A DNA stretch of 64,000 bases from Halosimplex salinum (lineage in GTDB: Archaea > Halobacteriota > Halobacteria > Halobacteriales > Haloarculaceae). Location of the stretch: the NCBI RefSeq assembly GCF_003730195.1, contig NZ_QWGG01000004.1, positions 310,001 to 374,000 on the forward strand, given 5' to 3'. Position 1 is the first letter of the stretch; each line of letters starts with the position of its first letter. This document shows, in pieces, positions 1 to 64,000 of the stretch. The notes beneath the pieces were generated by a model. It did not search any database and was not told the origin of the DNA. It saw nothing but the letters and a program-made list of their open reading frames with translations. The translations under genes and the position numbers were made by a program.

Positions 1-431
1 GCGACGCTCTGGCCCGCGTCGCCGGTCGTCGGGAGCGCGACCTTCTCGGCACCGTGGGCGCGGGCGGCCGTCACGGCGAGCGCGGCCCCACGGTCGGCAG
101 CCGTTCCGGTCGGGTTGGCGCCCTCGTCTTTGACGTAGACGGCGCGAACGCCGAGGTCGTCGGCGAACTCGGGACAGGAGATCAGGGGGGTCGTCCCCTC
201 GTCGAGCGTGACGAGCGCCTCCGTGGCGAAGGGGAGCAACTCGCCGAAGCGGGCGACGCCGTCGAAGCGTTCGTCGGCGAGGGAGTCTCGCGTCACCTCG
301 ACGGCGGAGTGGTCGTACGTCGGGACGAGCACGCCGCCGCAGTCGGGGCAGCGTCGCGGCGTCTCGGTCGGGTCGTGGGTCGCCTCGCAGTCGACGCAGG
401 CGAGGCCGTCGAGCGCGGCGGTGGTGTCCAT
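1..431 (-). CDS. Threonine-synthase-like PLP-fold protein, N-terminal part (runs off window start)
   Basis: The first 143 residues are visible and the rest lies outside the window. The N-terminus carries two CxxC-type pairs (CVDC at 12-15 and CPDC), as in threonine synthases with a zinc-ribbon start, followed by the fold-type II segment KDEGANPTG. In threonine synthase this segment continues SFKDRG, where the lysine binds PLP; here it continues TAADRG, so the lysine position is alanine. The fold is recognisable, but a normal PLP-dependent threonine synthase reaction is doubtful. It is divergent from the FAD oxidoreductase gene, with 119 bp between the starts. It could be a non-catalytic paralog; the missing C-terminal part prevents a firmer call. 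Confidence 0.75.
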   Translation of the reverse strand, partial: MDTTAALDGLACVDCEATHDPTETPRRCPDCGGVLVPTYDHSAVEVTRDSLADERFDGVARFGELLPFATEALVTLDEGTTPLISCPEFADDLGVRAVYVKDEGANPTGTAADRGAALAVTAARAHGAEKVALPTTGDAGQSV

Positions 432-550
432 ACCCGGAGCGCGGGTTGCCATCGACTAAGCACTGTTCGTTCGCGGCCGATGCGCGGGCCAAGGGCGGCC
501 GTCGCGGACCGAGACAGGGCCGTTTAGTGGGTCCGGTCCGAGGTCGAGAT

Positions 551-1813
551 ATGAGCGAGGTCGTCATCGTCGGCGGAGGACTGTCCGGTCTGGTCGCCGC
601 GCGGCGCCTGGCCGAAGACGGCGCGGACGTGACGCTGTTCGAGCGCCGCGACGAACTGGGCGGGCGGGTCCGCTCGCGCGAGGTGGACGGCTTCACCCTC
701 GACCGCGGGTTCCAGGTGCTCTTCACGGCCTACCCGGCCGTCCGCGAGGAACTCGACCTCGACGCGCTGGACCTGCGAGGCTTCGCCCCCGGCGCGACCA
801 TCGCCCGCCCGGACCACCGCTCGGTGCTCGCCGACCCGCTCCGGGCCCCGTTCGCGGCCATCCAGTCGGCGCTGAACCCGGACGTGACCGTCCTGGACAA
901 GGTCCGCATCCTGCAGTTGCGCCGCCAGCTCGGGAACGCGGACCCCGAGACGCTCCTCGACGGTCCCGCCGAGAGCATCCGCGAGTACCTCGACCGCAAG
1001 GGGTTCTCCGAGCGCTTCGTCGAGAACTTCGCCGCCCCGTTCTACGGCGGCATCACGCTCGACCGCTCGCTGTCGACCGACGCCGGCGTCTTCCGCTACA
1101 CGTTCTCGATGCTCTCGCGCGGCGAGACCGCCGTCCCCGCCCGGGGGATGGGCGCAATCCCCGCACAACTCGCTACCCGCGCCCGCAAGGCTGGCGTGAC
1201 CATCGAGACCGAGCGGGCGGTTTCGGCCGTCGACGGCGAGGAGGGGGCTGCGACGGTCGAGACCGGCGGCGAGACCGTCGACGCGGACGCGGTCGTCGTC
1301 GCGACCGACCCGAAGCGCGCGAGCGAGTTGACCGGCGTCGACGCGATTCCCACGGACGCGCGGAGCTGTGTCACTCAGTACTTCTCGATGCGGGAGCACC
1401 GCTCGCTCGACACCGGGCACCGGCTCCTCCTCAACGCGGTCGATAGCTGTCCGAACACCGTCGCGCCGCTCTCGACCGTCGCCCCGGAGTACGCCCCCGA
1501 CGGCCACGCCCTCCTCTCGGCGACGACGCTCGGCGTCCCCGACCGGAGCGACGAGGAACTCGCGACCGCCGTCAAAGACGCGCTCGTCACGTGGTACCCC
1601 GAACACCGCTTCGACGACCTCGAACTCGTCGCCACGGACCGGATCGAGTTCGCCCAGTTCGACCAGCCGCCCGGGTTTAGGGACGACCTCCCCGCCGTCG
1701 ATGCGCCCGAGGGCTCCGTCTACCTCGCCGGCGACTACACCCAGTGGTCCTCGATTCAGGGCGCGCTGGAGAGCGGACGGGTCGCTGCCGAAGCGGTCAG
1801 AGACGACGTTTGA
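551..1813 (+). CDS. FAD-dependent amine oxidase / phytoene-desaturase-like oxidoreductase
   Basis: 420 residues. The N-terminus has the Rossmann dinucleotide motif VVIVGGGLSGL (about residues 4-14), followed by an acidic strand end (FERR) and the GGRV motif typical of the flavin amine oxidase / protoporphyrinogen oxidase / carotenoid desaturase superfamily. The C-terminus has the second FAD motif, VYLAGDYTQWSSIQGALESG. I chose ATG 551 because the Rossmann motif follows directly; the in-frame extension upstream is Arg-rich and unlike the rest. The substrate cannot be read from the sequence. A role in carotenoid or isoprenoid oxidation is possible, given the lycopene-cyclase and UbiA genes about 10 kb away, but they are not adjacent. 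Confidence 0.88.
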   Translation: MSEVVIVGGGLSGLVAARRLAEDGADVTLFERRDELGGRVRSREVDGFTLDRGFQVLFTAYPAVREELDLDALDLRGFAPGATIARPDHRSVLADPLRAPFAAIQSALNPDVTVLDKVRILQLRRQLGNADPETLLDGPAESIREYLDRKGFSERFVENFAAPFYGGITLDRSLSTDAGVFRYTFSMLSRGETAVPARGMGAIPAQLATRARKAGVTIETERAVSAVDGEEGAATVETGGETVDADAVVVATDPKRASELTGVDAIPTDARSCVTQYFSMREHRSLDTGHRLLLNAVDSCPNTVAPLSTVAPEYAPDGHALLSATTLGVPDRSDEELATAVKDALVTWYPEHRFDDLELVATDRIEFAQFDQPPGFRDDLPAVDAPEGSVYLAGDYTQWSSIQGALESGRVAAEAVRDDV

Positions 1814-2183
1814 GCGGCTGAAACCGACGGACTACCGAACTGGCGCGCGCTGTCGCGGGTCTCGTCCCGCGACAGCATCGTGCGAGGGACGAGCGAGCGA
1901 CGGCAGGAGCGAGCGAGTCGGCTGGGGAGGTGTGAGGCGCGGTGCCGTGCGGTCCTGGCGGATTGAAAGGGCGAGGCCCGGTCGCGCCGAAGGGGAGGCG
2001 CTGTGCGGGCACTATCCGAACGGAGTGGGGATATCCCGCACAGCGCCCGCGAGCGGGTCGAGGGCTTTCGTCGCTTGCTGTCAGTCGTGGTCGATGTAAC
2101 ACCTAGCGAGCGGGTCGAGAGCTTTCGACGCCAACTGTCCACTGCAGACGATCCAACTCGAACACGAACAGAAGAGACCGAAA
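1814..2183. other. Intergenic 370 bp with hairpins and a direct repeat
   Basis: No gene seen. A perfect 10-bp stem with a 6-nt loop lies at 1850-1875, just after the oxidoreductase stop, and could act as a terminator. A perfect 13-bp inverted repeat with a 25-nt spacer lies at 1997-2009 / 2035-2047. A 22-bp direct repeat with one mismatch lies at 2049-2070 and 2106-2127. The sequence around GATTGAAAGGGCGAGG (near 1961-1976) resembles, from memory, noncoding boxes that recur in haloarchaeal genomes. A low-confidence non-coding RNA is possible. Confidence 0.6.
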
Positions 2184-2885
2184 CTACAGCATCCGAGAGA
2201 ACTGGCCGAGCGGGGGGAAGGTTAGCGTCTCTTCGCTCTCTTCATCGTACACTACGGGGCGAAACTGCGAGACACGGGTCACCAGCGGCGACAACTCCGG
2301 CCGCGACCCACCGAGTCGACCGTTCACCGACAGCCCCTCGACGAGGCGGTTGAACGGCGGCAAGACGAACACGTCCGACCGGCGATACGCGCCGCCGCCG
2401 ACGAGGAAACAGGGGCGCTTCTGGCCCTCGATCTCGATGGCCGGGTGGTCGTGGCCGACGATGTAACTGTCGGCCGTCCGTTCGGGCTCCTCGTGGCCGT
2501 GGGTCACCACGACCGTCTCCGTCCCCTCGGTCTCCAACACGTACTCGGCGTGCAGGTCGCCCGCGTAGGCCGAGTCGAGCATCGTGTCGTGATTCCCCTC
2601 GACGACGACGAGGCGGGCGCCCGCGTCGCGGACCGCTTCCGAGACCAGCGAGAGCGCGTCCTCGGCCGAATCCGGGACGTAATCGAACGAGTGGAAGACG
2701 TCGCCGGCCAGCACGACCTCCTCGGGTTCGAAGTGTTCCAGTAACGAGGTCAGGCGCTCCGCGCAGTCCTCGCCGGCGCCGATGGGGAACTCGACGGACG
2801 AGGCCGCCCCCTTCCCGAAGTGCAGGTCCGCGAGGACGAGCGTGCCGTCGACGTACACCGCCCGGTCGCGGTAGTCGGGGTCCAT
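2184..2885 (-). CDS. Metallophosphoesterase (calcineurin-like)
   Basis: 233 residues. The full set of metallophosphoesterase motifs is present in order: DLHFGKG, GDVFHSFD, GNHDTML, THGHE and GHDHP. These residues ligate two metal ions. The arrangement fits the archaeal phosphoesterase family related to MJ0037 (TIGR00024). The start is placed at MDPDYRDRAVYVDG because family members begin just before the first strand; the upstream extension is Ser/Arg-rich. It converges on the FAD oxidoreductase across the hairpin-rich gap. The substrate is not predictable. Confidence 0.88.
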   Translation of the reverse strand: MDPDYRDRAVYVDGTLVLADLHFGKGAASSVEFPIGAGEDCAERLTSLLEHFEPEEVVLAGDVFHSFDYVPDSAEDALSLVSEAVRDAGARLVVVEGNHDTMLDSAYAGDLHAEYVLETEGTETVVVTHGHEEPERTADSYIVGHDHPAIEIEGQKRPCFLVGGGAYRRSDVFVLPPFNRLVEGLSVNGRLGGSRPELSPLVTRVSQFRPVVYDEESEETLTFPPLGQFSRML

Positions 2886-2949
2886 CGCTGTCCACTCTGC
2901 GCCCGGCGGGCAAATGCCTGACGCACCCGCCGGCCCGCATCTGGATTCG

Positions 2950-3570
2950 CTACTCGTCGCCCCCGTCGCCCGTCGCCTCGCGGTACTCATCGGCGGTGAC
3001 GGTGAAGCGGTGGACGTCGACCACGGAGCCGTCCATGTTCACCTCGAAGTTCCGCAGGAGCCCCTCGCGGTGGCCGCCGTGGGCCTCGATATACCGCGAG
3101 ACGGCTTTGCGGGACTTCTCGTTGCCCTCGTGGACGGTCACGACGACGGCGTCGAGGTCGAGGCGGTCGAAGGCGACCGGCATGAACGCCGCCGCGCGCT
3201 CGCCGGAGTAGCCCCGTCCCCAGAACGGTTTGCGGAGCCACGCGCCGAAGGTCGCCCTTCTGGCGTCCCAGTCGACGGTGATCCCGGTGAAGCCGGCGAA
3301 CTCGCCCGCGCCGTCCTCTCCGGGTTTCGGCCGGATCGCGTACGTCGCACCCTCGCCGCTCTCGCGTTGTTCGGTGATCAGTTCGAGGAACTCCTCGGTC
3401 TCCTTCGGCGTCTCGTGGGGTTCCCACGTGACGTACTCCGTGATATCGTCGATGTGGGGCGCGCCCTCGCGGACGTGTTCGTACTGGTCGAGCGGGTCGA
3501 GCGTCTCCGTCGTCGCCGGTTCCAGCACCAGGCGCTCGGTCTCGATGCGTTCGGGGAAGAGGTCGGACAT
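2950..3570 (-). CDS. GNAT N-acetyltransferase, RimJ/RimL type
   Basis: 206 residues. It opens with ERIETERLVLEP, the hallmark start of RimJ/RimL-like acetyltransferases. The mid-region IRPKPGEDGAGEFAGFTGI and WLRKPFWGRGYSGERAAAF contains the acetyl-CoA pyrophosphate-binding loop (RGYSGE in place of the common RGxGxE/A). The fold continues to VVTVHEGNEKSRKAVSRYIE, the usual NxxSxxxxek element. Such enzymes acetylate protein N-termini or small amines; the substrate here is unknown. ATG 3570 lies directly before the conserved core. It is transcribed in the same direction as the phosphoesterase, 64 bp upstream of that gene's start. Confidence 0.87.
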   Translation of the reverse strand: MSDLFPERIETERLVLEPATTETLDPLDQYEHVREGAPHIDDITEYVTWEPHETPKETEEFLELITEQRESGEGATYAIRPKPGEDGAGEFAGFTGITVDWDARRATFGAWLRKPFWGRGYSGERAAAFMPVAFDRLDLDAVVVTVHEGNEKSRKAVSRYIEAHGGHREGLLRNFEVNMDGSVVDVHRFTVTADEYREATGDGGDE

Positions 3571-3685
3571 ACGTCTACGGGTGCGGGCCAGCGGAAAAGC
3601 GCTTTCCCGCCCGTGGGAGGGCGTGGCGCGACTCGACGCGACCGGTCCGGGGAGACTTATCCCCGTGGGGCTTCGACGGGCGAGT

Positions 3686-3835
3686 ATGACGGATCTCGAC
3701 GACGCGGTCGAGGAGTTTCTCGACAGGACCGACACGACGCTCGGGGAGTACGACCAGGGCTACGCCGACGCCGACGCGACGCTGACGGTGTTGCGAGACC
3801 ACATCTCCGACCTGCGCGAGGCGGCGGAAGAGTGA
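3686..3835 (+). CDS. Small acidic helical protein (49 aa)
   Basis: A 49-residue, very acidic protein starting MTDLDDAVEEFLDRTD and ending RDHISDLREAAEE. The pattern suggests one or two amphipathic helices, perhaps a short coiled coil. Codon use and acidity match genuine haloarchaeal proteins, and the start sits just after a GC-poor promoter-like stretch (CTTATCC, about 3657). It is divergent from the GNAT gene, with 115 bp between starts. No function is recognised. Confidence 0.65.
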   Translation: MTDLDDAVEEFLDRTDTTLGEYDQGYADADATLTVLRDHISDLREAAEE

Positions 3836-3891
3836 ATCGCGACCGCTGAACCGGCGAAAGGACGATACTGTAGCCACGCGAACCTGTCGGT

Positions 3892-5055
3892 ATGGCAGAC
3901 GTAGTGATAGTCGACGGTGCGCGGACCGCTCACGGCGCGATGCTGGGCTCGCTCTCGGACGTGCGCGCGCCGGACCTGGGCGCGACTGTGCTCGAAGACC
4001 TCGTCGACCGCTCGGGCGTGGCGCCCGACGACCTCGACTGGGTGGGACTCGGGAACGCCGTCCAGGCCGGCGTCGGACAGGTCCCCGCACGACAGGCGGT
4101 CGTCCGTGCCGGTCTCCCCGACGACACGGCGGCGACGACGGTCAACGAAGCCTCCGGGTCGGGACTCCGCGCGATCATGCTCGCCGCGGACCGCATCGAC
4201 GCGGGCCGGGCCGACATCGCCGTCGCGGGCGGCATGGAGTCGATGTCGAACGCCCCGTATCTCGTCCGCGAGATGCGCGAGGGGCGGCCCCACGGGAACA
4301 CCGAGATGGTGGACGCGATGGTGTTCGACGCGCTGTGGGACGTGGGCTACGACGCTCACATGGGCGGGCTCACCGAGGACCTGGTCGAGGAACACGATAT
4401 CTCCCGGGAGGCACAGGACCGGTACGCGCTTCGGAGCAATCGCCGCGCCGCCGAGTCGATCGAGGAGGGTCGCTTCGACGAGGAACTGGTCCCCGTCGAG
4501 GTGGGCGACCACCTCGTCACGGAGGACGAGGGGCCGCGCGGTGACACGTCCCTCGACAGGCTCGCCCAGCTCCCGACGGCGTTCCGCGAGGACGGGACGA
4601 TCACGCCCGGCAACGCGTCGAAACTCGCGGACGGCGCGGGCGGCGTCCTGCTCGCGAGCGCCGAGACGGCCCGCGAACACGGGCTCGGGCCGATGGTCCA
4701 CGTCGAGGACTACGCCGTCGCCTACCGGGACCCCGCGGAGTTCTCGCAGGCCGTCGGCGACGCGATCGAGCGACTCCTTGACCGGAACGACCTGGCGGTC
4801 GACGACGTGGACCACTACGAGGTGAACGAGGCGTTCGCCGCCCAGACGGTGTACGTCCGCGACCGACTCGAGATCCCCGAGGAGCGGTTGAACCCCCTCG
4901 GCGGCGCGGTGGCGCTGGGCCATCCCATCGGCGCCAGTGGCGGGATTTTATCGACGACACTCGCTCACGCGATGGTCCGGGAGGACCACGACTACGGGGT
5001 GGTGGGGATGAGCGTCGGCGGTGGCGGGGCGGTGATGGTGTTGCTGTCGCGGTAG
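3892..5055 (+). CDS. Thiolase-superfamily protein with Ser at both catalytic Cys positions
   Basis: 387 residues, the normal length of a biosynthetic or degradative thiolase. Conserved are the NEAFAAQ motif and GGAVALGHPIGASGG with His344. At the first nucleophile, where thiolases read NxxCxSG, this protein has NEASGSG (Ser88). At the second cysteine, where they read CxGGGxG, it has SVGGGG (Ser374). From published work, as I recall, haloarchaeal beta-ketothiolases of the PHBV pathway use a Ser-His-His set and need a second small subunit. No such subunit gene is adjacent here. The last 15 codons are the first unit of a tandem repeat that continues beyond the stop. Likely an acyl-CoA C-acyltransferase or a relative with altered chemistry. 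Confidence 0.85.
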   Translation: MADVVIVDGARTAHGAMLGSLSDVRAPDLGATVLEDLVDRSGVAPDDLDWVGLGNAVQAGVGQVPARQAVVRAGLPDDTAATTVNEASGSGLRAIMLAADRIDAGRADIAVAGGMESMSNAPYLVREMREGRPHGNTEMVDAMVFDALWDVGYDAHMGGLTEDLVEEHDISREAQDRYALRSNRRAAESIEEGRFDEELVPVEVGDHLVTEDEGPRGDTSLDRLAQLPTAFREDGTITPGNASKLADGAGGVLLASAETAREHGLGPMVHVEDYAVAYRDPAEFSQAVGDAIERLLDRNDLAVDDVDHYEVNEAFAAQTVYVRDRLEIPEERLNPLGGAVALGHPIGASGGILSTTLAHAMVREDHDYGVVGMSVGGGGAVMVLLSR

Positions 5056-5281
5056 GCGGTGTTGCGGTAGATGCACCCACCAGCGCCGTCGCGAGTGAGC
5101 GTCGGCGGTGGCGGGGCGGTGATGGTGTTGCTGTCGCGGTAAGGGCGGGGCCGTGGTGGAACCCGCCAGCGCCGTCGCGAGTGAGCGTCGGCGCTGGCGG
5201 GGCGGTGATGGTGTTGCTGTCGCGGTAGGCGGTGTTGCGGTAGATGGACCCGCCAGCGCCGTCGCGAGTGAGCGTCGGCGG
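5011..5281. repeat. Tandem repeat, three ~87-bp units plus a partial fourth
   Basis: Units begin at 5011, 5098, 5184 and 5271 (spacings 87, 86 and 87 bp), each starting AGCGTCGGCGGTGGCGGGGC or a close variant and ending GCCGTCGCGAGTG. The first unit starts inside the thiolase gene and supplies its stop codon; the rest are noncoding. The same unit, reverse-complemented and 84 bp long, occurs in tandem at 27370-27545. Apart from the repeat and the promoter that follows, nothing else is seen between the thiolase stop and 5290. Confidence 0.92.
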
Positions 5282-5293
5282 TCCACCCCCGGC

Positions 5294-5325
5294 GAAATAT
5301 TATTAGGTCAACAGGATAGTGTTGA
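5294..5325 (+). promoter_or_regulatory. TATA box plus inverted repeat before a small membrane-protein gene
   Basis: GAAATATTATTAGG at 5294-5307 is an archaeal TATA-like element. It is followed at once by TCAACA-N6-TGTTGA (5308-5313 / 5320-5325), an operator-like palindrome ending four bases before the ATG at 5329. The identical 14-mer stands before the winged-helix gene at 20424-20437, also followed by an inverted repeat. Confidence 0.6.
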
Positions 5326-5328
5326 TCC

Positions 5329-5466
5329 ATGGATATCGGATCGCACGGTCCCCTCTCCTCGTCCCGCCCGCCGGACGGATCGGACTCCTCGCCGAGTGGA
5401 CTCTTCCTGATACTGATGCTGGTAGTGATGATCGGGTTCGTCGCCGGGCTGTTCTGGCTCCTCTGA
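5329..5466 (+). CDS. Single-pass membrane microprotein (45 aa)
   Basis: 45 residues: a Ser/Pro/Gly-rich N-terminal half (to about residue 23), then one strongly hydrophobic segment, LFLILMLVVMIGFVAGLFWLL, that runs to the C-terminus. It has a promoter-like element at the expected distance and looks leaderless. A second microprotein of the same design follows the SDR gene at 6303. Function unknown; the soluble N-terminus may face the cytoplasm. Confidence 0.7.
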   Translation: MDIGSHGPLSSSRPPDGSDSSPSGLFLILMLVVMIGFVAGLFWLL

Positions 5467-5520
5467 GCGGACCGGCCCGGTCGCCCGAGCCACTTAGTCG
5501 CTGGCGCCCGAGATCCGAGT

Positions 5521-6228
5521 ATGACACGAACAGCGGTGATAGCCGGCGTCGGTCCCGGACTCGGTGAATCGCTCGCTCGCAAGTTCGCGGGCGAGGGCTG
5601 TCAGGTCGCGCTCCTCGCGCGGTCGGCGGAGTACCTTCGAGACCTCGCCGACGACCTGCCGGAATCGGGCGAGGGACTCGCTGTCCCGACCGACCTCGAA
5701 CGCCCCGGGGAGATCAGGGAGGCGTTCGAGACGATCCGCGAGGAATTCGGCCCCGTGGACGTGCTCGTCAATCACGCGAGCGCGGGGTCGTGGAACGGGC
5801 TCCTCGACGCGTCGGTCGAGGACGTCGACCGCGCGTGGGCCGTCAACGGCCGCGGCGCGTTCGTCTGTTCACAGGAGGCGGCGGGGGACATGGTCGCGGG
5901 GGACGGCGGGACGATCGTCTTCACCGGCGCCACGTCTGCGCTCCGTGGGCGGGACGGTGCCATCGGGTTCTCGGCGGCGAAGTTCGCCGCTCGCGGCATG
6001 GCCGAGAGCATGGCGCGGGAACTCGGCCCCGAAGGCGTCCACGTCGCTCACGTCGTGATCGACGGGCAGATACTCACACCCGGTGCTGCCGAGGCGAACC
6101 CCGACCGCGACGAGGAGAGCTTCCTCGACCCCGACGAGATCGCCGAGAGCTACTGGCACCTCGTCGAACAGGACCGATCGGCGTGGACGCTCGAACTCGA
6201 CTTGCGCCCGCACGTCGAGGAGTTCTGA
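5521..6228 (+). CDS. Short-chain dehydrogenase/reductase family protein lacking the catalytic Tyr
   Basis: 235 residues with a Rossmann start, VIAGVGPGLGESLARKF, the SDR NAD(P)-binding glycine motif. VLVNHAS corresponds to the NNAG strand-4 motif. The active-site region reads GFSAAKFAARG, so the YxxxK motif is FxxxK (Phe150, Lys154). The tail MARELGPEGVHVAHVVIDG is typical of a known SDR subgroup in which, from memory, Tyr is also absent. It may bind NAD(P) without classical oxidoreductase chemistry. It lies between two single-pass microprotein genes, all on the same strand. Confidence 0.85.
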   Translation: MTRTAVIAGVGPGLGESLARKFAGEGCQVALLARSAEYLRDLADDLPESGEGLAVPTDLERPGEIREAFETIREEFGPVDVLVNHASAGSWNGLLDASVEDVDRAWAVNGRGAFVCSQEAAGDMVAGDGGTIVFTGATSALRGRDGAIGFSAAKFAARGMAESMARELGPEGVHVAHVVIDGQILTPGAAEANPDRDEESFLDPDEIAESYWHLVEQDRSAWTLELDLRPHVEEF

Positions 6229-6302
6229 CTGCTATCGGCACGTCCTCGGGCGTTCGCGGGCCTGGAGGAAACAGGTAACTGTCGCTGGCGCCACGTGTCT
6301 GT

Positions 6303-6443
6303 ATGGATGGTATCGGTGGTGGCGACGATTCGCGGCAGCAATCCACGCCCATGGGGCCGGAACTGATGGTGAGCGGTCGGGTACTGCTACTGACGGCCGC
6401 GCTGTTCCTGGCGGTGTTCGTCGCCTGGCTCGTACTGATCTGA
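6303..6443 (+). CDS. Single-pass membrane microprotein (46 aa)
   Basis: 46 residues, with a polar N-terminus MDGIGGGDDSRQQSTPMGPE and a terminal hydrophobic helix of about 20 residues ending AWLVLI. It has the same plan as the 45-aa protein at 5329 and lies 74 bp after the SDR stop, so it may share that transcript. No function is recognised. Confidence 0.65.
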   Translation: MDGIGGGDDSRQQSTPMGPELMVSGRVLLLTAALFLAVFVAWLVLI

Positions 6444-6503
6444 ACAGAGCGACCCGAGTACCGACAGCCGGTCAGTCTCGCCCCGGTGCGGACCGGCGGT
6501 CGC

Positions 6504-7154
6504 TCACTCCTCCCCGCTGTCGTGTTCCATGCCCCCCATCAGAGCGACGACGTTCTCCTCCTCGCCGTCGAGCTGTTGCGGGTAGATCGCGACCGTCACG
6601 ACGTAGTCGCCGTCGTGTTTGAACTTCGCGGCGTGGACGTACACGTCCATCTCGCTCCCGCCGATGGTCGCCGTGCCCTCGTACTTCTCGAGCGTTCGGT
6701 CGGAGCCGAGCGCTCGGACGCTTCGCTCCTCGACGCGGTCGCCGACGGTGAGCCCCTCGTACTGGGACTGGAACTGCTGGAGCACTTCGCGCGTGGACAT
6801 GTCCGCGATGGGGTTGAACGTCCGGGTCGCCACCTCGACCTCCGGGCTGGCGAACGTGACGAACACCGCCGCTCGCTGCGAGCCCAGCGGCCCGAGGTCG
6901 ACCGCCCGCTCGTATCTCGCCTGCTGGTTGGTCACCTCGACCTGTCGAGTCTGGCCCGCGGCGCTGAAGTTCCGCGTGACGACCGACGCCTCGACGGCCT
7001 GCTCCTCGTATCCCGTGTCCGACTGCGTGCTGTCGCCGACCGTCGCCGGCGACGCGCTGAACGTCGCCGCGTCCTGTCCCGTGATGAACCCGCAACCGGC
7101 CGTCACCGTCAGGAGGACGACGGCCACCGCCGCGACTACTCGATGGGCACTCAT
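6504..7154 (-). CDS. Haloarchaeal lipoprotein, DUF6517-like
   Basis: 216 residues. The signal peptide is followed by a lipobox, LLTVTAGCGF, with the lipidated Cys at residue 21, so the protein is probably anchored outside the membrane. The exported part has no recognised enzymatic motif. A repeated theme VVTRNFSAAGQTRQVEVTNQQARYER and the overall layout match, from memory, the haloarchaeal DUF6517 family. It converges on the 46-aa microprotein gene. Confidence 0.75.
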   Translation of the reverse strand: MSAHRVVAAVAVVLLTVTAGCGFITGQDAATFSASPATVGDSTQSDTGYEEQAVEASVVTRNFSAAGQTRQVEVTNQQARYERAVDLGPLGSQRAAVFVTFASPEVEVATRTFNPIADMSTREVLQQFQSQYEGLTVGDRVEERSVRALGSDRTLEKYEGTATIGGSEMDVYVHAAKFKHDGDYVVTVAIYPQQLDGEEENVVALMGGMEHDSGEE

Positions 7155-7387
7155 TACCCGCTATTGTATCAGCATCCGGGTAAACGTGCTGGTGACCGAT
7201 ATTCGGTCAGTTTCACTGACCTGTCGCCGCTCTCGGGCGTTCGGCCGGTCGGTCGATCCGAGTGTGTAATTTAAACATCAATAACTGGGTGGGTTCGAGA
7301 CGATTCGGTCGGGGCTGGGGGATCCGGGAGGTGATCGACCGGGGCGGACCCTCAACAATTATCGGGGAGCGCGCCCCCGGTGATGGT

Positions 7388-8509
7388 ATGACGGAGTTCT
7401 CTCGTCGAGTCGAGCAGATGTCGATAAGCGGTATCCGCGAGGTCTTCGAGGCCGCGGGCGAGGACGCGATCAACCTCGGGCTCGGCCAGCCCGACTTCCC
7501 GACGCCGGAACACGCCCGCGAGGGCGCCATCGACGCGATCCGGGCGGGGAAGGCGGACGAGTACACCTCGAACAAGGGAACCGAGTCGCTCCGGGAAGCC
7601 ATCGCGGGCCGGTACGACGAGGACCGCGGCATCGACGTCGACCCCAACGACGTCATCGCCACCGCGGGCGGGAGCGAGGCGCTCCACATCGCCCTGGAGG
7701 CCCACGTCGACCCCGGGGAGGAGGTCATCTTCCCCGACCCCGGATTCGTCTCCTACGACCCGCTCACGCGACTCGCTGGGGGCGAACCGAAACCCGTCGG
7801 CCTCCGCGACGACCTGACGATGGACCCCGCGGCGGTAGAGGAGGCCATCACCGACGACACGGCGGCGTTCGTCGTCAACAGCCCGGCGAACCCGACCGGT
7901 GCCGTCCAGTCGCCCGACGACATGCGCGAGTTCGCCCGCATCGCGGACGAACACGACGTGCTCTGCCTCTCCGACGAGGTGTACGAACACATCGTCTTCG
8001 AGGGCGAGCACCGCTCGCCGCTCGAATTCGCGGAGACCGACAACGTCGTCGTCGTCGGCGCCTGCTCGAAGACGTACTCGATGACGGGCTGGCGGCTGGG
8101 CTGGGTCACCGGGAGCAATCGGCGGATCGAGCGGATGCTCCGCGTCCACCAGTACGGACAGGCCTGTGCGACCGCCGCCTCGCAGTACGCCGCCGAGGCC
8201 GCGCTGACCGGCCCGCAGGACTGCGTCGACGAGATGGTCGAGTCGTTCGAACAGCGCCGCGACGTCCTCCTCGACGGCCTCGCCGACATCGGACTGGACT
8301 GCCCGACGCCCCACGGCGCCTTCTACGCGATGCCGAAAGTGCCCGACGGGTTCGTCGACGAGGTCATCGACCGCGGCGTCGTCGTCGTCCCCGGCGACGC
8401 GTTCGGCGAACACGGCGCGGGCTACGCCCGCATCTCCTACGCCGTCGACGTGGAGACGCTGAAGGAAGCGCTCGACGTCATGGGCGAAGCGTACGAGGCC
8501 GTCAGGTAG
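7388..8509 (+). CDS. Class I/II aminotransferase (aspartate-aminotransferase-like)
   Basis: 373 residues, fold type I PLP enzyme. It shows INLGLGQPDFPTP near the N-terminus, SPANPTGAV (the NPTG motif), DEVYEHIVFEG and the PLP lysine in CSKTYSMTGWRLGW (Lys228). The C-terminal RISYAVDVETLKEAL contains the Arg that binds the substrate alpha-carboxylate. ATG 7388 precedes the MTEFSRRVEQMSISGIREV start typical of the family; the upstream extension crosses the promoter region. It transfers amino groups between an amino acid and 2-oxoglutarate; the substrate is unresolved. Confidence 0.92.
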   Translation: MTEFSRRVEQMSISGIREVFEAAGEDAINLGLGQPDFPTPEHAREGAIDAIRAGKADEYTSNKGTESLREAIAGRYDEDRGIDVDPNDVIATAGGSEALHIALEAHVDPGEEVIFPDPGFVSYDPLTRLAGGEPKPVGLRDDLTMDPAAVEEAITDDTAAFVVNSPANPTGAVQSPDDMREFARIADEHDVLCLSDEVYEHIVFEGEHRSPLEFAETDNVVVVGACSKTYSMTGWRLGWVTGSNRRIERMLRVHQYGQACATAASQYAAEAALTGPQDCVDEMVESFEQRRDVLLDGLADIGLDCPTPHGAFYAMPKVPDGFVDEVIDRGVVVVPGDAFGEHGAGYARISYAVDVETLKEALDVMGEAYEAVR

Positions 8510-8576
8510 CGCCCGTCTGCGAGGGTGTCGCGGTGAGTCACTGGGTTTTATCGGCGCGTGCGAGACACGACCGGGT

Positions 8577-9479
8577 ATGCTCGCAGATGCAGTCACCGTG
8601 GTCGTCGCCGCGGTCTTTCTGCTCACCGTCCTCCTCCCCGCGCTCGCGGTCGGCTACCTCTTCGCCCGGTACGCGAACCTCTTCGCACGCGTCGGGACGC
8701 TCACTCGTCCGCTGGGGTTCGACCGCTGGGCCGGGTTCGGGGCGATGCTGGTCTTCTTCACCGGATTCGCCTGGCTCGCCGCCGTCGGCGAGATCCCCGA
8801 CGAGGGCGAGCGGTTCTGGCTGCCGGCCAACCTCGCGGTTCTCGGCTTCGGCGTGGGCCTGTTCTGCGTCGCGCTCGCCCTGAGCAACCTGCGTCGGTAC
8901 CGCCGACTCCGCGACGGCGAGTTCGTCGCCGGTGTCGCCGAGGCAGGGGGCGGGGAGACGGTCTCGGCGCCGCTCAGCGGCGAATCGTGTCTGGCGTGGG
9001 CGATCCGAGTCAGCGAGCACTCCGGGTTCTTTCGCCGCGGCGGACCCCCGGCGATCCGCCACGATTCGGGCGGGACGACGTTCGTCGTCCAGTCCGACAC
9101 CGAGCGGATCCGGGTGAACCCGAGCGCGGCGACGTTCGACGTGTGGTCCGTCGGCGGTCGGTCGTCCCCGGACTTCGTCGCCCGGGAGCGCGACGGCGTC
9201 TCCGAACGCGTCACGGAGTACGCGAACGACGCCGGCCTCGACGACCCGGACCGCTCGCGGGGCTACTCGGAGGTCCGCATCGAACCCGGCGACACCGTCA
9301 CCGTCTTCGGGAGCACCGACGGTCGGATGGCGGTCGGCGGTCCCGGAACTGTCCTCGCGGATCGGTCCGGCGAGACGGTGCGTCGGCAGATCCGTCGTCG
9401 AGTCAGGGCCGGGCCCGCCGGCGTCGCGCTCGCGCTCGTCTCCTTCGGCGTCGCGGCGCTCCTGAGCGGCGCGATCTGA
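8577..9479 (+). CDS. Membrane protein with GIDE/MULAN (BESIDE)-like domain
   Basis: 300 residues. Three N-terminal hydrophobic segments (about 5-30, 48-70 and 80-102) are followed by a soluble beta-rich region and a final C-terminal membrane helix (about 278-300). The soluble part, with APLSGESCLAWAIRV and later YSEVRIEPGDTVTVFG, resembles the BESIDE domain that flanks the membrane helices of mitochondrial MUL1/GIDE and archaeal homologues. No RING finger is present, so it is not a ubiquitin ligase by itself. TTTTAT at about 8545 may be its promoter. The assignment is by pattern only. Confidence 0.7.
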   Translation: MLADAVTVVVAAVFLLTVLLPALAVGYLFARYANLFARVGTLTRPLGFDRWAGFGAMLVFFTGFAWLAAVGEIPDEGERFWLPANLAVLGFGVGLFCVALALSNLRRYRRLRDGEFVAGVAEAGGGETVSAPLSGESCLAWAIRVSEHSGFFRRGGPPAIRHDSGGTTFVVQSDTERIRVNPSAATFDVWSVGGRSSPDFVARERDGVSERVTEYANDAGLDDPDRSRGYSEVRIEPGDTVTVFGSTDGRMAVGGPGTVLADRSGETVRRQIRRRVRAGPAGVALALVSFGVAALLSGAI

Positions 9480-9493
9480 CCGTCGAGAGCGAT

Positions 9494-10837
9494 TCAATCG
9501 ACCGATTCGCCGACGGAGCCGTCGGCGGTGTCGGCGCGGGACGCCGAGGGGAACGGCGATCCGAACACGGCCAGGGGGACCGCGGTCGCGATGAGGAGCA
9601 CGCCGAGCGCGCCGTAGGCCGCGACCGGGCCGCGTGCTCCCGCGGCGACGCCCGCGAGGACGACGAACGGCGTCCGCGCCAGCCCGAACACCATCGAGAC
9701 GGCGCTGAGGACCGTCGCGCGCCCCACGTCCTCGACGCGGTCGTTGACGTACCCCTCGACCATCGGCCGGAGGAGGTAGTGGACCGCCCGGAGGAGGTAG
9801 AAGGTCGCGAACGCCGCGAGCGGGACGGCGAGCGGCACCAGCGTCGCGGCCACGAGCGCGAGCGCCGCAGCGGCCATCACTCGACGGAGACCGAACCGCG
9901 CCTCGATCGGTCCGGCGTAGTAGCTGACCGCCGCGGCGACGACGGCGAAACTCGCGTAGAGGGGCCCGAGCCCGGTCGCGGCCGTCACCGGCAGACCCGC
10001 CAGGAGCGAGCCGCCACCGACCGCACCCGCGAGCGCGCCGACGCCCGGCAGGCCCGTGAGGTCGACGCCTTCGACCACGGCGACGGCGATCGGCTGGACG
10101 TACTGGTTGCCGGCGCCGACGACGCCGAACAGGAGCGCGGCGAACAGGACGAACGTCCGGAGCGGGGGCTTCGCGATCCGGTCGCGGAGCAGTGGGAGCG
10201 CCTCCCTGACTGTCGGGCCGCCCGTCTCGCCGCTCTCGAACTGCTCGGTTCGGGGGAGCGTGGCGATCACGCCGGCGCCCACGAGCATGAGCGCGCCGGC
10301 GGCGACGAACGGGTAGCGCGGGTCCAGCCCGTAGAGGACGGCGCCGCCGACGGTCGTGACGGCCGAACACCAGCGGGCGATCGCCTGTCCGCGACCGCGG
10401 ACGCGGGTGAACTGGTCTTCGCCGACCGTCGACTCCAGCACCTCGTAGAGCCACGCGCTCCCGGTCCCCGAGGTCAGCGCGATCCCCAGCGCCCAGACGA
10501 CGTACACGACGAGATACGACGCGAAGGAGTCGACTGCGACGAACCCCAGCAGGGAGGCGGCTAGCGCGACCTTGCTCGCAACGAGCGTGTCCCGGCGCCC
10601 GACTCGGTCGCCGACGTACCCCGTCGGGATCTCGCCGGCGACGAGGAGCAGCGAGTAAACTGCACTCAGGGTCCCGTACTGCGGATACGTCAGGTCGCGG
10701 AGGACGAACAGCGCGAAGATCGGCGAGATGAACCCGACCGCCGCGAGCGCCTGGAACAGGTAGTATCGGCGGATAAGCGCCCGCGGACTCGACAGGTCGA
10801 CGCGCACGGTCGGACGGACGACCGGCGGTGACTTCAC
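9494..10837 (-). CDS. Major facilitator superfamily transporter
   Basis: 447 residues with about 12 hydrophobic segments. The loop after TM2 reads GYVGDRVGRRDTLVASK, the MFS signature (GxxxDRxGRR). A degenerate counterpart is expected after TM8. It starts with GTG at 10837, followed by a Pro/Val-rich stretch. Such proteins exchange small solutes by proton or ion coupling; the substrate is unknown. It converges on the GIDE-like gene with a gap of 14 bp, so both probably terminate in the same short region. Confidence 0.88.
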   Translation of the reverse strand: MKSPPVVRPTVRVDLSSPRALIRRYYLFQALAAVGFISPIFALFVLRDLTYPQYGTLSAVYSLLLVAGEIPTGYVGDRVGRRDTLVASKVALAASLLGFVAVDSFASYLVVYVVWALGIALTSGTGSAWLYEVLESTVGEDQFTRVRGRGQAIARWCSAVTTVGGAVLYGLDPRYPFVAAGALMLVGAGVIATLPRTEQFESGETGGPTVREALPLLRDRIAKPPLRTFVLFAALLFGVVGAGNQYVQPIAVAVVEGVDLTGLPGVGALAGAVGGGSLLAGLPVTAATGLGPLYASFAVVAAAVSYYAGPIEARFGLRRVMAAAALALVAATLVPLAVPLAAFATFYLLRAVHYLLRPMVEGYVNDRVEDVGRATVLSAVSMVFGLARTPFVVLAGVAAGARGPVAAYGALGVLLIATAVPLAVFGSPFPSASRADTADGSVGESVD

Positions 10838-10943
10838 GGTTCCCTGAACGCCGTTGAAATAATCTGTCCGACAGGTGAGCGGACGGCGGGATCGGTGGCC
10901 GCAGGCGCAACGTAAAAACGTCTCGCAGCCGTATTCGACTGTA

Positions 10944-11315
10944 ATGGACCAACTGGCCCCGTCGAACGTCCCGACCTACGAGAGCAAGGCAGAGGGGCGG
11001 TCGCTGTGGGACCGCTGTGCGGACCGCGGGCTCCCCGTGGTCGCCGTCCGGGAGGGCGAGCGGGGGTTCGTCGTCCGCTACGACCTCCAGCACCTCGACA
11101 GCGAACTCTCGGAGTCGGCCCTCCGGAAACTCCGCGACCAGGTGCGGTCGCTGCGCTCGTACTCCGTCGGCGTCGACCCGCTCTCCGAGACCGAACACGT
11201 CGGCGGCGAGACGGGCCACGTCGCGGGCGAACTCCACGCTCAGACCGAGGACGACGCCAGACGCCTCGCCTCTCACGTCTCGGCGTTCGTCTTCGACGAC
11301 GACAGCCTGGTCTGA
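10944..11315 (+). CDS. Conserved haloarchaeal hypothetical protein (123 aa)
   Basis: 123 residues, acidic and soluble, starting MDQLAPSNVPTYESKAEGRS. The central VVRYDLQHLDSELSESALRKLRDQVRSLRSYSVGVDP suggests an alpha/beta fold. No catalytic motif is recognised. ATG 10944 follows CGTAAAAACG (10911-10920), a TATA-like stretch at the usual distance. It is divergent from the MFS gene and converges on the lycopene-cyclase-domain gene with only a 4-bp gap. Confidence 0.75.
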   Translation: MDQLAPSNVPTYESKAEGRSLWDRCADRGLPVVAVREGERGFVVRYDLQHLDSELSESALRKLRDQVRSLRSYSVGVDPLSETEHVGGETGHVAGELHAQTEDDARRLASHVSAFVFDDDSLV

Positions 11316-11319
11316 GTCG

Positions 11320-11889
11320 TCACTCCTCGTCCTCATTCGCCCGGCCGTGCAGCGTCTCGTGGACGCCGAGCACGAGCGCCGGGACGACCACCATGAACAG
11401 GTGCTCCTCCAGCGGGATGCCGACGAGCTCCACGCCCGTCCGGAGCGGGATGGCGAACACGCCGACCTCCAGCGTGTACCAGTCCCACACGTACGCCAGC
11501 GGATAGATCACCGCGACGGTCCGGCCCGTACGGCGGAGGGCGTCCCGGCCCGCTCGCACCAGGAGCACGAGGGCGACCGTCCCGAACGCAACCTCCGTCG
11601 CGAGATACGTGTAGGGTCCGAGGACGCCGATGTCCGGGAGCGGAACGCCGTCGAACGGCTCGGCGGCGACGGCGACGGCGAGGACCAGGAGACCGAGCGT
11701 CGCGGCGCCAGCGAGCACCGACCGCGCTCGGTCCGGCGGGAGGACCCGCGCGCCGGCGGCACCGGCGAAACAGAGGGGCGCCGCGAGCGCGCCAAACGGC
11801 GGGAGGAATCCGTCGACCGTCAGCCAGAGCACGACGACGCCGAGGCCGAACAGCGCCGCGCTCGGGCGGCGCCCGCGTCCGCTGTCCAT
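11320..11889 (-). CDS. Lycopene cyclase domain-containing membrane protein
   Basis: 189 residues, six or so hydrophobic helices. The C-terminal half, YVWDWYTLEVGVFAIPLRTG followed by PLEEHLFMVVVP, matches the CrtYc/CrtYd-type lycopene cyclase domain, whose P(L/I)EE motif is conserved. Full haloarchaeal CrtY carries two such units; I see only one, so cyclase activity is uncertain. ATG 11889 is preferred over an in-frame GTG 24 bp upstream. It is divergent from a UbiA prenyltransferase, which suggests shared control of carotenoid or isoprenoid work. Confidence 0.75.
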   Translation of the reverse strand: MDSGRGRRPSAALFGLGVVVLWLTVDGFLPPFGALAAPLCFAGAAGARVLPPDRARSVLAGAATLGLLVLAVAVAAEPFDGVPLPDIGVLGPYTYLATEVAFGTVALVLLVRAGRDALRRTGRTVAVIYPLAYVWDWYTLEVGVFAIPLRTGVELVGIPLEEHLFMVVVPALVLGVHETLHGRANEDEE

Positions 11890-12015
11890 ACCGTCCAAAG
11901 CGTCGCCACGCACATGAGCGGCGGTGGTCCCGGAGCGGAAGGAAGTCCCGAACGATCGCCGTCGACGACCTGACTCTGCGAAAGAACGTTGTGGCTATGA
12001 CCCGTTCCGTCCAAC

Positions 12016-12870
12016 ATGGGTGAGCCCACTCACGCCAGCGGTGTCGGGGAGGTCGCGCGCGCACTCCTCTCGCAGGTGCATCCCGTCTTCATGTTACCGC
12101 CGCTGGCGGCGTCGCTGTTCGGCGCGGTGTTCGCTGGGCGCGTCACGCCCGCCGTCGCCGCCCTCCACGTCACGGCGCTCTTCTTCGCCGTCTACACGGC
12201 TCACGTGAAGGACGGCTACGTCGACTTCCACCTGCGCGGTGAGGACGACGACCACCCGCTCTCGGCCCGGGCGTGTCGACGCGCGCTCGTCGGCTCCACC
12301 ACGGGATTCCTGACCGCGCTCGCCGGGTTGTGGGTGACTGCGGGACCGGGTGCCGTCGCGCTGACGGCGCCGACGTGGGCGCTCGGCTACTTCCACGCGC
12401 CACAGCTCGACACGCACACCGTCGGTGCGACCGCCGGGTACCCGACCGGCATCGCGCTCGCGCTCCTCGGTGGGTTCTACGCGCAGGCGGGGGAACTCAC
12501 TCCAGCGGTCCTCGGGCTCGCGGGCGTCTTCCTGCTGTTCCTCTCGGGGATCAAGGTCGTCGACGACGCGCAGGACTACGACTACGACCGCTCCATCGAG
12601 AAGCGAACGGTCGCTGTCGTCCTCGGCAAGCGAGGCGCCCACCGCGCGGCCTACGCCCTGATGGCGACGGGGATGGTCGCCGTCCTCCTCCTCGCCGCTG
12701 GCCTCCGACAGATTCCGCCGAGCGCCGGGGCCGCGCCGCTCGTCTTCGGCGCGGTCGCGCTCGTCGCGCGTCGGGCCGACCCGGAACTCGCCACGATGCT
12801 GCTCATCCGCGGCTCGTACCTCTTCCTCGCCGTCCTCGTCGCCGCGGTGTGGTTCCGGCCGCTGGGGTGA
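12016..12870 (+). CDS. UbiA-family prenyltransferase
   Basis: 284 residues with about eight membrane helices. Two Asp-rich motifs mark the UbiA superfamily: VKDGYVDFHLRGEDDD in the first half (a DxxxD form) and KVVDDAQDYDYDRSIEKRT in the second. These bind the Mg-diphosphate of a prenyl donor. Related haloarchaeal enzymes include lycopene elongase (bacterioruberin), menaquinone and archaeol-lipid enzymes; the neighbouring lycopene-cyclase-domain gene favours carotenoid chemistry, but that is inference. The 126-bp divergent spacer holds the likely promoters for both. Confidence 0.82.
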   Translation: MGEPTHASGVGEVARALLSQVHPVFMLPPLAASLFGAVFAGRVTPAVAALHVTALFFAVYTAHVKDGYVDFHLRGEDDDHPLSARACRRALVGSTTGFLTALAGLWVTAGPGAVALTAPTWALGYFHAPQLDTHTVGATAGYPTGIALALLGGFYAQAGELTPAVLGLAGVFLLFLSGIKVVDDAQDYDYDRSIEKRTVAVVLGKRGAHRAAYALMATGMVAVLLLAAGLRQIPPSAGAAPLVFGAVALVARRADPELATMLLIRGSYLFLAVLVAAVWFRPLG

Positions 12871-12979
12871 ATTCGCGGGAGGCGTCGGCGGCCGGCGAGC
12901 GTTCGTTCCGGTAGGGGTTGGATACCCGTTCGGAGCACCGCCAGCGTTTTCCCGCCGGACCGGTTACGCTTGTGGCGGT

Positions 12980-14044
12980 ATGGACGATCTCCGAACCGGA
13001 CTGTCGTACGGCGACGTGTTGCTGGTACCACAGCGGTCGCCCGTCGACAGCCGGAGCGACGTAGACCTCTCGACGCGTCTGACCGCCGATATCGAACTCG
13101 ACACGCCGCTCCTCTCGGCGCCGATGGACACGGTGACGGGCCCGGACGCCGCCATCGCGCTCGGCCGTGCCGGCGGGTTCGGCACGATCCACCGCTTCCT
13201 GAGCGCCGACGAACAGGCCGCCGCCGTCGAGCGCGTGGTCGACGCGGGCCAGCAGGTCGGCGCGGCGGTCGGCATCGCCGAGGACGCCGTCGCCCGCACG
13301 GCCGCCGTCGTCGACGCCGGCGCCGACTGCGTGATGGTCGACGTGGCTCACGGTCACCTCGAGCGCTGTCTCGACACCGTCGAACGCCTCCGCGCGGAGT
13401 TCCCCGACACCGACCTCGTGGTCGGCAACGTCGCAACACCGGAGGGCGTCAGGGACCTCCACGCCGCCGGCGCCGACTGCGTGAAAGTCGGCATCGGTCC
13501 CGGGAGCCACTGCACGACCCGACGGGTCGCGGGCGCCGGCGTCCCGCAACTCACCGCAGTCGACGACTGCGCCGACGCGGCCGACGACCTGGGTATCCCC
13601 ATCGTCGCTGACGGCGGCATCCGCTCGTCGGGCGACGCCGTCAAGGCGCTGATGGCCGGCGCCGACACCGTGATGATGGGGTCGCTCTTCGCCGGCACGG
13701 AGGAGACGCCGCCCGAGATCGTCGAGGTCGACGGCGAACGCTACAAGAAGTCCCGGGGGATGGCGACGACCGCCGCCGCGGAGGAGCGCTCCGATAAGGA
13801 AGACGCGGGCGCCGACGTCGACGCCGACGAGGGCGTCGAGGGGTTCACCGAGTACAAGGGCCCACTCGCCGACGTGGCCGCCGAGTTCTGTGCGGGCATC
13901 CGCTCGGGCCTCTCCTACTGCGGCGGCCACACCATCCCGGACGCTCGCGAGAAGGCCGAGTTTATCGGCGTCGACCAGGCCGCCAAGGAGCGCGAGGGCG
14001 CCCACGGCGACCACGACTGGGAGACCGTCGTCGTCGACGACTGA
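12980..14044 (+). CDS. IMP dehydrogenase / GMP reductase family enzyme without CBS domains
   Basis: 354 residues, a TIM barrel. The catalytic loop is [20 protein letters not shown] with the nucleophilic Cys. LTFDDVLL of the family is [11 protein letters not shown] at the N-terminus. The phosphate-binding [16 protein letters not shown] and the flap [16 protein letters not shown] follow. There is no CBS pair, and the flap lacks the RY dyad typical of IMPDH, so GMP reductase or another purine nucleotide activity is as likely as IMPDH. An acidic insert ([14 protein letters not shown]) is a halophilic addition. Confidence 0.88.
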
Positions 14045-14135
14045 CGGGCCCGGTACGGGCTGAACGGCCCGTCGTCGGATGTTCGATACAGTGCGTTAGC
14101 CGCTCTGACAAGCTGCCGGTTTCTGGGCAGGTTTT

Positions 14136-14236
14136 CGGTCCTACAGGGAAGGGTCCCGGTCCTACAGGGAAGGGTCCCGGTCTTACAGGGAAGGGTCCCG
14201 GTCTTACAGGGACACGTTCCCGGTCTTCCGGGGGAA
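14136..14236. repeat. 21-bp tandem repeat array between converging genes
   Basis: Four consecutive units start at 14136, 14157, 14178 and 14199, with consensus CGGTCYTACAGGGAAGGGTCC, followed by a degenerate fifth at 14221. They sit in the 242-bp gap between the 3' ends of the IMPDH-family and histidine-phosphatase genes. There are no unique spacers, so this is not a CRISPR array. No other feature is seen in this gap. Confidence 0.9.
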
Positions 14237-14286
14237 ACTCGTGGTGGGACGTGCCATCGGCATGCAGTGCAGCGAAGGTTGACGAA

Positions 14287-14907
14287 TCAGCAGTGGCTGG
14301 TGTCGTTTTCCCGAACGATCCGCACCGCGCCTGTCTCGTGGTCGAACTCGAACTCGTTCATCGAGCAGTACCCCTGTGACTGCTCCGTCATCGCTTCGAC
14401 GATGTCGAGGTCCTTCAGGTGTCCGAGAAGCAGGCGAATGGGGCCACCGTGAGTCACGACGAGGACGGTCTCACTCGAGTCACACTCGGCCAGTGTCGTC
14501 TCCCACCGTTCGAGGACACGGTCGCGAACGTCGACGAGACTTTCACCGCTTTCCGCTCGTCTGTGCGCTGCTTCTGGGCCACTCTCTCCGAGATCGTGCT
14601 CGGGGAACCGCTCGAACATCTCGTCGAACAGCAAGCCCTGGTAGACGCCGATATCGCGTTCGCGCCACGCCGATTCGAACGTGACGGGCGCGTCGACGTG
14701 TTCGAGCAGAATTTCGACCGTCTCCTCCGTCCGATACAGGTCCGACGACAGAATGCGGTCGATATCGTATCCCGCTGTGAGTGCTGCGCCGAGCTGACCG
14801 GCCTGCTCTCGACCGAGGTCGGTGAGCGGCGCAGGCGCCCAGCCCTGCAACCGCTGCTTCCGGTTCCACGTGGTCTCACCGTGTCGGACTGCAACTATCG
14901 TTGTCAT
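14287..14907 (-). CDS. Histidine phosphatase (phosphoglycerate-mutase-like)
   Basis: 206 residues. The RHGETxWN motif is complete (VRHGETTWNRKQRLQG, residues 7-22), with the phospho-accepting His at about residue 8. The second catalytic His lies in LVVTHGGPIRLLLGHL. Members act as cofactor-dependent phosphoglycerate mutases, sugar-phosphate or nucleotide phosphatases; this size and the LQGW loop fit a broad-specificity phosphatase better than glycolytic dPGM. The C-terminus ends SHC, slightly unusual. Codon use is a little less GC-rich than its neighbours. Confidence 0.85.
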   Translation of the reverse strand: MTTIVAVRHGETTWNRKQRLQGWAPAPLTDLGREQAGQLGAALTAGYDIDRILSSDLYRTEETVEILLEHVDAPVTFESAWRERDIGVYQGLLFDEMFERFPEHDLGESGPEAAHRRAESGESLVDVRDRVLERWETTLAECDSSETVLVVTHGGPIRLLLGHLKDLDIVEAMTEQSQGYCSMNEFEFDHETGAVRIVRENDTSHC

Positions 14908-15063
14908 ATCCTTCGATAGACCAATGACGACATGAGGATTCTGATCACTCCCCTGTGCTCCCGAGAGGCAACCGGGATCCGTTCCCAGCGTCTGTTGGAT
15001 ACGCGCGTCCCGCTCGGCGTCGCGCGGCCAGTTGCTTTACGCGGGGCGGCCTAACACCCGTCC

Positions 15064-15498
15064 ATGAGCGTCGACGCCGAGGGCGGACGGGACGGCGAGA
15101 TGACCCTCGCGTTCGAACTCGCGGCCATCCGCGAGTTCGCGGACCCCGCTGCCGTGTTCGAGGACGCCCGCGAGTGGTGCAGATACGTCGGCGTCGTCTC
15201 GAACGACACCGACGCCGTCGCCGCGTTCGTCGCCGACCACGCCCTCGCGCAGGACTTCGAACTCGGCGACCGAGATATCTGGCTGGCGATGGAGGGGATC
15301 CGGGAGTCCAGCGACGCGCCGCGGCACGTCTTCGTCGGGACGACGCCCGAGGACCGCCGCGTGGCCGACGCGACCGGGTGGGAGTTCCGCCGCCCCGCGG
15401 ACGTCGCGGAGGCGGCCGGCTGGGACCTCGCTGACGGGGAGTCGTCCGATTCGGGGCTCCTCGGCCGACTCTGGGCACGCCTCTCGGACTCTGAGTGA
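15064..15498 (+). CDS. Conserved haloarchaeal protein, DUF7124-like
   Basis: 144 residues, acidic. The core MTLAFELAAIREFADPAAVFEDAREWCRYVGVVS, followed by FVGTTPEDRRVADATGWEF, resembles from memory the haloarchaeal DUF7124 family. No catalytic residues are evident; an alpha/beta fold is likely. An internal Met at residue 13 could be the true start. A TATA-like TGCTTTACG lies near 15033. Confidence 0.7.
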   Translation: MSVDAEGGRDGEMTLAFELAAIREFADPAAVFEDAREWCRYVGVVSNDTDAVAAFVADHALAQDFELGDRDIWLAMEGIRESSDAPRHVFVGTTPEDRRVADATGWEFRRPADVAEAAGWDLADGESSDSGLLGRLWARLSDSE

Positions 15499-15522
15499 TT
15501 CGCGGACCGCTCCAGGACCGAC

Positions 15523-15918
15523 TCAGTCGCCGTCGAGCCGCTCGGCCGCCCGCTGACAGCGGTCGAGCCACTTCCGCTCGTACTCGTCGGGCGCCAGCAC
15601 GCGACCGGCGAAATCCGGGGCGCGCTCGACACCCTCCTCTTCGCACCATCCGATACACTCCCGGTAGAGCGCGATGTCGTGCTGCTCGGCCAGTCCCTCG
15701 TCGTACTCGACGGTCACCGTCTCGGCGCCGGTGAGATACGCCGCGAAAGCCCGCGTGTGGCCGTCGGTCAGATAGCGCTCGCCGTCGAACTCGTAGACCG
15801 TGAGCGGGCCGAACTCGTGGTCCGGTCCGTCGATCCGGTCGAGGACTGTGGCCAGTTTCTCGGCGCTGACGTACAGTTGACTCGGTCGGAGATCGCTCGG
15901 GGGAATCGTCTCTGTCAT
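15523..15918 (-). CDS. ParB/sulfiredoxin-fold-like small protein
   Basis: 131 residues. The stretch PSQLYVSAEKLATVLDRID, then PLTVYEFDGERYLTDGHTRAFAAY, carries the (D/E)GHxR motif of the ParB N-terminal/sulfiredoxin nucleotide-binding fold. The remainder is helical, with two Cys (ECIGWCEEEG). There is no DNA-binding HTH, so a chromosome-partition role is unlikely. Some genomes label relatives as histone acetyltransferases, which the sequence does not support. It lies 22 bp downstream of the YchF-type gene on the same strand and is probably cotranscribed. Confidence 0.7.
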   Translation of the reverse strand: MTETIPPSDLRPSQLYVSAEKLATVLDRIDGPDHEFGPLTVYEFDGERYLTDGHTRAFAAYLTGAETVTVEYDEGLAEQHDIALYRECIGWCEEEGVERAPDFAGRVLAPDEYERKWLDRCQRAAERLDGD

Positions 15919-15940
15919 CTCCCGGTCGTGCTTCGCTGGG

Positions 15941-17122
15941 TCAGTTCGCCGTCGAGACGATCTTGATCACGTCGCCCTCTTCGAGTTCCTGCTCGTCGCT
16001 GATCCGCATGTCCTTCCGGCCGTCGACGGCGTGGAGGTAGCCGTCGCCGATGTCCGAGTGGACGGCGTAGGCGAGGTCTTTCGGCGTCGATCCGGACCCG
16101 AGGAGGAACGCGTCGGGCAGGGTGTTGCCCTGTCCGTCGGTCCAGTGGGTCTCGTCCTGGACTGGGTACGCTGTGATCTGATCGAGCACGTCGTATACGG
16201 CCGTGTCGAGGGCCTGCTGGACGCCGGTGCCGCCGTACTCGGCCATCACCTCGCGGATCTGTTCGAGGCCCGCCTCCTGCTGGTCGCTCAGGTCGCCGAC
16301 GATGTCGAAGTCCGGGTCGCCGGGGTCGTAGTCGACGATGCCGGCCTCGCTCCCCTTCCGGAGGGCCAGCTCGCCGTCCGCGGTCGTCGGGATGGTCGCC
16401 TCGTTGCGCTCCTTGAGCCGCTGGAGGTTCTCCGGCGGGGCCACGTCGGCCTTGTTCGCGACGACGACGATCGGTTTCGTCCGCTCGCGGATCTCGCCGG
16501 CCAGTTCCTCGCGGTGCTCGTCGGTCCACTGGATCGGGTCGTCCGGGTAGTCCAGGTCGCGGAGGGTGCGCGCCACGTCGAGTTCGGTGGCGCCGACGCC
16601 GGTCAACAGATCCGCCAGCTCCTCGTCGATATCGAAGTCGGGGGAGCGGGAGGCCCGTTCGATCCCCTCCCAGTTGCGGTCGACGATGCTCGCCAGCCAG
16701 AGGTCCATCTCCTCCTCGATGAACTGGAGGTCCTCGACCGGGTCGTGCTCGCCCACCTCGATGGGTTCGCCCTCCTCGTCCGTTCCGCCCGAGGCGTCGA
16801 CGACGTGGAGGATGGCGTCGGCGTTGGAGAGTTCGTCGAGGAACTGGTTGCCGAGGCCGCGCCCCTCGTGAGCGCCCGGGACCAGCCCCGCCACGTCGAG
16901 CAGTTCGACCGGGACGAAGCGCTTGCCGTCGTGGCAGTTCTCCTGGCCGCAACGTTCGTCGAGGTCGAGACAGGGGCAGTCGGTGCGGACGTGCGTGACG
17001 CCGCGGTTGGCGTCGATGGTCGTGAACGGGTAGTTGCCCACGTCCACGTCGGCCATCGTCGCCGCCTTGTAGAAGGTCGACTTGCCGGCGTTGGGCTTGC
17101 CGGCAAGCGCGATAGAGAGCAT
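15941..17122 (-). CDS. YchF/OLA1-type GTP/ATP-binding protein
   Basis: 393 residues. G1 is GKPNAGKS (8-15), G3 is DVAGLVPGAHEGRGLG and the G4 position reads VANKAD. The GAHEG and RGLGNQFLDEL signatures are specific to the YchF/DRG-Obg group. The C-terminal TGS domain is visible as ITAYP..., SGSTPKDLAYAVHSDIGDGY and LEEGDVIKIV. The archaeal form carries a Cys-rich insert after G2 (CPCLDLDERCGQENC). These proteins act at the ribosome or in stress responses. In this form G4 is NKxD, so GTP specificity is plausible. Confidence 0.93.
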   Translation of the reverse strand: MLSIALAGKPNAGKSTFYKAATMADVDVGNYPFTTIDANRGVTHVRTDCPCLDLDERCGQENCHDGKRFVPVELLDVAGLVPGAHEGRGLGNQFLDELSNADAILHVVDASGGTDEEGEPIEVGEHDPVEDLQFIEEEMDLWLASIVDRNWEGIERASRSPDFDIDEELADLLTGVGATELDVARTLRDLDYPDDPIQWTDEHREELAGEIRERTKPIVVVANKADVAPPENLQRLKERNEATIPTTADGELALRKGSEAGIVDYDPGDPDFDIVGDLSDQQEAGLEQIREVMAEYGGTGVQQALDTAVYDVLDQITAYPVQDETHWTDGQGNTLPDAFLLGSGSTPKDLAYAVHSDIGDGYLHAVDGRKDMRISDEQELEEGDVIKIVSTAN

Positions 17123-17160
17123 GCTACGGAGTACTGCGGGCCGGGAAAAGCCGCTTTCGG

Positions 17161-18321
17161 TTACTCGACTTCCGCGAGTTCGGCGTCCTCGTCGTGACCG
17201 TTCTCGCTGTGTGTCGGATCCTCGCCCATCATCGGGACGACGCCGTCCAGTTCCGCCTCGACGGACTCGCGGCTCTCGATCGCGGGCGAGTCGTCCGCGG
17301 ACTCGCTGTCAGAATCGACTTCGGCCGCATCGTCGTCGGCCTCGGCTACTTCGTCGTCTCCCGTCTCTTGCTCCTCGCCGACCGTCTCGGCGTCGTCCGT
17401 CTCGGACTTCGGTGTCTCCGATTCTGCGGTTTCTGATTCCGCGGCGGTCTCGTCCTCTCCATCGGATTCGGGGTCGGGACCGAGCGCGTCGCGGACCTGC
17501 GTGAGTTCGCCGCTGACGCGGATCTTCCCCTCGACGACGGCGTGCTCGTGGAGCGCCACGTCCTCGGCGGAGATGTCGCCCCAGACGGTCGCGCCGCGGT
17601 CGATCGACACGTCGCCGTTGCGGGTGGTCACGTCGCCTTTGATCTCCGTGTCTTCGCCGACGGTCACGTCGCCGCGGGCGCGGAGGCTCCCGAAGATGGT
17701 GTTGTCGGCGCCGACGGTCAGGGACTCTGCGCGGATGTTCCCGTGGAGTCGGCAGTCGTCACCGACGGTGGCCGGCGTCGAGACGCGCCACGCGTCGTCG
17801 CTGACGCGGGCGCCCCGCGGGAGGACCACGGGCTGGGCCTCCTCCTCGTCGGCGTCGACCAGCTGGCTCGCGAGGTCCTCCGCGGCCTCCTCCTCGCCGA
17901 TGCGGAGCAACTGCGAGAGGTATACCACGAGGAAGACGACCGTCGGCATCGGGTTGCGGATGACGATGTGGCCGCTCGCCTCGAAGCTCTCGGCGATGTC
18001 CACGTCGTCGCCGATGTCGACGTTGCCGGCGACTTTGAGTTCGCCGCCGACGTGGACGCGCTCGCCGAGGTAGGCGTCGCCGCCGACGAGCACGTCCTCT
18101 TCGACCTCGCTCCACATGTCCAGTCTGCAGTCGCCTTCCGCTTCGATGTGGCCGCCGAACGTCACGCGCTCGCCGGCCATCACGTCGTCGCCGCGGACCC
18201 CGAACTCGACGGTGCTCTGGCCGCCGACGATCACGTCCCCGTCGGTCACCAAGTCGTGCTCTTCGACCGTGGTCCCGTCGGGGATGGCGAGTTCGTCGAG
18301 TGGGTCCGAGCGGATCGGCAC
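17161..18321 (-). CDS. Bactofilin-like polymer-forming protein with acidic tail
   Basis: 386 residues. Repeated hexapeptide-like beta-helix turns (VGGDAYLGERVHVGGELKVA; IFGSLRARGDVTVGEDTEI) form two blocks, about residues 25-115 and 175-275. They are split by a hydrophobic helix, PMPTVVFLVVYLSQLLRIG, that could contact the membrane. The last 100 residues are almost all Asp/Glu/Ser/Ala, a disordered acidic tail. Bactofilins polymerise without nucleotide and scaffold the cell envelope. Overall plan: beta-helix, membrane-proximal helix, beta-helix, tail. Confidence 0.8.
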   Translation of the reverse strand: MPIRSDPLDELAIPDGTTVEEHDLVTDGDVIVGGQSTVEFGVRGDDVMAGERVTFGGHIEAEGDCRLDMWSEVEEDVLVGGDAYLGERVHVGGELKVAGNVDIGDDVDIAESFEASGHIVIRNPMPTVVFLVVYLSQLLRIGEEEAAEDLASQLVDADEEEAQPVVLPRGARVSDDAWRVSTPATVGDDCRLHGNIRAESLTVGADNTIFGSLRARGDVTVGEDTEIKGDVTTRNGDVSIDRGATVWGDISAEDVALHEHAVVEGKIRVSGELTQVRDALGPDPESDGEDETAAESETAESETPKSETDDAETVGEEQETGDDEVAEADDDAAEVDSDSESADDSPAIESRESVEAELDGVVPMMGEDPTHSENGHDEDAELAEVE

Positions 18322-18428
18322 ACTTTCCCAAGCGAGTTCCGGCGTAATAAACCCTCACGACGCGCACGACGGGCGTCTGACGCTCGTCTGACGGCGCCGC
18401 GGCGGCGGCGCTCGGACCACACCTCCAG

Positions 18429-18437
18429 ATATTTAAT
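18429..18437 (+). promoter_or_regulatory. TATA box for the 65-aa protein gene
   Basis: ATATTTAAT ends 22 bp before ATG 18460, the spacing expected for leaderless transcription in haloarchaea. The flanks are GC-rich, so the element stands out. Confidence 0.7.
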
Positions 18438-18459
18438 CGTCGGCGGCTTACCGGGAGAC

Positions 18460-18657
18460 ATGACCGCACTTTCTTTCGACGAGCAGGGGGTAGACGTCGT
18501 CTACGAGGGCCACGACTTCCGCCTGAAGAAGTCGCTCGTCGAGGACGCCATCGACAAACCATACCCCGAGATTACCGACCACGAAGTGCTGAAGATTGTC
18601 GAGAAGAACCCCGCGCTCTCGGGTCAGCCGCGGCGGATCAGAGACATCATTCAGTGA
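18460..18657 (+). CDS. Small conserved haloarchaeal protein, DUF5800-like
   Basis: 65 residues, MTALSFDEQGVDVVYEG... ending RRIRDIIQ. It is less acidic than most, with a compact alpha/beta pattern and conserved-looking PYPEITDHEVLKIVEKNP. From memory this corresponds to DUF5800, widespread in haloarchaea and without known function. It has a clear TATA box and a leaderless start, and is divergent from the bactofilin gene. Confidence 0.8.
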   Translation: MTALSFDEQGVDVVYEGHDFRLKKSLVEDAIDKPYPEITDHEVLKIVEKNPALSGQPRRIRDIIQ

Positions 18658-18751
18658 CGCGCTGATCGCCCTCCCGCCCGAGGGGTCGTGACGGCCGTCG
18701 ATAGCAGCGGCTCGGTCGAGCGAGCGCCGCTCAGGCCACGACGAGCGCTGC

Positions 18752-18892
18752 TCAGGCCACGACCTGCGAGTAGACGAGGAAGGGAATCACGAACAGCGCG
18801 ACGAACATGAGGAGCAGTATCAGCCCGTAACTGACGAGCGTCGCGGCGGCCGTGACCCACGCCGGGTGGTCGAATCGGTCGAACGCGTTCAT
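18752..18892 (-). CDS. Membrane microprotein (46 aa)
   Basis: 46 residues: MNAFDRFDHPAWVTAAATLV, then SYGLILLLMFVALFVIPFLV. One long or two closely packed hydrophobic helices follow a short polar start. Conserved small membrane proteins of this kind are common in haloarchaea; no function can be stated. It converges on the 65-aa gene; the last 18 bases before its stop are repeated about 20 bp further downstream (TCAGGCCACGAC twice at 18731-18763). Confidence 0.7.
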   Translation of the reverse strand: MNAFDRFDHPAWVTAAATLVSYGLILLLMFVALFVIPFLVYSQVVA

Positions 18893-19001
18893 ACCGACGG
18901 GACGGACGCTGAGGCCTTAGTGATTCTGGCGCTCGGGCAGCAGAGAGCGGCAGTCGAACGAACGGACCGACTCGTGTGAAAAGAGGTGGACCGATGACCG
19001 A

Positions 19002-20213
19002 TTACGCGAACGTGCGCGAGACGTCTTCTTCCTCGTCTTCGGACTGGATCTTGTCCCAGGCGTCGAGGAAGTCCTGCATGCGGACCTCGGTGCGGTCGTC
19101 GCGGATGGCGAACATCCCGGCTTCCGTGCAGACGGCCTTCACGTCGGCACCGGAGGCCTCGCCGGTCATCTCGGCGAGCTGGGCGAAGTCCAGCTCCTCG
19201 TCGAGGTTCATGCTGCGCGTGTGGATCTTGAAGATCTGCTCGCGGCCCGTCGCGTCCGGCTTGGGCACTTCGATCAGACGGTCGAAGCGGCCGGGGCGGA
19301 GGATGGCCCGGTCCAGCATGTCGAAGCGGTTGGTCGCAGCGATGATGCGGATCTCGCCGCGCTCCTCGAAGCCGTCCATCTCGGAGAGCAGCTGCATCAT
19401 CGTGCGCTGGACTTCGGCGTCGCCGGAGGTCTTCGAGTCGGTTCGCTTGGCCGCGATGGCGTCGATCTCGTCGATGAAGAGGACGCTCGGCTCGTGCTGG
19501 CGCGCGAGTTCGAACAGGTCGCGGACGAGCTTGGCGCCCTCGCCGATGAACTTGTGGACGAGTTCGGAGCCGGCCATCTTGATGAAGGTCGCGTCGGTCT
19601 GGTTGGCGACGGCCTTCGCGAGCATGGTCTTCCCCGTGCCGGGCGGGCCGTGGAGGAGGACGCCGCTCGGCGGTTCGATGCCGACGTCCTCGAACATCTC
19701 GGGGCTCTTGAGGGGCATCTCGACGGTCTCGCGGACCTCTTCGAGCTGCTCCTCGATGCCGCCGATGTCGGCGTAGGTGACGTCCGGCGACTCCTCGACT
19801 TCCATCACGCGGGCGCGGACGTCGGTCTCGTCCTCGAGGCTCTTGACGATCGACAGGGAGTTGTTGACGGCGACGCGGGAGTCCGGCTCGAGGTCGTCGC
19901 GCATCTCCTCGGTGACCTCGGTGATGGCCTCCTGGTTGTTGCCGTGCTGTTTGATGATGACCCCGTCGTCGGTCAGTTCCTGCACCGTGGCGACGAACAG
20001 CGGCGACTGCTTGAGCTTCTTGTTCTCGTGGGTCAGTCGCTCCAGCTTCTGCTGGTACTTGTTGTTCTCCGCGTTCGCGTCGAGGAGCTTGTCCCGCATC
20101 TCCTCGTTCTGGGACTCGAGCACCTCGAGCCGCTCCTCGAGCGCTTCGATCTTCTCCTGCTGGGACGCGTCGTCGTCGTACGGCAGGTCCACCTCGTCCA
20201 CGGTGTCGGTCAT
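19002..20213 (-). CDS. Proteasome-activating nucleotidase (PAN)
   Basis: 403 residues. An N-terminal coiled coil ([24 protein letters not shown], broken here at its heptads; about residues 16-75) is followed by an OB domain and the AAA+ module. Walker A GPPGTGKT is near residue 188 and Walker [10 protein letters not shown] near 244; the second region of homology follows with arginines in [11 protein letters not shown] unfolds substrates and feeds them to the 20S proteasome. The C-terminus is RTFA, a variant of the HbYX motif with Phe for Tyr. ATG 20213 follows GGATAATAAGAGG (20234-20246, minus strand sense reversed), the likely promoter region. Confidence 0.95.
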
Positions 20214-20423
20214 TACACCCCTGCTAGCGGACGGGATAATAAGAGGTTTCGGGTCGATCGGGTCTATTGCCGACCGGACAGATTCCGGGAACGTCGGCCT
20301 CCGTACAGCGGTTCCGGCGATTAAATCGAGGTACATGTTATCACGACCCACTCACTCGTCCTACTCGCGAAGTGCTGGCGCGGTTCTTGCCGATAGATTC
20401 ACACGGGTTATTATTCGAAACGG

Positions 20424-20459
20424 GAAATATTATTAGGCTGTATCCAAAAGCCGGATACA
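20424..20459 (+). promoter_or_regulatory. TATA box and operator-like palindrome of the winged-helix gene
   Basis: GAAATATTATTAGG (20424-20437) is followed by TGTATCC-N7-GGATACA (20439-20445 / 20453-20459), perfect 7-bp arms ending three bases before the ATG. The palindrome covers the expected transcription start, so binding would block initiation. Autoregulation by the encoded winged-helix protein is a natural guess. Confidence 0.65.
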
Positions 20460-20461
20460 CG

Positions 20462-20728
20462 ATGAGCACCCCCGAGACTGCGGAGGCCGAATCGCCGTCG
20501 GAAGACGGCTGGGACGCCGTGCGTGACCTGCCCCCCAGCGCGAAGCTGGTGGCGAAGACGCTGGAGTACAACGACGCCCTGACCCAGAGCCAGCTGGCCG
20601 AAGAGACCCTCCTGCCGCCCCGGACGGTCCGGTACGCCCTCAACCGCCTCGAGGACGTGGACGTGGTCAGCTCGCGGTTCTCCTTCGCGGACGCGCGCAA
20701 GCGAATCTACACGCTCGACATCGAGTGA
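20462..20728 (+). CDS. Small winged-helix transcription regulator (MarR-like)
   Basis: 88 residues. The body VRDLPPSAKLVAKTLEYNDALTQSQLAEETLLPPRTVRYALNRLEDVDVVSSRF is a complete winged-helix unit: recognition helix around PRTVRYALNRLE, then wing residues to FADARKRIYTLD. An acidic N-terminal tail of about 18 residues precedes it. It resembles the short HTH regulators common in haloarchaea, which often control themselves or a nearby gene. Its neighbours are PAN (divergent) and mre11-rad50 (downstream, separate promoter region). Confidence 0.85.
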   Translation: MSTPETAEAESPSEDGWDAVRDLPPSAKLVAKTLEYNDALTQSQLAEETLLPPRTVRYALNRLEDVDVVSSRFSFADARKRIYTLDIE

Positions 20729-20909
20729 TCGGCGCGCTCGACTTCGTACACGTTCGACGTCGAATGACTGCCCGGTCCGTTCGGTTTCGTCGCTGTCGTC
20801 GTGACCGTTCGTTTCGCCGGTCCGCCCGGTAGATAGATCGTACGCGCCGGAATCACTTTCACCGCGCTCGCGACACCTCTTTAGGCGGGGCTTTCGTAGC
20901 CGGTCCCAG

Positions 20910-22238
20910 ATGACGCGCGTGATACACACCGGGGACACCCACCTCGGCTACCGGCAGTATCACCGGTCGGAGCGCAAACGGGACTATCTCGACGCGTTCC
21001 GGCAGGTGGTCGACGACGCCGTGGCCGACGACGTCGACGCGGTCGTCCACGCCGGCGACCTCTTCCACGACCGGCGACCGACCCTCGACGACATCATGGG
21101 GACCCTCGAGGTCCTGCGAACCCTCGACGACGCCGACGTGCCCTTCCTGGCTATCGTCGGCAACCACGAGGCCAAACGCGAGGGCCAGTGGCTCGACCTC
21201 TTCGAATCGCTCGGCCTCGCGACCCGACTCGGCCCCGACCCGGTCGAGGTCGGATCGACCGCTTTCTACGGACTCGACTTCGTCCCGCGCTCGCAGCGCG
21301 ACGGGTTCGAGATGGACTGCGGGACGCACGACTGCGACCACGCCGCGCTGGTCACCCACGGCCTGTTCGAACCGTTCGACTTCGGCGAGTGGGACCCGAC
21401 GGCGGTGTTCGACGCCGCTGACGTGGAGTTCGACGCGCTCCTCCTCGGCGACAACCACCACCCCGACACCGTCGAGGTCGACGACACCTGGGTCACCTAC
21501 TGCGGGTCGACCGAGCGGACCAGCGCCGCCGAGCGCGCCGAACGCGGCTACAACCTCGTCACCTTCGACGACGGCGTGGACGTCCGACGCCGCGGCCTCG
21601 ACACCCGCGAGTTCGTCTTCGTCGACGTCGAGCTCGGCGAGGGAGAGGGGGTCGAGCGCGTCCGCCAGCGCGTCGGTGAGTACGACCTCGAAGACGCCGT
21701 CGTCGTCGTGACCATCGAGGGCGACGGCGAACCGGTGACGCCGGCCGCGGTCGAGGAGTTCGCGCTCGACCGCGGCGCGCTCGTCGCCCGCGTCACCGAC
21801 CGCCGGGAGACGCCCGAGGAAGTCGAGCGCGAGGTCTCCTTCGCCGACCCCGACGACGCCGTCCGGGACCGCGTCCGCGAACTCGGTCTCAGCGGCGCGG
21901 CCCGGTCGCTCGACGAGACCGTCCGCGCGAGCAAGGTCGCCGACTCCAACGTCGCGGAGACCGTCCAGTCGGAGGTCGCCGACCTCGTCGAAGCGGGCGA
22001 CCCCGCCGAGTTCGAATCCGCCGACCTGTCCCCCGAGAGCGACGAGGCCAGCGGGACGAACTCCGGGAACTCAGAGGAGCCGGTCGACACCGAGACCGAC
22101 GGGTCCGCACCGGACGAGGAGGCCGAGACGACGGCCGATGGCGGGGTGGTTCCCGACGACTCGGCGACCGGTTCCGACACGGGGTCGGACGGACGGGAAG
22201 ACCCCGAAGACCAGTCGACCATGGGTGAGTACCTGTGA
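20910..22238 (+). CDS. mre11: DNA double-strand break repair nuclease Mre11
   Basis: 442 residues. Phosphoesterase motifs are in order: HTGDTHLG (5-12), [16 protein letters not shown], a THG element and LLGDNHHPD, which coordinate two Mn ions. The capping domain follows, and the last 90 or so residues are an Asp/Glu/Ser-rich low-complexity tail seen in haloarchaeal Mre11. It works with Rad50 to process broken ends. Its stop TGA overlaps the GTG start of rad50 (GTGA), so translation is coupled. Confidence 0.95.
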
Positions 22239-24934
22239 GGTTCGACCGGATCCGGCTCTCGAACTTCAAGTGTTACGACGACGCGGACGTGCGTCTCGAC
22301 CGCGGCGTGACGGTCATCCACGGCCTCAACGGCAGCGGCAAGTCCTCGCTGCTGGAAGCCTGTTTCTTCGCACTCTACGGCTCGAAGGCGCTCCAGAACA
22401 CGCTGGACGAGGTCGTCACGATCGGTGCCGACGACGCCGAGGTCGAACTCTGGTTCGCCCACGGCGGCGAGTCCTACCACGTCGAACGTCGCGTCCGCGC
22501 GACCGGCGAGCAGGCTCAGACCGCCAGATGCGTCCTCGAAGCGCCGAGCGAGACCATCGAGGGGGCGCGCGACGTTCGCGCGTACGTCGAGGACCTCCTT
22601 CGGATGGACGCCGAGGCGTTCGTCAACTGCGCGTACGTCCGGCAGGGCGAGGTGAACAAGCTCATCAACGCCTCGCCGAGCCAGCGCCAGGACATGCTCG
22701 ACTCGCTCCTGCAGCTGGGCAAACTCGAGGACTACCGCGAGCGCGCCAGCGACGCCCGCGTCGGCGTCGACCGCGTCCGCCAGGACAAGCAGGGGTCGCT
22801 CTCCCAGCTCGACGACCAGATAGCGGAGAAAGAGGAGAAAGACCTCCACGCGCGGCTCAACGAGTTGCGGACCGAACACGAGGACGTCGCGGGCGACATC
22901 GACCGCTTCGAGGAACAGCGCGAGAAGGCCGTCGAGACCCGCGACCAGGCCGTCGACATCCTGGAGCGCTACGAGGAGAAGCGTGAGGAACTGGCGGACC
23001 TCGAGTCCGATATCGAGGATCTGCGCGAACAGATATCCGAGACCGAGCGCGACCGCGAGGACATCTCCGACGACATCGCCGACCACCGCGACGCCCGCGA
23101 GGAACGTCGCGAGGAACTGGTCGAACTGCTCCCCGAGACGGACCTGGAGGGGTCCGCACAGGACCCGCCGACGCCCGACGCGGTCGACGCGCGACTCGAC
23201 GCGCTCGACGAGCGCGACGACGAGCTACAGGAGAGTCTCCGGGAGGTCACCGCGGACGTGACCGAGCACACCAATCAGGCGGAGAACCTGCGCGAGAGCG
23301 CCGGCGACCTCGACGAGCAGGCCGAGGACGAGCGCGAGCGGGCCGAGGACCTCGAATCGGAGGTGGCCGAGGCCAGGGCGAACCTCGCCGACCGACGGGA
23401 GAAAGTCGAGACCCTCGGCGAGCGCATCGAGTCGCTCGAAGCCGAGTTCGAGGACGCCCCGGTCGAGTTCGGCGAGGCCGACTCGTTCCGCGAGGACGTC
23501 GCGGACGAACTGAGCGAGGTCCGCGAGACCGTCGCAGGGCTCGAAGCGGAAGTCGAGAATCAGCGCGAGCGTATCGAGGAGGCCGAGGAACTGCTCGCGG
23601 AAGGCAAATGCCCCGAGTGCGGTCAGGACGTGGACGACTCTCCGCACGTCGAGTCCATCGACGACGACCGCGAGCGACTCGCCGAACTCGAAGACGACCT
23701 CGCGGCGGCACGCGAGCGCCAGAGCGACCTCGAAGACCGACTCGAACGAGCCGAGGAACTCGTCGAGGTCGAGAGCGAGGCCGACGACTGCCGGACCAAC
23801 CGTTCGAACGTCGAGCAACTGATCGAGCAACGAGAGTCGACGCTCGAGGAGAAGGCCGAGCAGGTCGAGACGCTCCGGGCGGAAGCGGCCGAACACGAGT
23901 CCGAGGCCGCGGAGAAACGCGAGGCGGCCGAGGAAGAGGCGGCAGCCGCCGACGACTGCCGCGAGCGCGTCGGCGAGATCAATCAGGAGCGCGGAACCGT
24001 CCGAGAACGCCGGGAGCGCCTGGAGCGCGTCGAGGATCTGCTCGACGCCATCGCCGACGCCACGGACGCGGTCGAGCGTCTCCGCGAACGCCGCGAGCAC
24101 CTCGAAGAGACCAACGACGAGCGCCGCGAACGCCTCGTCGAGAAGCGCGAGCGCCGCTCCGAACTCCAGGAGGAGTTCGACGAGGACCGCGTCGACAAGG
24201 CGCGTGACCAGCGCGATCAGGCCGCGGAGTACGTCGAGAAGGCCGACGCCAAGCTCGAGGACCTGCGCGAGCGACGCGACGAGTTACAGAGCGCGATCGG
24301 CGGCGTCGAGAACGAGATCGAGGAGCTCGAGAATCTCCGGGAGCGCCGCGAGGACCTGGCCGACCGCGTCGAGTGGCTCGACTCGCTGTACGAGGAGGCC
24401 GACCAGCTCCAGCGGATGTACGGCGACCTGCGCGCCGAACTCCGCCAGCGCAACGTCGAGAGCCTCCAGGCCATGCTCAACGAGATCTTCGACCTCGTCT
24501 ACCAGAACGACTCCTACGCCCGGATCGAGCTCTCGGGCGACTACGAGCTCACCGTCTTCCAGAAGGACGGCGAGCCGCTGGACCCCGAACAGCTCTCCGG
24601 CGGCGAGCGTGCCCTGTTCAACCTGAGCCTCCGCTGTGCCATCTACCGCCTCCTCGCCGAAGGCATCGAGGGCGCCGCGCCCATGCCGCCGCTCATCCTC
24701 GACGAGCCGACCGTGTTCCTCGATTCGGGGCACGTCTCTCAACTCGTGGAACTCGTCGAGGCGATGCGCGAGTACGGCGTCGAGCAGATCCTCGTCGTCA
24801 GCCACGACGAGGAACTCGTCGGTGCCGCCGACGACCTCGTCCGCGTCGAGAAGGACTCGACCACGAACCGCTCGACCGTGGTCCGTGAGGAGCCCGAGGA
24901 CCGCCTCGCCGAAGCCATCGGCGCCGACGACTGA
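22235..24934 (+). CDS. rad50: DNA double-strand break repair ATPase Rad50
   Basis: 899 residues, GTG start overlapping the mre11 stop. Walker A is [14 protein letters not shown] (about 29-42). Long coiled-coil arms span about 170-760, interrupted by the zinc hook CPECGQD (Cys459, Cys462). The C-terminal ATPase half has the signature [15 protein letters not shown] and Walker [16 protein letters not shown]. It dimerises through zinc at the hook and tethers DNA ends with Mre11. The arms are rich in Glu/Arg heptads, giving strong GC-driven antisense ORFs that are not genes. Confidence 0.96.
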
Positions 24935-24962
24935 GCGCGGACGACCAGTGGCGTCTGCCGGG

Positions 24963-25739
24963 CTACGCCGTCTCGACTGCCGTCCCGCGGCGGACGGCGT
25001 TCACCGCCGCGCCCAGCAACACGACGACACTCGCGAAGTACAGCCACGTGACGAACAGGAGGACGGCACCGATCGCTCCGTACGCGGCGTAGCGACCGGC
25101 GTTCGACGCGTAGATCCGGAACCCGATCTGGAGGAGCACCCAGCCGACCGCGGCGACGACCGCCCCGGGGAACACCTCGGACACCGACACGTCGACCGGG
25201 GGGAGCACGTAGTACATCGGCAGGAATGCGAGCGCGAGGACGGCGACCAGCACCAGCGTCCCGAGCACGTTTATCAGCGGGATTTCGAAGGAGATCAGGG
25301 AGAGCGCGGCGCCGACGGCGACGACGAATCCGACGGCCAGCGCGATGCCGACGATCACGACGAGCCCGTCCCGGACCTGTTCGAGCAGGGAGGTTTCGAC
25401 GTCGTCCGTGTACACCTCGTCGAACGCCTGGTCGAGGCCGCGGAACAGCTTCAGGGCGCTCCACGCCAGCGTGACGACGCCGACCAGCGAGGCGGCGCCG
25501 CGACCGGTCGTGTTCGTGATCGCCCCCGACACCGCGTCGATTCCCGACGACGAGAGCTGCTGGCTGAGCAGCCCGGTCACGCGGTCGGCAAGGGCCTGCC
25601 CGCCCACGGCGGACGCTATCACGACGGCGAGCAGTATCAGCGGGATGATCGAGACGAACGCGTAGTAGGCTATCCCGGCTGCCAGGAACGTGAGATTGCG
25701 GTCGCGAGCCAGGCCGACGACTGAACGAACGGTCGACAT
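24963..25739 (-). CDS. YihY/BrkB-family membrane protein
   Basis: 258 residues with six hydrophobic segments. The family start is visible: an N-terminal amphipathic stretch, then NLTFLAAGIAYYAFVSIIPLILL, and later LVGVVTLAWSALKLFRGLDQAFDEVY, conserved in YihY/BrkB proteins (formerly RNase BN). The family is annotated as an inner-membrane protein of unknown transport or envelope role. It converges on rad50. Confidence 0.88.
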   Translation of the reverse strand: MSTVRSVVGLARDRNLTFLAAGIAYYAFVSIIPLILLAVVIASAVGGQALADRVTGLLSQQLSSSGIDAVSGAITNTTGRGAASLVGVVTLAWSALKLFRGLDQAFDEVYTDDVETSLLEQVRDGLVVIVGIALAVGFVVAVGAALSLISFEIPLINVLGTLVLVAVLALAFLPMYYVLPPVDVSVSEVFPGAVVAAVGWVLLQIGFRIYASNAGRYAAYGAIGAVLLFVTWLYFASVVVLLGAAVNAVRRGTAVETA

Positions 25740-25927
25740 GCGTCAGCTAGCGGCTGAATCCGGTTGAACCCGGGGCAGGCGCAAGAAAGGGTCGCCGCTT
25801 CGCTCAGGCCGTCGCGTCGGACTCTCAGTGGACGAACCAGTAGTCGTAGCGTCGTCCGTCGGGCCCGGCGCATGGACGGCGGTTTCCCCGCTCGCTGAAA
25901 ATCCGTTCTACCGGCTGACTGCACCGT

Positions 25928-26842
25928 TCAGGCGATGGCTATCGAGTGGCCCGCTTCCATTTCGACGGCGTCCGGGCGGATCTCGACGAAGAGGGTCGAC
26001 CCCATCAGGCTCTCCGAGCGAGTGAGTTCCGGGTCGGGGAACGTCACCGTCTCGGTGACCGACCGGTCCCCGGTCTCCACGTCGACGGTGACCGTCGCGG
26101 GCAGCGAACAGCCCAGCGGAACCGCCTCTTCGAACCGTGCCTCCCTGTAGGCGCCGTCTTCCCGGGTCGACGTGGCCCTGTCCCACGTCCCGAGGTGCGG
26201 GGCGGCGCTGAACACCTCGGTGTCGTCCCGCCGGACCGAGATCTGCACGTCGACCGCGCGCTGTAACCCGTTCTCGACGGTGCAATCGGCGGGTTCCGCC
26301 CGGCACCACCAGCCGAGGGCGTGGCCGACGCCGGCGGTCGCGATCAGCGTTCCCCCGAGACCGCCCAGCAGGACGGCCCGTCTGTTCCGTCGGACCGAGC
26401 CCGCGACCCCCGCTTCTGCTGGCTCCTCGCTCGCGGGGGAGACCCCGACCTCCCGGAGCACCCACCGTACCGCGACCCCGAGGACGTACAGTGCGGTGCC
26501 GACGCCGAGCGTGAGCTCGACCGCGGGTTGCAGGAACTGACCGGCCCCGGTCGGGGGCATCCCGACGAACGAGAAGAGTCGCCAGGCGAACGCGTACATC
26601 GCTGGGAACGCGGCCGCCCAGGCGGTGATCAGTCCGCCCGACCACCGCAGCACGAGGCGTGTCAGCGCCGCCCCGACGACGAGGTACGCGACGACCGTCA
26701 GCACCGCGAAGCCGGGACCGGTGCCTAACACCGCGAGGAAGAGTTCGAGCGCGATGGCGGCGACGAACCCCACAGTGAAGGCCAGCGGGACCGTCCGCAG
26801 GCGCTCGCCGAGGAGGTGTGACCGGATCCGACTGTCGTTCAT
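25928..26842 (-). CDS. Membrane protein with C-terminal extracytoplasmic beta domain
   Basis: 304 residues. Four or five helices occupy about residues 12-145; after an Arg-rich cytoplasmic loop (RRNRRAVLLGG) one more hydrophobic segment leads to a beta-rich domain (about 190-300) with two Cys (WWCRAEPADC) that could form a disulfide. The beta domain has the look of haloarchaeal immunoglobulin-like modules. No family is recognised with confidence. ATG 26842 was chosen because MNDSRIRSHLLGERLRTVPL precedes the first helix naturally; an ATG nine codons upstream is possible. Confidence 0.65.
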   Translation of the reverse strand: MNDSRIRSHLLGERLRTVPLAFTVGFVAAIALELFLAVLGTGPGFAVLTVVAYLVVGAALTRLVLRWSGGLITAWAAAFPAMYAFAWRLFSFVGMPPTGAGQFLQPAVELTLGVGTALYVLGVAVRWVLREVGVSPASEEPAEAGVAGSVRRNRRAVLLGGLGGTLIATAGVGHALGWWCRAEPADCTVENGLQRAVDVQISVRRDDTEVFSAAPHLGTWDRATSTREDGAYREARFEEAVPLGCSLPATVTVDVETGDRSVTETVTFPDPELTRSESLMGSTLFVEIRPDAVEMEAGHSIAIA

Positions 26843-26884
26843 CGCCGGGATATCAATGCGACAACACAAAAGGGTTCGTCGGAA

Positions 26885-27316
26885 TCACGGTTCCGCGTCC
26901 GTGAGCGTATCGAGACCGCGGGTCGCTGTGTCGGTCGTCTCGTAACCGCGGACGCCGGGTTCGTCCGTCTCGACGATCAGGCCGGCGGCCCGGAACTCGC
27001 TCAACAGGCCGTGCAGGTCGCTCTCGCAGAGGTCGACCGCGCCCATTAACGTCCGCACGTCGACCGGGCTCCGGGCGTCGATCTCCAGCAGCAGTCCGAG
27101 CGACCGGTCGTCGTGCACGGCGCCGAGGACGGACCGGACAGCGTCGGGGACGGCGCGACTGGCCGTCTCCAGCGGCGACTCGCCGTCGACGGTTTCTAAC
27201 TGCTCGTTGGCGACGTGGCGCTCCTCGCCGGTCTCGGGGTCGCGGACGCGCGAGGAGTCGCTCGACTCCTTCAGGAGGAGATACCGGCGGCCGGACTCGT
27301 CGCGGACCGTTCGCAT
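26885..27316 (-). CDS. Conserved haloarchaeal protein with winged-helix-like C-terminus
   Basis: 143 residues. It starts MRTVRDESGRRYLLLKESSD, with a small beta domain (RDPETGEERHVANEQLE), and ends with a helical region, VDVRTLMGAVDLCESDLHGLLSEFRAAGLIVE, that looks like a winged helix. The order resembles the haloarchaeal DUF7346 family from memory. The tandem repeat at 27370-27545 lies immediately upstream and would occupy its promoter region. Regulatory function is inferred from the helix pattern only. Confidence 0.7.
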   Translation of the reverse strand: MRTVRDESGRRYLLLKESSDSSRVRDPETGEERHVANEQLETVDGESPLETASRAVPDAVRSVLGAVHDDRSLGLLLEIDARSPVDVRTLMGAVDLCESDLHGLLSEFRAAGLIVETDEPGVRGYETTDTATRGLDTLTDAEP

Positions 27317-27369
27317 AGTCGCCGATAACGGGTTCGCGTGGTTAGCCGTTCCGGTCGGGCACACGGCGA

Positions 27370-27545
27370 CTCACTCGCGACGGCGCTGGCGGTTCCGCCA
27401 CAGCAACGCCTCACCGCCACAGCAACACCATCACCGCTCCGCCACCGCCGGCGCTCACTCGCGACGGCGCTGGCGGTTCCGCCACAGCAACGCCTCACCG
27501 CCACAGCAACACCATCACCGCTCCGCCACCGCCGGCGCTCACTCG
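27370..27545. repeat. Tandem repeat, two 84-bp units plus a partial third
   Basis: Two identical 84-bp units (27370-27453, 27454-27537) and the first bases of a third. Read on the minus strand, each begins AGCGCCGGCGGTGGCGGAGC and ends GCCGTCGCGAGTG, matching the repeat at 5011-5281 in opposite orientation. The partial third unit contains the stop codon of the gene ending at 27539. 84 is divisible by 3, but no coding role is evident. Confidence 0.92.
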
Positions 27546-27865
27546 CCGTCGGCGCGGAAGCGGCGGTACTGGAGGACGCCGTACGCGAAGGTGACGACGC
27601 CGAGGGCGAACATCGGCCCGCCGGTGTCCCAGTCGCCCCTGAAGTAGACGAACATCGGACCGAGCGCCATCGCGAGTATCGCCACGTCGAAGACGACGAC
27701 GAGCCGCCAGAACGTGCGGGAGATCTCGGGGTCGACGTCGGTCGGGTCCTGCGGTTCGGGCACCGACGGCACCTCGATCTCGGGCACATCGGGACCGAGC
27801 GACGGCTCGAAGCGCTCGGGGTTGCCCAGCAGGCTGTCGTCTCCCTCGTCCGCGTCCTCGGACAC
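27539..27865 (-). CDS. Small membrane protein, DUF7322-like
   Basis: 108 residues, GTG start (VSEDADEGDDSLLGNPERFE). An acidic, Pro-rich N-terminus is followed by DPEISRTFWRLVVVFDVAIL and two membrane helices (about 58-78 and 85-102), ending RRFRADGE. It fits, from memory, the haloarchaeal DUF7322 family. No ATG is available in frame in the acidic region, so GTG is the likely start. Its stop lies at the edge of the tandem repeat. Confidence 0.75.
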   Translation of the reverse strand: MSEDADEGDDSLLGNPERFEPSLGPDVPEIEVPSVPEPQDPTDVDPEISRTFWRLVVVFDVAILAMALGPMFVYFRGDWDTGGPMFALGVVTFAYGVLQYRRFRADGE

Positions 27866-27932
27866 ACCCGGCGGTTGACGACTGGCGATGAAAAGGGTTC
27901 TCAATCGCCGCCTGACTCGTGACGCGCCCGCC

Positions 27933-28139
27933 TCAGGCCATCTGTCCGAGCGCGATGGCGTCGTCGGCCTCAACCCAGGCGAGGGGGTTCTCGACGTCGA
28001 ACAGGACCACACCGTCCTCGACCTCGTAGGCGTCGGTGGACGCGACGCCCTCGGTGTCGGCCGGTACCGTCCGCACGTCCGCGGCCGGCTCGCTCTCGCC
28101 ACTGTCCACCTGGCTCCCGTGCGTCGTGTGGTCCGTCAT
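27933..28139 (-). CDS. Small acidic haloarchaeal protein, DUF7331-like
   Basis: 68 residues: MTDHTTHGSQVDSGESEPAA... followed by the conserved-looking VASTDAYEVEDGVVLFDVENPLAWVEADDA (split here by many acidic residues). It resembles DUF7331, a short protein common in haloarchaea. No function is known. It is divergent from polB; the 126-bp spacer holds promoters for both. Confidence 0.75.
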   Translation of the reverse strand: MTDHTTHGSQVDSGESEPAADVRTVPADTEGVASTDAYEVEDGVVLFDVENPLAWVEADDAIALGQMA

Positions 28140-28231
28140 GGCTTCGTGCCGGGGTTTGGGACACCGTACCAAGTATCTTCTGCCTGTATCGACGGCCCCG
28201 ACTCGCGCCTCGGCGACCCGGTATACCGCGA

Positions 28232-28242
28232 CTATTTTAATC
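28232..28242 (+). promoter_or_regulatory. TATA box of polB
   Basis: CTATTTTAATC ends 23 bp before ATG 28266, in GC-rich surroundings. The spacing suggests a leaderless or very short leader transcript. Confidence 0.6.
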
Positions 28243-28265
28243 GATGGTCGCCAAGCGAGAGCAAC

Positions 28266-30998
28266 ATGGAGCAAACGGGTATCGGGGACTTCGACGCCGG
28301 CGGCGACCGGCCCGCCGACGAGGCCGCACACGTCGCCGGCAACGGCGGGTCAGGTGCCGACGTGGTCGACGCCGACGTGGTCGACGCGGACTCGGTCCGC
28401 TTTCCCGACGCCGAGGGGTCGGTCACGCTGACGGTCACACAGGTCGACTACACCGTCGAATACGGCGGCGACGAGGAGTTCCCCGTCGTCCACGTGTTCG
28501 GCCGCACCGACGGCGGCGACGGCCAGCCGGAGCTCGAACACGTCGAGGTGTACGACTTCGAGCCGTACTTCTACGCCCCGATCGACGACGTCGACGACGA
28601 ACGGATCGCACAGTACGACGGCCTCGTGGACTACCGCGAGACCGACGAGGACGGGGAGCCCTTCGAATCTATTCGCGGCGACCGACTCGCGAAGATCGTC
28701 GGCCGCACGCCGCGCGACGTGGGACAGGTCCGCGACGAGTTCGACCACTACGAGGCGGACATCCTCTTCCCCAACCGCCTGCTCATCGACAAGGACATCA
28801 AGAGCGGCGTTCGCGTCCCCGAGCGCCGCACCGACGACGGGACGATCCGGATCCCCCACCAGGAGATCCAGGCCGTCGAGGCCAACACCACGCCGCGGGT
28901 CAACTTCTTCGACATCGAGGTCGACGACCGCAACGGCTTCCCCGAGGACGGGGAGGAGACCATCGTCTGTCTCACCTCTCACGACTCCTACCGCGACGAG
29001 TACATCAACTGGCTCTACCAGTCGCCGGCGGGCGTCGACGGCCCCGCCGCGCTCGAAGCCTACGAACCCATCGAGGACGACATCGACGCGGACGTGCGGG
29101 TCTTCGAGGAGGAGGAGGCGATGCTCGAGGCGTTCGTCGACTACGTCGAGGAGACCGACCCGGACGTGTTCAGCGGGTGGAACTTCGACGACTTCGACGC
29201 CCCGTACTTCCTCGACCGCATGGAGGAACTCCAGAGTTCGAGTCACGACTACGATCTGGACATCGACCGCCTCTCGCGCGTGGACGAGGTGTGGCGCTCG
29301 GACTGGAACGGCCCGGACATCAAGGGCCGGGTCGTGTTCGACCTCCTGCGCGCCTACAAGAGCACCCAGCGCACGGAACTGGAGTCCTACCGCCTCGACG
29401 CGGTGGGCGAGGTCGAACTGGGGATCGGCAAGGAACGCTACAGCGGCGACATCGGCGACCTGTGGGAGCAGAACCCCGAGCGCCTGCTGGAGTACAACCT
29501 CCGCGACGTCGAACTCTGCGTCGAACTCGACCGCAAGCAGGACATCGTCGCCTTCTTCGAGGAGGTCGCCTCGTTCGTCGGCTGCAAGCTCGAAGACGCG
29601 CCGACCGCGGGCGACGCGGTCGACATGTACGTCCTCCACAAGGCCTACGGCGACTTCGCGCTCCCCTCGAAGGGAACGGTCGAATCCGGCGAGGAGTTCG
29701 AGGGCGGCGCCGTCTTCGAACCGATCACGGGCGTCCGGGAGAACGTCTCCGTCCTCGACCTGAAGTCGCTGTACCCGATGTGCATGTGGACGACCAACGC
29801 CTCGCCGGAGACCAAGGTCGACGACCCCGAGGCGTACGACGGCGAGACCTACAGCACGCCCACGGGCCAGCACTTCCGCAAGGAGCCGGCCGGCATGATG
29901 CGGGAGATGATCGACGAACTCCTGACAGAACGCGAAGAGAAGAAGGAACTCCGGGATTCGCACGAGCCGGGCTCTGAAGCGTACGAACGCTTCGACAATC
30001 AGCAGGCCTCTGTCAAGGTCGTTATGAACTCTTTATATGGGGTATCGGGCTGGGATCGCTTCCGCCTCTACGACAAGGACAGCGCGGCGGCGGTGACGGC
30101 CACGGGTCGAGAAGTCATCAACTACACCGAGGAATCGGTCAACGACTTCGGCTACGAGGTGATCTACGGGGACACCGACTCGGTGATGCTGGAGATCGGT
30201 CAGGACGCCGAGAAGGACGAAGCCATCGAGAACTCCTTCGAACTCGAGGAGCAGATCAACGACTCCTACGACTCCTACGCTCGCGAGAACCTCAACGCCG
30301 ACGAACACCGCTTCCAGATCGAGTTCGAGAAGCTCTATCGACGCTTCTTCCAGGCGGGCAAGAAGAAGCGCTACGCGGGCCACATCGTCTGGAAGGAGGG
30401 CAAGGACGTCGACGACATCGACATCACGGGCTTCGAGTACCAGCGCTCGGACATCGCACCGATCACGAAGGAGGTCCAGCTGAAGGTCATCGAGATGATC
30501 GTCCACGGCGAGGACTTAGAGGACGTGAAAGACTACGTCCACGACGTCATCGCGGACTACCAGGACGGGAACGTCAGCCTCGACGACGTGGGCATCCCCG
30601 GTGGTATCGGGAAGAAACTCGACAACTACGACACCGACACCGCGCAGGTCCGCGGCGCGAAGTACGCCAACCTGCTCCTCGGAACGAACTTCGCCAGCGG
30701 CTCCAAGCCCAAGCGGCTCTATCTGAAGAAGGTCCACCCCGAGTTCTTCCGCGAGATCGAGGCGGAGAAGGGCCTCGACCCCGCCGAGGACGTGCTCTAC
30801 GGCGAGTTCAAGCGCGATCCCGACGTGATCTGCTTCGAGTACTCCGACCAGGTGCCAGACGCGTTCGAGGTCGACTGGGACAAGATGCTCGACAAGACGC
30901 TCAAGGGCCCCATCGCGCGGATCCTCGAGGCCCTCGACATCTCCTGGGAGGAGGTCAAGAGCGGCCAGGAACAGACCGGCCTCGAGAGCTTCATGTAG
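28266..30998 (+). CDS. polB: Family B replicative DNA polymerase
   Basis: 910 residues. Exonuclease motifs: FFDIEVD (Asp216, Glu218), FSGWNFDDFDAPY and YNLRDVELC. Polymerase motif A is DLKSLYPM, motif B is KVVMNSLYG (Lys584-Gly592), motif C is YGDTDSVM (Asp636, Asp638); KKKRYAGHI follows. It synthesises DNA with 3'-5' proofreading. An N-terminal acidic region of about 50 residues precedes the core. Many haloarchaeal PolB genes carry inteins in motifs A, B or C; all three are uninterrupted here. The codons at motif B (TCT TTA TAT GGG GTA) are unlike the rest of the gene. The start is supported by the TATA box. Confidence 0.96.
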   Translation: MEQTGIGDFDAGGDRPADEAAHVAGNGGSGADVVDADVVDADSVRFPDAEGSVTLTVTQVDYTVEYGGDEEFPVVHVFGRTDGGDGQPELEHVEVYDFEPYFYAPIDDVDDERIAQYDGLVDYRETDEDGEPFESIRGDRLAKIVGRTPRDVGQVRDEFDHYEADILFPNRLLIDKDIKSGVRVPERRTDDGTIRIPHQEIQAVEANTTPRVNFFDIEVDDRNGFPEDGEETIVCLTSHDSYRDEYINWLYQSPAGVDGPAALEAYEPIEDDIDADVRVFEEEEAMLEAFVDYVEETDPDVFSGWNFDDFDAPYFLDRMEELQSSSHDYDLDIDRLSRVDEVWRSDWNGPDIKGRVVFDLLRAYKSTQRTELESYRLDAVGEVELGIGKERYSGDIGDLWEQNPERLLEYNLRDVELCVELDRKQDIVAFFEEVASFVGCKLEDAPTAGDAVDMYVLHKAYGDFALPSKGTVESGEEFEGGAVFEPITGVRENVSVLDLKSLYPMCMWTTNASPETKVDDPEAYDGETYSTPTGQHFRKEPAGMMREMIDELLTEREEKKELRDSHEPGSEAYERFDNQQASVKVVMNSLYGVSGWDRFRLYDKDSAAAVTATGREVINYTEESVNDFGYEVIYGDTDSVMLEIGQDAEKDEAIENSFELEEQINDSYDSYARENLNADEHRFQIEFEKLYRRFFQAGKKKRYAGHIVWKEGKDVDDIDITGFEYQRSDIAPITKEVQLKVIEMIVHGEDLEDVKDYVHDVIADYQDGNVSLDDVGIPGGIGKKLDNYDTDTAQVRGAKYANLLLGTNFASGSKPKRLYLKKVHPEFFREIEAEKGLDPAEDVLYGEFKRDPDVICFEYSDQVPDAFEVDWDKMLDKTLKGPIARILEALDISWEEVKSGQEQTGLESFM

Positions 30999-31018
30999 GC
31001 GCCGACCGCCCCGCACGG

Positions 31019-31038
31019 CGCCCGAACCGGTTCGGGCG
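31019..31038. promoter_or_regulatory. Perfect 20-bp palindrome between polB and sufC
   Basis: CGCCCGAACC followed directly by its reverse complement. It lies 20 bp after the polB stop and about 120 bp before the suf start, with no T-run after it. It could be a terminator hairpin for polB or a protein-binding site. Confidence 0.6.
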
Positions 31039-31130
31039 GGCGACGTCTGTCGCGCCTGCCGTCCCGTTCGGTTCACCAAACCCCAAATTCGCTTTCCGTT
31101 TCGCAAAAGACGGTCGTGGAAACTCGAAAC

Positions 31131-31180
31131 TATTATCAGCGACAGTACCGTGTTTTAGGATGACCGAAACACATGGCTGA
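31131..31180 (+). promoter_or_regulatory. suf operon promoter and 6-codon leader ORF
   Basis: A TATA-like TATTAT (31131-31136) stands 23 bp before ATG 31160, which opens a six-codon ORF (MTETHG, stop at 31178-31180). That ORF overlaps the sufC start at 31173 in another frame. A leaderless transcript could therefore begin with the tiny ORF; whether it is translated is unknown. Confidence 0.45.
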
Positions 31181-32102
31181 ACTCGAAATCAAAAACTTGC
31201 AGGCGAAAGTCGCAGAGGAGGACGGAGAGCAGATCCTTCGCGGCGTGGACCTTTCGGTGGAGTCGGGCGAGATCCACGCGCTCATGGGACCGAACGGCAG
31301 CGGGAAGTCGACGCTGGCGAAGATCATCGCGGGCCACCCGGCCTACGAGGTGACGGGCGGCAGCGTCTCCCTCCACATCGAGGAAGACGAGTTCGACGGC
31401 ATCGACGTGCCGGCGGACCTCCAGACGTGGGACCTCCTCGACCTCGAACCGAACGAGCGCGCGGCGCTGGGCATCTTCCTGGCCTTCCAGTACCCCGCCG
31501 AGATCGAGGGCGTCACGATGGTGAACTTCCTCCGCACGGCGCTCAACGCCAAGCTCGAGGAGCGCGAGGAGCTCTTCGAGGACGAGGACGAAGACGAAGC
31601 GGACGCCGAGAGCGAGGACACCAACGAGGACGCGGCCGGCTACGAGACCTCCCCGATGGAAGGGCCCGCGGACGAGGGCGAAGTCGGCGTCGCGGAGTTC
31701 CAGGAGATCCTCCAGGAGAAGATGGAGCAGCTCGACATGGACGAGAAGTTCGCGAACCGGTATCTCAACGCGGGCTTCTCCGGCGGCGAGAAGAAGCAGA
31801 ACGAGGTCCTCCAGGCCGCGATCCTCGAGCCGAGCATCGCCGTGCTCGACGAGATCGACTCCGGGCTGGACATCGACCGCCTGCAGGACGTCTCTCACGG
31901 GATCAACGCGCTGCGCGACGAGCAGGGCGCGGGCATCCTCCAGATCACCCACTACCAGCGCATCCTCGACTACGTCGAGCCGGACCACGTCCACGTCATG
32001 ATCGACGGGGAGATCGCCAAGTCCGGCGGCGCGGAACTGGCCGAGACCCTCGAAGACGAGGGGTACGACTGGGTCCGCGAGGAAGTCTACGAGGCGGCCT
32101 GA
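31173..32102 (+). CDS. sufC: Fe-S cluster assembly ATPase SufC
   Basis: 309 residues. Walker [10 protein letters not shown] (about 39-47), ABC signature [14 protein letters not shown] and Walker [15 protein letters not shown] are all present. An acidic insert (about 128-170, [19 protein letters not shown]) lengthens it compared with about 250 residues in bacteria and is typical of haloarchaea. SufC drives ATP-dependent changes in the SufBCD scaffold that builds Fe-S clusters. First gene of sufC-sufB-sufD, same strand, with short gaps. Confidence 0.95.
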
Positions 32103-32147
32103 CGTGCACAGGGTATTACGGCTACAGACCAAACCTACGACACAACA

Positions 32148-33578
32148 ATGAGCTCAGACCAAGACCACCTAAAAGAGACCGACACCGAGGCCCGCTTCGA
32201 GTTCAAGAAGGAGGAGAACTCGGCGTTCGAGGCAGAGAAGGGACTGACCGAGGAGACGGTCAGGATCATCTCGGAAGACAAGGACGAGCCCGAGTGGATG
32301 CTCGAGCGACGCCTCCGCGCCCTGGAGCAGTTCCAGGAGATGCCGATGCCGACGGACTGGCCCGGCCAGCCCGACCTCTCCGAGGTCGAGATCGAGGAGA
32401 TCGTCCCGTACATCCGCCCGGACATCGAGACCCGCGGCGGCGCCGAGGAGTGGGAGGACCTCCCCGAGGAGATCCAGGACACCTTCGACAAACTGGGCAT
32501 CCCGGAAGCCGAGAAGAACGCCCTCTCGGGCGTCGGCGCCCAGTACGAGTCGGAGATCGTCTACCAGAACATGCAGGAGCGCTGGGAGGAGAAAGGCGTC
32601 ATCTTCTGTGACATGGACAGGGCCGTCCAGGAGCACGAGGAGATCGTCAAGGAGCACTTCATGACGAAGTGCGTTCCCCCGAGCGACAACAAGTTCGCCG
32701 CGCTGCACGGCGCCATCTGGTCCGGCGGTTCCTTCGTCTACATCCCGGAGGACACCACGGTCAACATGCCGGTGCAGGCGTACTTCCGTATGAACTCCGA
32801 GGGGATGGGCCAGTTCGAGCACACGCTCATCATCGCCGAGGAGAACTCCGAGGTCCACTACATCGAGGGCTGTTCCGCGCCGAAGTACTCGGCGTTCAAC
32901 CTCCACAGCGGGGGCGTCGAGGTGTTCGTCCGCGAGAACGCACACGTTCAGTACTCGACCGTCCAGAACTGGTCGAAGAACACGTACAACCTCAACACGA
33001 AGCGCGCCATCTGCGAGGCCGACGGCACCATGGAGTGGGTGTCCGGGTCGATGGGTTCCAAGGCGACGATGCTCTACCCGAGCACCATCCTCAAGGGCCC
33101 CGGCGCGACCGACAACCACATCACCATCGCCATGGCCGGCGAGGGGCAGGACATCGACACCGGCGCGAAGGTGTACCACAACGCGCCCGACACGAAGTCG
33201 ACCATCGAGTCCAAGTCCATCGCCAAGGACGGCGGCCGCACCAACTACCGCGGCCTCGTCCACATGGCCGACGGCGCGGAGAACGCCTCCACCTCCGTCG
33301 AGTGTGACGCGCTCATGTTCGACAACGACTCCACGTCGGACACGATGCCGTACATGGAGATCCAGGAGAACAAGGTCGACGTCGCCCACGAGGCGACCGT
33401 CGGCAAGATCGGCGACGAGGACGTGTTCTACCTCCAGAGCCGCGGCCTGGACGACGACGACGCCAAGCAGATGATCGTCGCCGGCTTCATCGAGCCGATC
33501 ACCGAGGAACTGCCCATCGAGTACGCGGTCGAGCTCAACCGCCTCATCGAACTGGAGATGGAGGGCTCGCTCGGGTAA
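32148..33578 (+). CDS. sufB: Fe-S cluster scaffold protein SufB
   Basis: 476 residues, the usual length. After a helical N-terminus (EDKDEPEWMLERRLRALEQF) comes the parallel beta-helix core, with EGCSAPKYSAFNLHSGGVEV and QNWSKNTYNLNTKRAICE. The latter contains the conserved Cys region thought to hold the nascent cluster. The C-terminal LQSRGLDDDDAKQMIVAGFIEP is the SufC-contact helix region. It forms the scaffold complex with SufD and SufC in the cytoplasm. Confidence 0.96.
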   Translation: MSSDQDHLKETDTEARFEFKKEENSAFEAEKGLTEETVRIISEDKDEPEWMLERRLRALEQFQEMPMPTDWPGQPDLSEVEIEEIVPYIRPDIETRGGAEEWEDLPEEIQDTFDKLGIPEAEKNALSGVGAQYESEIVYQNMQERWEEKGVIFCDMDRAVQEHEEIVKEHFMTKCVPPSDNKFAALHGAIWSGGSFVYIPEDTTVNMPVQAYFRMNSEGMGQFEHTLIIAEENSEVHYIEGCSAPKYSAFNLHSGGVEVFVRENAHVQYSTVQNWSKNTYNLNTKRAICEADGTMEWVSGSMGSKATMLYPSTILKGPGATDNHITIAMAGEGQDIDTGAKVYHNAPDTKSTIESKSIAKDGGRTNYRGLVHMADGAENASTSVECDALMFDNDSTSDTMPYMEIQENKVDVAHEATVGKIGDEDVFYLQSRGLDDDDAKQMIVAGFIEPITEELPIEYAVELNRLIELEMEGSLG

Positions 33579-33593
33579 CCCCCGGTGTCTACC

Positions 33594-34808
33594 ATGAGTA
33601 CGCAGCTACACGCAAACCTCACAGAGGAACAAGTACAGCAGATCAGTGGCGAACTCGACGAGCCAGAGTGGCTCCTCGAGACGCGTCTCGACGCCCTCGC
33701 GGCGCTCGACGACCTCGACATGCCGGACGTCATCACGACGCCCGGCCCCCGCCACTGGACGAACCTCGTCGACCTCGACTACGAGTCGCTGGTCGACCCG
33801 CTGGAGTTCGCCCAGGAGAAAGACCGCGTCGAAGCCGAGGGCGCGGACGTGCTCTCGTGGAGCGACGCGCTCGCCGAGCACGGCGACCTCATCGAGGAGC
33901 ACTTCGGCAGCGTCGTCGACCCGCAACGGGACTTCCTGACGGCCCTGTCAACGGCGCTGTTCAGCGCGGGGACGGTCGTCTACGTCCCCGAGGGCGTCGC
34001 CGCCGAGGACGTGAAGATCCGGACCCGGATGAACAGCCGTTCGCTGTTCAACTACACGCTCGTGATCGCCGAGGAGTCGGCTTCGGCGACGATCCTCGAG
34101 CGCCAGACGACGGGTACGAACATCGACGGTGACCAGTACTATTCGGGCATCGTCGAGGTCGTCGCCGGCGAGAACGCGAGCGTCCAGTACGGCGCGCTCC
34201 AGAACCTCGCCGAGGACACCTACAACTTCTCGGTCAAGCGCGGTCACGCCGGCAAACACGGCTCGGTCGACTGGATCGAGGGCAACATCGGCTCTCGTCT
34301 CACCAAGTCCAGCGTCGAGACGCGACTGCTCGGCGAGGGCTCCGAGAGCCGGATCGTCGGTGCGTTCTTCGGCCACGAGGACCAGCACTTCGACATCAAC
34401 AGCCGGGTCTGGCACGAGCACGAGCACACCACGGCCGACCTCGTCACCCGCGGCGTCCTCGACGACGAGGCGCGCTCGGTGTACGAGGGCGTCCAGGACG
34501 TGGGCCGCGACGCGTGGGACACGAGCTCCTACCAGCGCGAGAACACGCTGATGCTGAGCGACGACGCCGAGGCCGACGCCTCGCCGAAGCTCATCATCAA
34601 CAACCACGACACCGAGGCCAGCCACTCCGCGACGGTCGGCCAGGTCGACGCCGAGGAGCTGTTCTACATGACGTCTCGCGGCGTCGGCGAGGAGCACGCG
34701 ACCAACATGCTCGTCGAGGGCTTCTTCGTGCCCGTCCTCGAAGAGGTCGCCGTCGACGAACTCCGCGACGACCTCCGCGAACTCGTCGCCGAGCGTCTGC
34801 GCGAGTAG
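33594..34808 (+). CDS. sufD: Fe-S cluster assembly protein SufD
   Basis: 404 residues from ATG 33594; an in-frame GTG nine bases upstream is possible. It is homologous to SufB: helical start DEPEWLLETRLDALAALDD, then beta-helix repeats, and a C-terminus MTSRGVGEEHATNMLVEGFF leading to ELVAERLRE. It partners SufB in the scaffold. The last 102 coding bases before the stop recur, 94 percent identical, at 35365-35466 beyond the HIT gene. Confidence 0.95.
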   Translation: MSTQLHANLTEEQVQQISGELDEPEWLLETRLDALAALDDLDMPDVITTPGPRHWTNLVDLDYESLVDPLEFAQEKDRVEAEGADVLSWSDALAEHGDLIEEHFGSVVDPQRDFLTALSTALFSAGTVVYVPEGVAAEDVKIRTRMNSRSLFNYTLVIAEESASATILERQTTGTNIDGDQYYSGIVEVVAGENASVQYGALQNLAEDTYNFSVKRGHAGKHGSVDWIEGNIGSRLTKSSVETRLLGEGSESRIVGAFFGHEDQHFDINSRVWHEHEHTTADLVTRGVLDDEARSVYEGVQDVGRDAWDTSSYQRENTLMLSDDAEADASPKLIINNHDTEASHSATVGQVDAEELFYMTSRGVGEEHATNMLVEGFFVPVLEEVAVDELRDDLRELVAERLRE

Positions 34809-34841
34809 TCGCGGTCGTCGCAGTTCCACGACCGGTTCTTT

Positions 34842-34856
34842 TGCGAACAGTTCGCA
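34842..34856. promoter_or_regulatory. 15-bp palindrome upstream of the HIT gene
   Basis: TGCGAAC-A-GTTCGCA, perfect 7-bp arms around one base, 43 bp before ATG 34900 and 33 bp after the sufD stop. Its position suits an operator, or part of a short terminator after sufD. Confidence 0.5.
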
Positions 34857-34899
34857 CACCACCGGAATCGTGACGTGTCGAGTTCGCGTGGGTCGCGGT

Positions 34900-35352
34900 A
34901 TGACCGAGACCGATTGCGTGTTCTGCGACATCGTCGCCGGGGAAGCGGACGCGCTCGTCGTCGACGAGCGCGACGGCGGCGACAGGCGACCGGGAACGCT
35001 GGCGTTCGCGCCGCTGTACCCGGTCGCGCCGGGCCACGTCCTCGTGATTCCGAAGGCGCACCACGAGTCGCTGTTCGACGTCCCCGAGGAGGCGCTCGGG
35101 GCCGTGATGGCGCACGTCCAGTCGCTGGCGCGACGGATGCGTCGCGAGGGCCCCGACGGGCGAGGGTTCGACGGCGTGAACGTCCTGAACGACAGCACCG
35201 CCTACCAGTCCGTCCCGCACCTTCACGTGCATCTGGTCGGGCGACGCGAGGATGACCCGGACCTGTTGCCGGGCGCCGACTACGAGGTGTCGAAGCGCGA
35301 CGCGTACGACGCCGTCTCCACCGCGCTCGACGACGACCGAGCGCGCGGGTGA
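34900..35352 (+). CDS. HIT-family nucleotide hydrolase/transferase
   Basis: 150 residues. CVFCDIVAGE at the N-terminus (zinc Cys pair) and the histidine triad HLHVHLVGR near residue 107 place it in the HIT superfamily (Hint-like). PVAPGHVLVIPKAHHESLFD is the conserved central strand-helix. Such enzymes hydrolyse adenosine phosphoramidates or dinucleoside polyphosphates. ATG 34900 is ten codons after another in-frame start and fits the family start. It lies between sufD and a duplicated sufD tail. Confidence 0.9.
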   Translation: MTETDCVFCDIVAGEADALVVDERDGGDRRPGTLAFAPLYPVAPGHVLVIPKAHHESLFDVPEEALGAVMAHVQSLARRMRREGPDGRGFDGVNVLNDSTAYQSVPHLHVHLVGRREDDPDLLPGADYEVSKRDAYDAVSTALDDDRARG

Positions 35353-35466
35353 GGACGCGCGAGGAACATGCTCGTCGAGGGCTTCTTCGTGCCCGTTCTC
35401 GAAGGGGCCGCCGTCGACGAACTCCGCGACGACCTCTGCGAACTCGTCGCCGAGCGTCTACACGAG
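35353..35466 (+). pseudogene. Duplicated 3' end of sufD
   Basis: 35365-35466 matches sufD 34704-34805 over 102 bases with six substitutions and no gaps, encoding MLVEGFFVPVLEGAAVDELR and onward. Weaker similarity extends back towards the HIT stop. The stop codon is lost (CACGAGCAG instead of CGCGAGTAG), so the frame runs on to 35559. No start signal is evident. It is a remnant, not a functional gene. Confidence 0.85.
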
Positions 35467-35578
35467 CAGCGCTCCTTCTTTCCCGCCACACGCGTTCGTT
35501 TCCCCGACGCTCCGAACCGACGAGCGGCCGTTCCACCGGTCCACAAAGCTGATACCTGATCGATAAGAACGCCGCGGT

Positions 35579-37726
35579 ATGTCAGTCCTCCGCGACGACG
35601 CGTACGGTTCCACGGCGACAGCGGTCGCCGTGGTCTGCGTCGCACTCGCGGTCTCGGTCCCCATCGCAACGGCCGCCGTCGGCGGGATTTCCGACAGCCC
35701 GAGCGACGGCGTCACACAGTCGTCGCTCGACGGCAGTGAGAACGCCGCCGTGACCTGTGCCGACCGGCAGGGGTCAGCCGACCTGCCGCCCGGCGCTCGG
35801 ACCAGTCCGGCGTCGGGGGAAGAAAACGGAGCGAGAGTCGCTGCGTCGAATCGCTCCGTGGACCAGACCGGGGACGGACCGCCGGAGGAGACGGTCCCGC
35901 TCGGCGGTATCGCCTACGTCTCGCTGTCGGTCCCCGACGGGTTCGACAGCACGGTCGAGGTCGGCGCGGGGACGAACCACTCCGTCGAAGCGACCGTCCG
36001 CGACGACGGAGACGGTCGGATCGAGCTCCGGATCAACACCTACGCCGCCGCGAACGGGACGGCGGTCGGTCCTCGCGCGTACGGGGTCACCGGCGACGAC
36101 GAGTTAGAGATCCACACCGACGAGACGAACGCGACGATGACGAACGGGACGTACCTGATCGAGACGGTGCGGGACGGGACCGTCCTCGACGAGCGGCGAC
36201 TGAACGTCACGGAGCCCGACTTCGGGACGGTGACCGCACTCGGGGGGCCGCCCCAGCTGTTCGACGCGGAGACGGTCGACGCCGTTCGGACCGCCGAAGC
36301 CCTCGGGATGCTTTCGAACGAACAGACGGAGTACAACCGCACCGCGGTGGGACTTGGCGAGACAGTCGTGCTCCGCATCGAGTCGCCGAGTTTCCTGGGC
36401 GCCGTCGCGGCGCAACCCGGCGAGACGGCGACCGAGCGGCTCGGCCGCGTCCACGAGTACCACGACCGGGACCCGTCGGTCGCGTTCGGGATAGACGGGC
36501 CGTGTTACGCGCTGGACTACGAGGCGAGCGCCGATAACGGCGCGGTTCGCGCCCTCCCCGACTACGCGAACGGGACGCTGTATCTCCTCGTGGACCACGA
36601 CAGGACCGAGCAGTACACCGGCTACGGTAGTTTCGGACTGGACGTCGACGATCGGAACCCGCTTGGAAACTACGACGAGTACCTGCATTTCGAACGGGGA
36701 GAATACGGCGACACCGATCGAGGACCGACAGTGGATCGGCTCGGTCCGTACTCGTATAACCAGCGCGTGGACGGCGTCGTCTCCTGGCCGACCGACGGAT
36801 CCGTTGAAATCTCCGGCGAGAGCGACCGGTCGTCGCTGACCGTCAGCTACCGATCGCTGACCGACCCGACCTACCGGGTCAGTCGTACGGTCGAGGTTCA
36901 TGGGGAGTCGTTCGCCCGAGAACTCCCGCTCCGAAACGTCGACCGGGATCTGTACGAAGTGAGGGTCGGCAACACATCCTACACGGCCAAAGTCGATGAC
37001 CCGCCGAACGCCACGTGGGAACTCACGTCGCCCGAGGGCGCCGAACGGGTCGACCGACTCGGTATCGAGCAACTGAAACTCGAAGACGGCGGCTTCGTCG
37101 TGGCGTACCGCCCCGGACCCAACGCCACCGAGTTCGAGCGAGTCGGCTCCGCGGGGACACGCGACATCGCCATGCCGATCCGTCCGACGAACGAGTCCCA
37201 GCACCTCGTCGTCGTCGCCCACCGCGACGGCAACGACAACGGCCGTTTCGACGGGGCGGATACGGATCCGGCCTACCGCGTCGGCGGCGACGCGGTCCGC
37301 GAGTGGGTCGGAATCGAGACGACGGACGGAAATCTGTCCGAAGACCCGCCGCTCGGGTCGTTCGCCCTCTCGAAGGTCGGTGACCCAGTCGAGGGCGTGC
37401 CGACGCAGACGACGGTCGAGCCGACCCCGACCGCGACTACGACCCCGACCGCGACTACGACTCCCGCTTCGACACCGACCCCGACCCCGACTGCCGCCCC
37501 GACGGACACGGTGTCGCCCGTACCGACGCCGACGGAGACTGGCACGCCGACCGGCACCTCGCCCGCGGTCACGACCGTTGCCGACACCGAAATGGAAGCC
37601 ACCGGGGCGGCGACGACGTCGACACGGACCGACGGCACGTCGACGGACGGCTCCGGATTCGGCGTCGTCTCGGTCCTCGTCGCGCTGGCCCTGATGATCG
37701 GACTCCGCTCGCACCGGCGACAGTAG
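35579..37726 (+). CDS. Large surface glycoprotein with archaeosortase-type C-terminus
   Basis: 715 residues. The N-terminal signal peptide covers about residues 12-33 (TAVAVVCVALAVSVPIATAA). A long beta-rich ectodomain with many N-glycosylation sequons (NGT, NAT, NRT, NST) follows. Around 545-575 lies AHRDGNDNGRFDGADTDPAY, recurrent in haloarchaeal DUF7282-type modules. A Thr/Pro-rich stalk (about 605-660) leads to SGFGVVSVLVALALMIGLRS plus basic residues, a variant of the PGF-CTERM signal processed by archaeosortase. It is probably anchored in the S-layer. Function unknown. Confidence 0.82.
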   Translation: MSVLRDDAYGSTATAVAVVCVALAVSVPIATAAVGGISDSPSDGVTQSSLDGSENAAVTCADRQGSADLPPGARTSPASGEENGARVAASNRSVDQTGDGPPEETVPLGGIAYVSLSVPDGFDSTVEVGAGTNHSVEATVRDDGDGRIELRINTYAAANGTAVGPRAYGVTGDDELEIHTDETNATMTNGTYLIETVRDGTVLDERRLNVTEPDFGTVTALGGPPQLFDAETVDAVRTAEALGMLSNEQTEYNRTAVGLGETVVLRIESPSFLGAVAAQPGETATERLGRVHEYHDRDPSVAFGIDGPCYALDYEASADNGAVRALPDYANGTLYLLVDHDRTEQYTGYGSFGLDVDDRNPLGNYDEYLHFERGEYGDTDRGPTVDRLGPYSYNQRVDGVVSWPTDGSVEISGESDRSSLTVSYRSLTDPTYRVSRTVEVHGESFARELPLRNVDRDLYEVRVGNTSYTAKVDDPPNATWELTSPEGAERVDRLGIEQLKLEDGGFVVAYRPGPNATEFERVGSAGTRDIAMPIRPTNESQHLVVVAHRDGNDNGRFDGADTDPAYRVGGDAVREWVGIETTDGNLSEDPPLGSFALSKVGDPVEGVPTQTTVEPTPTATTTPTATTTPASTPTPTPTAAPTDTVSPVPTPTETGTPTGTSPAVTTVADTEMEATGAATTSTRTDGTSTDGSGFGVVSVLVALALMIGLRSHRRQ

Positions 37727-37886
37727 CTCTCGGCAGTCTCGGCTGTGTCGACGTAACCGGCGATTCGTGACCGCGCGTCGGTCGTTTTCGACCGGGTGAC
37801 GGCGCGACTCGTAGCGCGTCGCTTCGTCGACTCGTCGAGCAGCGCCGGGAGACATATTCGCCAGACAGACACTTCCACTTCGTCGA

Positions 37887-37905
37887 CAATCTTTATTACA
37901 GATTG
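37887..37905 (+). promoter_or_regulatory. Palindromic promoter-like element
   Basis: CAATCT-TTATTAC-AGATTG: 6-bp inverted arms enclosing a TATA-like TTTATTA. It lies 25 bp before ATG 37931, the usual distance for a leaderless start. A regulator bound here would cover the TATA box. Confidence 0.55.
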
Positions 37906-37930
37906 GCGAGAGTGAAAGTACGATTGAGGT

Positions 37931-38197
37931 ATGAGACGGGAACTCATTCGGTCGGTCGGTGTCCGCGTGGGCAACGTTCGGGGTCGGCAGACACCGGTCG
38001 TCCGTATCAGGGGCACGGAACGGGAGGGCGAACGGTGTCGGTCCGCTCGACCTGATCGAGCGACACGGTGTCAGGGCTGGCACGGGCGGGGGGTCGATGC
38101 GGGACCTGCCGTCGAGCGTCGTGAAATCGGTTCGGGCGAGTCCATCCAGAGGGTGTCCCCCCGATGTCGGGACGGGGGGCAGTCCCCCGGATGTTGA
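37931..38197 (+). CDS. Possible basic leader ORF (88 aa)
   Basis: MRRELIRSVGVRVGNVRGRQ... rich in Arg (about one in five) and with four Cys, unlike the acidic proteins around it, so coding status is doubtful. In favour: it begins 25 bp after a promoter-like element, and its stop overlaps the start of the cysteine-peptidase-like gene (ATGTTGA at 38191-38197), the junction style used throughout this operon. It could be translated only to couple or attenuate the first gene. Confidence 0.3.
   Translation: MRRELIRSVGVRVGNVRGRQTPVVRIRGTEREGERCRSARPDRATRCQGWHGRGVDAGPAVERREIGSGESIQRVSPRCRDGGQSPGC
38157..38188 (+). promoter_or_regulatory. Mutually exclusive hairpins before the first operon gene
   Basis: C6G at 38157-38163 can pair with CG6 at 38173-38179 (7 bp, 9-nt loop). 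The same G-tract (38175-38179) can instead pair with C5 at 38184-38188 (5 bp, 4-nt loop). The second hairpin ends two bases before ATG 38191 and would hide the start; the first would free it. An attenuator or RNA-switch role is inference. Confidence 0.5.
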
Positions 38198-39411
38198 CGC
38201 TGGAACTCGGCGATCTCACGTGTACGACCCAGAACGAGAGCGGGTCTGACGAGGTGTTACTCGAACTCCGACTCGACGGCGCACACCGGGAGCCGTACCC
38301 GCTCTACCGGGAGATGGACGCGGGGGACTCGTGGACTATCGACCGATCGTACGGCTTCGGCGGTCAGGCGACGCTAACCCTACTGGAACTGGACCCGGTA
38401 GCGAACGACGAGATCGGGTCCCAGCCCATCGACCAGTCGGGGCAGACGACCCTGAGCTTCGAGGGGGACGACGCCGAGTACGACCTCGACGTGACGGTCT
38501 CGCAGGTGTCCGGGACGGATCCCGTGAGCTACGCTATCGACGCGTTCGACAATTCGACGACGAGCGTCGTCCAGAGCGGTTCGAACGCGGGCAACGGAAC
38601 GGTCTGGACGGGCGTGTCGAAGCAGGCGCTCGTGAATCGACTCCGAACCCTCCTCCCACCGGGCGGGAATCCGAACCTGCTTCATCAGGGAGGGACGCCC
38701 TTCTGCGGGACGATCGCGCTCGCGCTGGGCCTCGCACAGCGCCAGCCCAGGCGTCTGGTCGAACTGACGCGGGGGCTCTTCGAAACCGGGGAACTGCTGA
38801 CGGTCGGGGAGTACACCGCGCTGAGCGAAGACCTGAGGGCGAGTCCGGCGCCGAACAACACTCGGGACCTGGAGTGGGTGGTGGGCGCCTCATTGCGCGA
38901 ATCGAAAAACTGGGTCATCGACGTCCAGAACGACGTGTTTCTCGACAAACCGCTGTCGCTGCTCCACGCAGGCTGGCCGTGGGTTCTCAGGGACCTCGCC
39001 GCGGACGTCCTCGATTTCGGGAACATGACGCTGTACGCCGGTCCCACGTTGGAAACGTTACTGTTGAACAAACCGGGAGCGACGCCGCAGTTCGATCCGG
39101 TCTCGGTCGAGACGTCGGTCGAGAAGGCCGGCGAGGCCTACCGGAACGGCGGGCTCGGGATCTTGCTGCTCGACGGGAGTTTCGTCCAGGGGGAAAAGAC
39201 GGCGGCGGGGAACCCGCCGACGCCGATCACGACCGCCGACGAGCCCTGGGTCGCGGCGCCGACGCACTACATCACCTGCCTGGACGGGAACCCAGTTACC
39301 GGGAGCGATTACACGTTCAGGGCCCAGACCTGGGGCGGTCGCGTGGAGTTCGACCTCCCAGTCTCCGAGGGCAACTACTACTTCTTCGGGACGATCGCGG
39401 GGTACCCATGA
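38191..39411 (+). CDS. Operon gene A: C2-like domain fused to papain-like cysteine peptidase
   Basis: 406 residues; ATG 38191 (ATG 38164 in frame is possible). Residues 1-115 form a beta-sandwich-like region, LTLELGDLTCTTQNESGSDE through LLELDPVANDEIG, resembling C2-type domains. Residues 140-406 look like a papain-fold peptidase: the nucleophile in GGTPFCGTIALALG (Cys172), the base in PTHYITCLDG (His359) and a WG element after it (AQTWGGRVEF). WVVGASLRESKNW lies between. No signal peptide. The assignment rests on motif order, not on a named family. It starts the five-gene giant-protein operon and ends in ATGA, opening a 27-codon ORF. Confidence 0.7.
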   Translation: MLTLELGDLTCTTQNESGSDEVLLELRLDGAHREPYPLYREMDAGDSWTIDRSYGFGGQATLTLLELDPVANDEIGSQPIDQSGQTTLSFEGDDAEYDLDVTVSQVSGTDPVSYAIDAFDNSTTSVVQSGSNAGNGTVWTGVSKQALVNRLRTLLPPGGNPNLLHQGGTPFCGTIALALGLAQRQPRRLVELTRGLFETGELLTVGEYTALSEDLRASPAPNNTRDLEWVVGASLRESKNWVIDVQNDVFLDKPLSLLHAGWPWVLRDLAADVLDFGNMTLYAGPTLETLLLNKPGATPQFDPVSVETSVEKAGEAYRNGGLGILLLDGSFVQGEKTAAGNPPTPITTADEPWVAAPTHYITCLDGNPVTGSDYTFRAQTWGGRVEFDLPVSEGNYYFFGTIAGYP

Positions 39412-39491
39412 TCGAAGCTACAGACCCAGTACCGAACAGACGCATCGTACGTTCCGAGGCACCCGCGACCGGGGAGGCTCGCAGTGCCTGA
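39408..39491 (+). CDS. Relay ORF 1 (27 aa) between genes A and B
   Basis: MIEATDPVPNRRIVRSEAPA and seven more residues. Its ATG overlaps the gene A stop (ATGA) and its TGA lies inside gene B, 8 nt overlapping (GTGCCTGA, 39484-39491). It fills the only gap between A and B exactly, so ribosomes could pass along without releasing. It is too short to recognise as a protein. Confidence 0.45.
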   Translation: MIEATDPVPNRRIVRSEAPATGEARSA

Positions 39492-42400
39492 CTCGTTCGT
39501 CGAGACGATCTCGGTCGAGATACGGAGCCTGCTCGAACCGCTCGTCGACGCGGCCGAGAGCGAAGACGCTCGCCGTCGGCTCTTCACTGCGGTCGTGACC
39601 GACCTCTCGGAGGGGGACGCCGACCAGCTCACGAAGCCAGCGGTGGGCGACGCCTTCGACGCGTTCGTGAACGCCTACGAGTCGCTGTCCGACTCGGGAG
39701 GCCAGCCGACCTCGCTGGCGGGCGTGACCCAGCGGCTGTCGACGTTCGGCGAGGTCGTCGTGGCCATCGAGGACATCGAATCGGCCTTCGACGGCGCGAC
39801 GTTCGACGGCATCGCGCAAGCGATCGTCGAGTACCTCGTGCTCGACTACCTGGAACGCCGTTCGCCCCAGGCGCTCGATATCGGACTGCTCCTGACGGTC
39901 GTCGAGCCCGAGGAGCTCGACCCGTCGTCGATCCCGGACAACCAGTGGGGCGGGACGAGAGCGTACGGGCGGTCCAGACACGCCTCGCTCGACCTCGAAC
40001 GGGTCGGCCACTTGCTCGATGCGCCAGCGGAGACGCTTCGGGAGTTCTACCTGCCCGAGACCGTCGAGACCGAGGACGTCAGGGATATAGAGGGGCAGCT
40101 GTTCCCGTGGGTGGTGATCCTCGCGGGGAACCTCGGGTTCGACCTGCAGTACGGCGTGTTCACCCAACAGGAGGAGAACGTCGCGGACATCCAGGGCGTG
40201 ACGCTGGCGTCACGGTCGCTCTCGACCACCCGGACGTTCGGCGACGACGCGATGGTCGGCCTCTCCATCGGACTGGGTCTCGCCGGCGACGAGCTCGCGC
40301 TGCTGGTCGACCCCGCCGGGTCGGTGTCGGTCCCTCCGGTCACCGTCGGGGACTGGCAGCTCTCGGTCGAACTCACGGCCGACGGGACCGTGGCGCTCAC
40401 GAAGACCGGCGTCGACGCCGAGGACGCAGCGGCCGAGGTCGAAGGGACGGTCGCACTGGACAAACGACCTCCGCAGTCGGGCGAACCGGCAGTTCGGATC
40501 GGCGGGAGCGAGAGTACGCGCCTCGAGATCGGTACGTTCGGCATCGAGGGCTCACTCACCGCCACGACCGACGGTATCGACGCCGACATCGTGGCGAAGG
40601 CGGACGATTCGAACGTCACCGTCTCCGGTGGTGACGGCGACTCGTTCGTCGCGAAGGTGCTCCCGGAGGACGGGCTCGCCGTCGACTTCGACGCCGGCCT
40701 GGGGTGGGCCAGCGGTCGCGGGGTCTACTTCCGCGGCGGCGGCGGCATCGACACCGACATCCCCGTTCAGTTCTCGCTCGGGTCGGCGCTGACGGTCCCG
40801 AACCTCCACCTCGCGGCGAAGCCGGACCCGTCGGGCGAAACGATGTCGATCCCGGTCGAGGTCTCGGCGAGCCCGCAGGTGCAACTCGGCCCGGTCGCCG
40901 CGACGGTGGAGCAGATCGGGCTCGAAGCCGACGTGAGCTTCCCCGAGGACGGTGGCGGCAACCTCGGGCCGCTCGACGTGGAACTCGGGTTCAAACCGCC
41001 TTCGGGTGCGGGTCTCTCGGTCGATGCCAGCGCCGTCGTCGGCGGCGGCTACCTGAACTTCGACCCGGAGAACGAACGCTACAGCGGGACGCTCCAGCTC
41101 CAGATCGGTTCGCTGACGCTCAAAGCGGTCGGCCTGTTGACGACGCAGCTCTCGGACGGTCGCGACGGCTTCTCCCTGCTCGTGATCATCACCGGCGAGT
41201 TCCCGCCGGTCCAGCTCGGCTTCGGGTTCACGCTGAACGGACTCGGCGGACTGCTCGGAGTCAACCGCGGGACGAAGGTCGAGGCGCTCCGCTCGGGCCT
41301 GCGCGACGGGACGACGAAGTCGGTGCTCTTCCCGAAGGACCCGATCCGCAACGCCTCGCGGATCGTCAGCGACCTCCGGCGCGTGTTCCCGCCGACCCGC
41401 GCCCGACACGTGTTCGGTCCGATGGCGAAACTCGGGTGGGGGACGCCGACCATCATGACCGCGGAGATCGGCGTCCTGGTCTCGCTCCCGTCGCCGGTGA
41501 AACTGGTCATCCTCGGTCGCCTGCACGCCGCGCTCCCCGACGACGAGGCGGCGCTGGTCGTGTTCAACATGGACGCGATCGGCGTGATCGACTTCGGCGC
41601 GAAGGAGGCCAGCATCGACGCGACCCTGTACGACTCGCGGCTCGTGGCGTACACGCTGACCGGCGACATGGCGATGCGGACGAACTGGGGCGAGGACCCG
41701 GACTTCGCGCTGTCGGTCGGCGGCTTCCACCCGCAGTTCGACCCGCCCGAGGGGTTCCCGGAGCTGCGCCGTATCGCGCTGACGCTCGGCCCCGGAAACC
41801 CGCGGATCCGCTGGTCCGGCTACTTCGCGATCACGTCGAACACCGTCCAGGCGGGCGCGAAGGTCGAACTGTACGCGGCGGCGGCCGGCTTCTCGCTGTC
41901 GGGCCACCTCGGCTTCGACGCGCTGTTCCAGTTCGACCCGTTCAAACTGATCGTCGACATCGCGGCCGGGTTCGCCGTGAAACGCGGCGGGACGACGCTG
42001 CTGTCGGTCCAGCTGTCGGGGTCGCTGAAGGGGCCGAACCCCTGGCACGTCAGCGGGAAGGCGTCGTTCGAGATCTGGCCGCTCAGCTTCTCGGTGAACG
42101 TCGACGCGACGTTCGGCGAGGAGTCGGACCCCGAGCCGCTGCCGCCGGCGGACGTGTTCGGACAGGTCGTCGACGCCCTGGAGGACGAGCGCAACTGGAG
42201 CGCCCAGCTCCCGGAAGGCGGCGAGTCCATCGTCACGCTCCGCGACGTGGAGCGCGAGGACGGCACCGTGCTGGCCCATCCGCTCGGGACGCTCGCGGTC
42301 CGCCAGCAGGTCGCGCCCCTCGGCGTGACCATCGAGACGTTCGGCAACGCTCGACCCGAGACCTACACGAAGTACTGGGTGGCGTCGGTCAGCGTCGCCG

Positions 42401-42996
42401 GACAGTCACAGTCGGTCGACGGCGAGGACGCTCGCGAGCAGTTCGCGCCCGCGCAGTTCTTCGAGATGAGCGACGCCGAGAAGCTGGAGGGGCCGTCGTT
42501 CGAGCGCTACCCGGCGGGCACGGAGGTCGGGAACGCGCTCTTCGCCCACGGCGGGATGGACCCGGAGGACGCCGACCAGACGCGGAGCGCGGAGCTGACC
42601 TACGAGACGTCGGTCGTCGACGAGCGGGCGTCGCCGTTCCCGATGGTCTGGAAGCGGCTCTCGATGCCGCAGACGACGGCGGCGGCGCTGACGGAGGTGA
42701 GTGCGGTCGCCCGCGGGCCGACCCGGACGACCGGGACCGCGAAGTTCGCGGACACGGACGACGCGAGCGGACCGACCGGCGTCGACGCCGGCGTCTCGGT
42801 CTCCGACACGACGTACGTGGTCGCGCGGACGAGCGACCTCAGGCGGGTCGCCGTCCCCGACGTGCCAGCGGACGGAACGACGAACCGAGAGGCGACCGAG
42901 GCGCTCGACGCCTTCCTCGCCGACGGGGACCGCGACGCCGGGACGTATCGCGTCGTCGCGAGTCACGAGGCGACGGGCCCGGCGGTGGAGCCATGA
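39484..42996 (+). CDS. Operon gene B: DUF6603 giant beta-rich protein
   Basis: 1170 residues, GTG start. An alpha-helical N-terminus (about 1-220) is followed by long stretches of short strands. Residues about 575-885 match the DUF6603 pattern: LGFGFTLNGLGGLLGVNRG, RHVFGPMAKLGWGTPTIMTA, DATLYDSRLVAYTLTGDMAM and HLGFDALFQFDPFKLIVDIA. I see no cysteine in the whole protein. No signal peptide. DUF6603 has no assigned function that I know. The C-terminal 280 residues form a separate region with PAGTEVGNALFAHGG. It ends in ATGA, which opens a 36-codon ORF. Confidence 0.85.
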   Translation: MPDSFVETISVEIRSLLEPLVDAAESEDARRRLFTAVVTDLSEGDADQLTKPAVGDAFDAFVNAYESLSDSGGQPTSLAGVTQRLSTFGEVVVAIEDIESAFDGATFDGIAQAIVEYLVLDYLERRSPQALDIGLLLTVVEPEELDPSSIPDNQWGGTRAYGRSRHASLDLERVGHLLDAPAETLREFYLPETVETEDVRDIEGQLFPWVVILAGNLGFDLQYGVFTQQEENVADIQGVTLASRSLSTTRTFGDDAMVGLSIGLGLAGDELALLVDPAGSVSVPPVTVGDWQLSVELTADGTVALTKTGVDAEDAAAEVEGTVALDKRPPQSGEPAVRIGGSESTRLEIGTFGIEGSLTATTDGIDADIVAKADDSNVTVSGGDGDSFVAKVLPEDGLAVDFDAGLGWASGRGVYFRGGGGIDTDIPVQFSLGSALTVPNLHLAAKPDPSGETMSIPVEVSASPQVQLGPVAATVEQIGLEADVSFPEDGGGNLGPLDVELGFKPPSGAGLSVDASAVVGGGYLNFDPENERYSGTLQLQIGSLTLKAVGLLTTQLSDGRDGFSLLVIITGEFPPVQLGFGFTLNGLGGLLGVNRGTKVEALRSGLRDGTTKSVLFPKDPIRNASRIVSDLRRVFPPTRARHVFGPMAKLGWGTPTIMTAEIGVLVSLPSPVKLVILGRLHAALPDDEAALVVFNMDAIGVIDFGAKEASIDATLYDSRLVAYTLTGDMAMRTNWGEDPDFALSVGGFHPQFDPPEGFPELRRIALTLGPGNPRIRWSGYFAITSNTVQAGAKVELYAAAAGFSLSGHLGFDALFQFDPFKLIVDIAAGFAVKRGGTTLLSVQLSGSLKGPNPWHVSGKASFEIWPLSFSVNVDATFGEESDPEPLPPADVFGQVVDALEDERNWSAQLPEGGESIVTLRDVEREDGTVLAHPLGTLAVRQQVAPLGVTIETFGNARPETYTKYWVASVSVAGQSQSVDGEDAREQFAPAQFFEMSDAEKLEGPSFERYPAGTEVGNALFAHGGMDPEDADQTRSAELTYETSVVDERASPFPMVWKRLSMPQTTAAALTEVSAVARGPTRTTGTAKFADTDDASGPTGVDAGVSVSDTTYVVARTSDLRRVAVPDVPADGTTNREATEALDAFLADGDRDAGTYRVVASHEATGPAVEP

Positions 42997-43103
42997 GCGG
43001 TCCCGGAATCGAGCGCGATACCGGGGCCACGAGCGCCGCTCGCGCGGCGAACGGAGATACGACCATGCACGCAACGGACGACAGTGGGGCGGTGGCACAG
43101 TGA
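42993..43103 (+). CDS. Relay ORF 2 (36 aa) between genes B and C
   Basis: MSGPGIERDTGATSAARAAN and 16 more residues. The start overlaps the gene B stop (ATGA) and its stop overlaps the GTG of gene C (GTGA, 43100-43103). Inside it, GGGGCGGTGG ends four bases before that GTG and can serve as a Shine-Dalgarno sequence. Whether the peptide itself matters is unknown. Confidence 0.45.
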   Translation: MSGPGIERDTGATSAARAANGDTTMHATDDSGAVAQ

Positions 43104-46100
43104 CGACAGACCCGGCGGAGTACTCGTTCGTCCCGTGGGTCCGCGAGGGGTATCGGCCGACGGGCGACGGCACGCCCGGCGAGGTGGCCGTCGAACTCGC
43201 GGTGGACGCGACCGGCGAGTCCGACCTCGACGAACCGGAGACGGTCGAGACGACGCTGTCGCTGTACGGACCCGGGGAGGTGACCGGCGTCGACCGCCGA
43301 CAGGTCGTCCGCACGGACCCCTCGTCGGGAACCGGCGACTTCCCGCCGAACTACTTCCCGTACGTCGAGTTCGACAGACCGGACCTGCCGTGGCTCTTTT
43401 CGCCCGGCAGCGACGACGACGCCGGCCGACTCGACCCGTGGCTCTGCCTGATCACCGTCGAGCGCGGCGACGGTGTCTCGCTCTCGACGGACGCGGACGG
43501 CCCCGCGTCGGTCCTGGAGATCGGCGGGGCCGCGGATCCGGGAACGGAACTGCCGGACCTCTCGGAGTCGTGGGCGTGGGCGCACGCCCAGACGGTCGGG
43601 GCCGACGACGCGACGGCGGAACTCGACACCGACCGGTCGCCGAAGACGCTCTCGCGACTCCTCTCGCCGCGGGACCTCGACCCGAAGACCGACTACTACG
43701 CCTGCCTCGTGCCGGCCTTCGAGGCGGGCAAGCGGGCCGGGCTGGACGAGGACCCCTCCGAGGACGGCGACCGCACGTTCGACCCCGCGTGGGACGCGGC
43801 CAGCCCGCCGGACTCCATCCGGCTCCCGGTGTACTTTCACTGGGGCTTCTCGACCGGTGACGCGGGCGACTTCGAGTCGCTCGTTCGGCGACTCGGCCCG
43901 GAGACGCTCACGGACGTCGGGATCCGGACCGTCGACGTCGGCGACCCCGGGCCGGACTCGCTCCGGCAGGACGGCGAGACGGTCTCCGTCGAGGGGGCGC
44001 TGCGCTCGACGGATCTCTCGCCGGACACGTACGACCCGGCGCTTCGGGCGAAACTCGAAGCCGTCGTCGACGCGGCGAGCGCGCTCGAGTCCGGGAGCGA
44101 CACGCAGGACGGGGACCCGGTGCTCGGGCCGCCGACGTACGGCCAGTGGCCGCCCGCGGCCCCGGAGGTTCCGGCCGAAGGATCCCGGCCGGCGTGGCTC
44201 CGCGACCTGAACGTCGACCCGCGCTATCGGGTGGCCGCGGCGTTCGGGACGGACGTGGTCCAGGACCAGCAGGAACACCTGATGCGCAACGCCTGGGAGC
44301 AGGTCGGCGACGTGCGGCGGGCCAACCAGTTGCTCCGGCGCGCGCGCCTGGCCCGCGAGGCCAGCCGCTCGCTCCACGTCGCGCTCGACGACGCCGACGA
44401 CACCGAGACGCTCCTGCGCACCGAACCGCTCCACGGTCGAACGACCGACGGGACGGAGACCATCGGAAACCGGGTCGCGGAGAGCGCGCTCCCGTCCGCG
44501 ACGCTCTCGCCCGCCTTCCGCCGGATCACCCGCGCGAACGGCCCGCTCGCCCGGCGATTCGGCGGCCTCTCGACCGTTGCGATGGTCGACGGCGTGGCCG
44601 ACGGGTCGATCGACCCCGGTGACGACCGTTCGGCGCCCGACGGGACGCAGACGGTCGGCGACGAACTCGCCGCGAAACTGTGTTCTGCGGCGCGCGAATC
44701 GGGCGGCGACCTCGACGCGTGGCACCCGCTGGGCGAGGAGTCTCGGCGCGGCCCGCGGAAACGACTCTCGGACCTCCGCGACGCCTGCCGGGAACTCCGC
44801 GAGCGAACGGCCGAACTGAGAGATGCCTTCGAAGGAACGCGAGTCGAACGGGAGATCGGTCAGTTTATCGAGCCGCTCATGGGCGTCTGCGCCGGGCCGG
44901 GTCAACAGGAGTTCGAGTCTGACCTCGACCGGCTCCTGGCCGCGCTCGAGGCGGGGGACGAACGGCGATTCCACGAGGTGCTGACGCGGGTGTTCGACAG
45001 GGTCGACGAGTCCGAGGCCGGACACGAGACGCTGCGCGAACTCGCGGCGTCGTACGGCGACCTGCGGGAGGCGCTCGACGAGGGGTTCGGCGTCACGCCG
45101 GCCTACGAGTCGTTCCGGTCGCTCCTCCGACTGCTGACGCTCTCCGTGTTCCGCGAGGTGTTCTGGGTCGTCTGTTCGACCGCACGCCGCCACCTCGCGA
45201 CGATCGAGAAGCACTATCCCGAGCGGTCGGACCTGATCGCGGAGATAGAGGCCGTCTGCGTGGCCATCTGTGGCCCCGGTGACGAGCCGGGGAACCTCCT
45301 CGAACGAGTCCTGAAGCGCCTCGAGAGCGGGGAGACGCGGGCGTTGCGGTCGGCTGCGGCCGACCTCGACCAGACGCTCGCGATGGCGGCCGACCGTATC
45401 GACCGGCTGCTGGCGACGCTCGACGACCTCCCGCGAGACAGCCCGGTCCACGAACTCGCCGCGGCGTGCGAGGCCGCCGCCCGGTACGCGACGGCGCTCC
45501 GCGAGCGACTCGCCGCGGCGCCGTGGTCGCCCGCCGCCGACGCGGTCGGCCAGAGCGTCTGTCCGCGGCCGGAGCCCGCGGAGCCCGACCCGCTGGACGT
45601 GTCGGTCGTCGCGGACGCCGTCGTCGACGCGGTCGATCCAGCGGACACGATCGCCGCGCGGCTGGGGGACCGGCTCGGCGGGGTCGACCTCGCCAGTCGG
45701 TCGGACGGGCTCGACCAGATCCTCGCCCATCCCGAGTTCAAACAGCCGATGTACGAGGCGCTGGCCGACCGGTCGAAGGAGTCGCTCCTGCCGGGCGTCG
45801 GCGAGATCCCCGGCAACAGCGTCGGCGTGCTGGAGACGAATCCGGCGTTCATCGAGTCGTACATGCTCGGGCTGAGCCACGAGATGGCCCGGGAACTGCG
45901 CTGGCGTGAGTACCCGACGGACATGCGCGGGACCTTCTTCCGGCAGTTCTGGGACCCCGCCGGTCGCCCCGAGACGGCCGACGGTCCGTCGACCGACGAG
46001 GCGAAGCGGGACATCGACTACGTCCACCGCTGGAACGACTCGCTCGGCCTCGGCGGCAACTACGCGGCGAAGATGGCCGCCAAGACCGGCGGATCGAGCG

Positions 46101-46669
46101 ACGTGGGCGGCCAGCTCGTCCTGATCGTCCGCGGAGAGGTGCTCGACCGATACCCCAACACGCACGTCTACGCGGCGAAGGGCCGAAGCGAAGCGAACGG
46201 CGACGACGGGTCGCCCGACCGCGTCCCCGACCTGCCGGAACCGTCCGCGACGCCGGGCGAGGGCACCGACGGCGACGTGAAACACCCGCTCTTCCGGGGG
46301 ACGCTCGACCCGGACATCACGTTCTTCGGGTTCGACCTGACCGAGGACGAGGCGGTGGCCGACCCCGGCTGGTTCTTCGTCGTCGAGGAACCGCCGAGCG
46401 AGCCGACGTTCGGCCTCGACGTGGCCGTCGACGACCCCGAGGCGTCGGGCCCCTGGGGGTGGGAGGACCTCACCTGGGACGACGTGGCCGCGGACGGCTA
46501 CGTCTCGGCGACGACGCCGCCGAGCGGCGACGACGTGCCCGGGACCCTCCCGAGCCCGCCGATGTGGGGAAAAAAAGCCGCCCACGTCGCCGAGATAACC
46601 TGGCAGCGACCGTTCCGGATCGCGATCCACGCCGACGACATGATCTCACAACACGGAGGCAGTCGATGA
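43100..46669 (+). CDS. Operon gene C: giant protein of unknown function (1189 aa)
   Basis: GTG start overlapping relay ORF 2. Residues 1-130 are beta-rich with DFPPNYFPYVEFDRPDLPWL near 80. A central alpha region (about 370-850) begins GTDVVQDQQEHLMRNAWEQV. Near 905 stands NPAFIESYMLGLSHEMAREL followed by RWREYPTDMRGTFFRQFWDP, and near the end HPLFRGTLDPDITFFGFDLT and DPGWFFVVEEPPSEPTFGLD. From memory, proteins with these blocks occur in actinobacteria and other bacteria as uncharacterised proteins. No signal peptide or catalytic motif. It ends in ATGA. Confidence 0.8.
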   Translation: MTTDPAEYSFVPWVREGYRPTGDGTPGEVAVELAVDATGESDLDEPETVETTLSLYGPGEVTGVDRRQVVRTDPSSGTGDFPPNYFPYVEFDRPDLPWLFSPGSDDDAGRLDPWLCLITVERGDGVSLSTDADGPASVLEIGGAADPGTELPDLSESWAWAHAQTVGADDATAELDTDRSPKTLSRLLSPRDLDPKTDYYACLVPAFEAGKRAGLDEDPSEDGDRTFDPAWDAASPPDSIRLPVYFHWGFSTGDAGDFESLVRRLGPETLTDVGIRTVDVGDPGPDSLRQDGETVSVEGALRSTDLSPDTYDPALRAKLEAVVDAASALESGSDTQDGDPVLGPPTYGQWPPAAPEVPAEGSRPAWLRDLNVDPRYRVAAAFGTDVVQDQQEHLMRNAWEQVGDVRRANQLLRRARLAREASRSLHVALDDADDTETLLRTEPLHGRTTDGTETIGNRVAESALPSATLSPAFRRITRANGPLARRFGGLSTVAMVDGVADGSIDPGDDRSAPDGTQTVGDELAAKLCSAARESGGDLDAWHPLGEESRRGPRKRLSDLRDACRELRERTAELRDAFEGTRVEREIGQFIEPLMGVCAGPGQQEFESDLDRLLAALEAGDERRFHEVLTRVFDRVDESEAGHETLRELAASYGDLREALDEGFGVTPAYESFRSLLRLLTLSVFREVFWVVCSTARRHLATIEKHYPERSDLIAEIEAVCVAICGPGDEPGNLLERVLKRLESGETRALRSAAADLDQTLAMAADRIDRLLATLDDLPRDSPVHELAAACEAAARYATALRERLAAAPWSPAADAVGQSVCPRPEPAEPDPLDVSVVADAVVDAVDPADTIAARLGDRLGGVDLASRSDGLDQILAHPEFKQPMYEALADRSKESLLPGVGEIPGNSVGVLETNPAFIESYMLGLSHEMARELRWREYPTDMRGTFFRQFWDPAGRPETADGPSTDEAKRDIDYVHRWNDSLGLGGNYAAKMAAKTGGSSDVGGQLVLIVRGEVLDRYPNTHVYAAKGRSEANGDDGSPDRVPDLPEPSATPGEGTDGDVKHPLFRGTLDPDITFFGFDLTEDEAVADPGWFFVVEEPPSEPTFGLDVAVDDPEASGPWGWEDLTWDDVAADGYVSATTPPSGDDVPGTLPSPPMWGKKAAHVAEITWQRPFRIAIHADDMISQHGGSR

Positions 46670-46725
46670 CGGGGCACAGCACGGACAGAGTGGAGACGGA
46701 CGCCAGCGGGGGTGACCCGGCGTGA
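46666..46725 (+). CDS. Relay ORF 3 (19 aa) between genes C and D
   Basis: MTGHSTDRVETDASGGDPA. ATGA overlap with the gene C stop; GTGA overlap with the gene D start (46722-46725). It contains GGGGGTGA ending six bases before the GTG, a good Shine-Dalgarno sequence for gene D. Confidence 0.45.
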   Translation: MTGHSTDRVETDASGGDPA

Positions 46726-49700
46726 GCGCGACCGGCGTCGAGGCGCTCCGCTCGCGGTACGTCACCGCTCGGCGCGACCTGGCGCGAGCGGACGCCGACG
46801 TGTCCCAGGCGACGACGCTCCTCTCGGAACTCGACGCCGCCCACGCCGCCGCGCGCCGCGGCGAACCGACGGAGTCCGCCCGGTCCGCGCTGGAGGACCT
46901 CCACACCGAGATCGCGAGCTGGGCCTACGACACGGAGTCGATCCCGGAGCCCGACCGCCCGGCGTTCGCCGATTTCGAGGTCGAGTCGCTGGACGACCTG
47001 CGCGAGCGGCTGGTCCAGTTCGCGACGGCAGCGGACGACGGCGACACCGACCGGTTCGCGACGCTGCGGTCGCTGTTGCGGACGGCGGTGAACGCGGTCG
47101 AACCGGAGCTGTCGGAGCCGTCCCTGCTCCTCGAAGCGCTCGAAGACGCCGTCGAGGCCGGCGCGCCGGAGCGCGCTGCCGACATCGCCGAGCGGTTCGT
47201 CGACGCGCTCGCGGAGCGCGGCGCGACCGTCGAAGACCTGCGCCGACTCGTCGAGCGGGGGCGCGGTCCGACGGCTCGCGAGCACCTCGACCGGCTCCAG
47301 ACCGACACGGGACGAGACGACGCGCTCGAGGCGATCGCAGACGCGCTCGACGACCCGGAGGAAACCGACTACGGCGCGGCGCGCGCGCCGGTCGCCGGTG
47401 CGGTCCGCGCCATCGACTCGTTCGCGGCCGCCCGGCGCGCCGAGATCGCCGACGTGACCGACGAACTCACCGACGAGTATCCCAGCGACCCGGCGGCACC
47501 GCTGGACGGCATGGCTAACGAAACGCCGGTCTTGCTGTTGCCGACGCGCCTGGAGACTCGTTTCGAGGACGTGTCGGACCCGAACGGGCCGGACGTGCGA
47601 CTGAAGGTGCGGGTGTACCCCGACGACGTCCACGTCGACACCCACGAGCGTGAACTCACCGACGAGGAGGTCCGCTGGGGCGTCCACTTCTGGCAGCAGG
47701 TGTGGTGGGCGAGCCACACCGGATCCGCCGAGGAGGTCTGCGCGGCCGTGCCGGACGAGATCGTCGCCGACGTCGACCTCTCGACGTTCCCCGAGGACGC
47801 GGCGGCGCGTCACGGCGCGGTCCTCGAACGGGCGTGGAACCAGCTCGCCGAGCGGTTCGGTCCCGACCGGGCGGCGTGGGTGAAACGCGAACTCGCGCCC
47901 GAGGAGGCCGACGCGCTGCTCGACGGGCCGCTCGACCCCGTTCCCGACGTCGACTTCGAGGCGATCCGCGCCGACGCCGACCGCCGCCCCGACTCGTGGA
48001 CGCGGCCGCCCCGGGCGCGGGGACTGCCGGACCAGTGGGTCGCGTTCGCCGAGACGGACGGGTCGACCGTGACCGCCCGGAGCGGTCCGGTTCGACGGCC
48101 GCTCGCGATCGGTCCCGACCCGGACCGGATCGGGAGCCTCGACGGCGAGTCCGACGGGGCCGGTGACGGGTCCGGTTCGAACGCACCGGGAGACACCGAC
48201 GCCGACGCGCTCGGCGGCGGCGAGACGAGCTGGGTGTTCGACTTCGACGAGGCGCTCGACGCGGGGATGGCGCTGACGGTCCCGCTCACGGCGGACCAGG
48301 CGTCTGCCGGCGTCGACAGCCTCGTCGTCCTCGGCGTCTCGACGGCGCTCGACGAGCGCGACGGCCGCGACGCGGTCGAGACTCTGCTCGAATCTCACCG
48401 CTACACGGACGGCCTCTCTATTCTCGAACGCGGGACGCCGACGAACGACACCCGCGAGGACGGTGCGGGGACCGCGCCCGGCGACCGCCCGACGCCGTTC
48501 GACCTCGCCTGCGGCGACGCGCGCAAGACGCCCGACGCGGACAGCGACGCCGCCCGCGCGGCCGCCCTGCTCGGACTCGACGGGTCGAGGGGAGCCGGCG
48601 GGAGCGTCCTCGGTCGCGTCGCCGGCGGCGGTGCGAGTCACGACGCGGCCGCCGAGGCGATGAACGCGGCGCTGTGGCCCGCGACCCTGGGGTACTACCT
48701 GCCGCACATGCTCGCGCCGGCGTACTGGACCGACTCGGTCCGGCCCCGACCGGAGTTCCTGCGCTGGCTGGAGAGCTACCGCCGCCACTTCGTCGAGTAC
48801 GTCCGCGCTGGCGGCCCGCTGCCGACGCTCCGCGTCGGCGACCAGCCCTACGGCGTCCTCCCGACGACCGACCTGAACGCCTGGCGGCCCGTCGGGAAGT
48901 ACGCCGTGTCCGCGGGAGCCGACCGCCCGAAGACGGCGGGGCACTTCACGTACGAGCGACTCGCGGACCGCGACGCCGAGTCCGACCTCGTCTCGCGACT
49001 GCGGTCGATGCGGGGCGCCTGGGCCGACGCGACGAGCGACGTGCCGAGCATCGAGTCGCCGGACGACCCGGAGACCGTCGTGACCGAACTCCTCGCGATG
49101 GCGGGGGTCGGCTACGGCTACCACCTCCGCGACCTGATCGGCGAGGACGTGATGACGGATCTCGTCGGGTCGAGGACGAGCGTCGGCGACGACGTCGACG
49201 ACGCGAAAGCAGCGGTCACGGCCGCGCTCCGGAAGCACGTCTCGAACGCCGAGACGCCCAGAGTGGGCGGACTCCTCGCGAGCGATCCGGCCACCGAGGT
49301 CCACGCGGCGCTCGTCGCGGACGACCTCGACGACTACCTCCGCTCGCTCCGCACCGAGCCCCACGGCGCGCTCCGGAGCGGCCCGCCGGGCGCGGGCCTC
49401 TCGCTCGCCGACGCGGGCAACCTGCTCGTCTGGTTGATCACCGTGCTGTTCGACGGCGACGACCGTTCGCTCCTCGAGGTCCTGCTGTACGTCGCTCTCA
49501 TGCAGGAGTACCGGCTCGGCCGCGTCCGCCTCGGCCACCAGTACGACGACTTCTGGGAGGTCGAGGAGTTCGAGGACGTGACCTGGGCCGACACGGTCTG
49601 GTCGCTGTTCCCCGAACCCGAGACCTACGACGACGACGACCTGACTCTGTGGGCGGCCCTCGACGAGTCGGTCGCCGACGACCTCGCCGAGCACCCGAAC

Positions 49701-52700
49701 GTCGACGGGAAGACGAGCTACGGCGACGCGCTCCGGCGCAACCCGGACATCGACGCCCCCTTCGCCGCGGTGGTCGAGGCGTTCGACGCGCTCGAATCGG
49801 TCGACGAGGACCTCGCGGAGCGGTTGCTCCGCGAGACGCTGGACCTGTCGAGCCACCGCTTCGACGCGTGGGCCACCTCCGTCGCGACTCGACGGCTGGA
49901 CGGGATGCGAGAGTCCGCCGGTGACGGCCTCTACGTCGGGGCCTACGGCTACGTCGAGGACCTCGAACGCGAGTTCGACAGTCGGTCCGCCGGCTACGTG
50001 CAGGCGCCGTCGGTCGGGCAGGCGACGACCGCCGCGGTGCTGCGGAGCGGGTTCGAGACGAAGGAGAGCGACGCGCTCGCGGTCGACCTCTCGGCCGAGC
50101 GGGTCAGGGACGCGCGGGAACTGATAGGCGCCGTCCGAGACGGGCGACCGCTGGGCGAACTGCTCGGATACCGCTTCGAACGGAGGCTCCGCGAGGAGTA
50201 CCCCGCGCTCGACGTCGAGCGCTATCTCCCCGCGCTCCGGGCGGTGGCGCCGCTCGTCGAGGGCAAGGTCGACCGCGACGGCATGAGCGAATCGGACGAC
50301 GCCGCCGAGCGCGACGTGGTCGACGGGGTCGCCATCGTCGACGAGTGGCGGACGGGCGACCCCCTGTGGGGCCGTTCGGCGGGGAGTCACGGGACGACGC
50401 TCCCGTCGACCGACCCGGACGACGACAGCTACGACGCCTACGTGGCTATCCGAACGGAACTGGAGTCGCTCGAAGCGTCGCTCGACGCCGTCAGCGACGT
50501 GCTGACCGCGGAGAGCGTCCATCAGCTCGTCTCGGGTAACCCCGAGCGAGCGGGCGGGTCGCTCGACGCGCTCTCGCGGGGCGAGGCGCCGCCGGACCTC
50601 TCGGTGACGGAGACGCCGCGGACGGGGACCGCCTGCACGCACCGGCTGCTGGCGCTCCTCGACCCGGACGCCGACGGGTCGGCCTGGGGGTCGCCGTCGG
50701 CGCCGCGGGCCGACGCGGAACCCGCACTCGACGACTGGGCGGGGACGCTCCTCGGCGACCCGTCGCGAGTCGTCTGCCGGGTCGCGTTCGAACCGCGACC
50801 CACGGCGGTGGCCGGCGGGTCCGGTGACGACTCCGACGGTGACGAGGCGGGCGAGACGACCGTCGGAACGCCGGAGTGGCGCGTGACGACGCTCCGGCTG
50901 GCAGATCTGGACCTGTGCCCGCTCGACCTCGTCTACCTCGTCGAGGGCGACGCCGAGGCCTGGCACTCGGAGCTCGAAGAGCGGATCGACTACCGGACCA
51001 GGCGCGAGCGGTCGGACGTGGCTCCCGAGGGCGACGTGCGTATCTCCTTCGCGCCGCCCGCCGAGTGGCCGGACCCGGCCGCGCTCGGCGTCGACCCGGA
51101 CGACGCCATCGGCTTCGGCCCGCTCCTGGAGGCCGTCCGTGGCGTCCGCGAAGTGGTCACGAGCGGGCGCGCCGCGGACGCTCGCGACGTGTCGCTGCCG
51201 GGCGAAGCGGGGGACCGCGGCCGCCTGAAAGCGCCTCTCGTCGACCGCGTCGAGACGGTCGAGCCCGGACTGGAATCGGCCGTCGCGGCGATGGACGACG
51301 TATCGGCCGCGTTCGCGGCCGACGACGGCACGACCGATGGCTCGACCGGCGACTCGACGGAGAACGCCGAGGGCGAGTCGAACATGTCGAGCGAGTACGG
51401 TCGTCTCGCCGACCTGACGACCGCTCTCGCTGGCGTCTCGTCCGGCCCGATGGACGCCGTCGACCGCCGCCTCGACGCGGTCGATCCGGGCGCAGTGGGA
51501 ACGGATCTGGCGACGCTCGTCGCGGTCGCGGCGGGCGACGCCGTCGCGCTGGCGCGCGACGAGTCGGGCGATGTCGTCGTCGACCCGCGCGAACCGGTTC
51601 TCGTGGGTCTGAGCGTCGCCCGACCGGACACCGAGGTACAGATCGACGTGACGGCCGGCGGCCGGACGCGACAGGCGGAGGCTCGCGTCGGCCGGGACGG
51701 CGTCTTCGAGGCGAAACTCCCCGAAGAGGCCCGCGACGCGCTCTCTTCCGGAGACACCTTCGACCTCGACGTGACGGTCGATGGGACGACCACGAACGTC
51801 ACCGCCCGCTACGACGAGGTGGAAGGCGAACGGTCGTTCGCCGGGCCGGCCCTCGCCGAGGCCGCCGCGCTCGGCAGGGCGCTCGACTCGCTGGAGACGA
51901 GCGCGACCGCGGTCACCGACGCGGTCGACGCGCTCGACGCCGACGTGATCCGCACCGCCGCCGACCACGTGACGGTCGAGCAGTGGCCCGAGGCGGACGC
52001 GTCGGGGCAACTCGACGCCGCGCTGGACGCCGGAACGGCGACGCTTCCCGGCTTCGCCGACCCGGACGGGTGGGACGAACTGGGTCCGATGTTGCTGGCA
52101 GTCGCGGACGGCCGTCTCTCCCGGGAACTGCTGCTGGAGACCGAGACCCGGGAGTACCCGCGCGACCCGACCGAACTCGCCGAACTCGTAGACGACCTCG
52201 CTGCCGACGCGGCCGACGGACTCGACACGTTCGGCGCCGCGGTCGACGCCGCGACGAGCGAGCCCGCGGTCGCCTTCGCGACCGGCGGTTGCGAGGCGCT
52301 CCGGGCCGCGCTGCTCGTCGCCGCGGACCACGGTATCCACGGGAGCGTCCCGGTGTCGGCGACCGGCGCGACGACGGACGACATCGTCGACCTGACGAGG
52401 CAGGCCGACTCAGTGGCCGCGGAGTGCGCGGAGCGGCTCTCGGACGCCGCGGCCGCTGCCGACGACGCCGCCGGTCAGCGCGACCGACTCGAGGCGCTGT
52501 TCGGCGACGCGTTCGAGGTCCTGCCGCCGTTCGCCGCGTCGAACCCCGGGGAACTCGACCGCGCGCTCGATCCGAGCCACGACGCGACCCTCCTCGGCCC
52601 TGACCCGCTCGCCGCCGAGACGTGGTTCCAGCGGGTCTCGCGGGTGCGCGACGTCCCCCGCGACTTCGGGCGGGCGCTGACCTACGGCGAGTCGCTGGGC

Positions 52701-53222
52701 GACCGCTCGCCCGCCGACGGGTCTCGATTCCGGGTCGCACAGCTCCCCTACGAAGACCCCGACACCTGGGTCGGCAGACCCGCGGCCTGGGACGGCGACC
52801 CGCCGACGGGGAAGCTCTCGCTGGTCGCACACGTCCAGGGGGACCAGACCGCGGACGAACTCGTCGGGCTGTTCGTCGACGAGTTCGTCGAGACGGTCCC
52901 CGGCGACACAGAGACGACCGGGGTGAGCGTCCACTACGACAAACCCGGCAACAGGGCGCCGCAGTCGATGCTGCTCGCGGTCCCGCCGACCGACGATGAC
53001 TGGAGTCTGAAGACGCTCGCGGACCTCGTCACCGAGAGCGTCGACCTCGCGAAACTGCGGACCGTCGACCGGGACGCCCTCTCGGGGCTCGGCCACCTCC
53101 TCCCCGCGACGGCGCTCGCGACGAACGAGTCCACTGGCGTCGGGCCGGACACAGCCTCCGTCGACGCCGACGACCTCGGGCCGCCGTGGTGGTACCGCGA
53201 CGGTCAGGGGGGTGGGAACTGA
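46722..53222 (+). CDS. Operon gene D: giant protein of unknown function (2166 aa)
   Basis: GTG start. Residues 1-260 are helical and Ala/Glu/Arg-rich. At 264 a new module begins, MANETPVLLLPTRLETRFED, followed by RLKVRVYPDDVHVDTHEREL. Near 704 lies LRVGDQPYGVLPTTDLNAW, and at 1600-1710 an immunoglobulin-like stretch with VLVGLSVARPDTEVQIDVTA. Short Asp/Gly/Ser linkers separate modules. From memory these motifs recur in large uncharacterised bacterial proteins next to homologues of genes C and E. No signal peptide. Its TGA shares its last base with the ATG of gene E. The 1956-codon antisense ORF over it is a GC artefact. Confidence 0.8.
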   Translation: MSATGVEALRSRYVTARRDLARADADVSQATTLLSELDAAHAAARRGEPTESARSALEDLHTEIASWAYDTESIPEPDRPAFADFEVESLDDLRERLVQFATAADDGDTDRFATLRSLLRTAVNAVEPELSEPSLLLEALEDAVEAGAPERAADIAERFVDALAERGATVEDLRRLVERGRGPTAREHLDRLQTDTGRDDALEAIADALDDPEETDYGAARAPVAGAVRAIDSFAAARRAEIADVTDELTDEYPSDPAAPLDGMANETPVLLLPTRLETRFEDVSDPNGPDVRLKVRVYPDDVHVDTHERELTDEEVRWGVHFWQQVWWASHTGSAEEVCAAVPDEIVADVDLSTFPEDAAARHGAVLERAWNQLAERFGPDRAAWVKRELAPEEADALLDGPLDPVPDVDFEAIRADADRRPDSWTRPPRARGLPDQWVAFAETDGSTVTARSGPVRRPLAIGPDPDRIGSLDGESDGAGDGSGSNAPGDTDADALGGGETSWVFDFDEALDAGMALTVPLTADQASAGVDSLVVLGVSTALDERDGRDAVETLLESHRYTDGLSILERGTPTNDTREDGAGTAPGDRPTPFDLACGDARKTPDADSDAARAAALLGLDGSRGAGGSVLGRVAGGGASHDAAAEAMNAALWPATLGYYLPHMLAPAYWTDSVRPRPEFLRWLESYRRHFVEYVRAGGPLPTLRVGDQPYGVLPTTDLNAWRPVGKYAVSAGADRPKTAGHFTYERLADRDAESDLVSRLRSMRGAWADATSDVPSIESPDDPETVVTELLAMAGVGYGYHLRDLIGEDVMTDLVGSRTSVGDDVDDAKAAVTAALRKHVSNAETPRVGGLLASDPATEVHAALVADDLDDYLRSLRTEPHGALRSGPPGAGLSLADAGNLLVWLITVLFDGDDRSLLEVLLYVALMQEYRLGRVRLGHQYDDFWEVEEFEDVTWADTVWSLFPEPETYDDDDLTLWAALDESVADDLAEHPNVDGKTSYGDALRRNPDIDAPFAAVVEAFDALESVDEDLAERLLRETLDLSSHRFDAWATSVATRRLDGMRESAGDGLYVGAYGYVEDLEREFDSRSAGYVQAPSVGQATTAAVLRSGFETKESDALAVDLSAERVRDARELIGAVRDGRPLGELLGYRFERRLREEYPALDVERYLPALRAVAPLVEGKVDRDGMSESDDAAERDVVDGVAIVDEWRTGDPLWGRSAGSHGTTLPSTDPDDDSYDAYVAIRTELESLEASLDAVSDVLTAESVHQLVSGNPERAGGSLDALSRGEAPPDLSVTETPRTGTACTHRLLALLDPDADGSAWGSPSAPRADAEPALDDWAGTLLGDPSRVVCRVAFEPRPTAVAGGSGDDSDGDEAGETTVGTPEWRVTTLRLADLDLCPLDLVYLVEGDAEAWHSELEERIDYRTRRERSDVAPEGDVRISFAPPAEWPDPAALGVDPDDAIGFGPLLEAVRGVREVVTSGRAADARDVSLPGEAGDRGRLKAPLVDRVETVEPGLESAVAAMDDVSAAFAADDGTTDGSTGDSTENAEGESNMSSEYGRLADLTTALAGVSSGPMDAVDRRLDAVDPGAVGTDLATLVAVAAGDAVALARDESGDVVVDPREPVLVGLSVARPDTEVQIDVTAGGRTRQAEARVGRDGVFEAKLPEEARDALSSGDTFDLDVTVDGTTTNVTARYDEVEGERSFAGPALAEAAALGRALDSLETSATAVTDAVDALDADVIRTAADHVTVEQWPEADASGQLDAALDAGTATLPGFADPDGWDELGPMLLAVADGRLSRELLLETETREYPRDPTELAELVDDLAADAADGLDTFGAAVDAATSEPAVAFATGGCEALRAALLVAADHGIHGSVPVSATGATTDDIVDLTRQADSVAAECAERLSDAAAAADDAAGQRDRLEALFGDAFEVLPPFAASNPGELDRALDPSHDATLLGPDPLAAETWFQRVSRVRDVPRDFGRALTYGESLGDRSPADGSRFRVAQLPYEDPDTWVGRPAAWDGDPPTGKLSLVAHVQGDQTADELVGLFVDEFVETVPGDTETTGVSVHYDKPGNRAPQSMLLAVPPTDDDWSLKTLADLVTESVDLAKLRTVDRDALSGLGHLLPATALATNESTGVGPDTASVDADDLGPPWWYRDGQGGGN

Positions 53223-55798
53223 TGCCCTCGGACACGACGTGGACGCGGCTCGAACCGCGGACCCGCGACGCCGACCTCCGGGACGGCCTCCGCGCGGCCG
53301 TCCACGACCCGCTCTGGCTCCTCGGGCGCCAGTGGCAGACCGGCGAGTTCGTCGGCGAAGACGCCGGTTCGCTCGTCGACGCCCGCCTCTCGCTCGACGT
53401 CGAGCGGATGGCTCGCGGCCGGCCCGGCGGCCCCGACGCCTCGGTCCCCGACACCGTGTTTAGCGACGGCGACGCCGAACCGCCGCTGGAGACGCTCGTC
53501 GAACGGCAGCGAGTCCGCCCGGACGGTGCGGACGACACCGACCGGAACGTGCGACTCGCGGCCGAAGCCGGCGCGCACTTCCAGCGGCTGCTCGGACCGG
53601 TGGTCGCCGCCGAAGCGACCGAGTACCCGGAATCGGCGCACCTCTCGGCGGAAACCGGCGACGAGGGCGACGAGAGCGATGACAGCGACGGGAGCGACGA
53701 GGCCGACGAGGCCGACGACAGCGGAGAGAGCGACGAGACGCCGTCCGAGACGAAGCGCTATCTCTCGGTCGTGGGCGACCGCGCGCTCGACGGCGACGCG
53801 CTCTACGACGCGTACGACTTCGCGGACTACGCGGCGTTCGAGACGGCGATGCGGGGCGATTCGCCGCCACCGGCGCCCGAATCCTTCGACCCGGACGCGG
53901 CCGACGACGACACTCTCCGGGACTACTGGGACGCCGTCGAGAGCTACCGGGAGTGGTACGAGTCGCGCTACAGCGAGCCGGAACCGGGCGCCGACGGCGG
54001 GTCGTGGGACGACGACCGACAGGAGTACGAGTACGCCGTCTCGACGGGGAGCGAGAGCGACGAGACGGTCCTGACGGCCGACGAGTACGAGGGCGGGCGA
54101 CTCGACTGGCACGCCTTCGACGTCGACCACGAAGCCAGCCTCGAACCCGACGACTGGACCGGCCCGGCGACCGAGCGGGTCGAGCGCTCGCTCGTGCCGG
54201 CGCCGACTGCCTTCGAGGGCATGCCGGCCGAGCGGTGGTGGGAGTTCGAGGACGACGGGGTCGACCTCTCGGCCGTCGAGGCCGCGCCGGAGGACCTCTC
54301 GCGGCTGCTCCTCCTGGAGTTCGCGCTCGTGTACGGCAACGACTGGTTCACGATCCCGGTCGACCTCCCCGTCGGCTCGCTGTCGAGCGTGGCGAGCTTC
54401 GAACTGGAGACGACTTTCGGCGAGACCATCGACGCCGACGACGCCATCGTCACCGACGAGGACGCGACGACCGGCTGGAACATGTACTCGATGGGGCTCG
54501 ACGCGACGGGCGACGAGCGCGGACTCTTCCTCGCGCCGACGCTCGTCGAGTCGGTCGAGAGCGAGACGGTCGAGTCGGTCGAACTCGCCCGCGACGAGTC
54601 GGCCAACGTCGCGTGGGCCGTCGAGACGACGCTCGAAGGCCGCGTCGGGCAGGCCCGCGACCGCGACGAGGAGGTCGCCGGCGGCGAGGACGCGACGCCG
54701 GTCGCGACCAGCGAGGACGCCGAGGTGGCCTACCAGCTCGCCACCGACGTCCCCGACAACTGGTTCCCGCTCCTCCCGCGGCGACGGTCGCTCGGTGACG
54801 TGTCGCTCGAACTCGGCCGCCTCCTGACCGACGACGGACCGCCCGCCGAGCCGCTCGGCGACGTGCTCGCCGGCGATCTGTCGGTTCCCGACGAGGAGGT
54901 GTCCCGGACCGGGAAGACGGTCGACAGGCGGTACGCCCTGACCCGCTGGACGGACGGTTCGACCCACCTCTGGGGCGGGCGCGAGACGAGCGTCGGTGGC
55001 GGCGGGACCGCCAGCGGCCTCGCGTTCGACGAACTCGTCGACCCCCGGACCGGCGACGAGTCCGCGCCCGTCGGCGACCCGACGCCGTTCCCCGACGCCG
55101 AGCCGGTGCCGCCGACCGCCCGGATCGAGCTCACCGACGCGCAGTTCGAGACGCCCGGCGGCGCCCGCGAGAACCTCGACGCGGAGACGGTCACGCTCAC
55201 CAACGTCGGCGACGACTCGCTCGACGTGAGCGGCTGGTCGGTCGCCGACGCCGCCGGCACCGCCTATCGCGTCGCCGACGGCACGACGCTCGGCGGCGGG
55301 GCGAGTCTCACGCTCCACACCGGGTCGGGGCCCGATACGGACACCGACCGCTACTGGGGGCGCTCGCAGGCCGTGTGGAACGACGCGGGCGACACCGTCC
55401 ACGTCTTCGACGACGGCGGCGCGCTGGTGCTCGCGCGGACGGTCCCCGAGCGACCCGAGGACGTGACCGGCGACCCGCTCGCGCTGGCCGCCGTCGTCGC
55501 CGACCCCACCGGAACCGGCGCCGACCCCACCGAGGAGTACGTCGTCTTCGAGAACGCGAGCGGCGGCCCGCTGGACGTCTCCGGCTGGCGCGTCGAGGAC
55601 GCTGCCGGCCACAGCTACCGGTTCCCCGCAGGCACGGAACTCGCCGCGGACGCGTCGATCAGGCTCTACTCGGGCGTCGGAGCGGACGACACGGGCGAGT
55701 GCTACTGGGGCCGGGGCAGCGCCGTGTGGAACAACTCGGGCGACACCGTCTCGGTGTTCGACGCCGCAGGCGCGCTCGTGCTCCGCCACAGCTACTGA
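53222..55798 (+). CDS. Operon gene E: conserved protein with two C-terminal lamin-tail domains
   Basis: 858 residues, ATG overlapping the gene D stop (TGATG), with GGGGGGTGGG seven bases upstream. It starts TWTRLEPRTRDADLRDGLRA, then DPLWLLGRQWQTGEFVGEDA and PLETLVERQRVRPDG, which I recall from uncharacterised bacterial proteins. An Asp/Glu/Ser-rich linker (about 155-180) follows. Residues 634-745 and 752-858 are two lamin-tail-like (LTD) domains: RIELTDAQFE..., DVSGWSVADAAG, YWGRSQAVWNDAGDTVHVFD, then DVSGWRVEDAAG, YWGRGSAVWNNSGDTVSVFD. LTDs often end secreted or surface bacterial proteins, but no signal peptide is seen. Confidence 0.85.
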   Translation: MPSDTTWTRLEPRTRDADLRDGLRAAVHDPLWLLGRQWQTGEFVGEDAGSLVDARLSLDVERMARGRPGGPDASVPDTVFSDGDAEPPLETLVERQRVRPDGADDTDRNVRLAAEAGAHFQRLLGPVVAAEATEYPESAHLSAETGDEGDESDDSDGSDEADEADDSGESDETPSETKRYLSVVGDRALDGDALYDAYDFADYAAFETAMRGDSPPPAPESFDPDAADDDTLRDYWDAVESYREWYESRYSEPEPGADGGSWDDDRQEYEYAVSTGSESDETVLTADEYEGGRLDWHAFDVDHEASLEPDDWTGPATERVERSLVPAPTAFEGMPAERWWEFEDDGVDLSAVEAAPEDLSRLLLLEFALVYGNDWFTIPVDLPVGSLSSVASFELETTFGETIDADDAIVTDEDATTGWNMYSMGLDATGDERGLFLAPTLVESVESETVESVELARDESANVAWAVETTLEGRVGQARDRDEEVAGGEDATPVATSEDAEVAYQLATDVPDNWFPLLPRRRSLGDVSLELGRLLTDDGPPAEPLGDVLAGDLSVPDEEVSRTGKTVDRRYALTRWTDGSTHLWGGRETSVGGGGTASGLAFDELVDPRTGDESAPVGDPTPFPDAEPVPPTARIELTDAQFETPGGARENLDAETVTLTNVGDDSLDVSGWSVADAAGTAYRVADGTTLGGGASLTLHTGSGPDTDTDRYWGRSQAVWNDAGDTVHVFDDGGALVLARTVPERPEDVTGDPLALAAVVADPTGTGADPTEEYVVFENASGGPLDVSGWRVEDAAGHSYRFPAGTELAADASIRLYSGVGADDTGECYWGRGSAVWNNSGDTVSVFDAAGALVLRHSY

Positions 55799-55915
55799 GC
55801 CGAGTGGCCCCGTGCCGCCGACGGTCCAGCCTCAGTCGCTCTCCGGGCCGATTCCCAGTTCTCGAAAACCCGCCAGTCGTTTAAGTCACCGGCAGGAGTC
55901 GTCTCCACCGAAACC

Positions 55916-56122
55916 ATGCGCCCGTTGCACGCCGTCCCGCTCGCGTTCTCCCCTCTCGTCCCGCTCCACTCGGGATCCCTGGACCACCTCGCCGAGTCCG
56001 TCGTCGGGGTGGTCGTCGGTGTCGTCGTCGTCACGCTGTATCTCCTGGCACTCCGGTGGACGGGCGACGGCGGCGCTCGGCGTCGTGACTCGGGGAGCCG
56101 CGATAGCCGGTCGAATCGGTGA
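55916..56122 (+). CDS. Small membrane protein (68 aa)
   Basis: MRPLHAVPLAFSPLVPLHSG, then one hydrophobic helix VVGVVVGVVVVTLYLLAL (about 30-47) and a basic/polar tail. The positive-inside pattern puts the tail in the cytoplasm. GTTTAAGTC (55878-55886) is a plausible TATA box. It may be an independent gene downstream of the giant operon. No family recognised. Confidence 0.6.
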   Translation: MRPLHAVPLAFSPLVPLHSGSLDHLAESVVGVVVGVVVVTLYLLALRWTGDGGARRRDSGSRDSRSNR

Positions 56123-56210
56123 GTCTCACCGCCGCGATCCGCGCCGTCTGGCCGGGTCTCCCGGGCGGTCGAGGGAAGGACTTACGTCCCCGCCTCCCGG
56201 AGAACTGCCC

Positions 56211-56255
56211 ATGAATCGAGTCACGCGCGAGAACTACCGGGGGGTGGTACGGTGA
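56211..56255 (+). CDS. 14-codon leader ORF before the ferritin-like gene
   Basis: MNRVTRENYRGVVR, stop overlapping the next GTG (GTGA, 56252-56255). It carries GGGGGGTGG just before that GTG. GACTTACGTC, about 30 bp upstream of its ATG, may be the promoter, so the transcript could begin at the tiny ORF. Confidence 0.35.
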   Translation: MNRVTRENYRGVVR

Positions 56256-56734
56256 GTCTCACCGTCCCGGTCGGGTCCGACCACCAGCTGGCCCGCCTGC
56301 TCCAGATCGGTATCGTCCTGGAGGAGGTCGTCGAGGCGCGAGCGGCCAAACACGCCCACGATTCCGCCACGGACCTGAGCGACGAGGTCAGAGCGATGCT
56401 CGAAGACGCCGTCGAGGAGTCGGCCGACCACCGGGACCGACTCGAGGACCTCGTCGACGAACTCGACGCCGAGACGGTCCCCTTCGAGGAGATCGAGGCG
56501 CTCGTCGAGGCGCAGTACGAGTCCGCCGACGACTTCGACGGCGTCCTCTACGACCAGCTCTGTAACGAGGAGACCGCCTACAAGTTCTACGACGACCTCA
56601 TCGAGGCCGTCGAGGCCTCGAACGTACAGTTCGGTATCGACCGCGACCGGCTCGTCGAGACGCTCGCCGCGATCCGCGAGGAGGAGGCAGACGGCGTCGA
56701 GGAAGTGACCCAACTCATGGAGGACCGACGATGA
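56252..56734 (+). CDS. Ferritin-like domain protein
   Basis: 160 residues, GTG start, nearly all helical. LARLLQIGIVLEEVVEARAAKH, EESADHRDRLEDLVDEL and QLCNEETAYKFYDDLIEAV place Glu and His residues as in ferritin-like di-iron bundles (ExxxH-type pairs). A role in iron storage, oxidation or sensing is likely, because its stop overlaps the start of a DtxR-type iron regulator (ATGA, 56731-56734), so the two are translated together. Confidence 0.75.
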   Translation: MSLTVPVGSDHQLARLLQIGIVLEEVVEARAAKHAHDSATDLSDEVRAMLEDAVEESADHRDRLEDLVDELDAETVPFEEIEALVEAQYESADDFDGVLYDQLCNEETAYKFYDDLIEAVEASNVQFGIDRDRLVETLAAIREEEADGVEEVTQLMEDRR

Positions 56735-57162
56735 ACACGGCCGACCAGTATCTCAAAGCGATCTACCTCATCCAGCAGATCGAGGACGGCCCCGCTTCGA
56801 CCGGCGACCTGGCCGACCGGCTGGACGTGAGCCCCGCCAGCGCCAACGAGATGATCGGCAAGCTCGAAGAGAACGGACTCGCCGAACACGAGAAGTACAA
56901 GGGCGTCTCCCTCTCCGACGACGGTATCGTCCGCGCCAGGGACGCCCTCCAGAACTACTGTATCATCGAGCGCTTCCTCGTCGAAGTCCTCGAAGTCGAG
57001 GACTTCCGCGGCGAGGCCCGCCAGCTCGAGAGCGTCATCGACGAGACCGTCGCCGAACGCCTCGACACCATCATCGACCGCGACCCCAAGTGCCCCGACT
57101 GCTTCGACCCCGAAGACGACGTCTGCGGCCTCCTCGAAGTCCCCGCCGCCGCCGACGACTGA
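56731..57162 (+). CDS. DtxR-family metal-dependent transcription regulator
   Basis: 143 residues. MNTADQYLKAIYLIQQIEDG and PASTGDLADRLDVSPASANEMIGKLEENGL form the DtxR/IdeR winged helix. The metal-binding and dimer domain follows (QNYCIIERFLVEVLEVEDF, with Cys at the position of the metal-1 Cys). The C-terminus is CPDCFDPEDDVCGLL, an extra Cys cluster. It probably represses iron-uptake genes when iron is plentiful; the coupled ferritin-like gene supports this. Similar haloarchaeal regulators are called SirR/Idr. Confidence 0.9.
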   Translation: MNTADQYLKAIYLIQQIEDGPASTGDLADRLDVSPASANEMIGKLEENGLAEHEKYKGVSLSDDGIVRARDALQNYCIIERFLVEVLEVEDFRGEARQLESVIDETVAERLDTIIDRDPKCPDCFDPEDDVCGLLEVPAAADD

Positions 57163-57212
57163 CGGGTATCGCCGTCCGTACCCTTTTGAACGATTCCGCG
57201 CCAGCCCGCGGT

Positions 57213-57941
57213 GTGCCCGACTGTCCGACCTGCGGGAAGTCGCTGACCACACGGCGCGGCGTTCGCCAGCACCACACCAAGGTCCACGGGAAGTCGCTCC
57301 CGAACCGGACCTGCGAGGGCTGTGGGACGGAGTTCTACGATCCGAAGGCGCGACTCTCCTACTGTGACGACTGCGACCCGAACGCCGGCGAGAACAACGG
57401 CAACTGGACCGGAGCCAAAGAGCGGACGGAGTGTGAGCGGTGCGGGGACGCCTTCGAGTACTACCCGTCTGACAAGAAGGGGGTCTACTGCCCGGACTGC
57501 GTCCGCGAAGCCGACGAGTTCCTCGGCGACCACTACGCTGACGTCCACGACATCGAACGCGTCGACCGGAAGTGCGAGCACTGCGGGACGGAGTTCAGCG
57601 TCCTCCCCTGTGATCTGAGACAAGGCAGTGGTCGGTTCTGTAGCCGTGACTGCGTGAGTGAAGCGCTGTATAACGGCAGAAGGACTCCAAACGCCTACAC
57701 CGGTGACTGGTATCAGGTGCGTCAACAGGCTCTGGACCGTGACGACCACCGCTGTCAGCACTGCGGGAAAGAACGAGCGGATATCGGACGTGAACCGGAT
57801 GTGCATCATATTACCCCGATTCGGGAGTTCGACGACCCGCAGGATGCCCACTCACTAGACAACGTTGTCGCCCTCTGTCGGAGCTGCCATCGGCGGGCGG
57901 AGTTCGGTGAAATACCTGCGTCGGAATTTCGATCAGGGTGA
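57213..57941 (+). CDS. HNH endonuclease with several zinc-finger modules
   Basis: 242 residues, GTG start. It opens with a C2H2-type finger (CPTCGKSLTTRRGVRQHH), then three Cys4-type knuckles (CEGCGTEF, CERCGDAF, CEHCGTEF). The C-terminus is a full HNH domain: CQHCGKERADIGREPDVHHI, then DNVVALCRSCHRR. Such proteins are often mobile-element or homing nucleases. The 3' part is AT-richer than neighbours and contains CTAG, otherwise rare. It sits 53 bp before tRNA-Gln. Likely acquired. Confidence 0.9.
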   Translation: MPDCPTCGKSLTTRRGVRQHHTKVHGKSLPNRTCEGCGTEFYDPKARLSYCDDCDPNAGENNGNWTGAKERTECERCGDAFEYYPSDKKGVYCPDCVREADEFLGDHYADVHDIERVDRKCEHCGTEFSVLPCDLRQGSGRFCSRDCVSEALYNGRRTPNAYTGDWYQVRQQALDRDDHRCQHCGKERADIGREPDVHHITPIREFDDPQDAHSLDNVVALCRSCHRRAEFGEIPASEFRSG

Positions 57942-57994
57942 CGTTCACGCGATGCCGGAACGAATAAAACGACTCGGTAGTAACACGTAATCGA

Positions 57995-58098
57995 AGTCCC
58001 GTGGTGTAGTGGCCAATCATCTGGGCCTTTGGACGAGATCTGATATATCAGATTTCGGGAGAGAGCCTAGGACAGCGGTTCGAATCCGCTCGGGACTA
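57995..58098 (+). tRNA. tRNA-Gln (UUG) with a 31-nt intron
   Basis: Acceptor stem AGTCCCG (57995-58001) pairs with CGGGACT (58091-58097); the discriminator is A and no CCA is encoded. Anticodon TTG is at 58029-58031. The intron is 58033-58063, after position 37, and its removal restores the 5-bp anticodon stem TGGGC/GCCTA. The T arm AGCGG-TTCGAAT-CCGCT is at 58074-58090. A bulge-helix-bulge at the junctions is expected for splicing by the tRNA endonuclease. From memory, other haloarchaea have a similar tRNA-Gln intron. Confidence 0.93.
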
Positions 58099-58311
58099 TA
58101 ACGACGTTTTAGACGCTCTATGCGGCACTTGCGGAAAAATCGAAATCTACGGGACGGGATCGTAGCTCGGAACACTCGCGGATTACTCGCCGTCTACTCC
58201 CACGTCGACGGACGAACCCGATCACTACGAGAGTGGAACCTGTCTCAAGATAATGATTATGGGGTAACTTCTTTTTGTCAGTCGTGATATATCGGCGACC
58301 GGGTAGCACGG

Positions 58312-60453
58312 ATGCGATCAATACTCATGGCGGCCGTCGTCGTCCTGTCGATGGTTACGGCAGGCGTCGGCGGAGTGACAGCTGTATCGACAGCGGACGA
58401 CGACGCGGAGCCTTCGGACAGACTGATCCCGAGAGAGGACCGGGGCAACGTGACAGACGGGTATCGAGCGATCGAACCGACGCAGAACTGGACGGACAAG
58501 CCGGTCGACCTCGACACGGCGCCGCCCAACTTCCCGGACGGCGAGGGGGCGAACGGGTCCGCGAGCGCGGCCGAGTCGGACTCGATCGTGATGGACCCGG
58601 ACGACGAGGACCACCCGCTGGTCGGGACGACCAAGCAGTACCTCGGCTCCGACCAGGGGAGCTACTACTTCAAGGAGTACACCCTGCTGTCGGTCGGTGA
58701 CGAGATCGAGGTCTGGGTCGCGAACGACCTCTCGTGGCCGGCGGGCGACTCACGCGAGGACCCGACCATCTCCGAGTCACAGGCCGAGTCGATGGCCGAG
58801 CAGTTCGACGAGAACATGTATCCCGTCGAGTCGGAGACGTTCGGCGACCCCGTGGCTCGCAACGGCACGGAGTCGCTGCTGGAACAGCTCGGCGCGGTCC
58901 CCGAGGACTACTACGAGACGGGCGAGAACTCCTCTCGGACCGTCCTGCTCGTGGACAACGTCCGCGACCAGAACTACTACGACGAGGAGTACCCGCTGTA
59001 CATCGCGGGCTTCTACTCGCCGACGATCCAGGACTACACCGACCGTAACACGATCACCCTCGACGCGTTCGGCTGGAACGAGGTGAACGAGACGAACCAG
59101 CGGACGGGCTACGAGGGGACGCTCGCCCACGAGTACCAGCACCTCATTCACGCCGACCTCGACGGCGACGAGACGACGTGGGTCAACGAGGGGATGTCCG
59201 ACTACGCCGAGGTCATCACGGGCTACGGCGTCTCCGAGGGCCACCTGAGCGCCTACGAGGAGATGCCCTCGAACTCCCTGACTAACTGGGAGGACCAGGG
59301 GGCGATCAACGTCCTCGCCGACTACGGCGTCGCCTTCACCTGGACGATGTACCTCGACGACCAGTACGGCCGGGAGTTCATCTCGAACCTCGCCAGCGAC
59401 GAGGCCAACGGCGTCGAGAGCGTCGAGAACACGCTCGACGAGGTCGGCGCGAAGCGCGACTTCGCCGACCTGTACCAGGACTTCTCGACGGCGGTGGTGA
59501 CCGACGATATCCGAACGCCGCCGAAAGACGAGTTCCACATCGACGGCCTCGACGTGAACGTCAACACCTCGGGGAACGTCGGCACGGCCGGCGTCTGGGG
59601 GACGAACTACCGGGAGATAGACACCAGCGAGCGCGGCCCGATCAAAGACGTGACCGTCTCCGGTACCGACTTCACCGACACGGAGTGGTCGACGGCGACC
59701 GACCCCGTGACCGGCGAGGGCGAGGTGCTCTACAGCGGGTCGGGTAACTTGCTCGACCGTCACGCCATCGTCGAGACGGACCTCTCGGACACCGAGGACA
59801 CGTCCCTGACCTTCGAGTCCTACCAGCGCATCGAGGCGAACTGGGACTACGGGTTCGTCCAAGTCTCGACCGACGGCGGCGAGACCTGGGAGAGCCTCTC
59901 GAACGAGAACACAGACGACTCACCGAGCGCCGACGCGCACCCGCGGGTGAAGGAGAACGTGCCGGGGCTGACCGGCGACACGGACGGCTGGGAGAACCAG
60001 TCGTTCGACCTCTCGGCGTACGAGGGCAACGAGAGCGTGCTCGTCTCCTTCCGGTACGTCACCGACTGGGCGTTCGTGAAGGACGGCTGGTGGGTCAGGA
60101 ACGTCTCCGTCGCCGGCGAGTCGGTCGCGACGAACTCGACGGAGCCCTACCAGAGCGAACGGGAGGCGACCGGCGACAACGTCGAGTACCAGTTCACGTT
60201 CGTTGGGATCAAACACAACGGCAACTACCAGGTCAAACAGATCGACACCACCACGTTCGACGAGTCGGGGGAGCAGGACCTCCAGCAGTTCCTCCGCAAC
60301 GGGAACTTCGACAAAGTCGTCGTCGCGAGCACCTGGGCGCCGGAGGGTGACGAGAGCGGTCGCGTCCCCGTCGGCGTAGAGTTCACCTTCGCCGGTGACG
60401 AGGCGCCCGGCAACGGAAACGGAAACAACGGTAACGGCAACGGTCAGAAGTAA
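58312..60453 (+). CDS. Secreted zinc metallopeptidase (M6-like)
   Basis: 713 residues. Signal peptide MRSILMAAVVVLSMVTAGVG and onward, cleaved near residue 25. The zinc site is HEYQHLIH (His273, Glu274, His277), with a downstream Glu in NEGMSDYAE (Glu293), a gluzincin/M6-like arrangement. After about 480 comes a jelly-roll-like domain with GFVQVSTDGGETWESL and WENQSFDLSAYEGNESVLVS, as in immune-inhibitor-A-type peptidases. The C-terminus is a Gly/Asn tail (GNGNGNNGNGNGQK). GATAATGATTATGG (58250-58263) may be the promoter. A T6 run follows the stop. Confidence 0.88.
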   Translation: MRSILMAAVVVLSMVTAGVGGVTAVSTADDDAEPSDRLIPREDRGNVTDGYRAIEPTQNWTDKPVDLDTAPPNFPDGEGANGSASAAESDSIVMDPDDEDHPLVGTTKQYLGSDQGSYYFKEYTLLSVGDEIEVWVANDLSWPAGDSREDPTISESQAESMAEQFDENMYPVESETFGDPVARNGTESLLEQLGAVPEDYYETGENSSRTVLLVDNVRDQNYYDEEYPLYIAGFYSPTIQDYTDRNTITLDAFGWNEVNETNQRTGYEGTLAHEYQHLIHADLDGDETTWVNEGMSDYAEVITGYGVSEGHLSAYEEMPSNSLTNWEDQGAINVLADYGVAFTWTMYLDDQYGREFISNLASDEANGVESVENTLDEVGAKRDFADLYQDFSTAVVTDDIRTPPKDEFHIDGLDVNVNTSGNVGTAGVWGTNYREIDTSERGPIKDVTVSGTDFTDTEWSTATDPVTGEGEVLYSGSGNLLDRHAIVETDLSDTEDTSLTFESYQRIEANWDYGFVQVSTDGGETWESLSNENTDDSPSADAHPRVKENVPGLTGDTDGWENQSFDLSAYEGNESVLVSFRYVTDWAFVKDGWWVRNVSVAGESVATNSTEPYQSEREATGDNVEYQFTFVGIKHNGNYQVKQIDTTTFDESGEQDLQQFLRNGNFDKVVVASTWAPEGDESGRVPVGVEFTFAGDEAPGNGNGNNGNGNGQK

Positions 60454-60481
60454 GCGGCCCCTCTGCCGAGTTCGACCACTC

Positions 60482-60488
60482 GTTTTTT
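60482..60488. terminator. U-rich terminator between converging genes
   Basis: A T6 tract (60483-60488) about 30 bp after the metallopeptidase stop, abutting the methyltransferase stop on the other strand. Oligo-T is the usual archaeal termination signal. Confidence 0.5.
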
Positions 60489-61525
60489 CAGTACGGTTCG
60501 TAGGTCGCCCGGTAGCCGTCGGTGGTCAGTTCGACTTCGTCCACCGTATAGAAGCGGACGTCGCGTTCCTGCTTCGTGCGGACCGGGAAGTCGTAGTGAG
60601 TGGCGTCGTAGCCGAGGCTGCCGCCGTTCTCGCGGGTCTCCGTGACGAACGCGCGGTGGCGGTCGAGGCGCTCCTCGACGACCGACCGCGAGAGCGCGGG
60701 CGCCTCGCTCACCTGGTCGTCGAACACCTCGGTGAAGGCGGCCTCCCGCTCGTAGCCGACGGAGTCGCGGCCGGCGACGAGCGCGGCGAGCGAGGTCGTG
60801 CCGGTGCCCCAGAAGGGGTCGAGGACGGTGTCGCCGTAGACCGAGTACATGTTGACGAGGCGGTAGGGGATCTCGAAGGGGAACGCGGCCGAGCGCTCGC
60901 GGAGGTCGTCGTGGCCGAGCGCCTGGAACTCGCCGCGCACGTCCGTCCAGACGTCGGAGAACCACTGGTTGCGCTCCTCCCAGAAGTAGGCGGCCTCGTA
61001 GCGGCTGTCGGCACCGGGTTCGAACGACCGCGAGTCGCCCCCGTTGCGGAAGACGAGGACGTACTCGTGTTCGAGGGTGACGTAGGCGTTGGGGGGGACC
61101 ATCCCCGAGCCCATGAACTTCGCGGCGCTGTTCGCGGGTTTGCGCCAGAGCACGTCCGGGAGGGGATCGAAGCCCAGCGACTGGAAGGCCGAGAGGACGC
61201 GGGCGTGGTTCGGGTACACCCGAAAGCTGTCGCCGACGGTGCGGGTGGCGTCGCCGACGTTGACGCAGGCGATGCCGCCGTCGACGAGGACGCGCGAGAG
61301 TTCCGCCCACACCGTATCGAGGACGTCGTGCATCGCGTCGAAGGCGCGCTGGCCGTCGCCGTCTTCGAGCGCGTCCGCGACGGCCGGGTCGAGCGCGGCG
61401 AACGTCTCGTCCCACATCTCGATCATCGGGTAAGGCGGTGACGTGACGACGAGGTCGACGCTGTCGTCGGCCAGCGTCGAGAGTTCGCGCGCGTCCCCGA
61501 CGACGACCCGGTGGCTCGTCTCCAT
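60488..61525 (-). CDS. zim: Orphan N4-cytosine/N6-adenine DNA methyltransferase, probably Zim (CTAG)
   Basis: 345 residues. Catalytic motif IV TSPPYP is at 28-33 and the AdoMet-binding motif I DPFWGTGTT is towards the C-terminus, the beta-class order. A Ser in TSPPY favours N4-methylcytosine. From memory, haloarchaea share an orphan methyltransferase, Zim, that modifies CTAG; length and layout agree. No restriction endonuclease gene is adjacent. METSHRVVVGDARE is the natural start; a much longer in-frame ORF upstream is a GC artefact. Confidence 0.85.
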   Translation of the reverse strand: METSHRVVVGDARELSTLADDSVDLVVTSPPYPMIEMWDETFAALDPAVADALEDGDGQRAFDAMHDVLDTVWAELSRVLVDGGIACVNVGDATRTVGDSFRVYPNHARVLSAFQSLGFDPLPDVLWRKPANSAAKFMGSGMVPPNAYVTLEHEYVLVFRNGGDSRSFEPGADSRYEAAYFWEERNQWFSDVWTDVRGEFQALGHDDLRERSAAFPFEIPYRLVNMYSVYGDTVLDPFWGTGTTSLAALVAGRDSVGYEREAAFTEVFDDQVSEAPALSRSVVEERLDRHRAFVTETRENGGSLGYDATHYDFPVRTKQERDVRFYTVDEVELTTDGYRATYEPY

Positions 61526-61577
61526 CGTTCCCCACCTCCCGCCCGCGGTCCTTGAGTCTCCCGGCCTGCGCTCGCCG

Positions 61578-62309
61578 CTAGAGGTAGGCCGCGTCCCAGC
61601 GGGTGGCCTTGCTGGCGTTCCCGCAGTTGTCGCACTCGATGCGACCCATCGCGTCCATCGCGTTGGCCAGTCGGTTGCAGTTGGCACAGAAGTACCCGTA
61701 GTGGTCGTCGCGCTCCTCGTCGGAGTAGACGGTGTAGAACTTCGCTGCGGAGCCGTCGTCCCAGTCGCTCTCGTCGACGTACACCGTCTCCCCGTCCGCG
61801 CTCTTGATCGACTGGAGGTCGTCATCCGCCGACTCGGCCCAGACGTTCTCGACGTAGCGTTCCCCGGCGATCTCGACCTCGTCTTGGCGGACCTGCTCGA
61901 ACCCCTGTGACTCGTAGAAACTGTTGCCGTCGAGGTTGTCGCTGAGGACGCGCCCGACGACCCGGTCCGCGCCCGCCTCGGCGAGGTGGTCACACGTCTC
62001 CTCGAACAGCCTGCTCCCGATGTCACGGCCGCGGTAGGCGGGGTCGACGTGCAACCAGAGGAGCGTCGCGTCCGACCCCGACGACGACCGCTCGCTCTCC
62101 GCGAACCCGACAACCTGGTCGTCGTGGTCCGCGACGAGGAGCAGTCTGTCCTCGGCCGCGATCGCGTCCCCGAGTCCGTCCTCGTCGTACCACTCCGAGA
62201 CTGCGGTGGTGATAGCCTCCGGACTGAGCGAGTACGACGCCTGTAGCGAACGGCGAGCGACGTCACGGATCGCCGGCCGATCGCCCGGCGCCGCGGTGCG
62301 TATCTCCAT
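61578..62309 (-). CDS. GNAT acetyltransferase fused to a zinc ribbon
   Basis: 243 residues. Residues 1-150 are a GNAT domain: MEIRTAAPGDRPAIRDVARR, ATLLWLHVDPAYRGRDIGSR (the acetyl-CoA loop) and SDNLDGNSFYESQGFEQV. The C-terminal part (about 165-243) includes YGYFCANCNRLANAMDAMGR and IECDNCGNAS, a CxxC...CxxC ribbon that probably binds zinc and could recognise a substrate protein or nucleic acid. Start MEIRTAAPGD chosen as the family start. It lies 53 bp upstream of the methyltransferase gene. Confidence 0.87.
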   Translation of the reverse strand: MEIRTAAPGDRPAIRDVARRSLQASYSLSPEAITTAVSEWYDEDGLGDAIAAEDRLLLVADHDDQVVGFAESERSSSGSDATLLWLHVDPAYRGRDIGSRLFEETCDHLAEAGADRVVGRVLSDNLDGNSFYESQGFEQVRQDEVEIAGERYVENVWAESADDDLQSIKSADGETVYVDESDWDDGSAAKFYTVYSDEERDDHYGYFCANCNRLANAMDAMGRIECDNCGNASKATRWDAAYL

Positions 62310-62764
62310 GTGATACTTGTTGGCACGCAACACGATAAAACCTCACCCAGCCACCAGTTCGGTCCCGATTCGTTCGGTCGATTTCCGTCCCGCGGGGCAC
62401 GCGTCGAGGTCGACGCGTCCGTGGCCGGAGAGTCAGAATCAGAAGTCAGTGCCGGGAGTCAGAGCCAGCCGGTCAGAGCCGGGAGTATAGATCCGGGAGC
62501 CAGGATCCGAACGTCGGGAACAGCGCGCCGAAATCGGTGGTGATCGGGCCGTCGGGGCGTTCGATCGGCCGTGACCCGCTCGGAACGACCGCGATCGGTC
62601 GGCCGTTGGACGGGGGACGAACGGTGAAACCGCCGGACAGGAGGCTGGTAGCGGTGGGGAATCGGCTGCGGATCGTGGGGCGGGACGAGTCCAACGACGG
62701 TCGAAACTGGGGCCCCACGGGTGTCGTAACGCCTAAGAGTCGAACGCGCCTTTCTGTTCGTAAG
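62310..62764. other. Intergenic 455 bp with degenerate short repeats
   Basis: No gene seen. About 62430-62510 holds imperfect copies of CCGGGAGTCAGAGCC and relatives. A promoter for the HD-domain gene is expected near 62730-62745, where CGCCTAAGAG stands out. A T-poor, GC-rich middle shows nothing recognisable. Confidence 0.5.
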
Positions 62765-62815
62765 ATGACTGACGCACGTATCTATCGGAGGTGGTTCTGT
62801 GGGCGTCGAAATTAG
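62765..62815 (+). CDS. 16-codon leader ORF before the HD-domain gene
   Basis: MTDARIYRRWFCGRRN. Its 3' end overlaps the next start by 17 nt, and it encloses GGAGGTGG, a strong Shine-Dalgarno sequence five bases before that GTG. Same plan as the leader ORFs before the ferritin-like gene and inside the giant operon. Confidence 0.35.
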   Translation: MTDARIYRRWFCGRRN

Positions 62816-63509
62816 GGAGTCGCCCGTCTCGGAGGAGGCCTTCGAGGAGATGAAAGGCTTCGTCCACGACTACCTCGCCGCCAGTGTCGAGAGCGAGGAC
62901 GACGGCGGTCGGATGCGGTGGTACCCCTGGCACTCCGCCGAGTACCGCTTCAACCACATCCTGAACGTCGTCGAACTCGCCGAGGAGATCGCCGAATCCG
63001 AGGGCGCGAACGTCGACGTGACCCGCGTCGCCGCCCTCTTCCACGACATCGCGAAGCTGGAAGTCGATCAGGACCTCCACGCCGAGGAGGGCGCCCGCAT
63101 CGCCCGCGAGTACCTCACCAGCCACGGGGACTACCCCGCGTCGTTCGTCGACGAGGTGTGCTCGTCCGTCCGCGACCACTCCTACCAGGGCGAACTGACC
63201 GACCTCTCGCTGGAGACCCAGTGTCTCATCGAGGCCGACCTGCTCGACAAGGTCGGGGCCAACGGCACGGCGCTCATGCTGTTGCGCATGGGCTACGAGT
63301 CCCGCACGCACATCGACGCGGCCGAGATGGTCGGACGCGTCCTCGAACGCGGCGTCGACGCTCGCGAGCGCGTCCGCAGCGACACCGCCGAGAGCATCTG
63401 CCACCGGCGACTCAAGCGCGTCAAGTGGTTCAAGGAGTGGCTGGAGACGGAAGTCGCGGACGTGGACGCCGACATGGAACTGGGCGGTCCGTCCGACGAC
63501 GCCGAGTGA
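62799..63509 (+). CDS. HD-domain metal-dependent phosphohydrolase
   Basis: 236 residues, GTG start with a strong ribosome-binding site. The HD signature is visible: RFNHILNVVELAEEI (first His), VAALFHDIAKLEVD (HD) and DEVCSSVRDHSYQG. Such enzymes hydrolyse nucleotides or cyclic nucleotides; the substrate is unknown. It lies between the GNAT gene and a LysE-type exporter gene on the other strand. Confidence 0.88.
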   Translation: MGVEIRESPVSEEAFEEMKGFVHDYLAASVESEDDGGRMRWYPWHSAEYRFNHILNVVELAEEIAESEGANVDVTRVAALFHDIAKLEVDQDLHAEEGARIAREYLTSHGDYPASFVDEVCSSVRDHSYQGELTDLSLETQCLIEADLLDKVGANGTALMLLRMGYESRTHIDAAEMVGRVLERGVDARERVRSDTAESICHRRLKRVKWFKEWLETEVADVDADMELGGPSDDAE

Positions 63510-63548
63510 TCGGCGTCCGTCGTCCCGCGTGGACCGCCGCTGGGGGCC

Positions 63549-64000
63549 CTACCCACCCAGTCCGAGGAGCGTCTGCGCCGCCGTCCAGCAGAAGACGACG
63601 CCGAAGCCGGCGAGCACCAGCGCCGACGCGGCGGCGGTGGCCGGCGCGAACGCGTCGACCCGGCGGCCGACGCTGACGAGCGTCGCCGGGAACCCCACGA
63701 TCCAGACGACGATCCCGCCGAACAGGCCCGCCAGCAGCGCCGGACTGCCAGTCGCGACGACGAGCACGCCGGCCAGCCCCTCGCCGACGACCGGGAGGTA
63801 CGAGAGCACGTCGACGCTCCCCGGTTCGAGCAGGCCGACGCCGACGGTCAGCCAGAACAGGATCTGGTAGGGGTTCGTGAGCGCGAGCACGAACGCCTTC
63901 GTGAAGCCGCGCGCGTCGGCGTCGTCCGGTGACGGGCCCGGTTCGGTCGAGAGGAAGTCCGCGCGAGCGTCCCGGACGGCGCCGAGGGCGAAGTAGAGCA
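63549..64000 (-). CDS. LysE-family exporter, C-terminal part (runs off window end)
   Basis: About 150 residues are visible. KAFVLALTNPYQILFWLTVG is the second-half signature of LysE/RhtB translocators (the NPxxxxFW motif). Three more membrane helices follow to a Gly-rich end. The N-terminal half lies outside the window. It probably exports an amino acid or similar small molecule. Confidence 0.88.
   Translation of the reverse strand, partial: LYFALGAVRDARADFLSTEPGPSPDDADARGFTKAFVLALTNPYQILFWLTVGVGLLEPGSVDVLSYLPVVGEGLAGVLVVATGSPALLAGLFGGIVVWIVGFPATLVSVGRRVDAFAPATAAASALVLAGFGVVFCWTAAQTLLGLGG

What the first reader, a model, noticed from the sequence alone, without database searches (positions are those of the whole stretch)
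38191..55798. Five-gene operon of giant proteins with no known function
Seen: five same-strand, near-contiguous genes for 406-, 1170-, 1189-, 2166- and 858-residue proteins with no signal peptides. They occupy 17.6 kb with almost no noncoding DNA. Known: one contains DUF6603 and one ends in two lamin-tail domains. From memory, proteins resembling the last three occur as neighbours in bacteria and are uncharacterised. Inference: they form one assembly, with the peptidase of gene A as processing enzyme or effector, probably acquired from bacteria. This is my best candidate for an undescribed system.
Basis: partly seen in the sequence, partly recalled or inferred. Interest (0 to 1): 0.92.

Follow-up and report, generated by a model that had tools for sequence, protein, structure and literature searches.

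The report
Four-gene chassis with swappable hydrolase
A salt-loving archaeon carries a recently inserted block of five genes, four of which always travel together in about 15 phyla of bacteria and archaea while the fifth is exchanged for unrelated digestive enzymes; this looks like an undescribed enzyme-carrying machine whose function nobody has tested.

Summary
In detail: five co-directional genes (A-E, 38191-55798) of the stated sizes, without signal peptides. Only B (DUF6603) and two lamin-tail domains in E match Pfam.

B-C-D-E is a real unit. Of 90 fetched loci from about 15 phyla, 73 hold all four in this order and 15 more are only cut by locus ends. In 346 Actinomycetota genomes, B and E co-occur in 7 (expected 0.3; p about 1e-10).

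The gene just upstream of B is exchangeable: PhoD phosphodiesterase, phospholipase D, M64, subtilase or trypsin-like protease, and others. Four Nitrospira loci with C-D-E 58-87% identical carry four mutually unrelated hydrolases. That makes A a cargo or effector rather than a processing enzyme. In the window A looks papain-like (motif only).

The block is absent from 6 of 6 same-genus genomes in which both flanking genes were located; it was probably gained from another haloarchaeon.

B's model has a long amphipathic beta-meander resembling porins and the apoB belt; E's core has no clear match. Best mechanism (inferred, 0.42): a cytosol-assembled carrier or membrane-active scaffold presenting the enzyme to other cells or surfaces. 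Rivals: intracellular defence, foraging complex. Assembly, export and target are untested.

The parts
38191..39411 (+). Gene A, 406 aa: variable 'cargo/effector' position. N-terminal part C2-like by eye (inference); C-terminal part with papain-like pattern Q175-x5-C181 ... H368 ... T389-W390-G391 conserved in the Halobaculum homologue (residue numbers from the 38164 start)
   Evidence: 30% identity to L057 A; Q175, C181, H368, T389-W390-G391 invariant; no Pfam/PHROG/PDB match; no hit in 145 other genomes of the order sampled. Fold and activity are inference.
39484..42996 (+). Gene B, 1170 aa: DUF6603 protein; helical N-terminus (1-216), then about 35 strands (about 240-877), many amphipathic, and a C-terminal region
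   Evidence: PF20248 E=7e-141; model pLDDT 81; porin/apoB-like meander
43100..46669 (+). Gene C, 1189 aa: conserved N- and C-terminal parts around a variable middle; no known domain in the window copy
   Evidence: some relatives' long C or D proteins carry FG-GAP repeats
46722..53222 (+). Gene D, 2166 aa: N-terminal stretch about 1-260 of coiled-coil appearance, conserved core about 260-1340 and conserved end about 1850-2140
   Evidence: in Nitrospira a coiled-coil-like stretch is a separate gene between C and D
53222..55798 (+). Gene E, 858 aa: conserved core 1-612 plus two C-terminal lamin-tail domains
   Evidence: LTD fold Z about 14 at 630-744 and 744-858; core without clear match
37528..55851 (.). 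Segment absent from the matching place in same-genus genome G583 (island; in G581 the absent segment is 35487-55851)
   Evidence: GC 0.72-0.74 over most of the island against 0.63-0.68 just outside

Best explanation
B-C-D-E is a conserved four-protein chassis that carries one exchangeable hydrolase (A), and the whole acts outside the producing cell or at its surface. Shown: the strict B-C-D-E order, the exchange of A among unrelated enzyme families, the absence of signal peptides, and recent insertion of the block in this genome. Inferred: the proteins are made and assembled in the cytosol; B's long amphipathic beta-meander inserts into or wraps lipid; C, D and E build the body and carry exchangeable surface domains (LTD, FG-GAP); A is loaded, in some families through a C-terminal docking domain, and is delivered to or displayed towards other cells or surfaces, where it cuts lipid, phosphoester, wall or protein. 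How the complex leaves the cell is unknown. In this archaeon the cargo would be a papain-like cysteine peptidase.
For: Synteny: 73 of 90 loci with all four in order, 15 cut by locus ends, median gaps -4 to +5 bp. B with E in 7 of 346 Actinomycetota genomes, expected 0.29, p=1e-10. A slot: of 61 upstream genes PhoD 23, PLD 5, M64 5, S8 2, plus Het-C, a glycoside-hydrolase-like domain and trypsin-like NAL1 types; catalytic motifs kept in many PhoD, PLD and S8 members. Nitrospira: C, D, E 58-87% identical while A is PhoD, S8, PLD or M64 with no detectable similarity. Parsimony: 16 changes of A class on the E tree for 49 loci, minimum 9, shuffled mean 20.5. S8-type and trypsin-type A share a roughly 110-aa C-terminal domain (E=3e-10). 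Surface-type decorations: LTD in E, FG-GAP in long C or D proteins, PG_binding in A, record annotations naming a BGTF surface domain in haloarchaeal D. B model: porin- and apoB-like amphipathic sheet.
Against: No export route, no lysis gene and no immunity gene was found next to A; B begins right after A. LTD, FG-GAP and PG_binding are each present only in some lineages. The porin and apoB matches align about 220-290 residues at 8-13 A rmsd, so the sheet may not be a pore. No solved machine matches C, D or E. No experiment shows that any of these proteins bind one another. Three Solirubrobacter loci have no recognisable A upstream but a different protein after E.
Confidence: 0.42

Rival explanations
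1. Intracellular defence or programmed-death module: B-E form a sensor scaffold that activates the variable hydrolase A on infection, the logic of systems with a constant core and variable effectors.
For: Constant core with variable effector, patchy distribution (5/145 haloarchaea for E; 11/346 Actinomycetota for DUF6603), no signal peptides, presence on plasmids beside integrases and AbiE-type genes in some records, membrane-active B.
Against: No PADLOC match beyond an LTD. No conserved nucleotide-binding loop in B-E: 0/53, 5/52, 2/50 and 3/55 members have a P-loop pattern. Some copies carry domains that suit surfaces (LTD, FG-GAP, PG_binding). In the window the neighbours are housekeeping and surface genes, not a defence island.
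Confidence: 0.25
2. Foraging or surface-remodelling complex: a cell-surface scaffold that holds a hydrolase for scavenging phosphate, lipid or peptide, with no role in antagonism.
For: Most common A classes are phosphodiesterases (PhoD) and phospholipase D; LTDs occur in extracellular nucleases (PMC6085458, PMC4486849); hosts are mostly free-living soil, sediment and water organisms.
Against: Free-standing PhoD and similar enzymes normally carry an export signal (own knowledge); these do not. A four-protein carrier of about 4500-5400 residues is a costly way to hold one exoenzyme. Het-C-like A does not fit scavenging.
Confidence: 0.2
3. The four genes are a selfish or chance co-transfer block whose products do not work together.
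For: Block moves between lineages and sits on plasmids in several hosts.
Against: Same gene order over about 15 phyla at 25-58% identity, overlapping genes (median gap -4 to +5 bp), with almost no lone copies in the loci fetched; such order would not survive without selection.
Confidence: 0.03

Closest known systems
Extracellular contractile injection systems / haloarchaeal T6SS-like CIS (PMC8213781, PMC11566945)
   Same: Signal-less multi-gene operon, patchy in environmental bacteria and archaea at a few per cent, variable toxin or enzyme genes next to a conserved core (comparison from the papers)
   Different: No sheath, tube, baseplate or spike homologue recognised: no Pfam or PHROG match for A-D beyond DUF6603, E only by LTD, and no consistent tail gene in 135 flanking proteins (top 25 families shown)
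NTP-dependent ternary conflict systems with variable effectors (PMC7159879)
   Same: Constant core genes plus exchangeable effectors including trypsin-like peptidases; shared non-catalytic domains that couple effectors to the core
   Different: No conserved P-loop in B-E; no vWA or MoxR domain recognised in the window proteins
Tc (ABC) toxin complexes (own knowledge)
   Same: Three or more giant signal-less proteins and a variable enzymatic part
   Different: No Tc, Rhs or YD-repeat domain in A-E by Pfam; the enzyme is a separate upstream gene; the TcdA1 matches cover only an Ig-like lamin-tail stretch of E
Polymorphic toxin systems (PMC3482391)
   Same: Diverse toxin-like enzymes combined with conserved parts; a shared C-terminal domain in two protease classes
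   Different: Whole genes rather than C-terminal tips are exchanged; no immunity gene follows A, B starts within a few bases

Membership tests
DUF6603 (PF20248), gene B | Match to the curated profile over its cut-off | tested here: met
   E=7e-141, 470.7 bits against a cut-off of 27, residues 429-998
Lamin tail domain (PF00932), end of gene E | Profile match and Ig-like lamin-tail fold | tested here: met
   Two stretches, E=4e-36; model matches lamin A/C with Z about 14, rmsd 2-4 A, 99-111 residues
Contractile injection system | Sheath, inner tube, baseplate and spike genes in the operon | tested here: not met
   None of A-E matches such a Pfam or PHROG family (the only PHROG match is to E's lamin-tail domain); flanks of the loci show no recurrent tail sheath or tube (top 25 of 171 families shown)
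Contractile injection system | Structural similarity of core proteins to sheath, tube or baseplate proteins | tested here: inconclusive
   B and E models only; no such match stands out; C and D not folded
NTP-dependent ternary conflict system | Core NTPase (P-loop) component | tested here: not met
   P-loop pattern in 0/53 B, 5/52 C, 2/50 D, 3/55 E; other genes of the loci not screened for it
NTP-dependent ternary conflict system | Variable effector position | tested here: met
Tc toxin complex | TcA or TcB/Rhs domains recognisable by profile | tested here: not met
   No such Pfam match
Known anti-phage defence system | Match to PADLOC-DB system proteins | tested here: not met
   Only an LTD-level match in E
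Papain-like cysteine peptidase, gene A of the window | Papain-like fold and Cys-His catalytic pair | tested here: inconclusive
   C181, H368 and T-W-G conserved between two sequences only; no profile, PHROG or PDB match; not folded
Porin-like beta barrel or apoB-like beta belt, gene B | Closed transmembrane barrel, or lipid-wrapping amphipathic sheet | tested here: inconclusive
   Z 11-17 to porins and apoB but rmsd 8-13 A; 11 of 19 core strands amphipathic beyond shuffling

The most novel reading that the evidence does not exclude
B-C-D-E is the body of a new, non-contractile class of cargo-delivery particle found in bacteria and archaea, with a membrane-active DUF6603 component, loaded with one interchangeable hydrolase per locus; haloarchaea use it with their own cargo enzymes.
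Probability: 0.3. Interest if true: 0.92.

Novelty: categorically new. Interest (0 to 1): 0.8.

Why it matters
A four-gene unit kept in fixed order across about 15 phyla, in roughly 1-4% of the genomes sampled, with the enzyme slot exchanged among at least five unrelated hydrolase families, is a strong sign of a machine that biology has not named. If it delivers enzymes, it would be a delivery class unrelated to known contractile or Tc-type systems. If it is defence, it would be a large new core-plus-effector immune system. Either way, the exchange of A between closely related chassis in Nitrospira makes the question directly testable.

Tried and rejected
Viral origin: no relative of D in viral contigs; one unverified, unannotated 'Bacteriophage sp.' scaffold has a partial match, not counted as evidence. 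eCIS membership: see Membership tests. Sequence search for solved relatives of C, D and E: nothing credible; for B only weak matches of its helical N-terminus to helical bundles, including IpaB at E about 0.5-0.9, treated as chance. E core fold: no clear match in PDB or BFVD; the top BFVD rows have TM of about 0.1 or less. Internal homology among C, D and E: only a weak D-E stretch (hhalign probability 17), not used. A shared sorting signal at the ends of all A proteins: none seen. Insertion signature (direct repeats) at the island ends: no common word over 11 bp. Correction made: I first labelled the post-E gene of L059, L083 and L084 as PhoD in the tree count; one search showed it is not (its start resembles amidases, by eye), and the count was repeated without these three (16 changes). 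The tree is by the quick method; counts of swaps are minima and cannot tell gain from loss. The first class-level genome search failed for technical reasons and was repeated with E at smaller n.

Full report
Setting. The window lies in a 5.07-Mb haloarchaeal genome (G000:C23:310001-374000). They sit between a sufC-B-D run with a HIT-family gene and a haloarchaeal surface protein gene (35579-37726) on the left and a DtxR-type regulator gene (56731-57162) on the right.

The block is a recent insertion. In six same-genus genomes in which both flanking genes were located, sufD and the DtxR-type gene are 1.0-3.3 kb apart; in the window they are 21.9 kb apart. In genome G581 homology leaves the window at 35486 and resumes at 55852. 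In G583, which keeps the surface protein gene, it leaves at 37527 and resumes at 55852, so A-E is what is missing. GC is 0.72-0.74 over most of the island and 0.63-0.68 just outside. No direct repeats mark the ends. E was found in 5 of 145 genomes sampled in the class, one of them by a marginal match.

B-C-D-E is a conserved unit. Plasmid searches with D and E gave neighbouring copies in haloarchaea, Streptomyces, Rhizobium and Gemmatirosa. A scan of genome contigs with a D profile gave 80 loci. Over all 90 loci analysed, which include a few duplicates, 73 hold B, C, D and E in this order on one strand (in a few, one of the genes is split or doubled), one has B moved after E, 15 are cut by locus ends, and one plasmid has E alone. 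Because these loci were picked mostly by D, co-occurrence was tested separately: in 346 Actinomycetota genomes DUF6603 occurs in 11, E in 9, both in 7 (expected 0.29; Fisher p about 1e-10), five of them on one contig about 10 kb apart. In the archaeal sample the four DUF6603 matches over the cut-off (G000, G028, G046, G241) all have E about 15 kb or less downstream. DUF6603 is not exclusive to the module: in Myxococcota a divergent form occurs with a tail-collar-type protein, a subtilase-like protein and a short C relative, or in giant single proteins (gene kinds there read by eye).

Gene A is an exchangeable hydrolase. The same-strand gene just upstream of B (64 loci, median overlap 4 bp) falls into many unrelated groups. 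Of 61 scanned, 23 match PhoD, 5 phospholipase D, 5 peptidase M64, 2 subtilase; others match Het-C, a glycoside-hydrolase-like domain, NAL1-type trypsin-like domains or, below cut-off, a beta-lactamase-type enzyme. Signature motifs are kept in many members (PhoD GDQxYAD 22 of 26, PLD HxK 5 of 5, subtilase GHGTHxAG 2 of 2). The clearest case is Nitrospira: loci L089, L095, L101 and L103 have C, D and E 58-84% identical over their lengths (up to 87% with a fifth locus, L104) and B 51-76% identical, yet A is PhoD, subtilase, phospholipase D and M64 peptidase respectively, with no BLAST similarity among them. On a tree of E, 49 loci with an assigned A class need 16 changes (minimum 9; shuffled mean 20.5), and the five Pfam classes alone need 11 for 41 loci. 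Subtilase-type and trypsin-type A proteins share about 110 residues at the C-terminus (E=3e-10), a candidate docking domain. These facts speak against A as a processing enzyme and for A as cargo or effector.

The window's A. It has no match in Pfam, NCBIfam, PHROGs, PADLOC or PDB. One relative is known, the gene at the same position in Halobaculum gomorrense (30% identity), whose B-E are also the nearest (50-58% by full-length alignment; E core 62%). Q175, C181, H368 and T-W-G are shared, in the order seen in papain-like peptidases; this assignment is inference.

Structure. B (53-sequence alignment) gives a model with pLDDT 81: a helical N-terminus and about 35 strands. Residues 510-877 match porins and the apoB belt with Z 11-17 but rmsd 8-13 A; 11 of 19 core strands and 8 of 15 upstream strands are more amphipathic than shuffled ones. 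I read this as a lipid-facing sheet, pore or belt undecided. E (55 sequences) gives pLDDT 76.5; its tail is two lamin-tail domains and its core has no clear match. C and D were not folded.

Where it works. None of 64 A, 73 B, 80 C, 92 D and 82 E proteins, apart from 3 A and 1 B, has a hydrophobic N-terminal stretch of signal-peptide strength (one upstream gene scanned as A, in L065, is a TonB receptor that is probably not part of the system). Some copies carry domains of surface or extracellular type: LTD in 7 of 55 E, FG-GAP in 4 of 22 long C or D proteins, peptidoglycan-binding domains in 2 A proteins. LTDs are known from extracellular nucleases (PMC6085458, PMC4486849). This favours action outside or at the surface after assembly in the cytosol, but no export gene was found.

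Comparison. The logic, a constant core with an exchangeable enzyme, is that of contractile injection systems (PMC8213781, PMC11566945), polymorphic toxins (PMC3482391) and ternary conflict systems (PMC7159879). The parts are not: no sheath, tube or baseplate gene, no NTPase loop, no Rhs or Tc domain was found. No paper in the held library mentions DUF6603; most subscription journals and all preprints are outside that library. I therefore rate the machine as categorically new while leaving its function open: carrier or surface scaffold 0.42, defence 0.25, foraging 0.2.

Noticed in passing
window 1841-2131: A stretch of about 290 bp has some 60 partial copies at roughly 68-87% identity across the genome; a widespread repeat or domain family.
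   Followed up: no
window 34691-34807 and 35356-35471: The last ~116 bp of sufD appear again just after the HIT-family gene (34870-35352): relatives' sufD ends match both places, as if that gene had been inserted with a duplicated sufD end.
   Followed up: no
window 35579-37726: The surface protein gene left of the island is present in G583 (77%) but absent from this place in G581 and others, so this place may be a repeated insertion site.
   Followed up: partly
L089 8728-9648, L095 8820-9626, L101 8813-9622, L103 8760-9566: Nitrospira loci have an extra coiled-coil-like gene of about 270-307 aa between C and D, apparently a detached N-terminus of D.
   Followed up: partly
L119 3244-6564 and 9417-12674; L116: Two B genes about 3 kb apart in Nitrospira defluvii with A between them, and two B genes before C-D in a myxobacterium.
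   Followed up: partly
L113 1-10980; L069 16206-17201: Tail-collar-type proteins (GW-x2-CDG motif) beside a divergent DUF6603 pair and, once among the loci, downstream of B-C-D-E.
   Followed up: partly
L087 2702-17083: A complete B-C-D-E set on a contig binned as Candidatus Hermodarchaeum (Asgard archaea); binning not checked.
   Followed up: no
L018 17947-19752: E alone on a Streptomyces anthocyanicus plasmid a few kb from IS5-type transposase genes, probably a remnant.
   Followed up: no
L059 15861-18116, L084 15845-18178: In Solirubrobacter a protein that resembles peptidoglycan amidases by eye follows E, and no hydrolase was recognised upstream of B; the cargo gene may have moved.
   Followed up: partly
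L130 4741-6813 (MT835531.1): An unverified, unannotated faecal 'Bacteriophage sp.' scaffold encodes part of a D relative; phage origin doubtful.
   Followed up: partly
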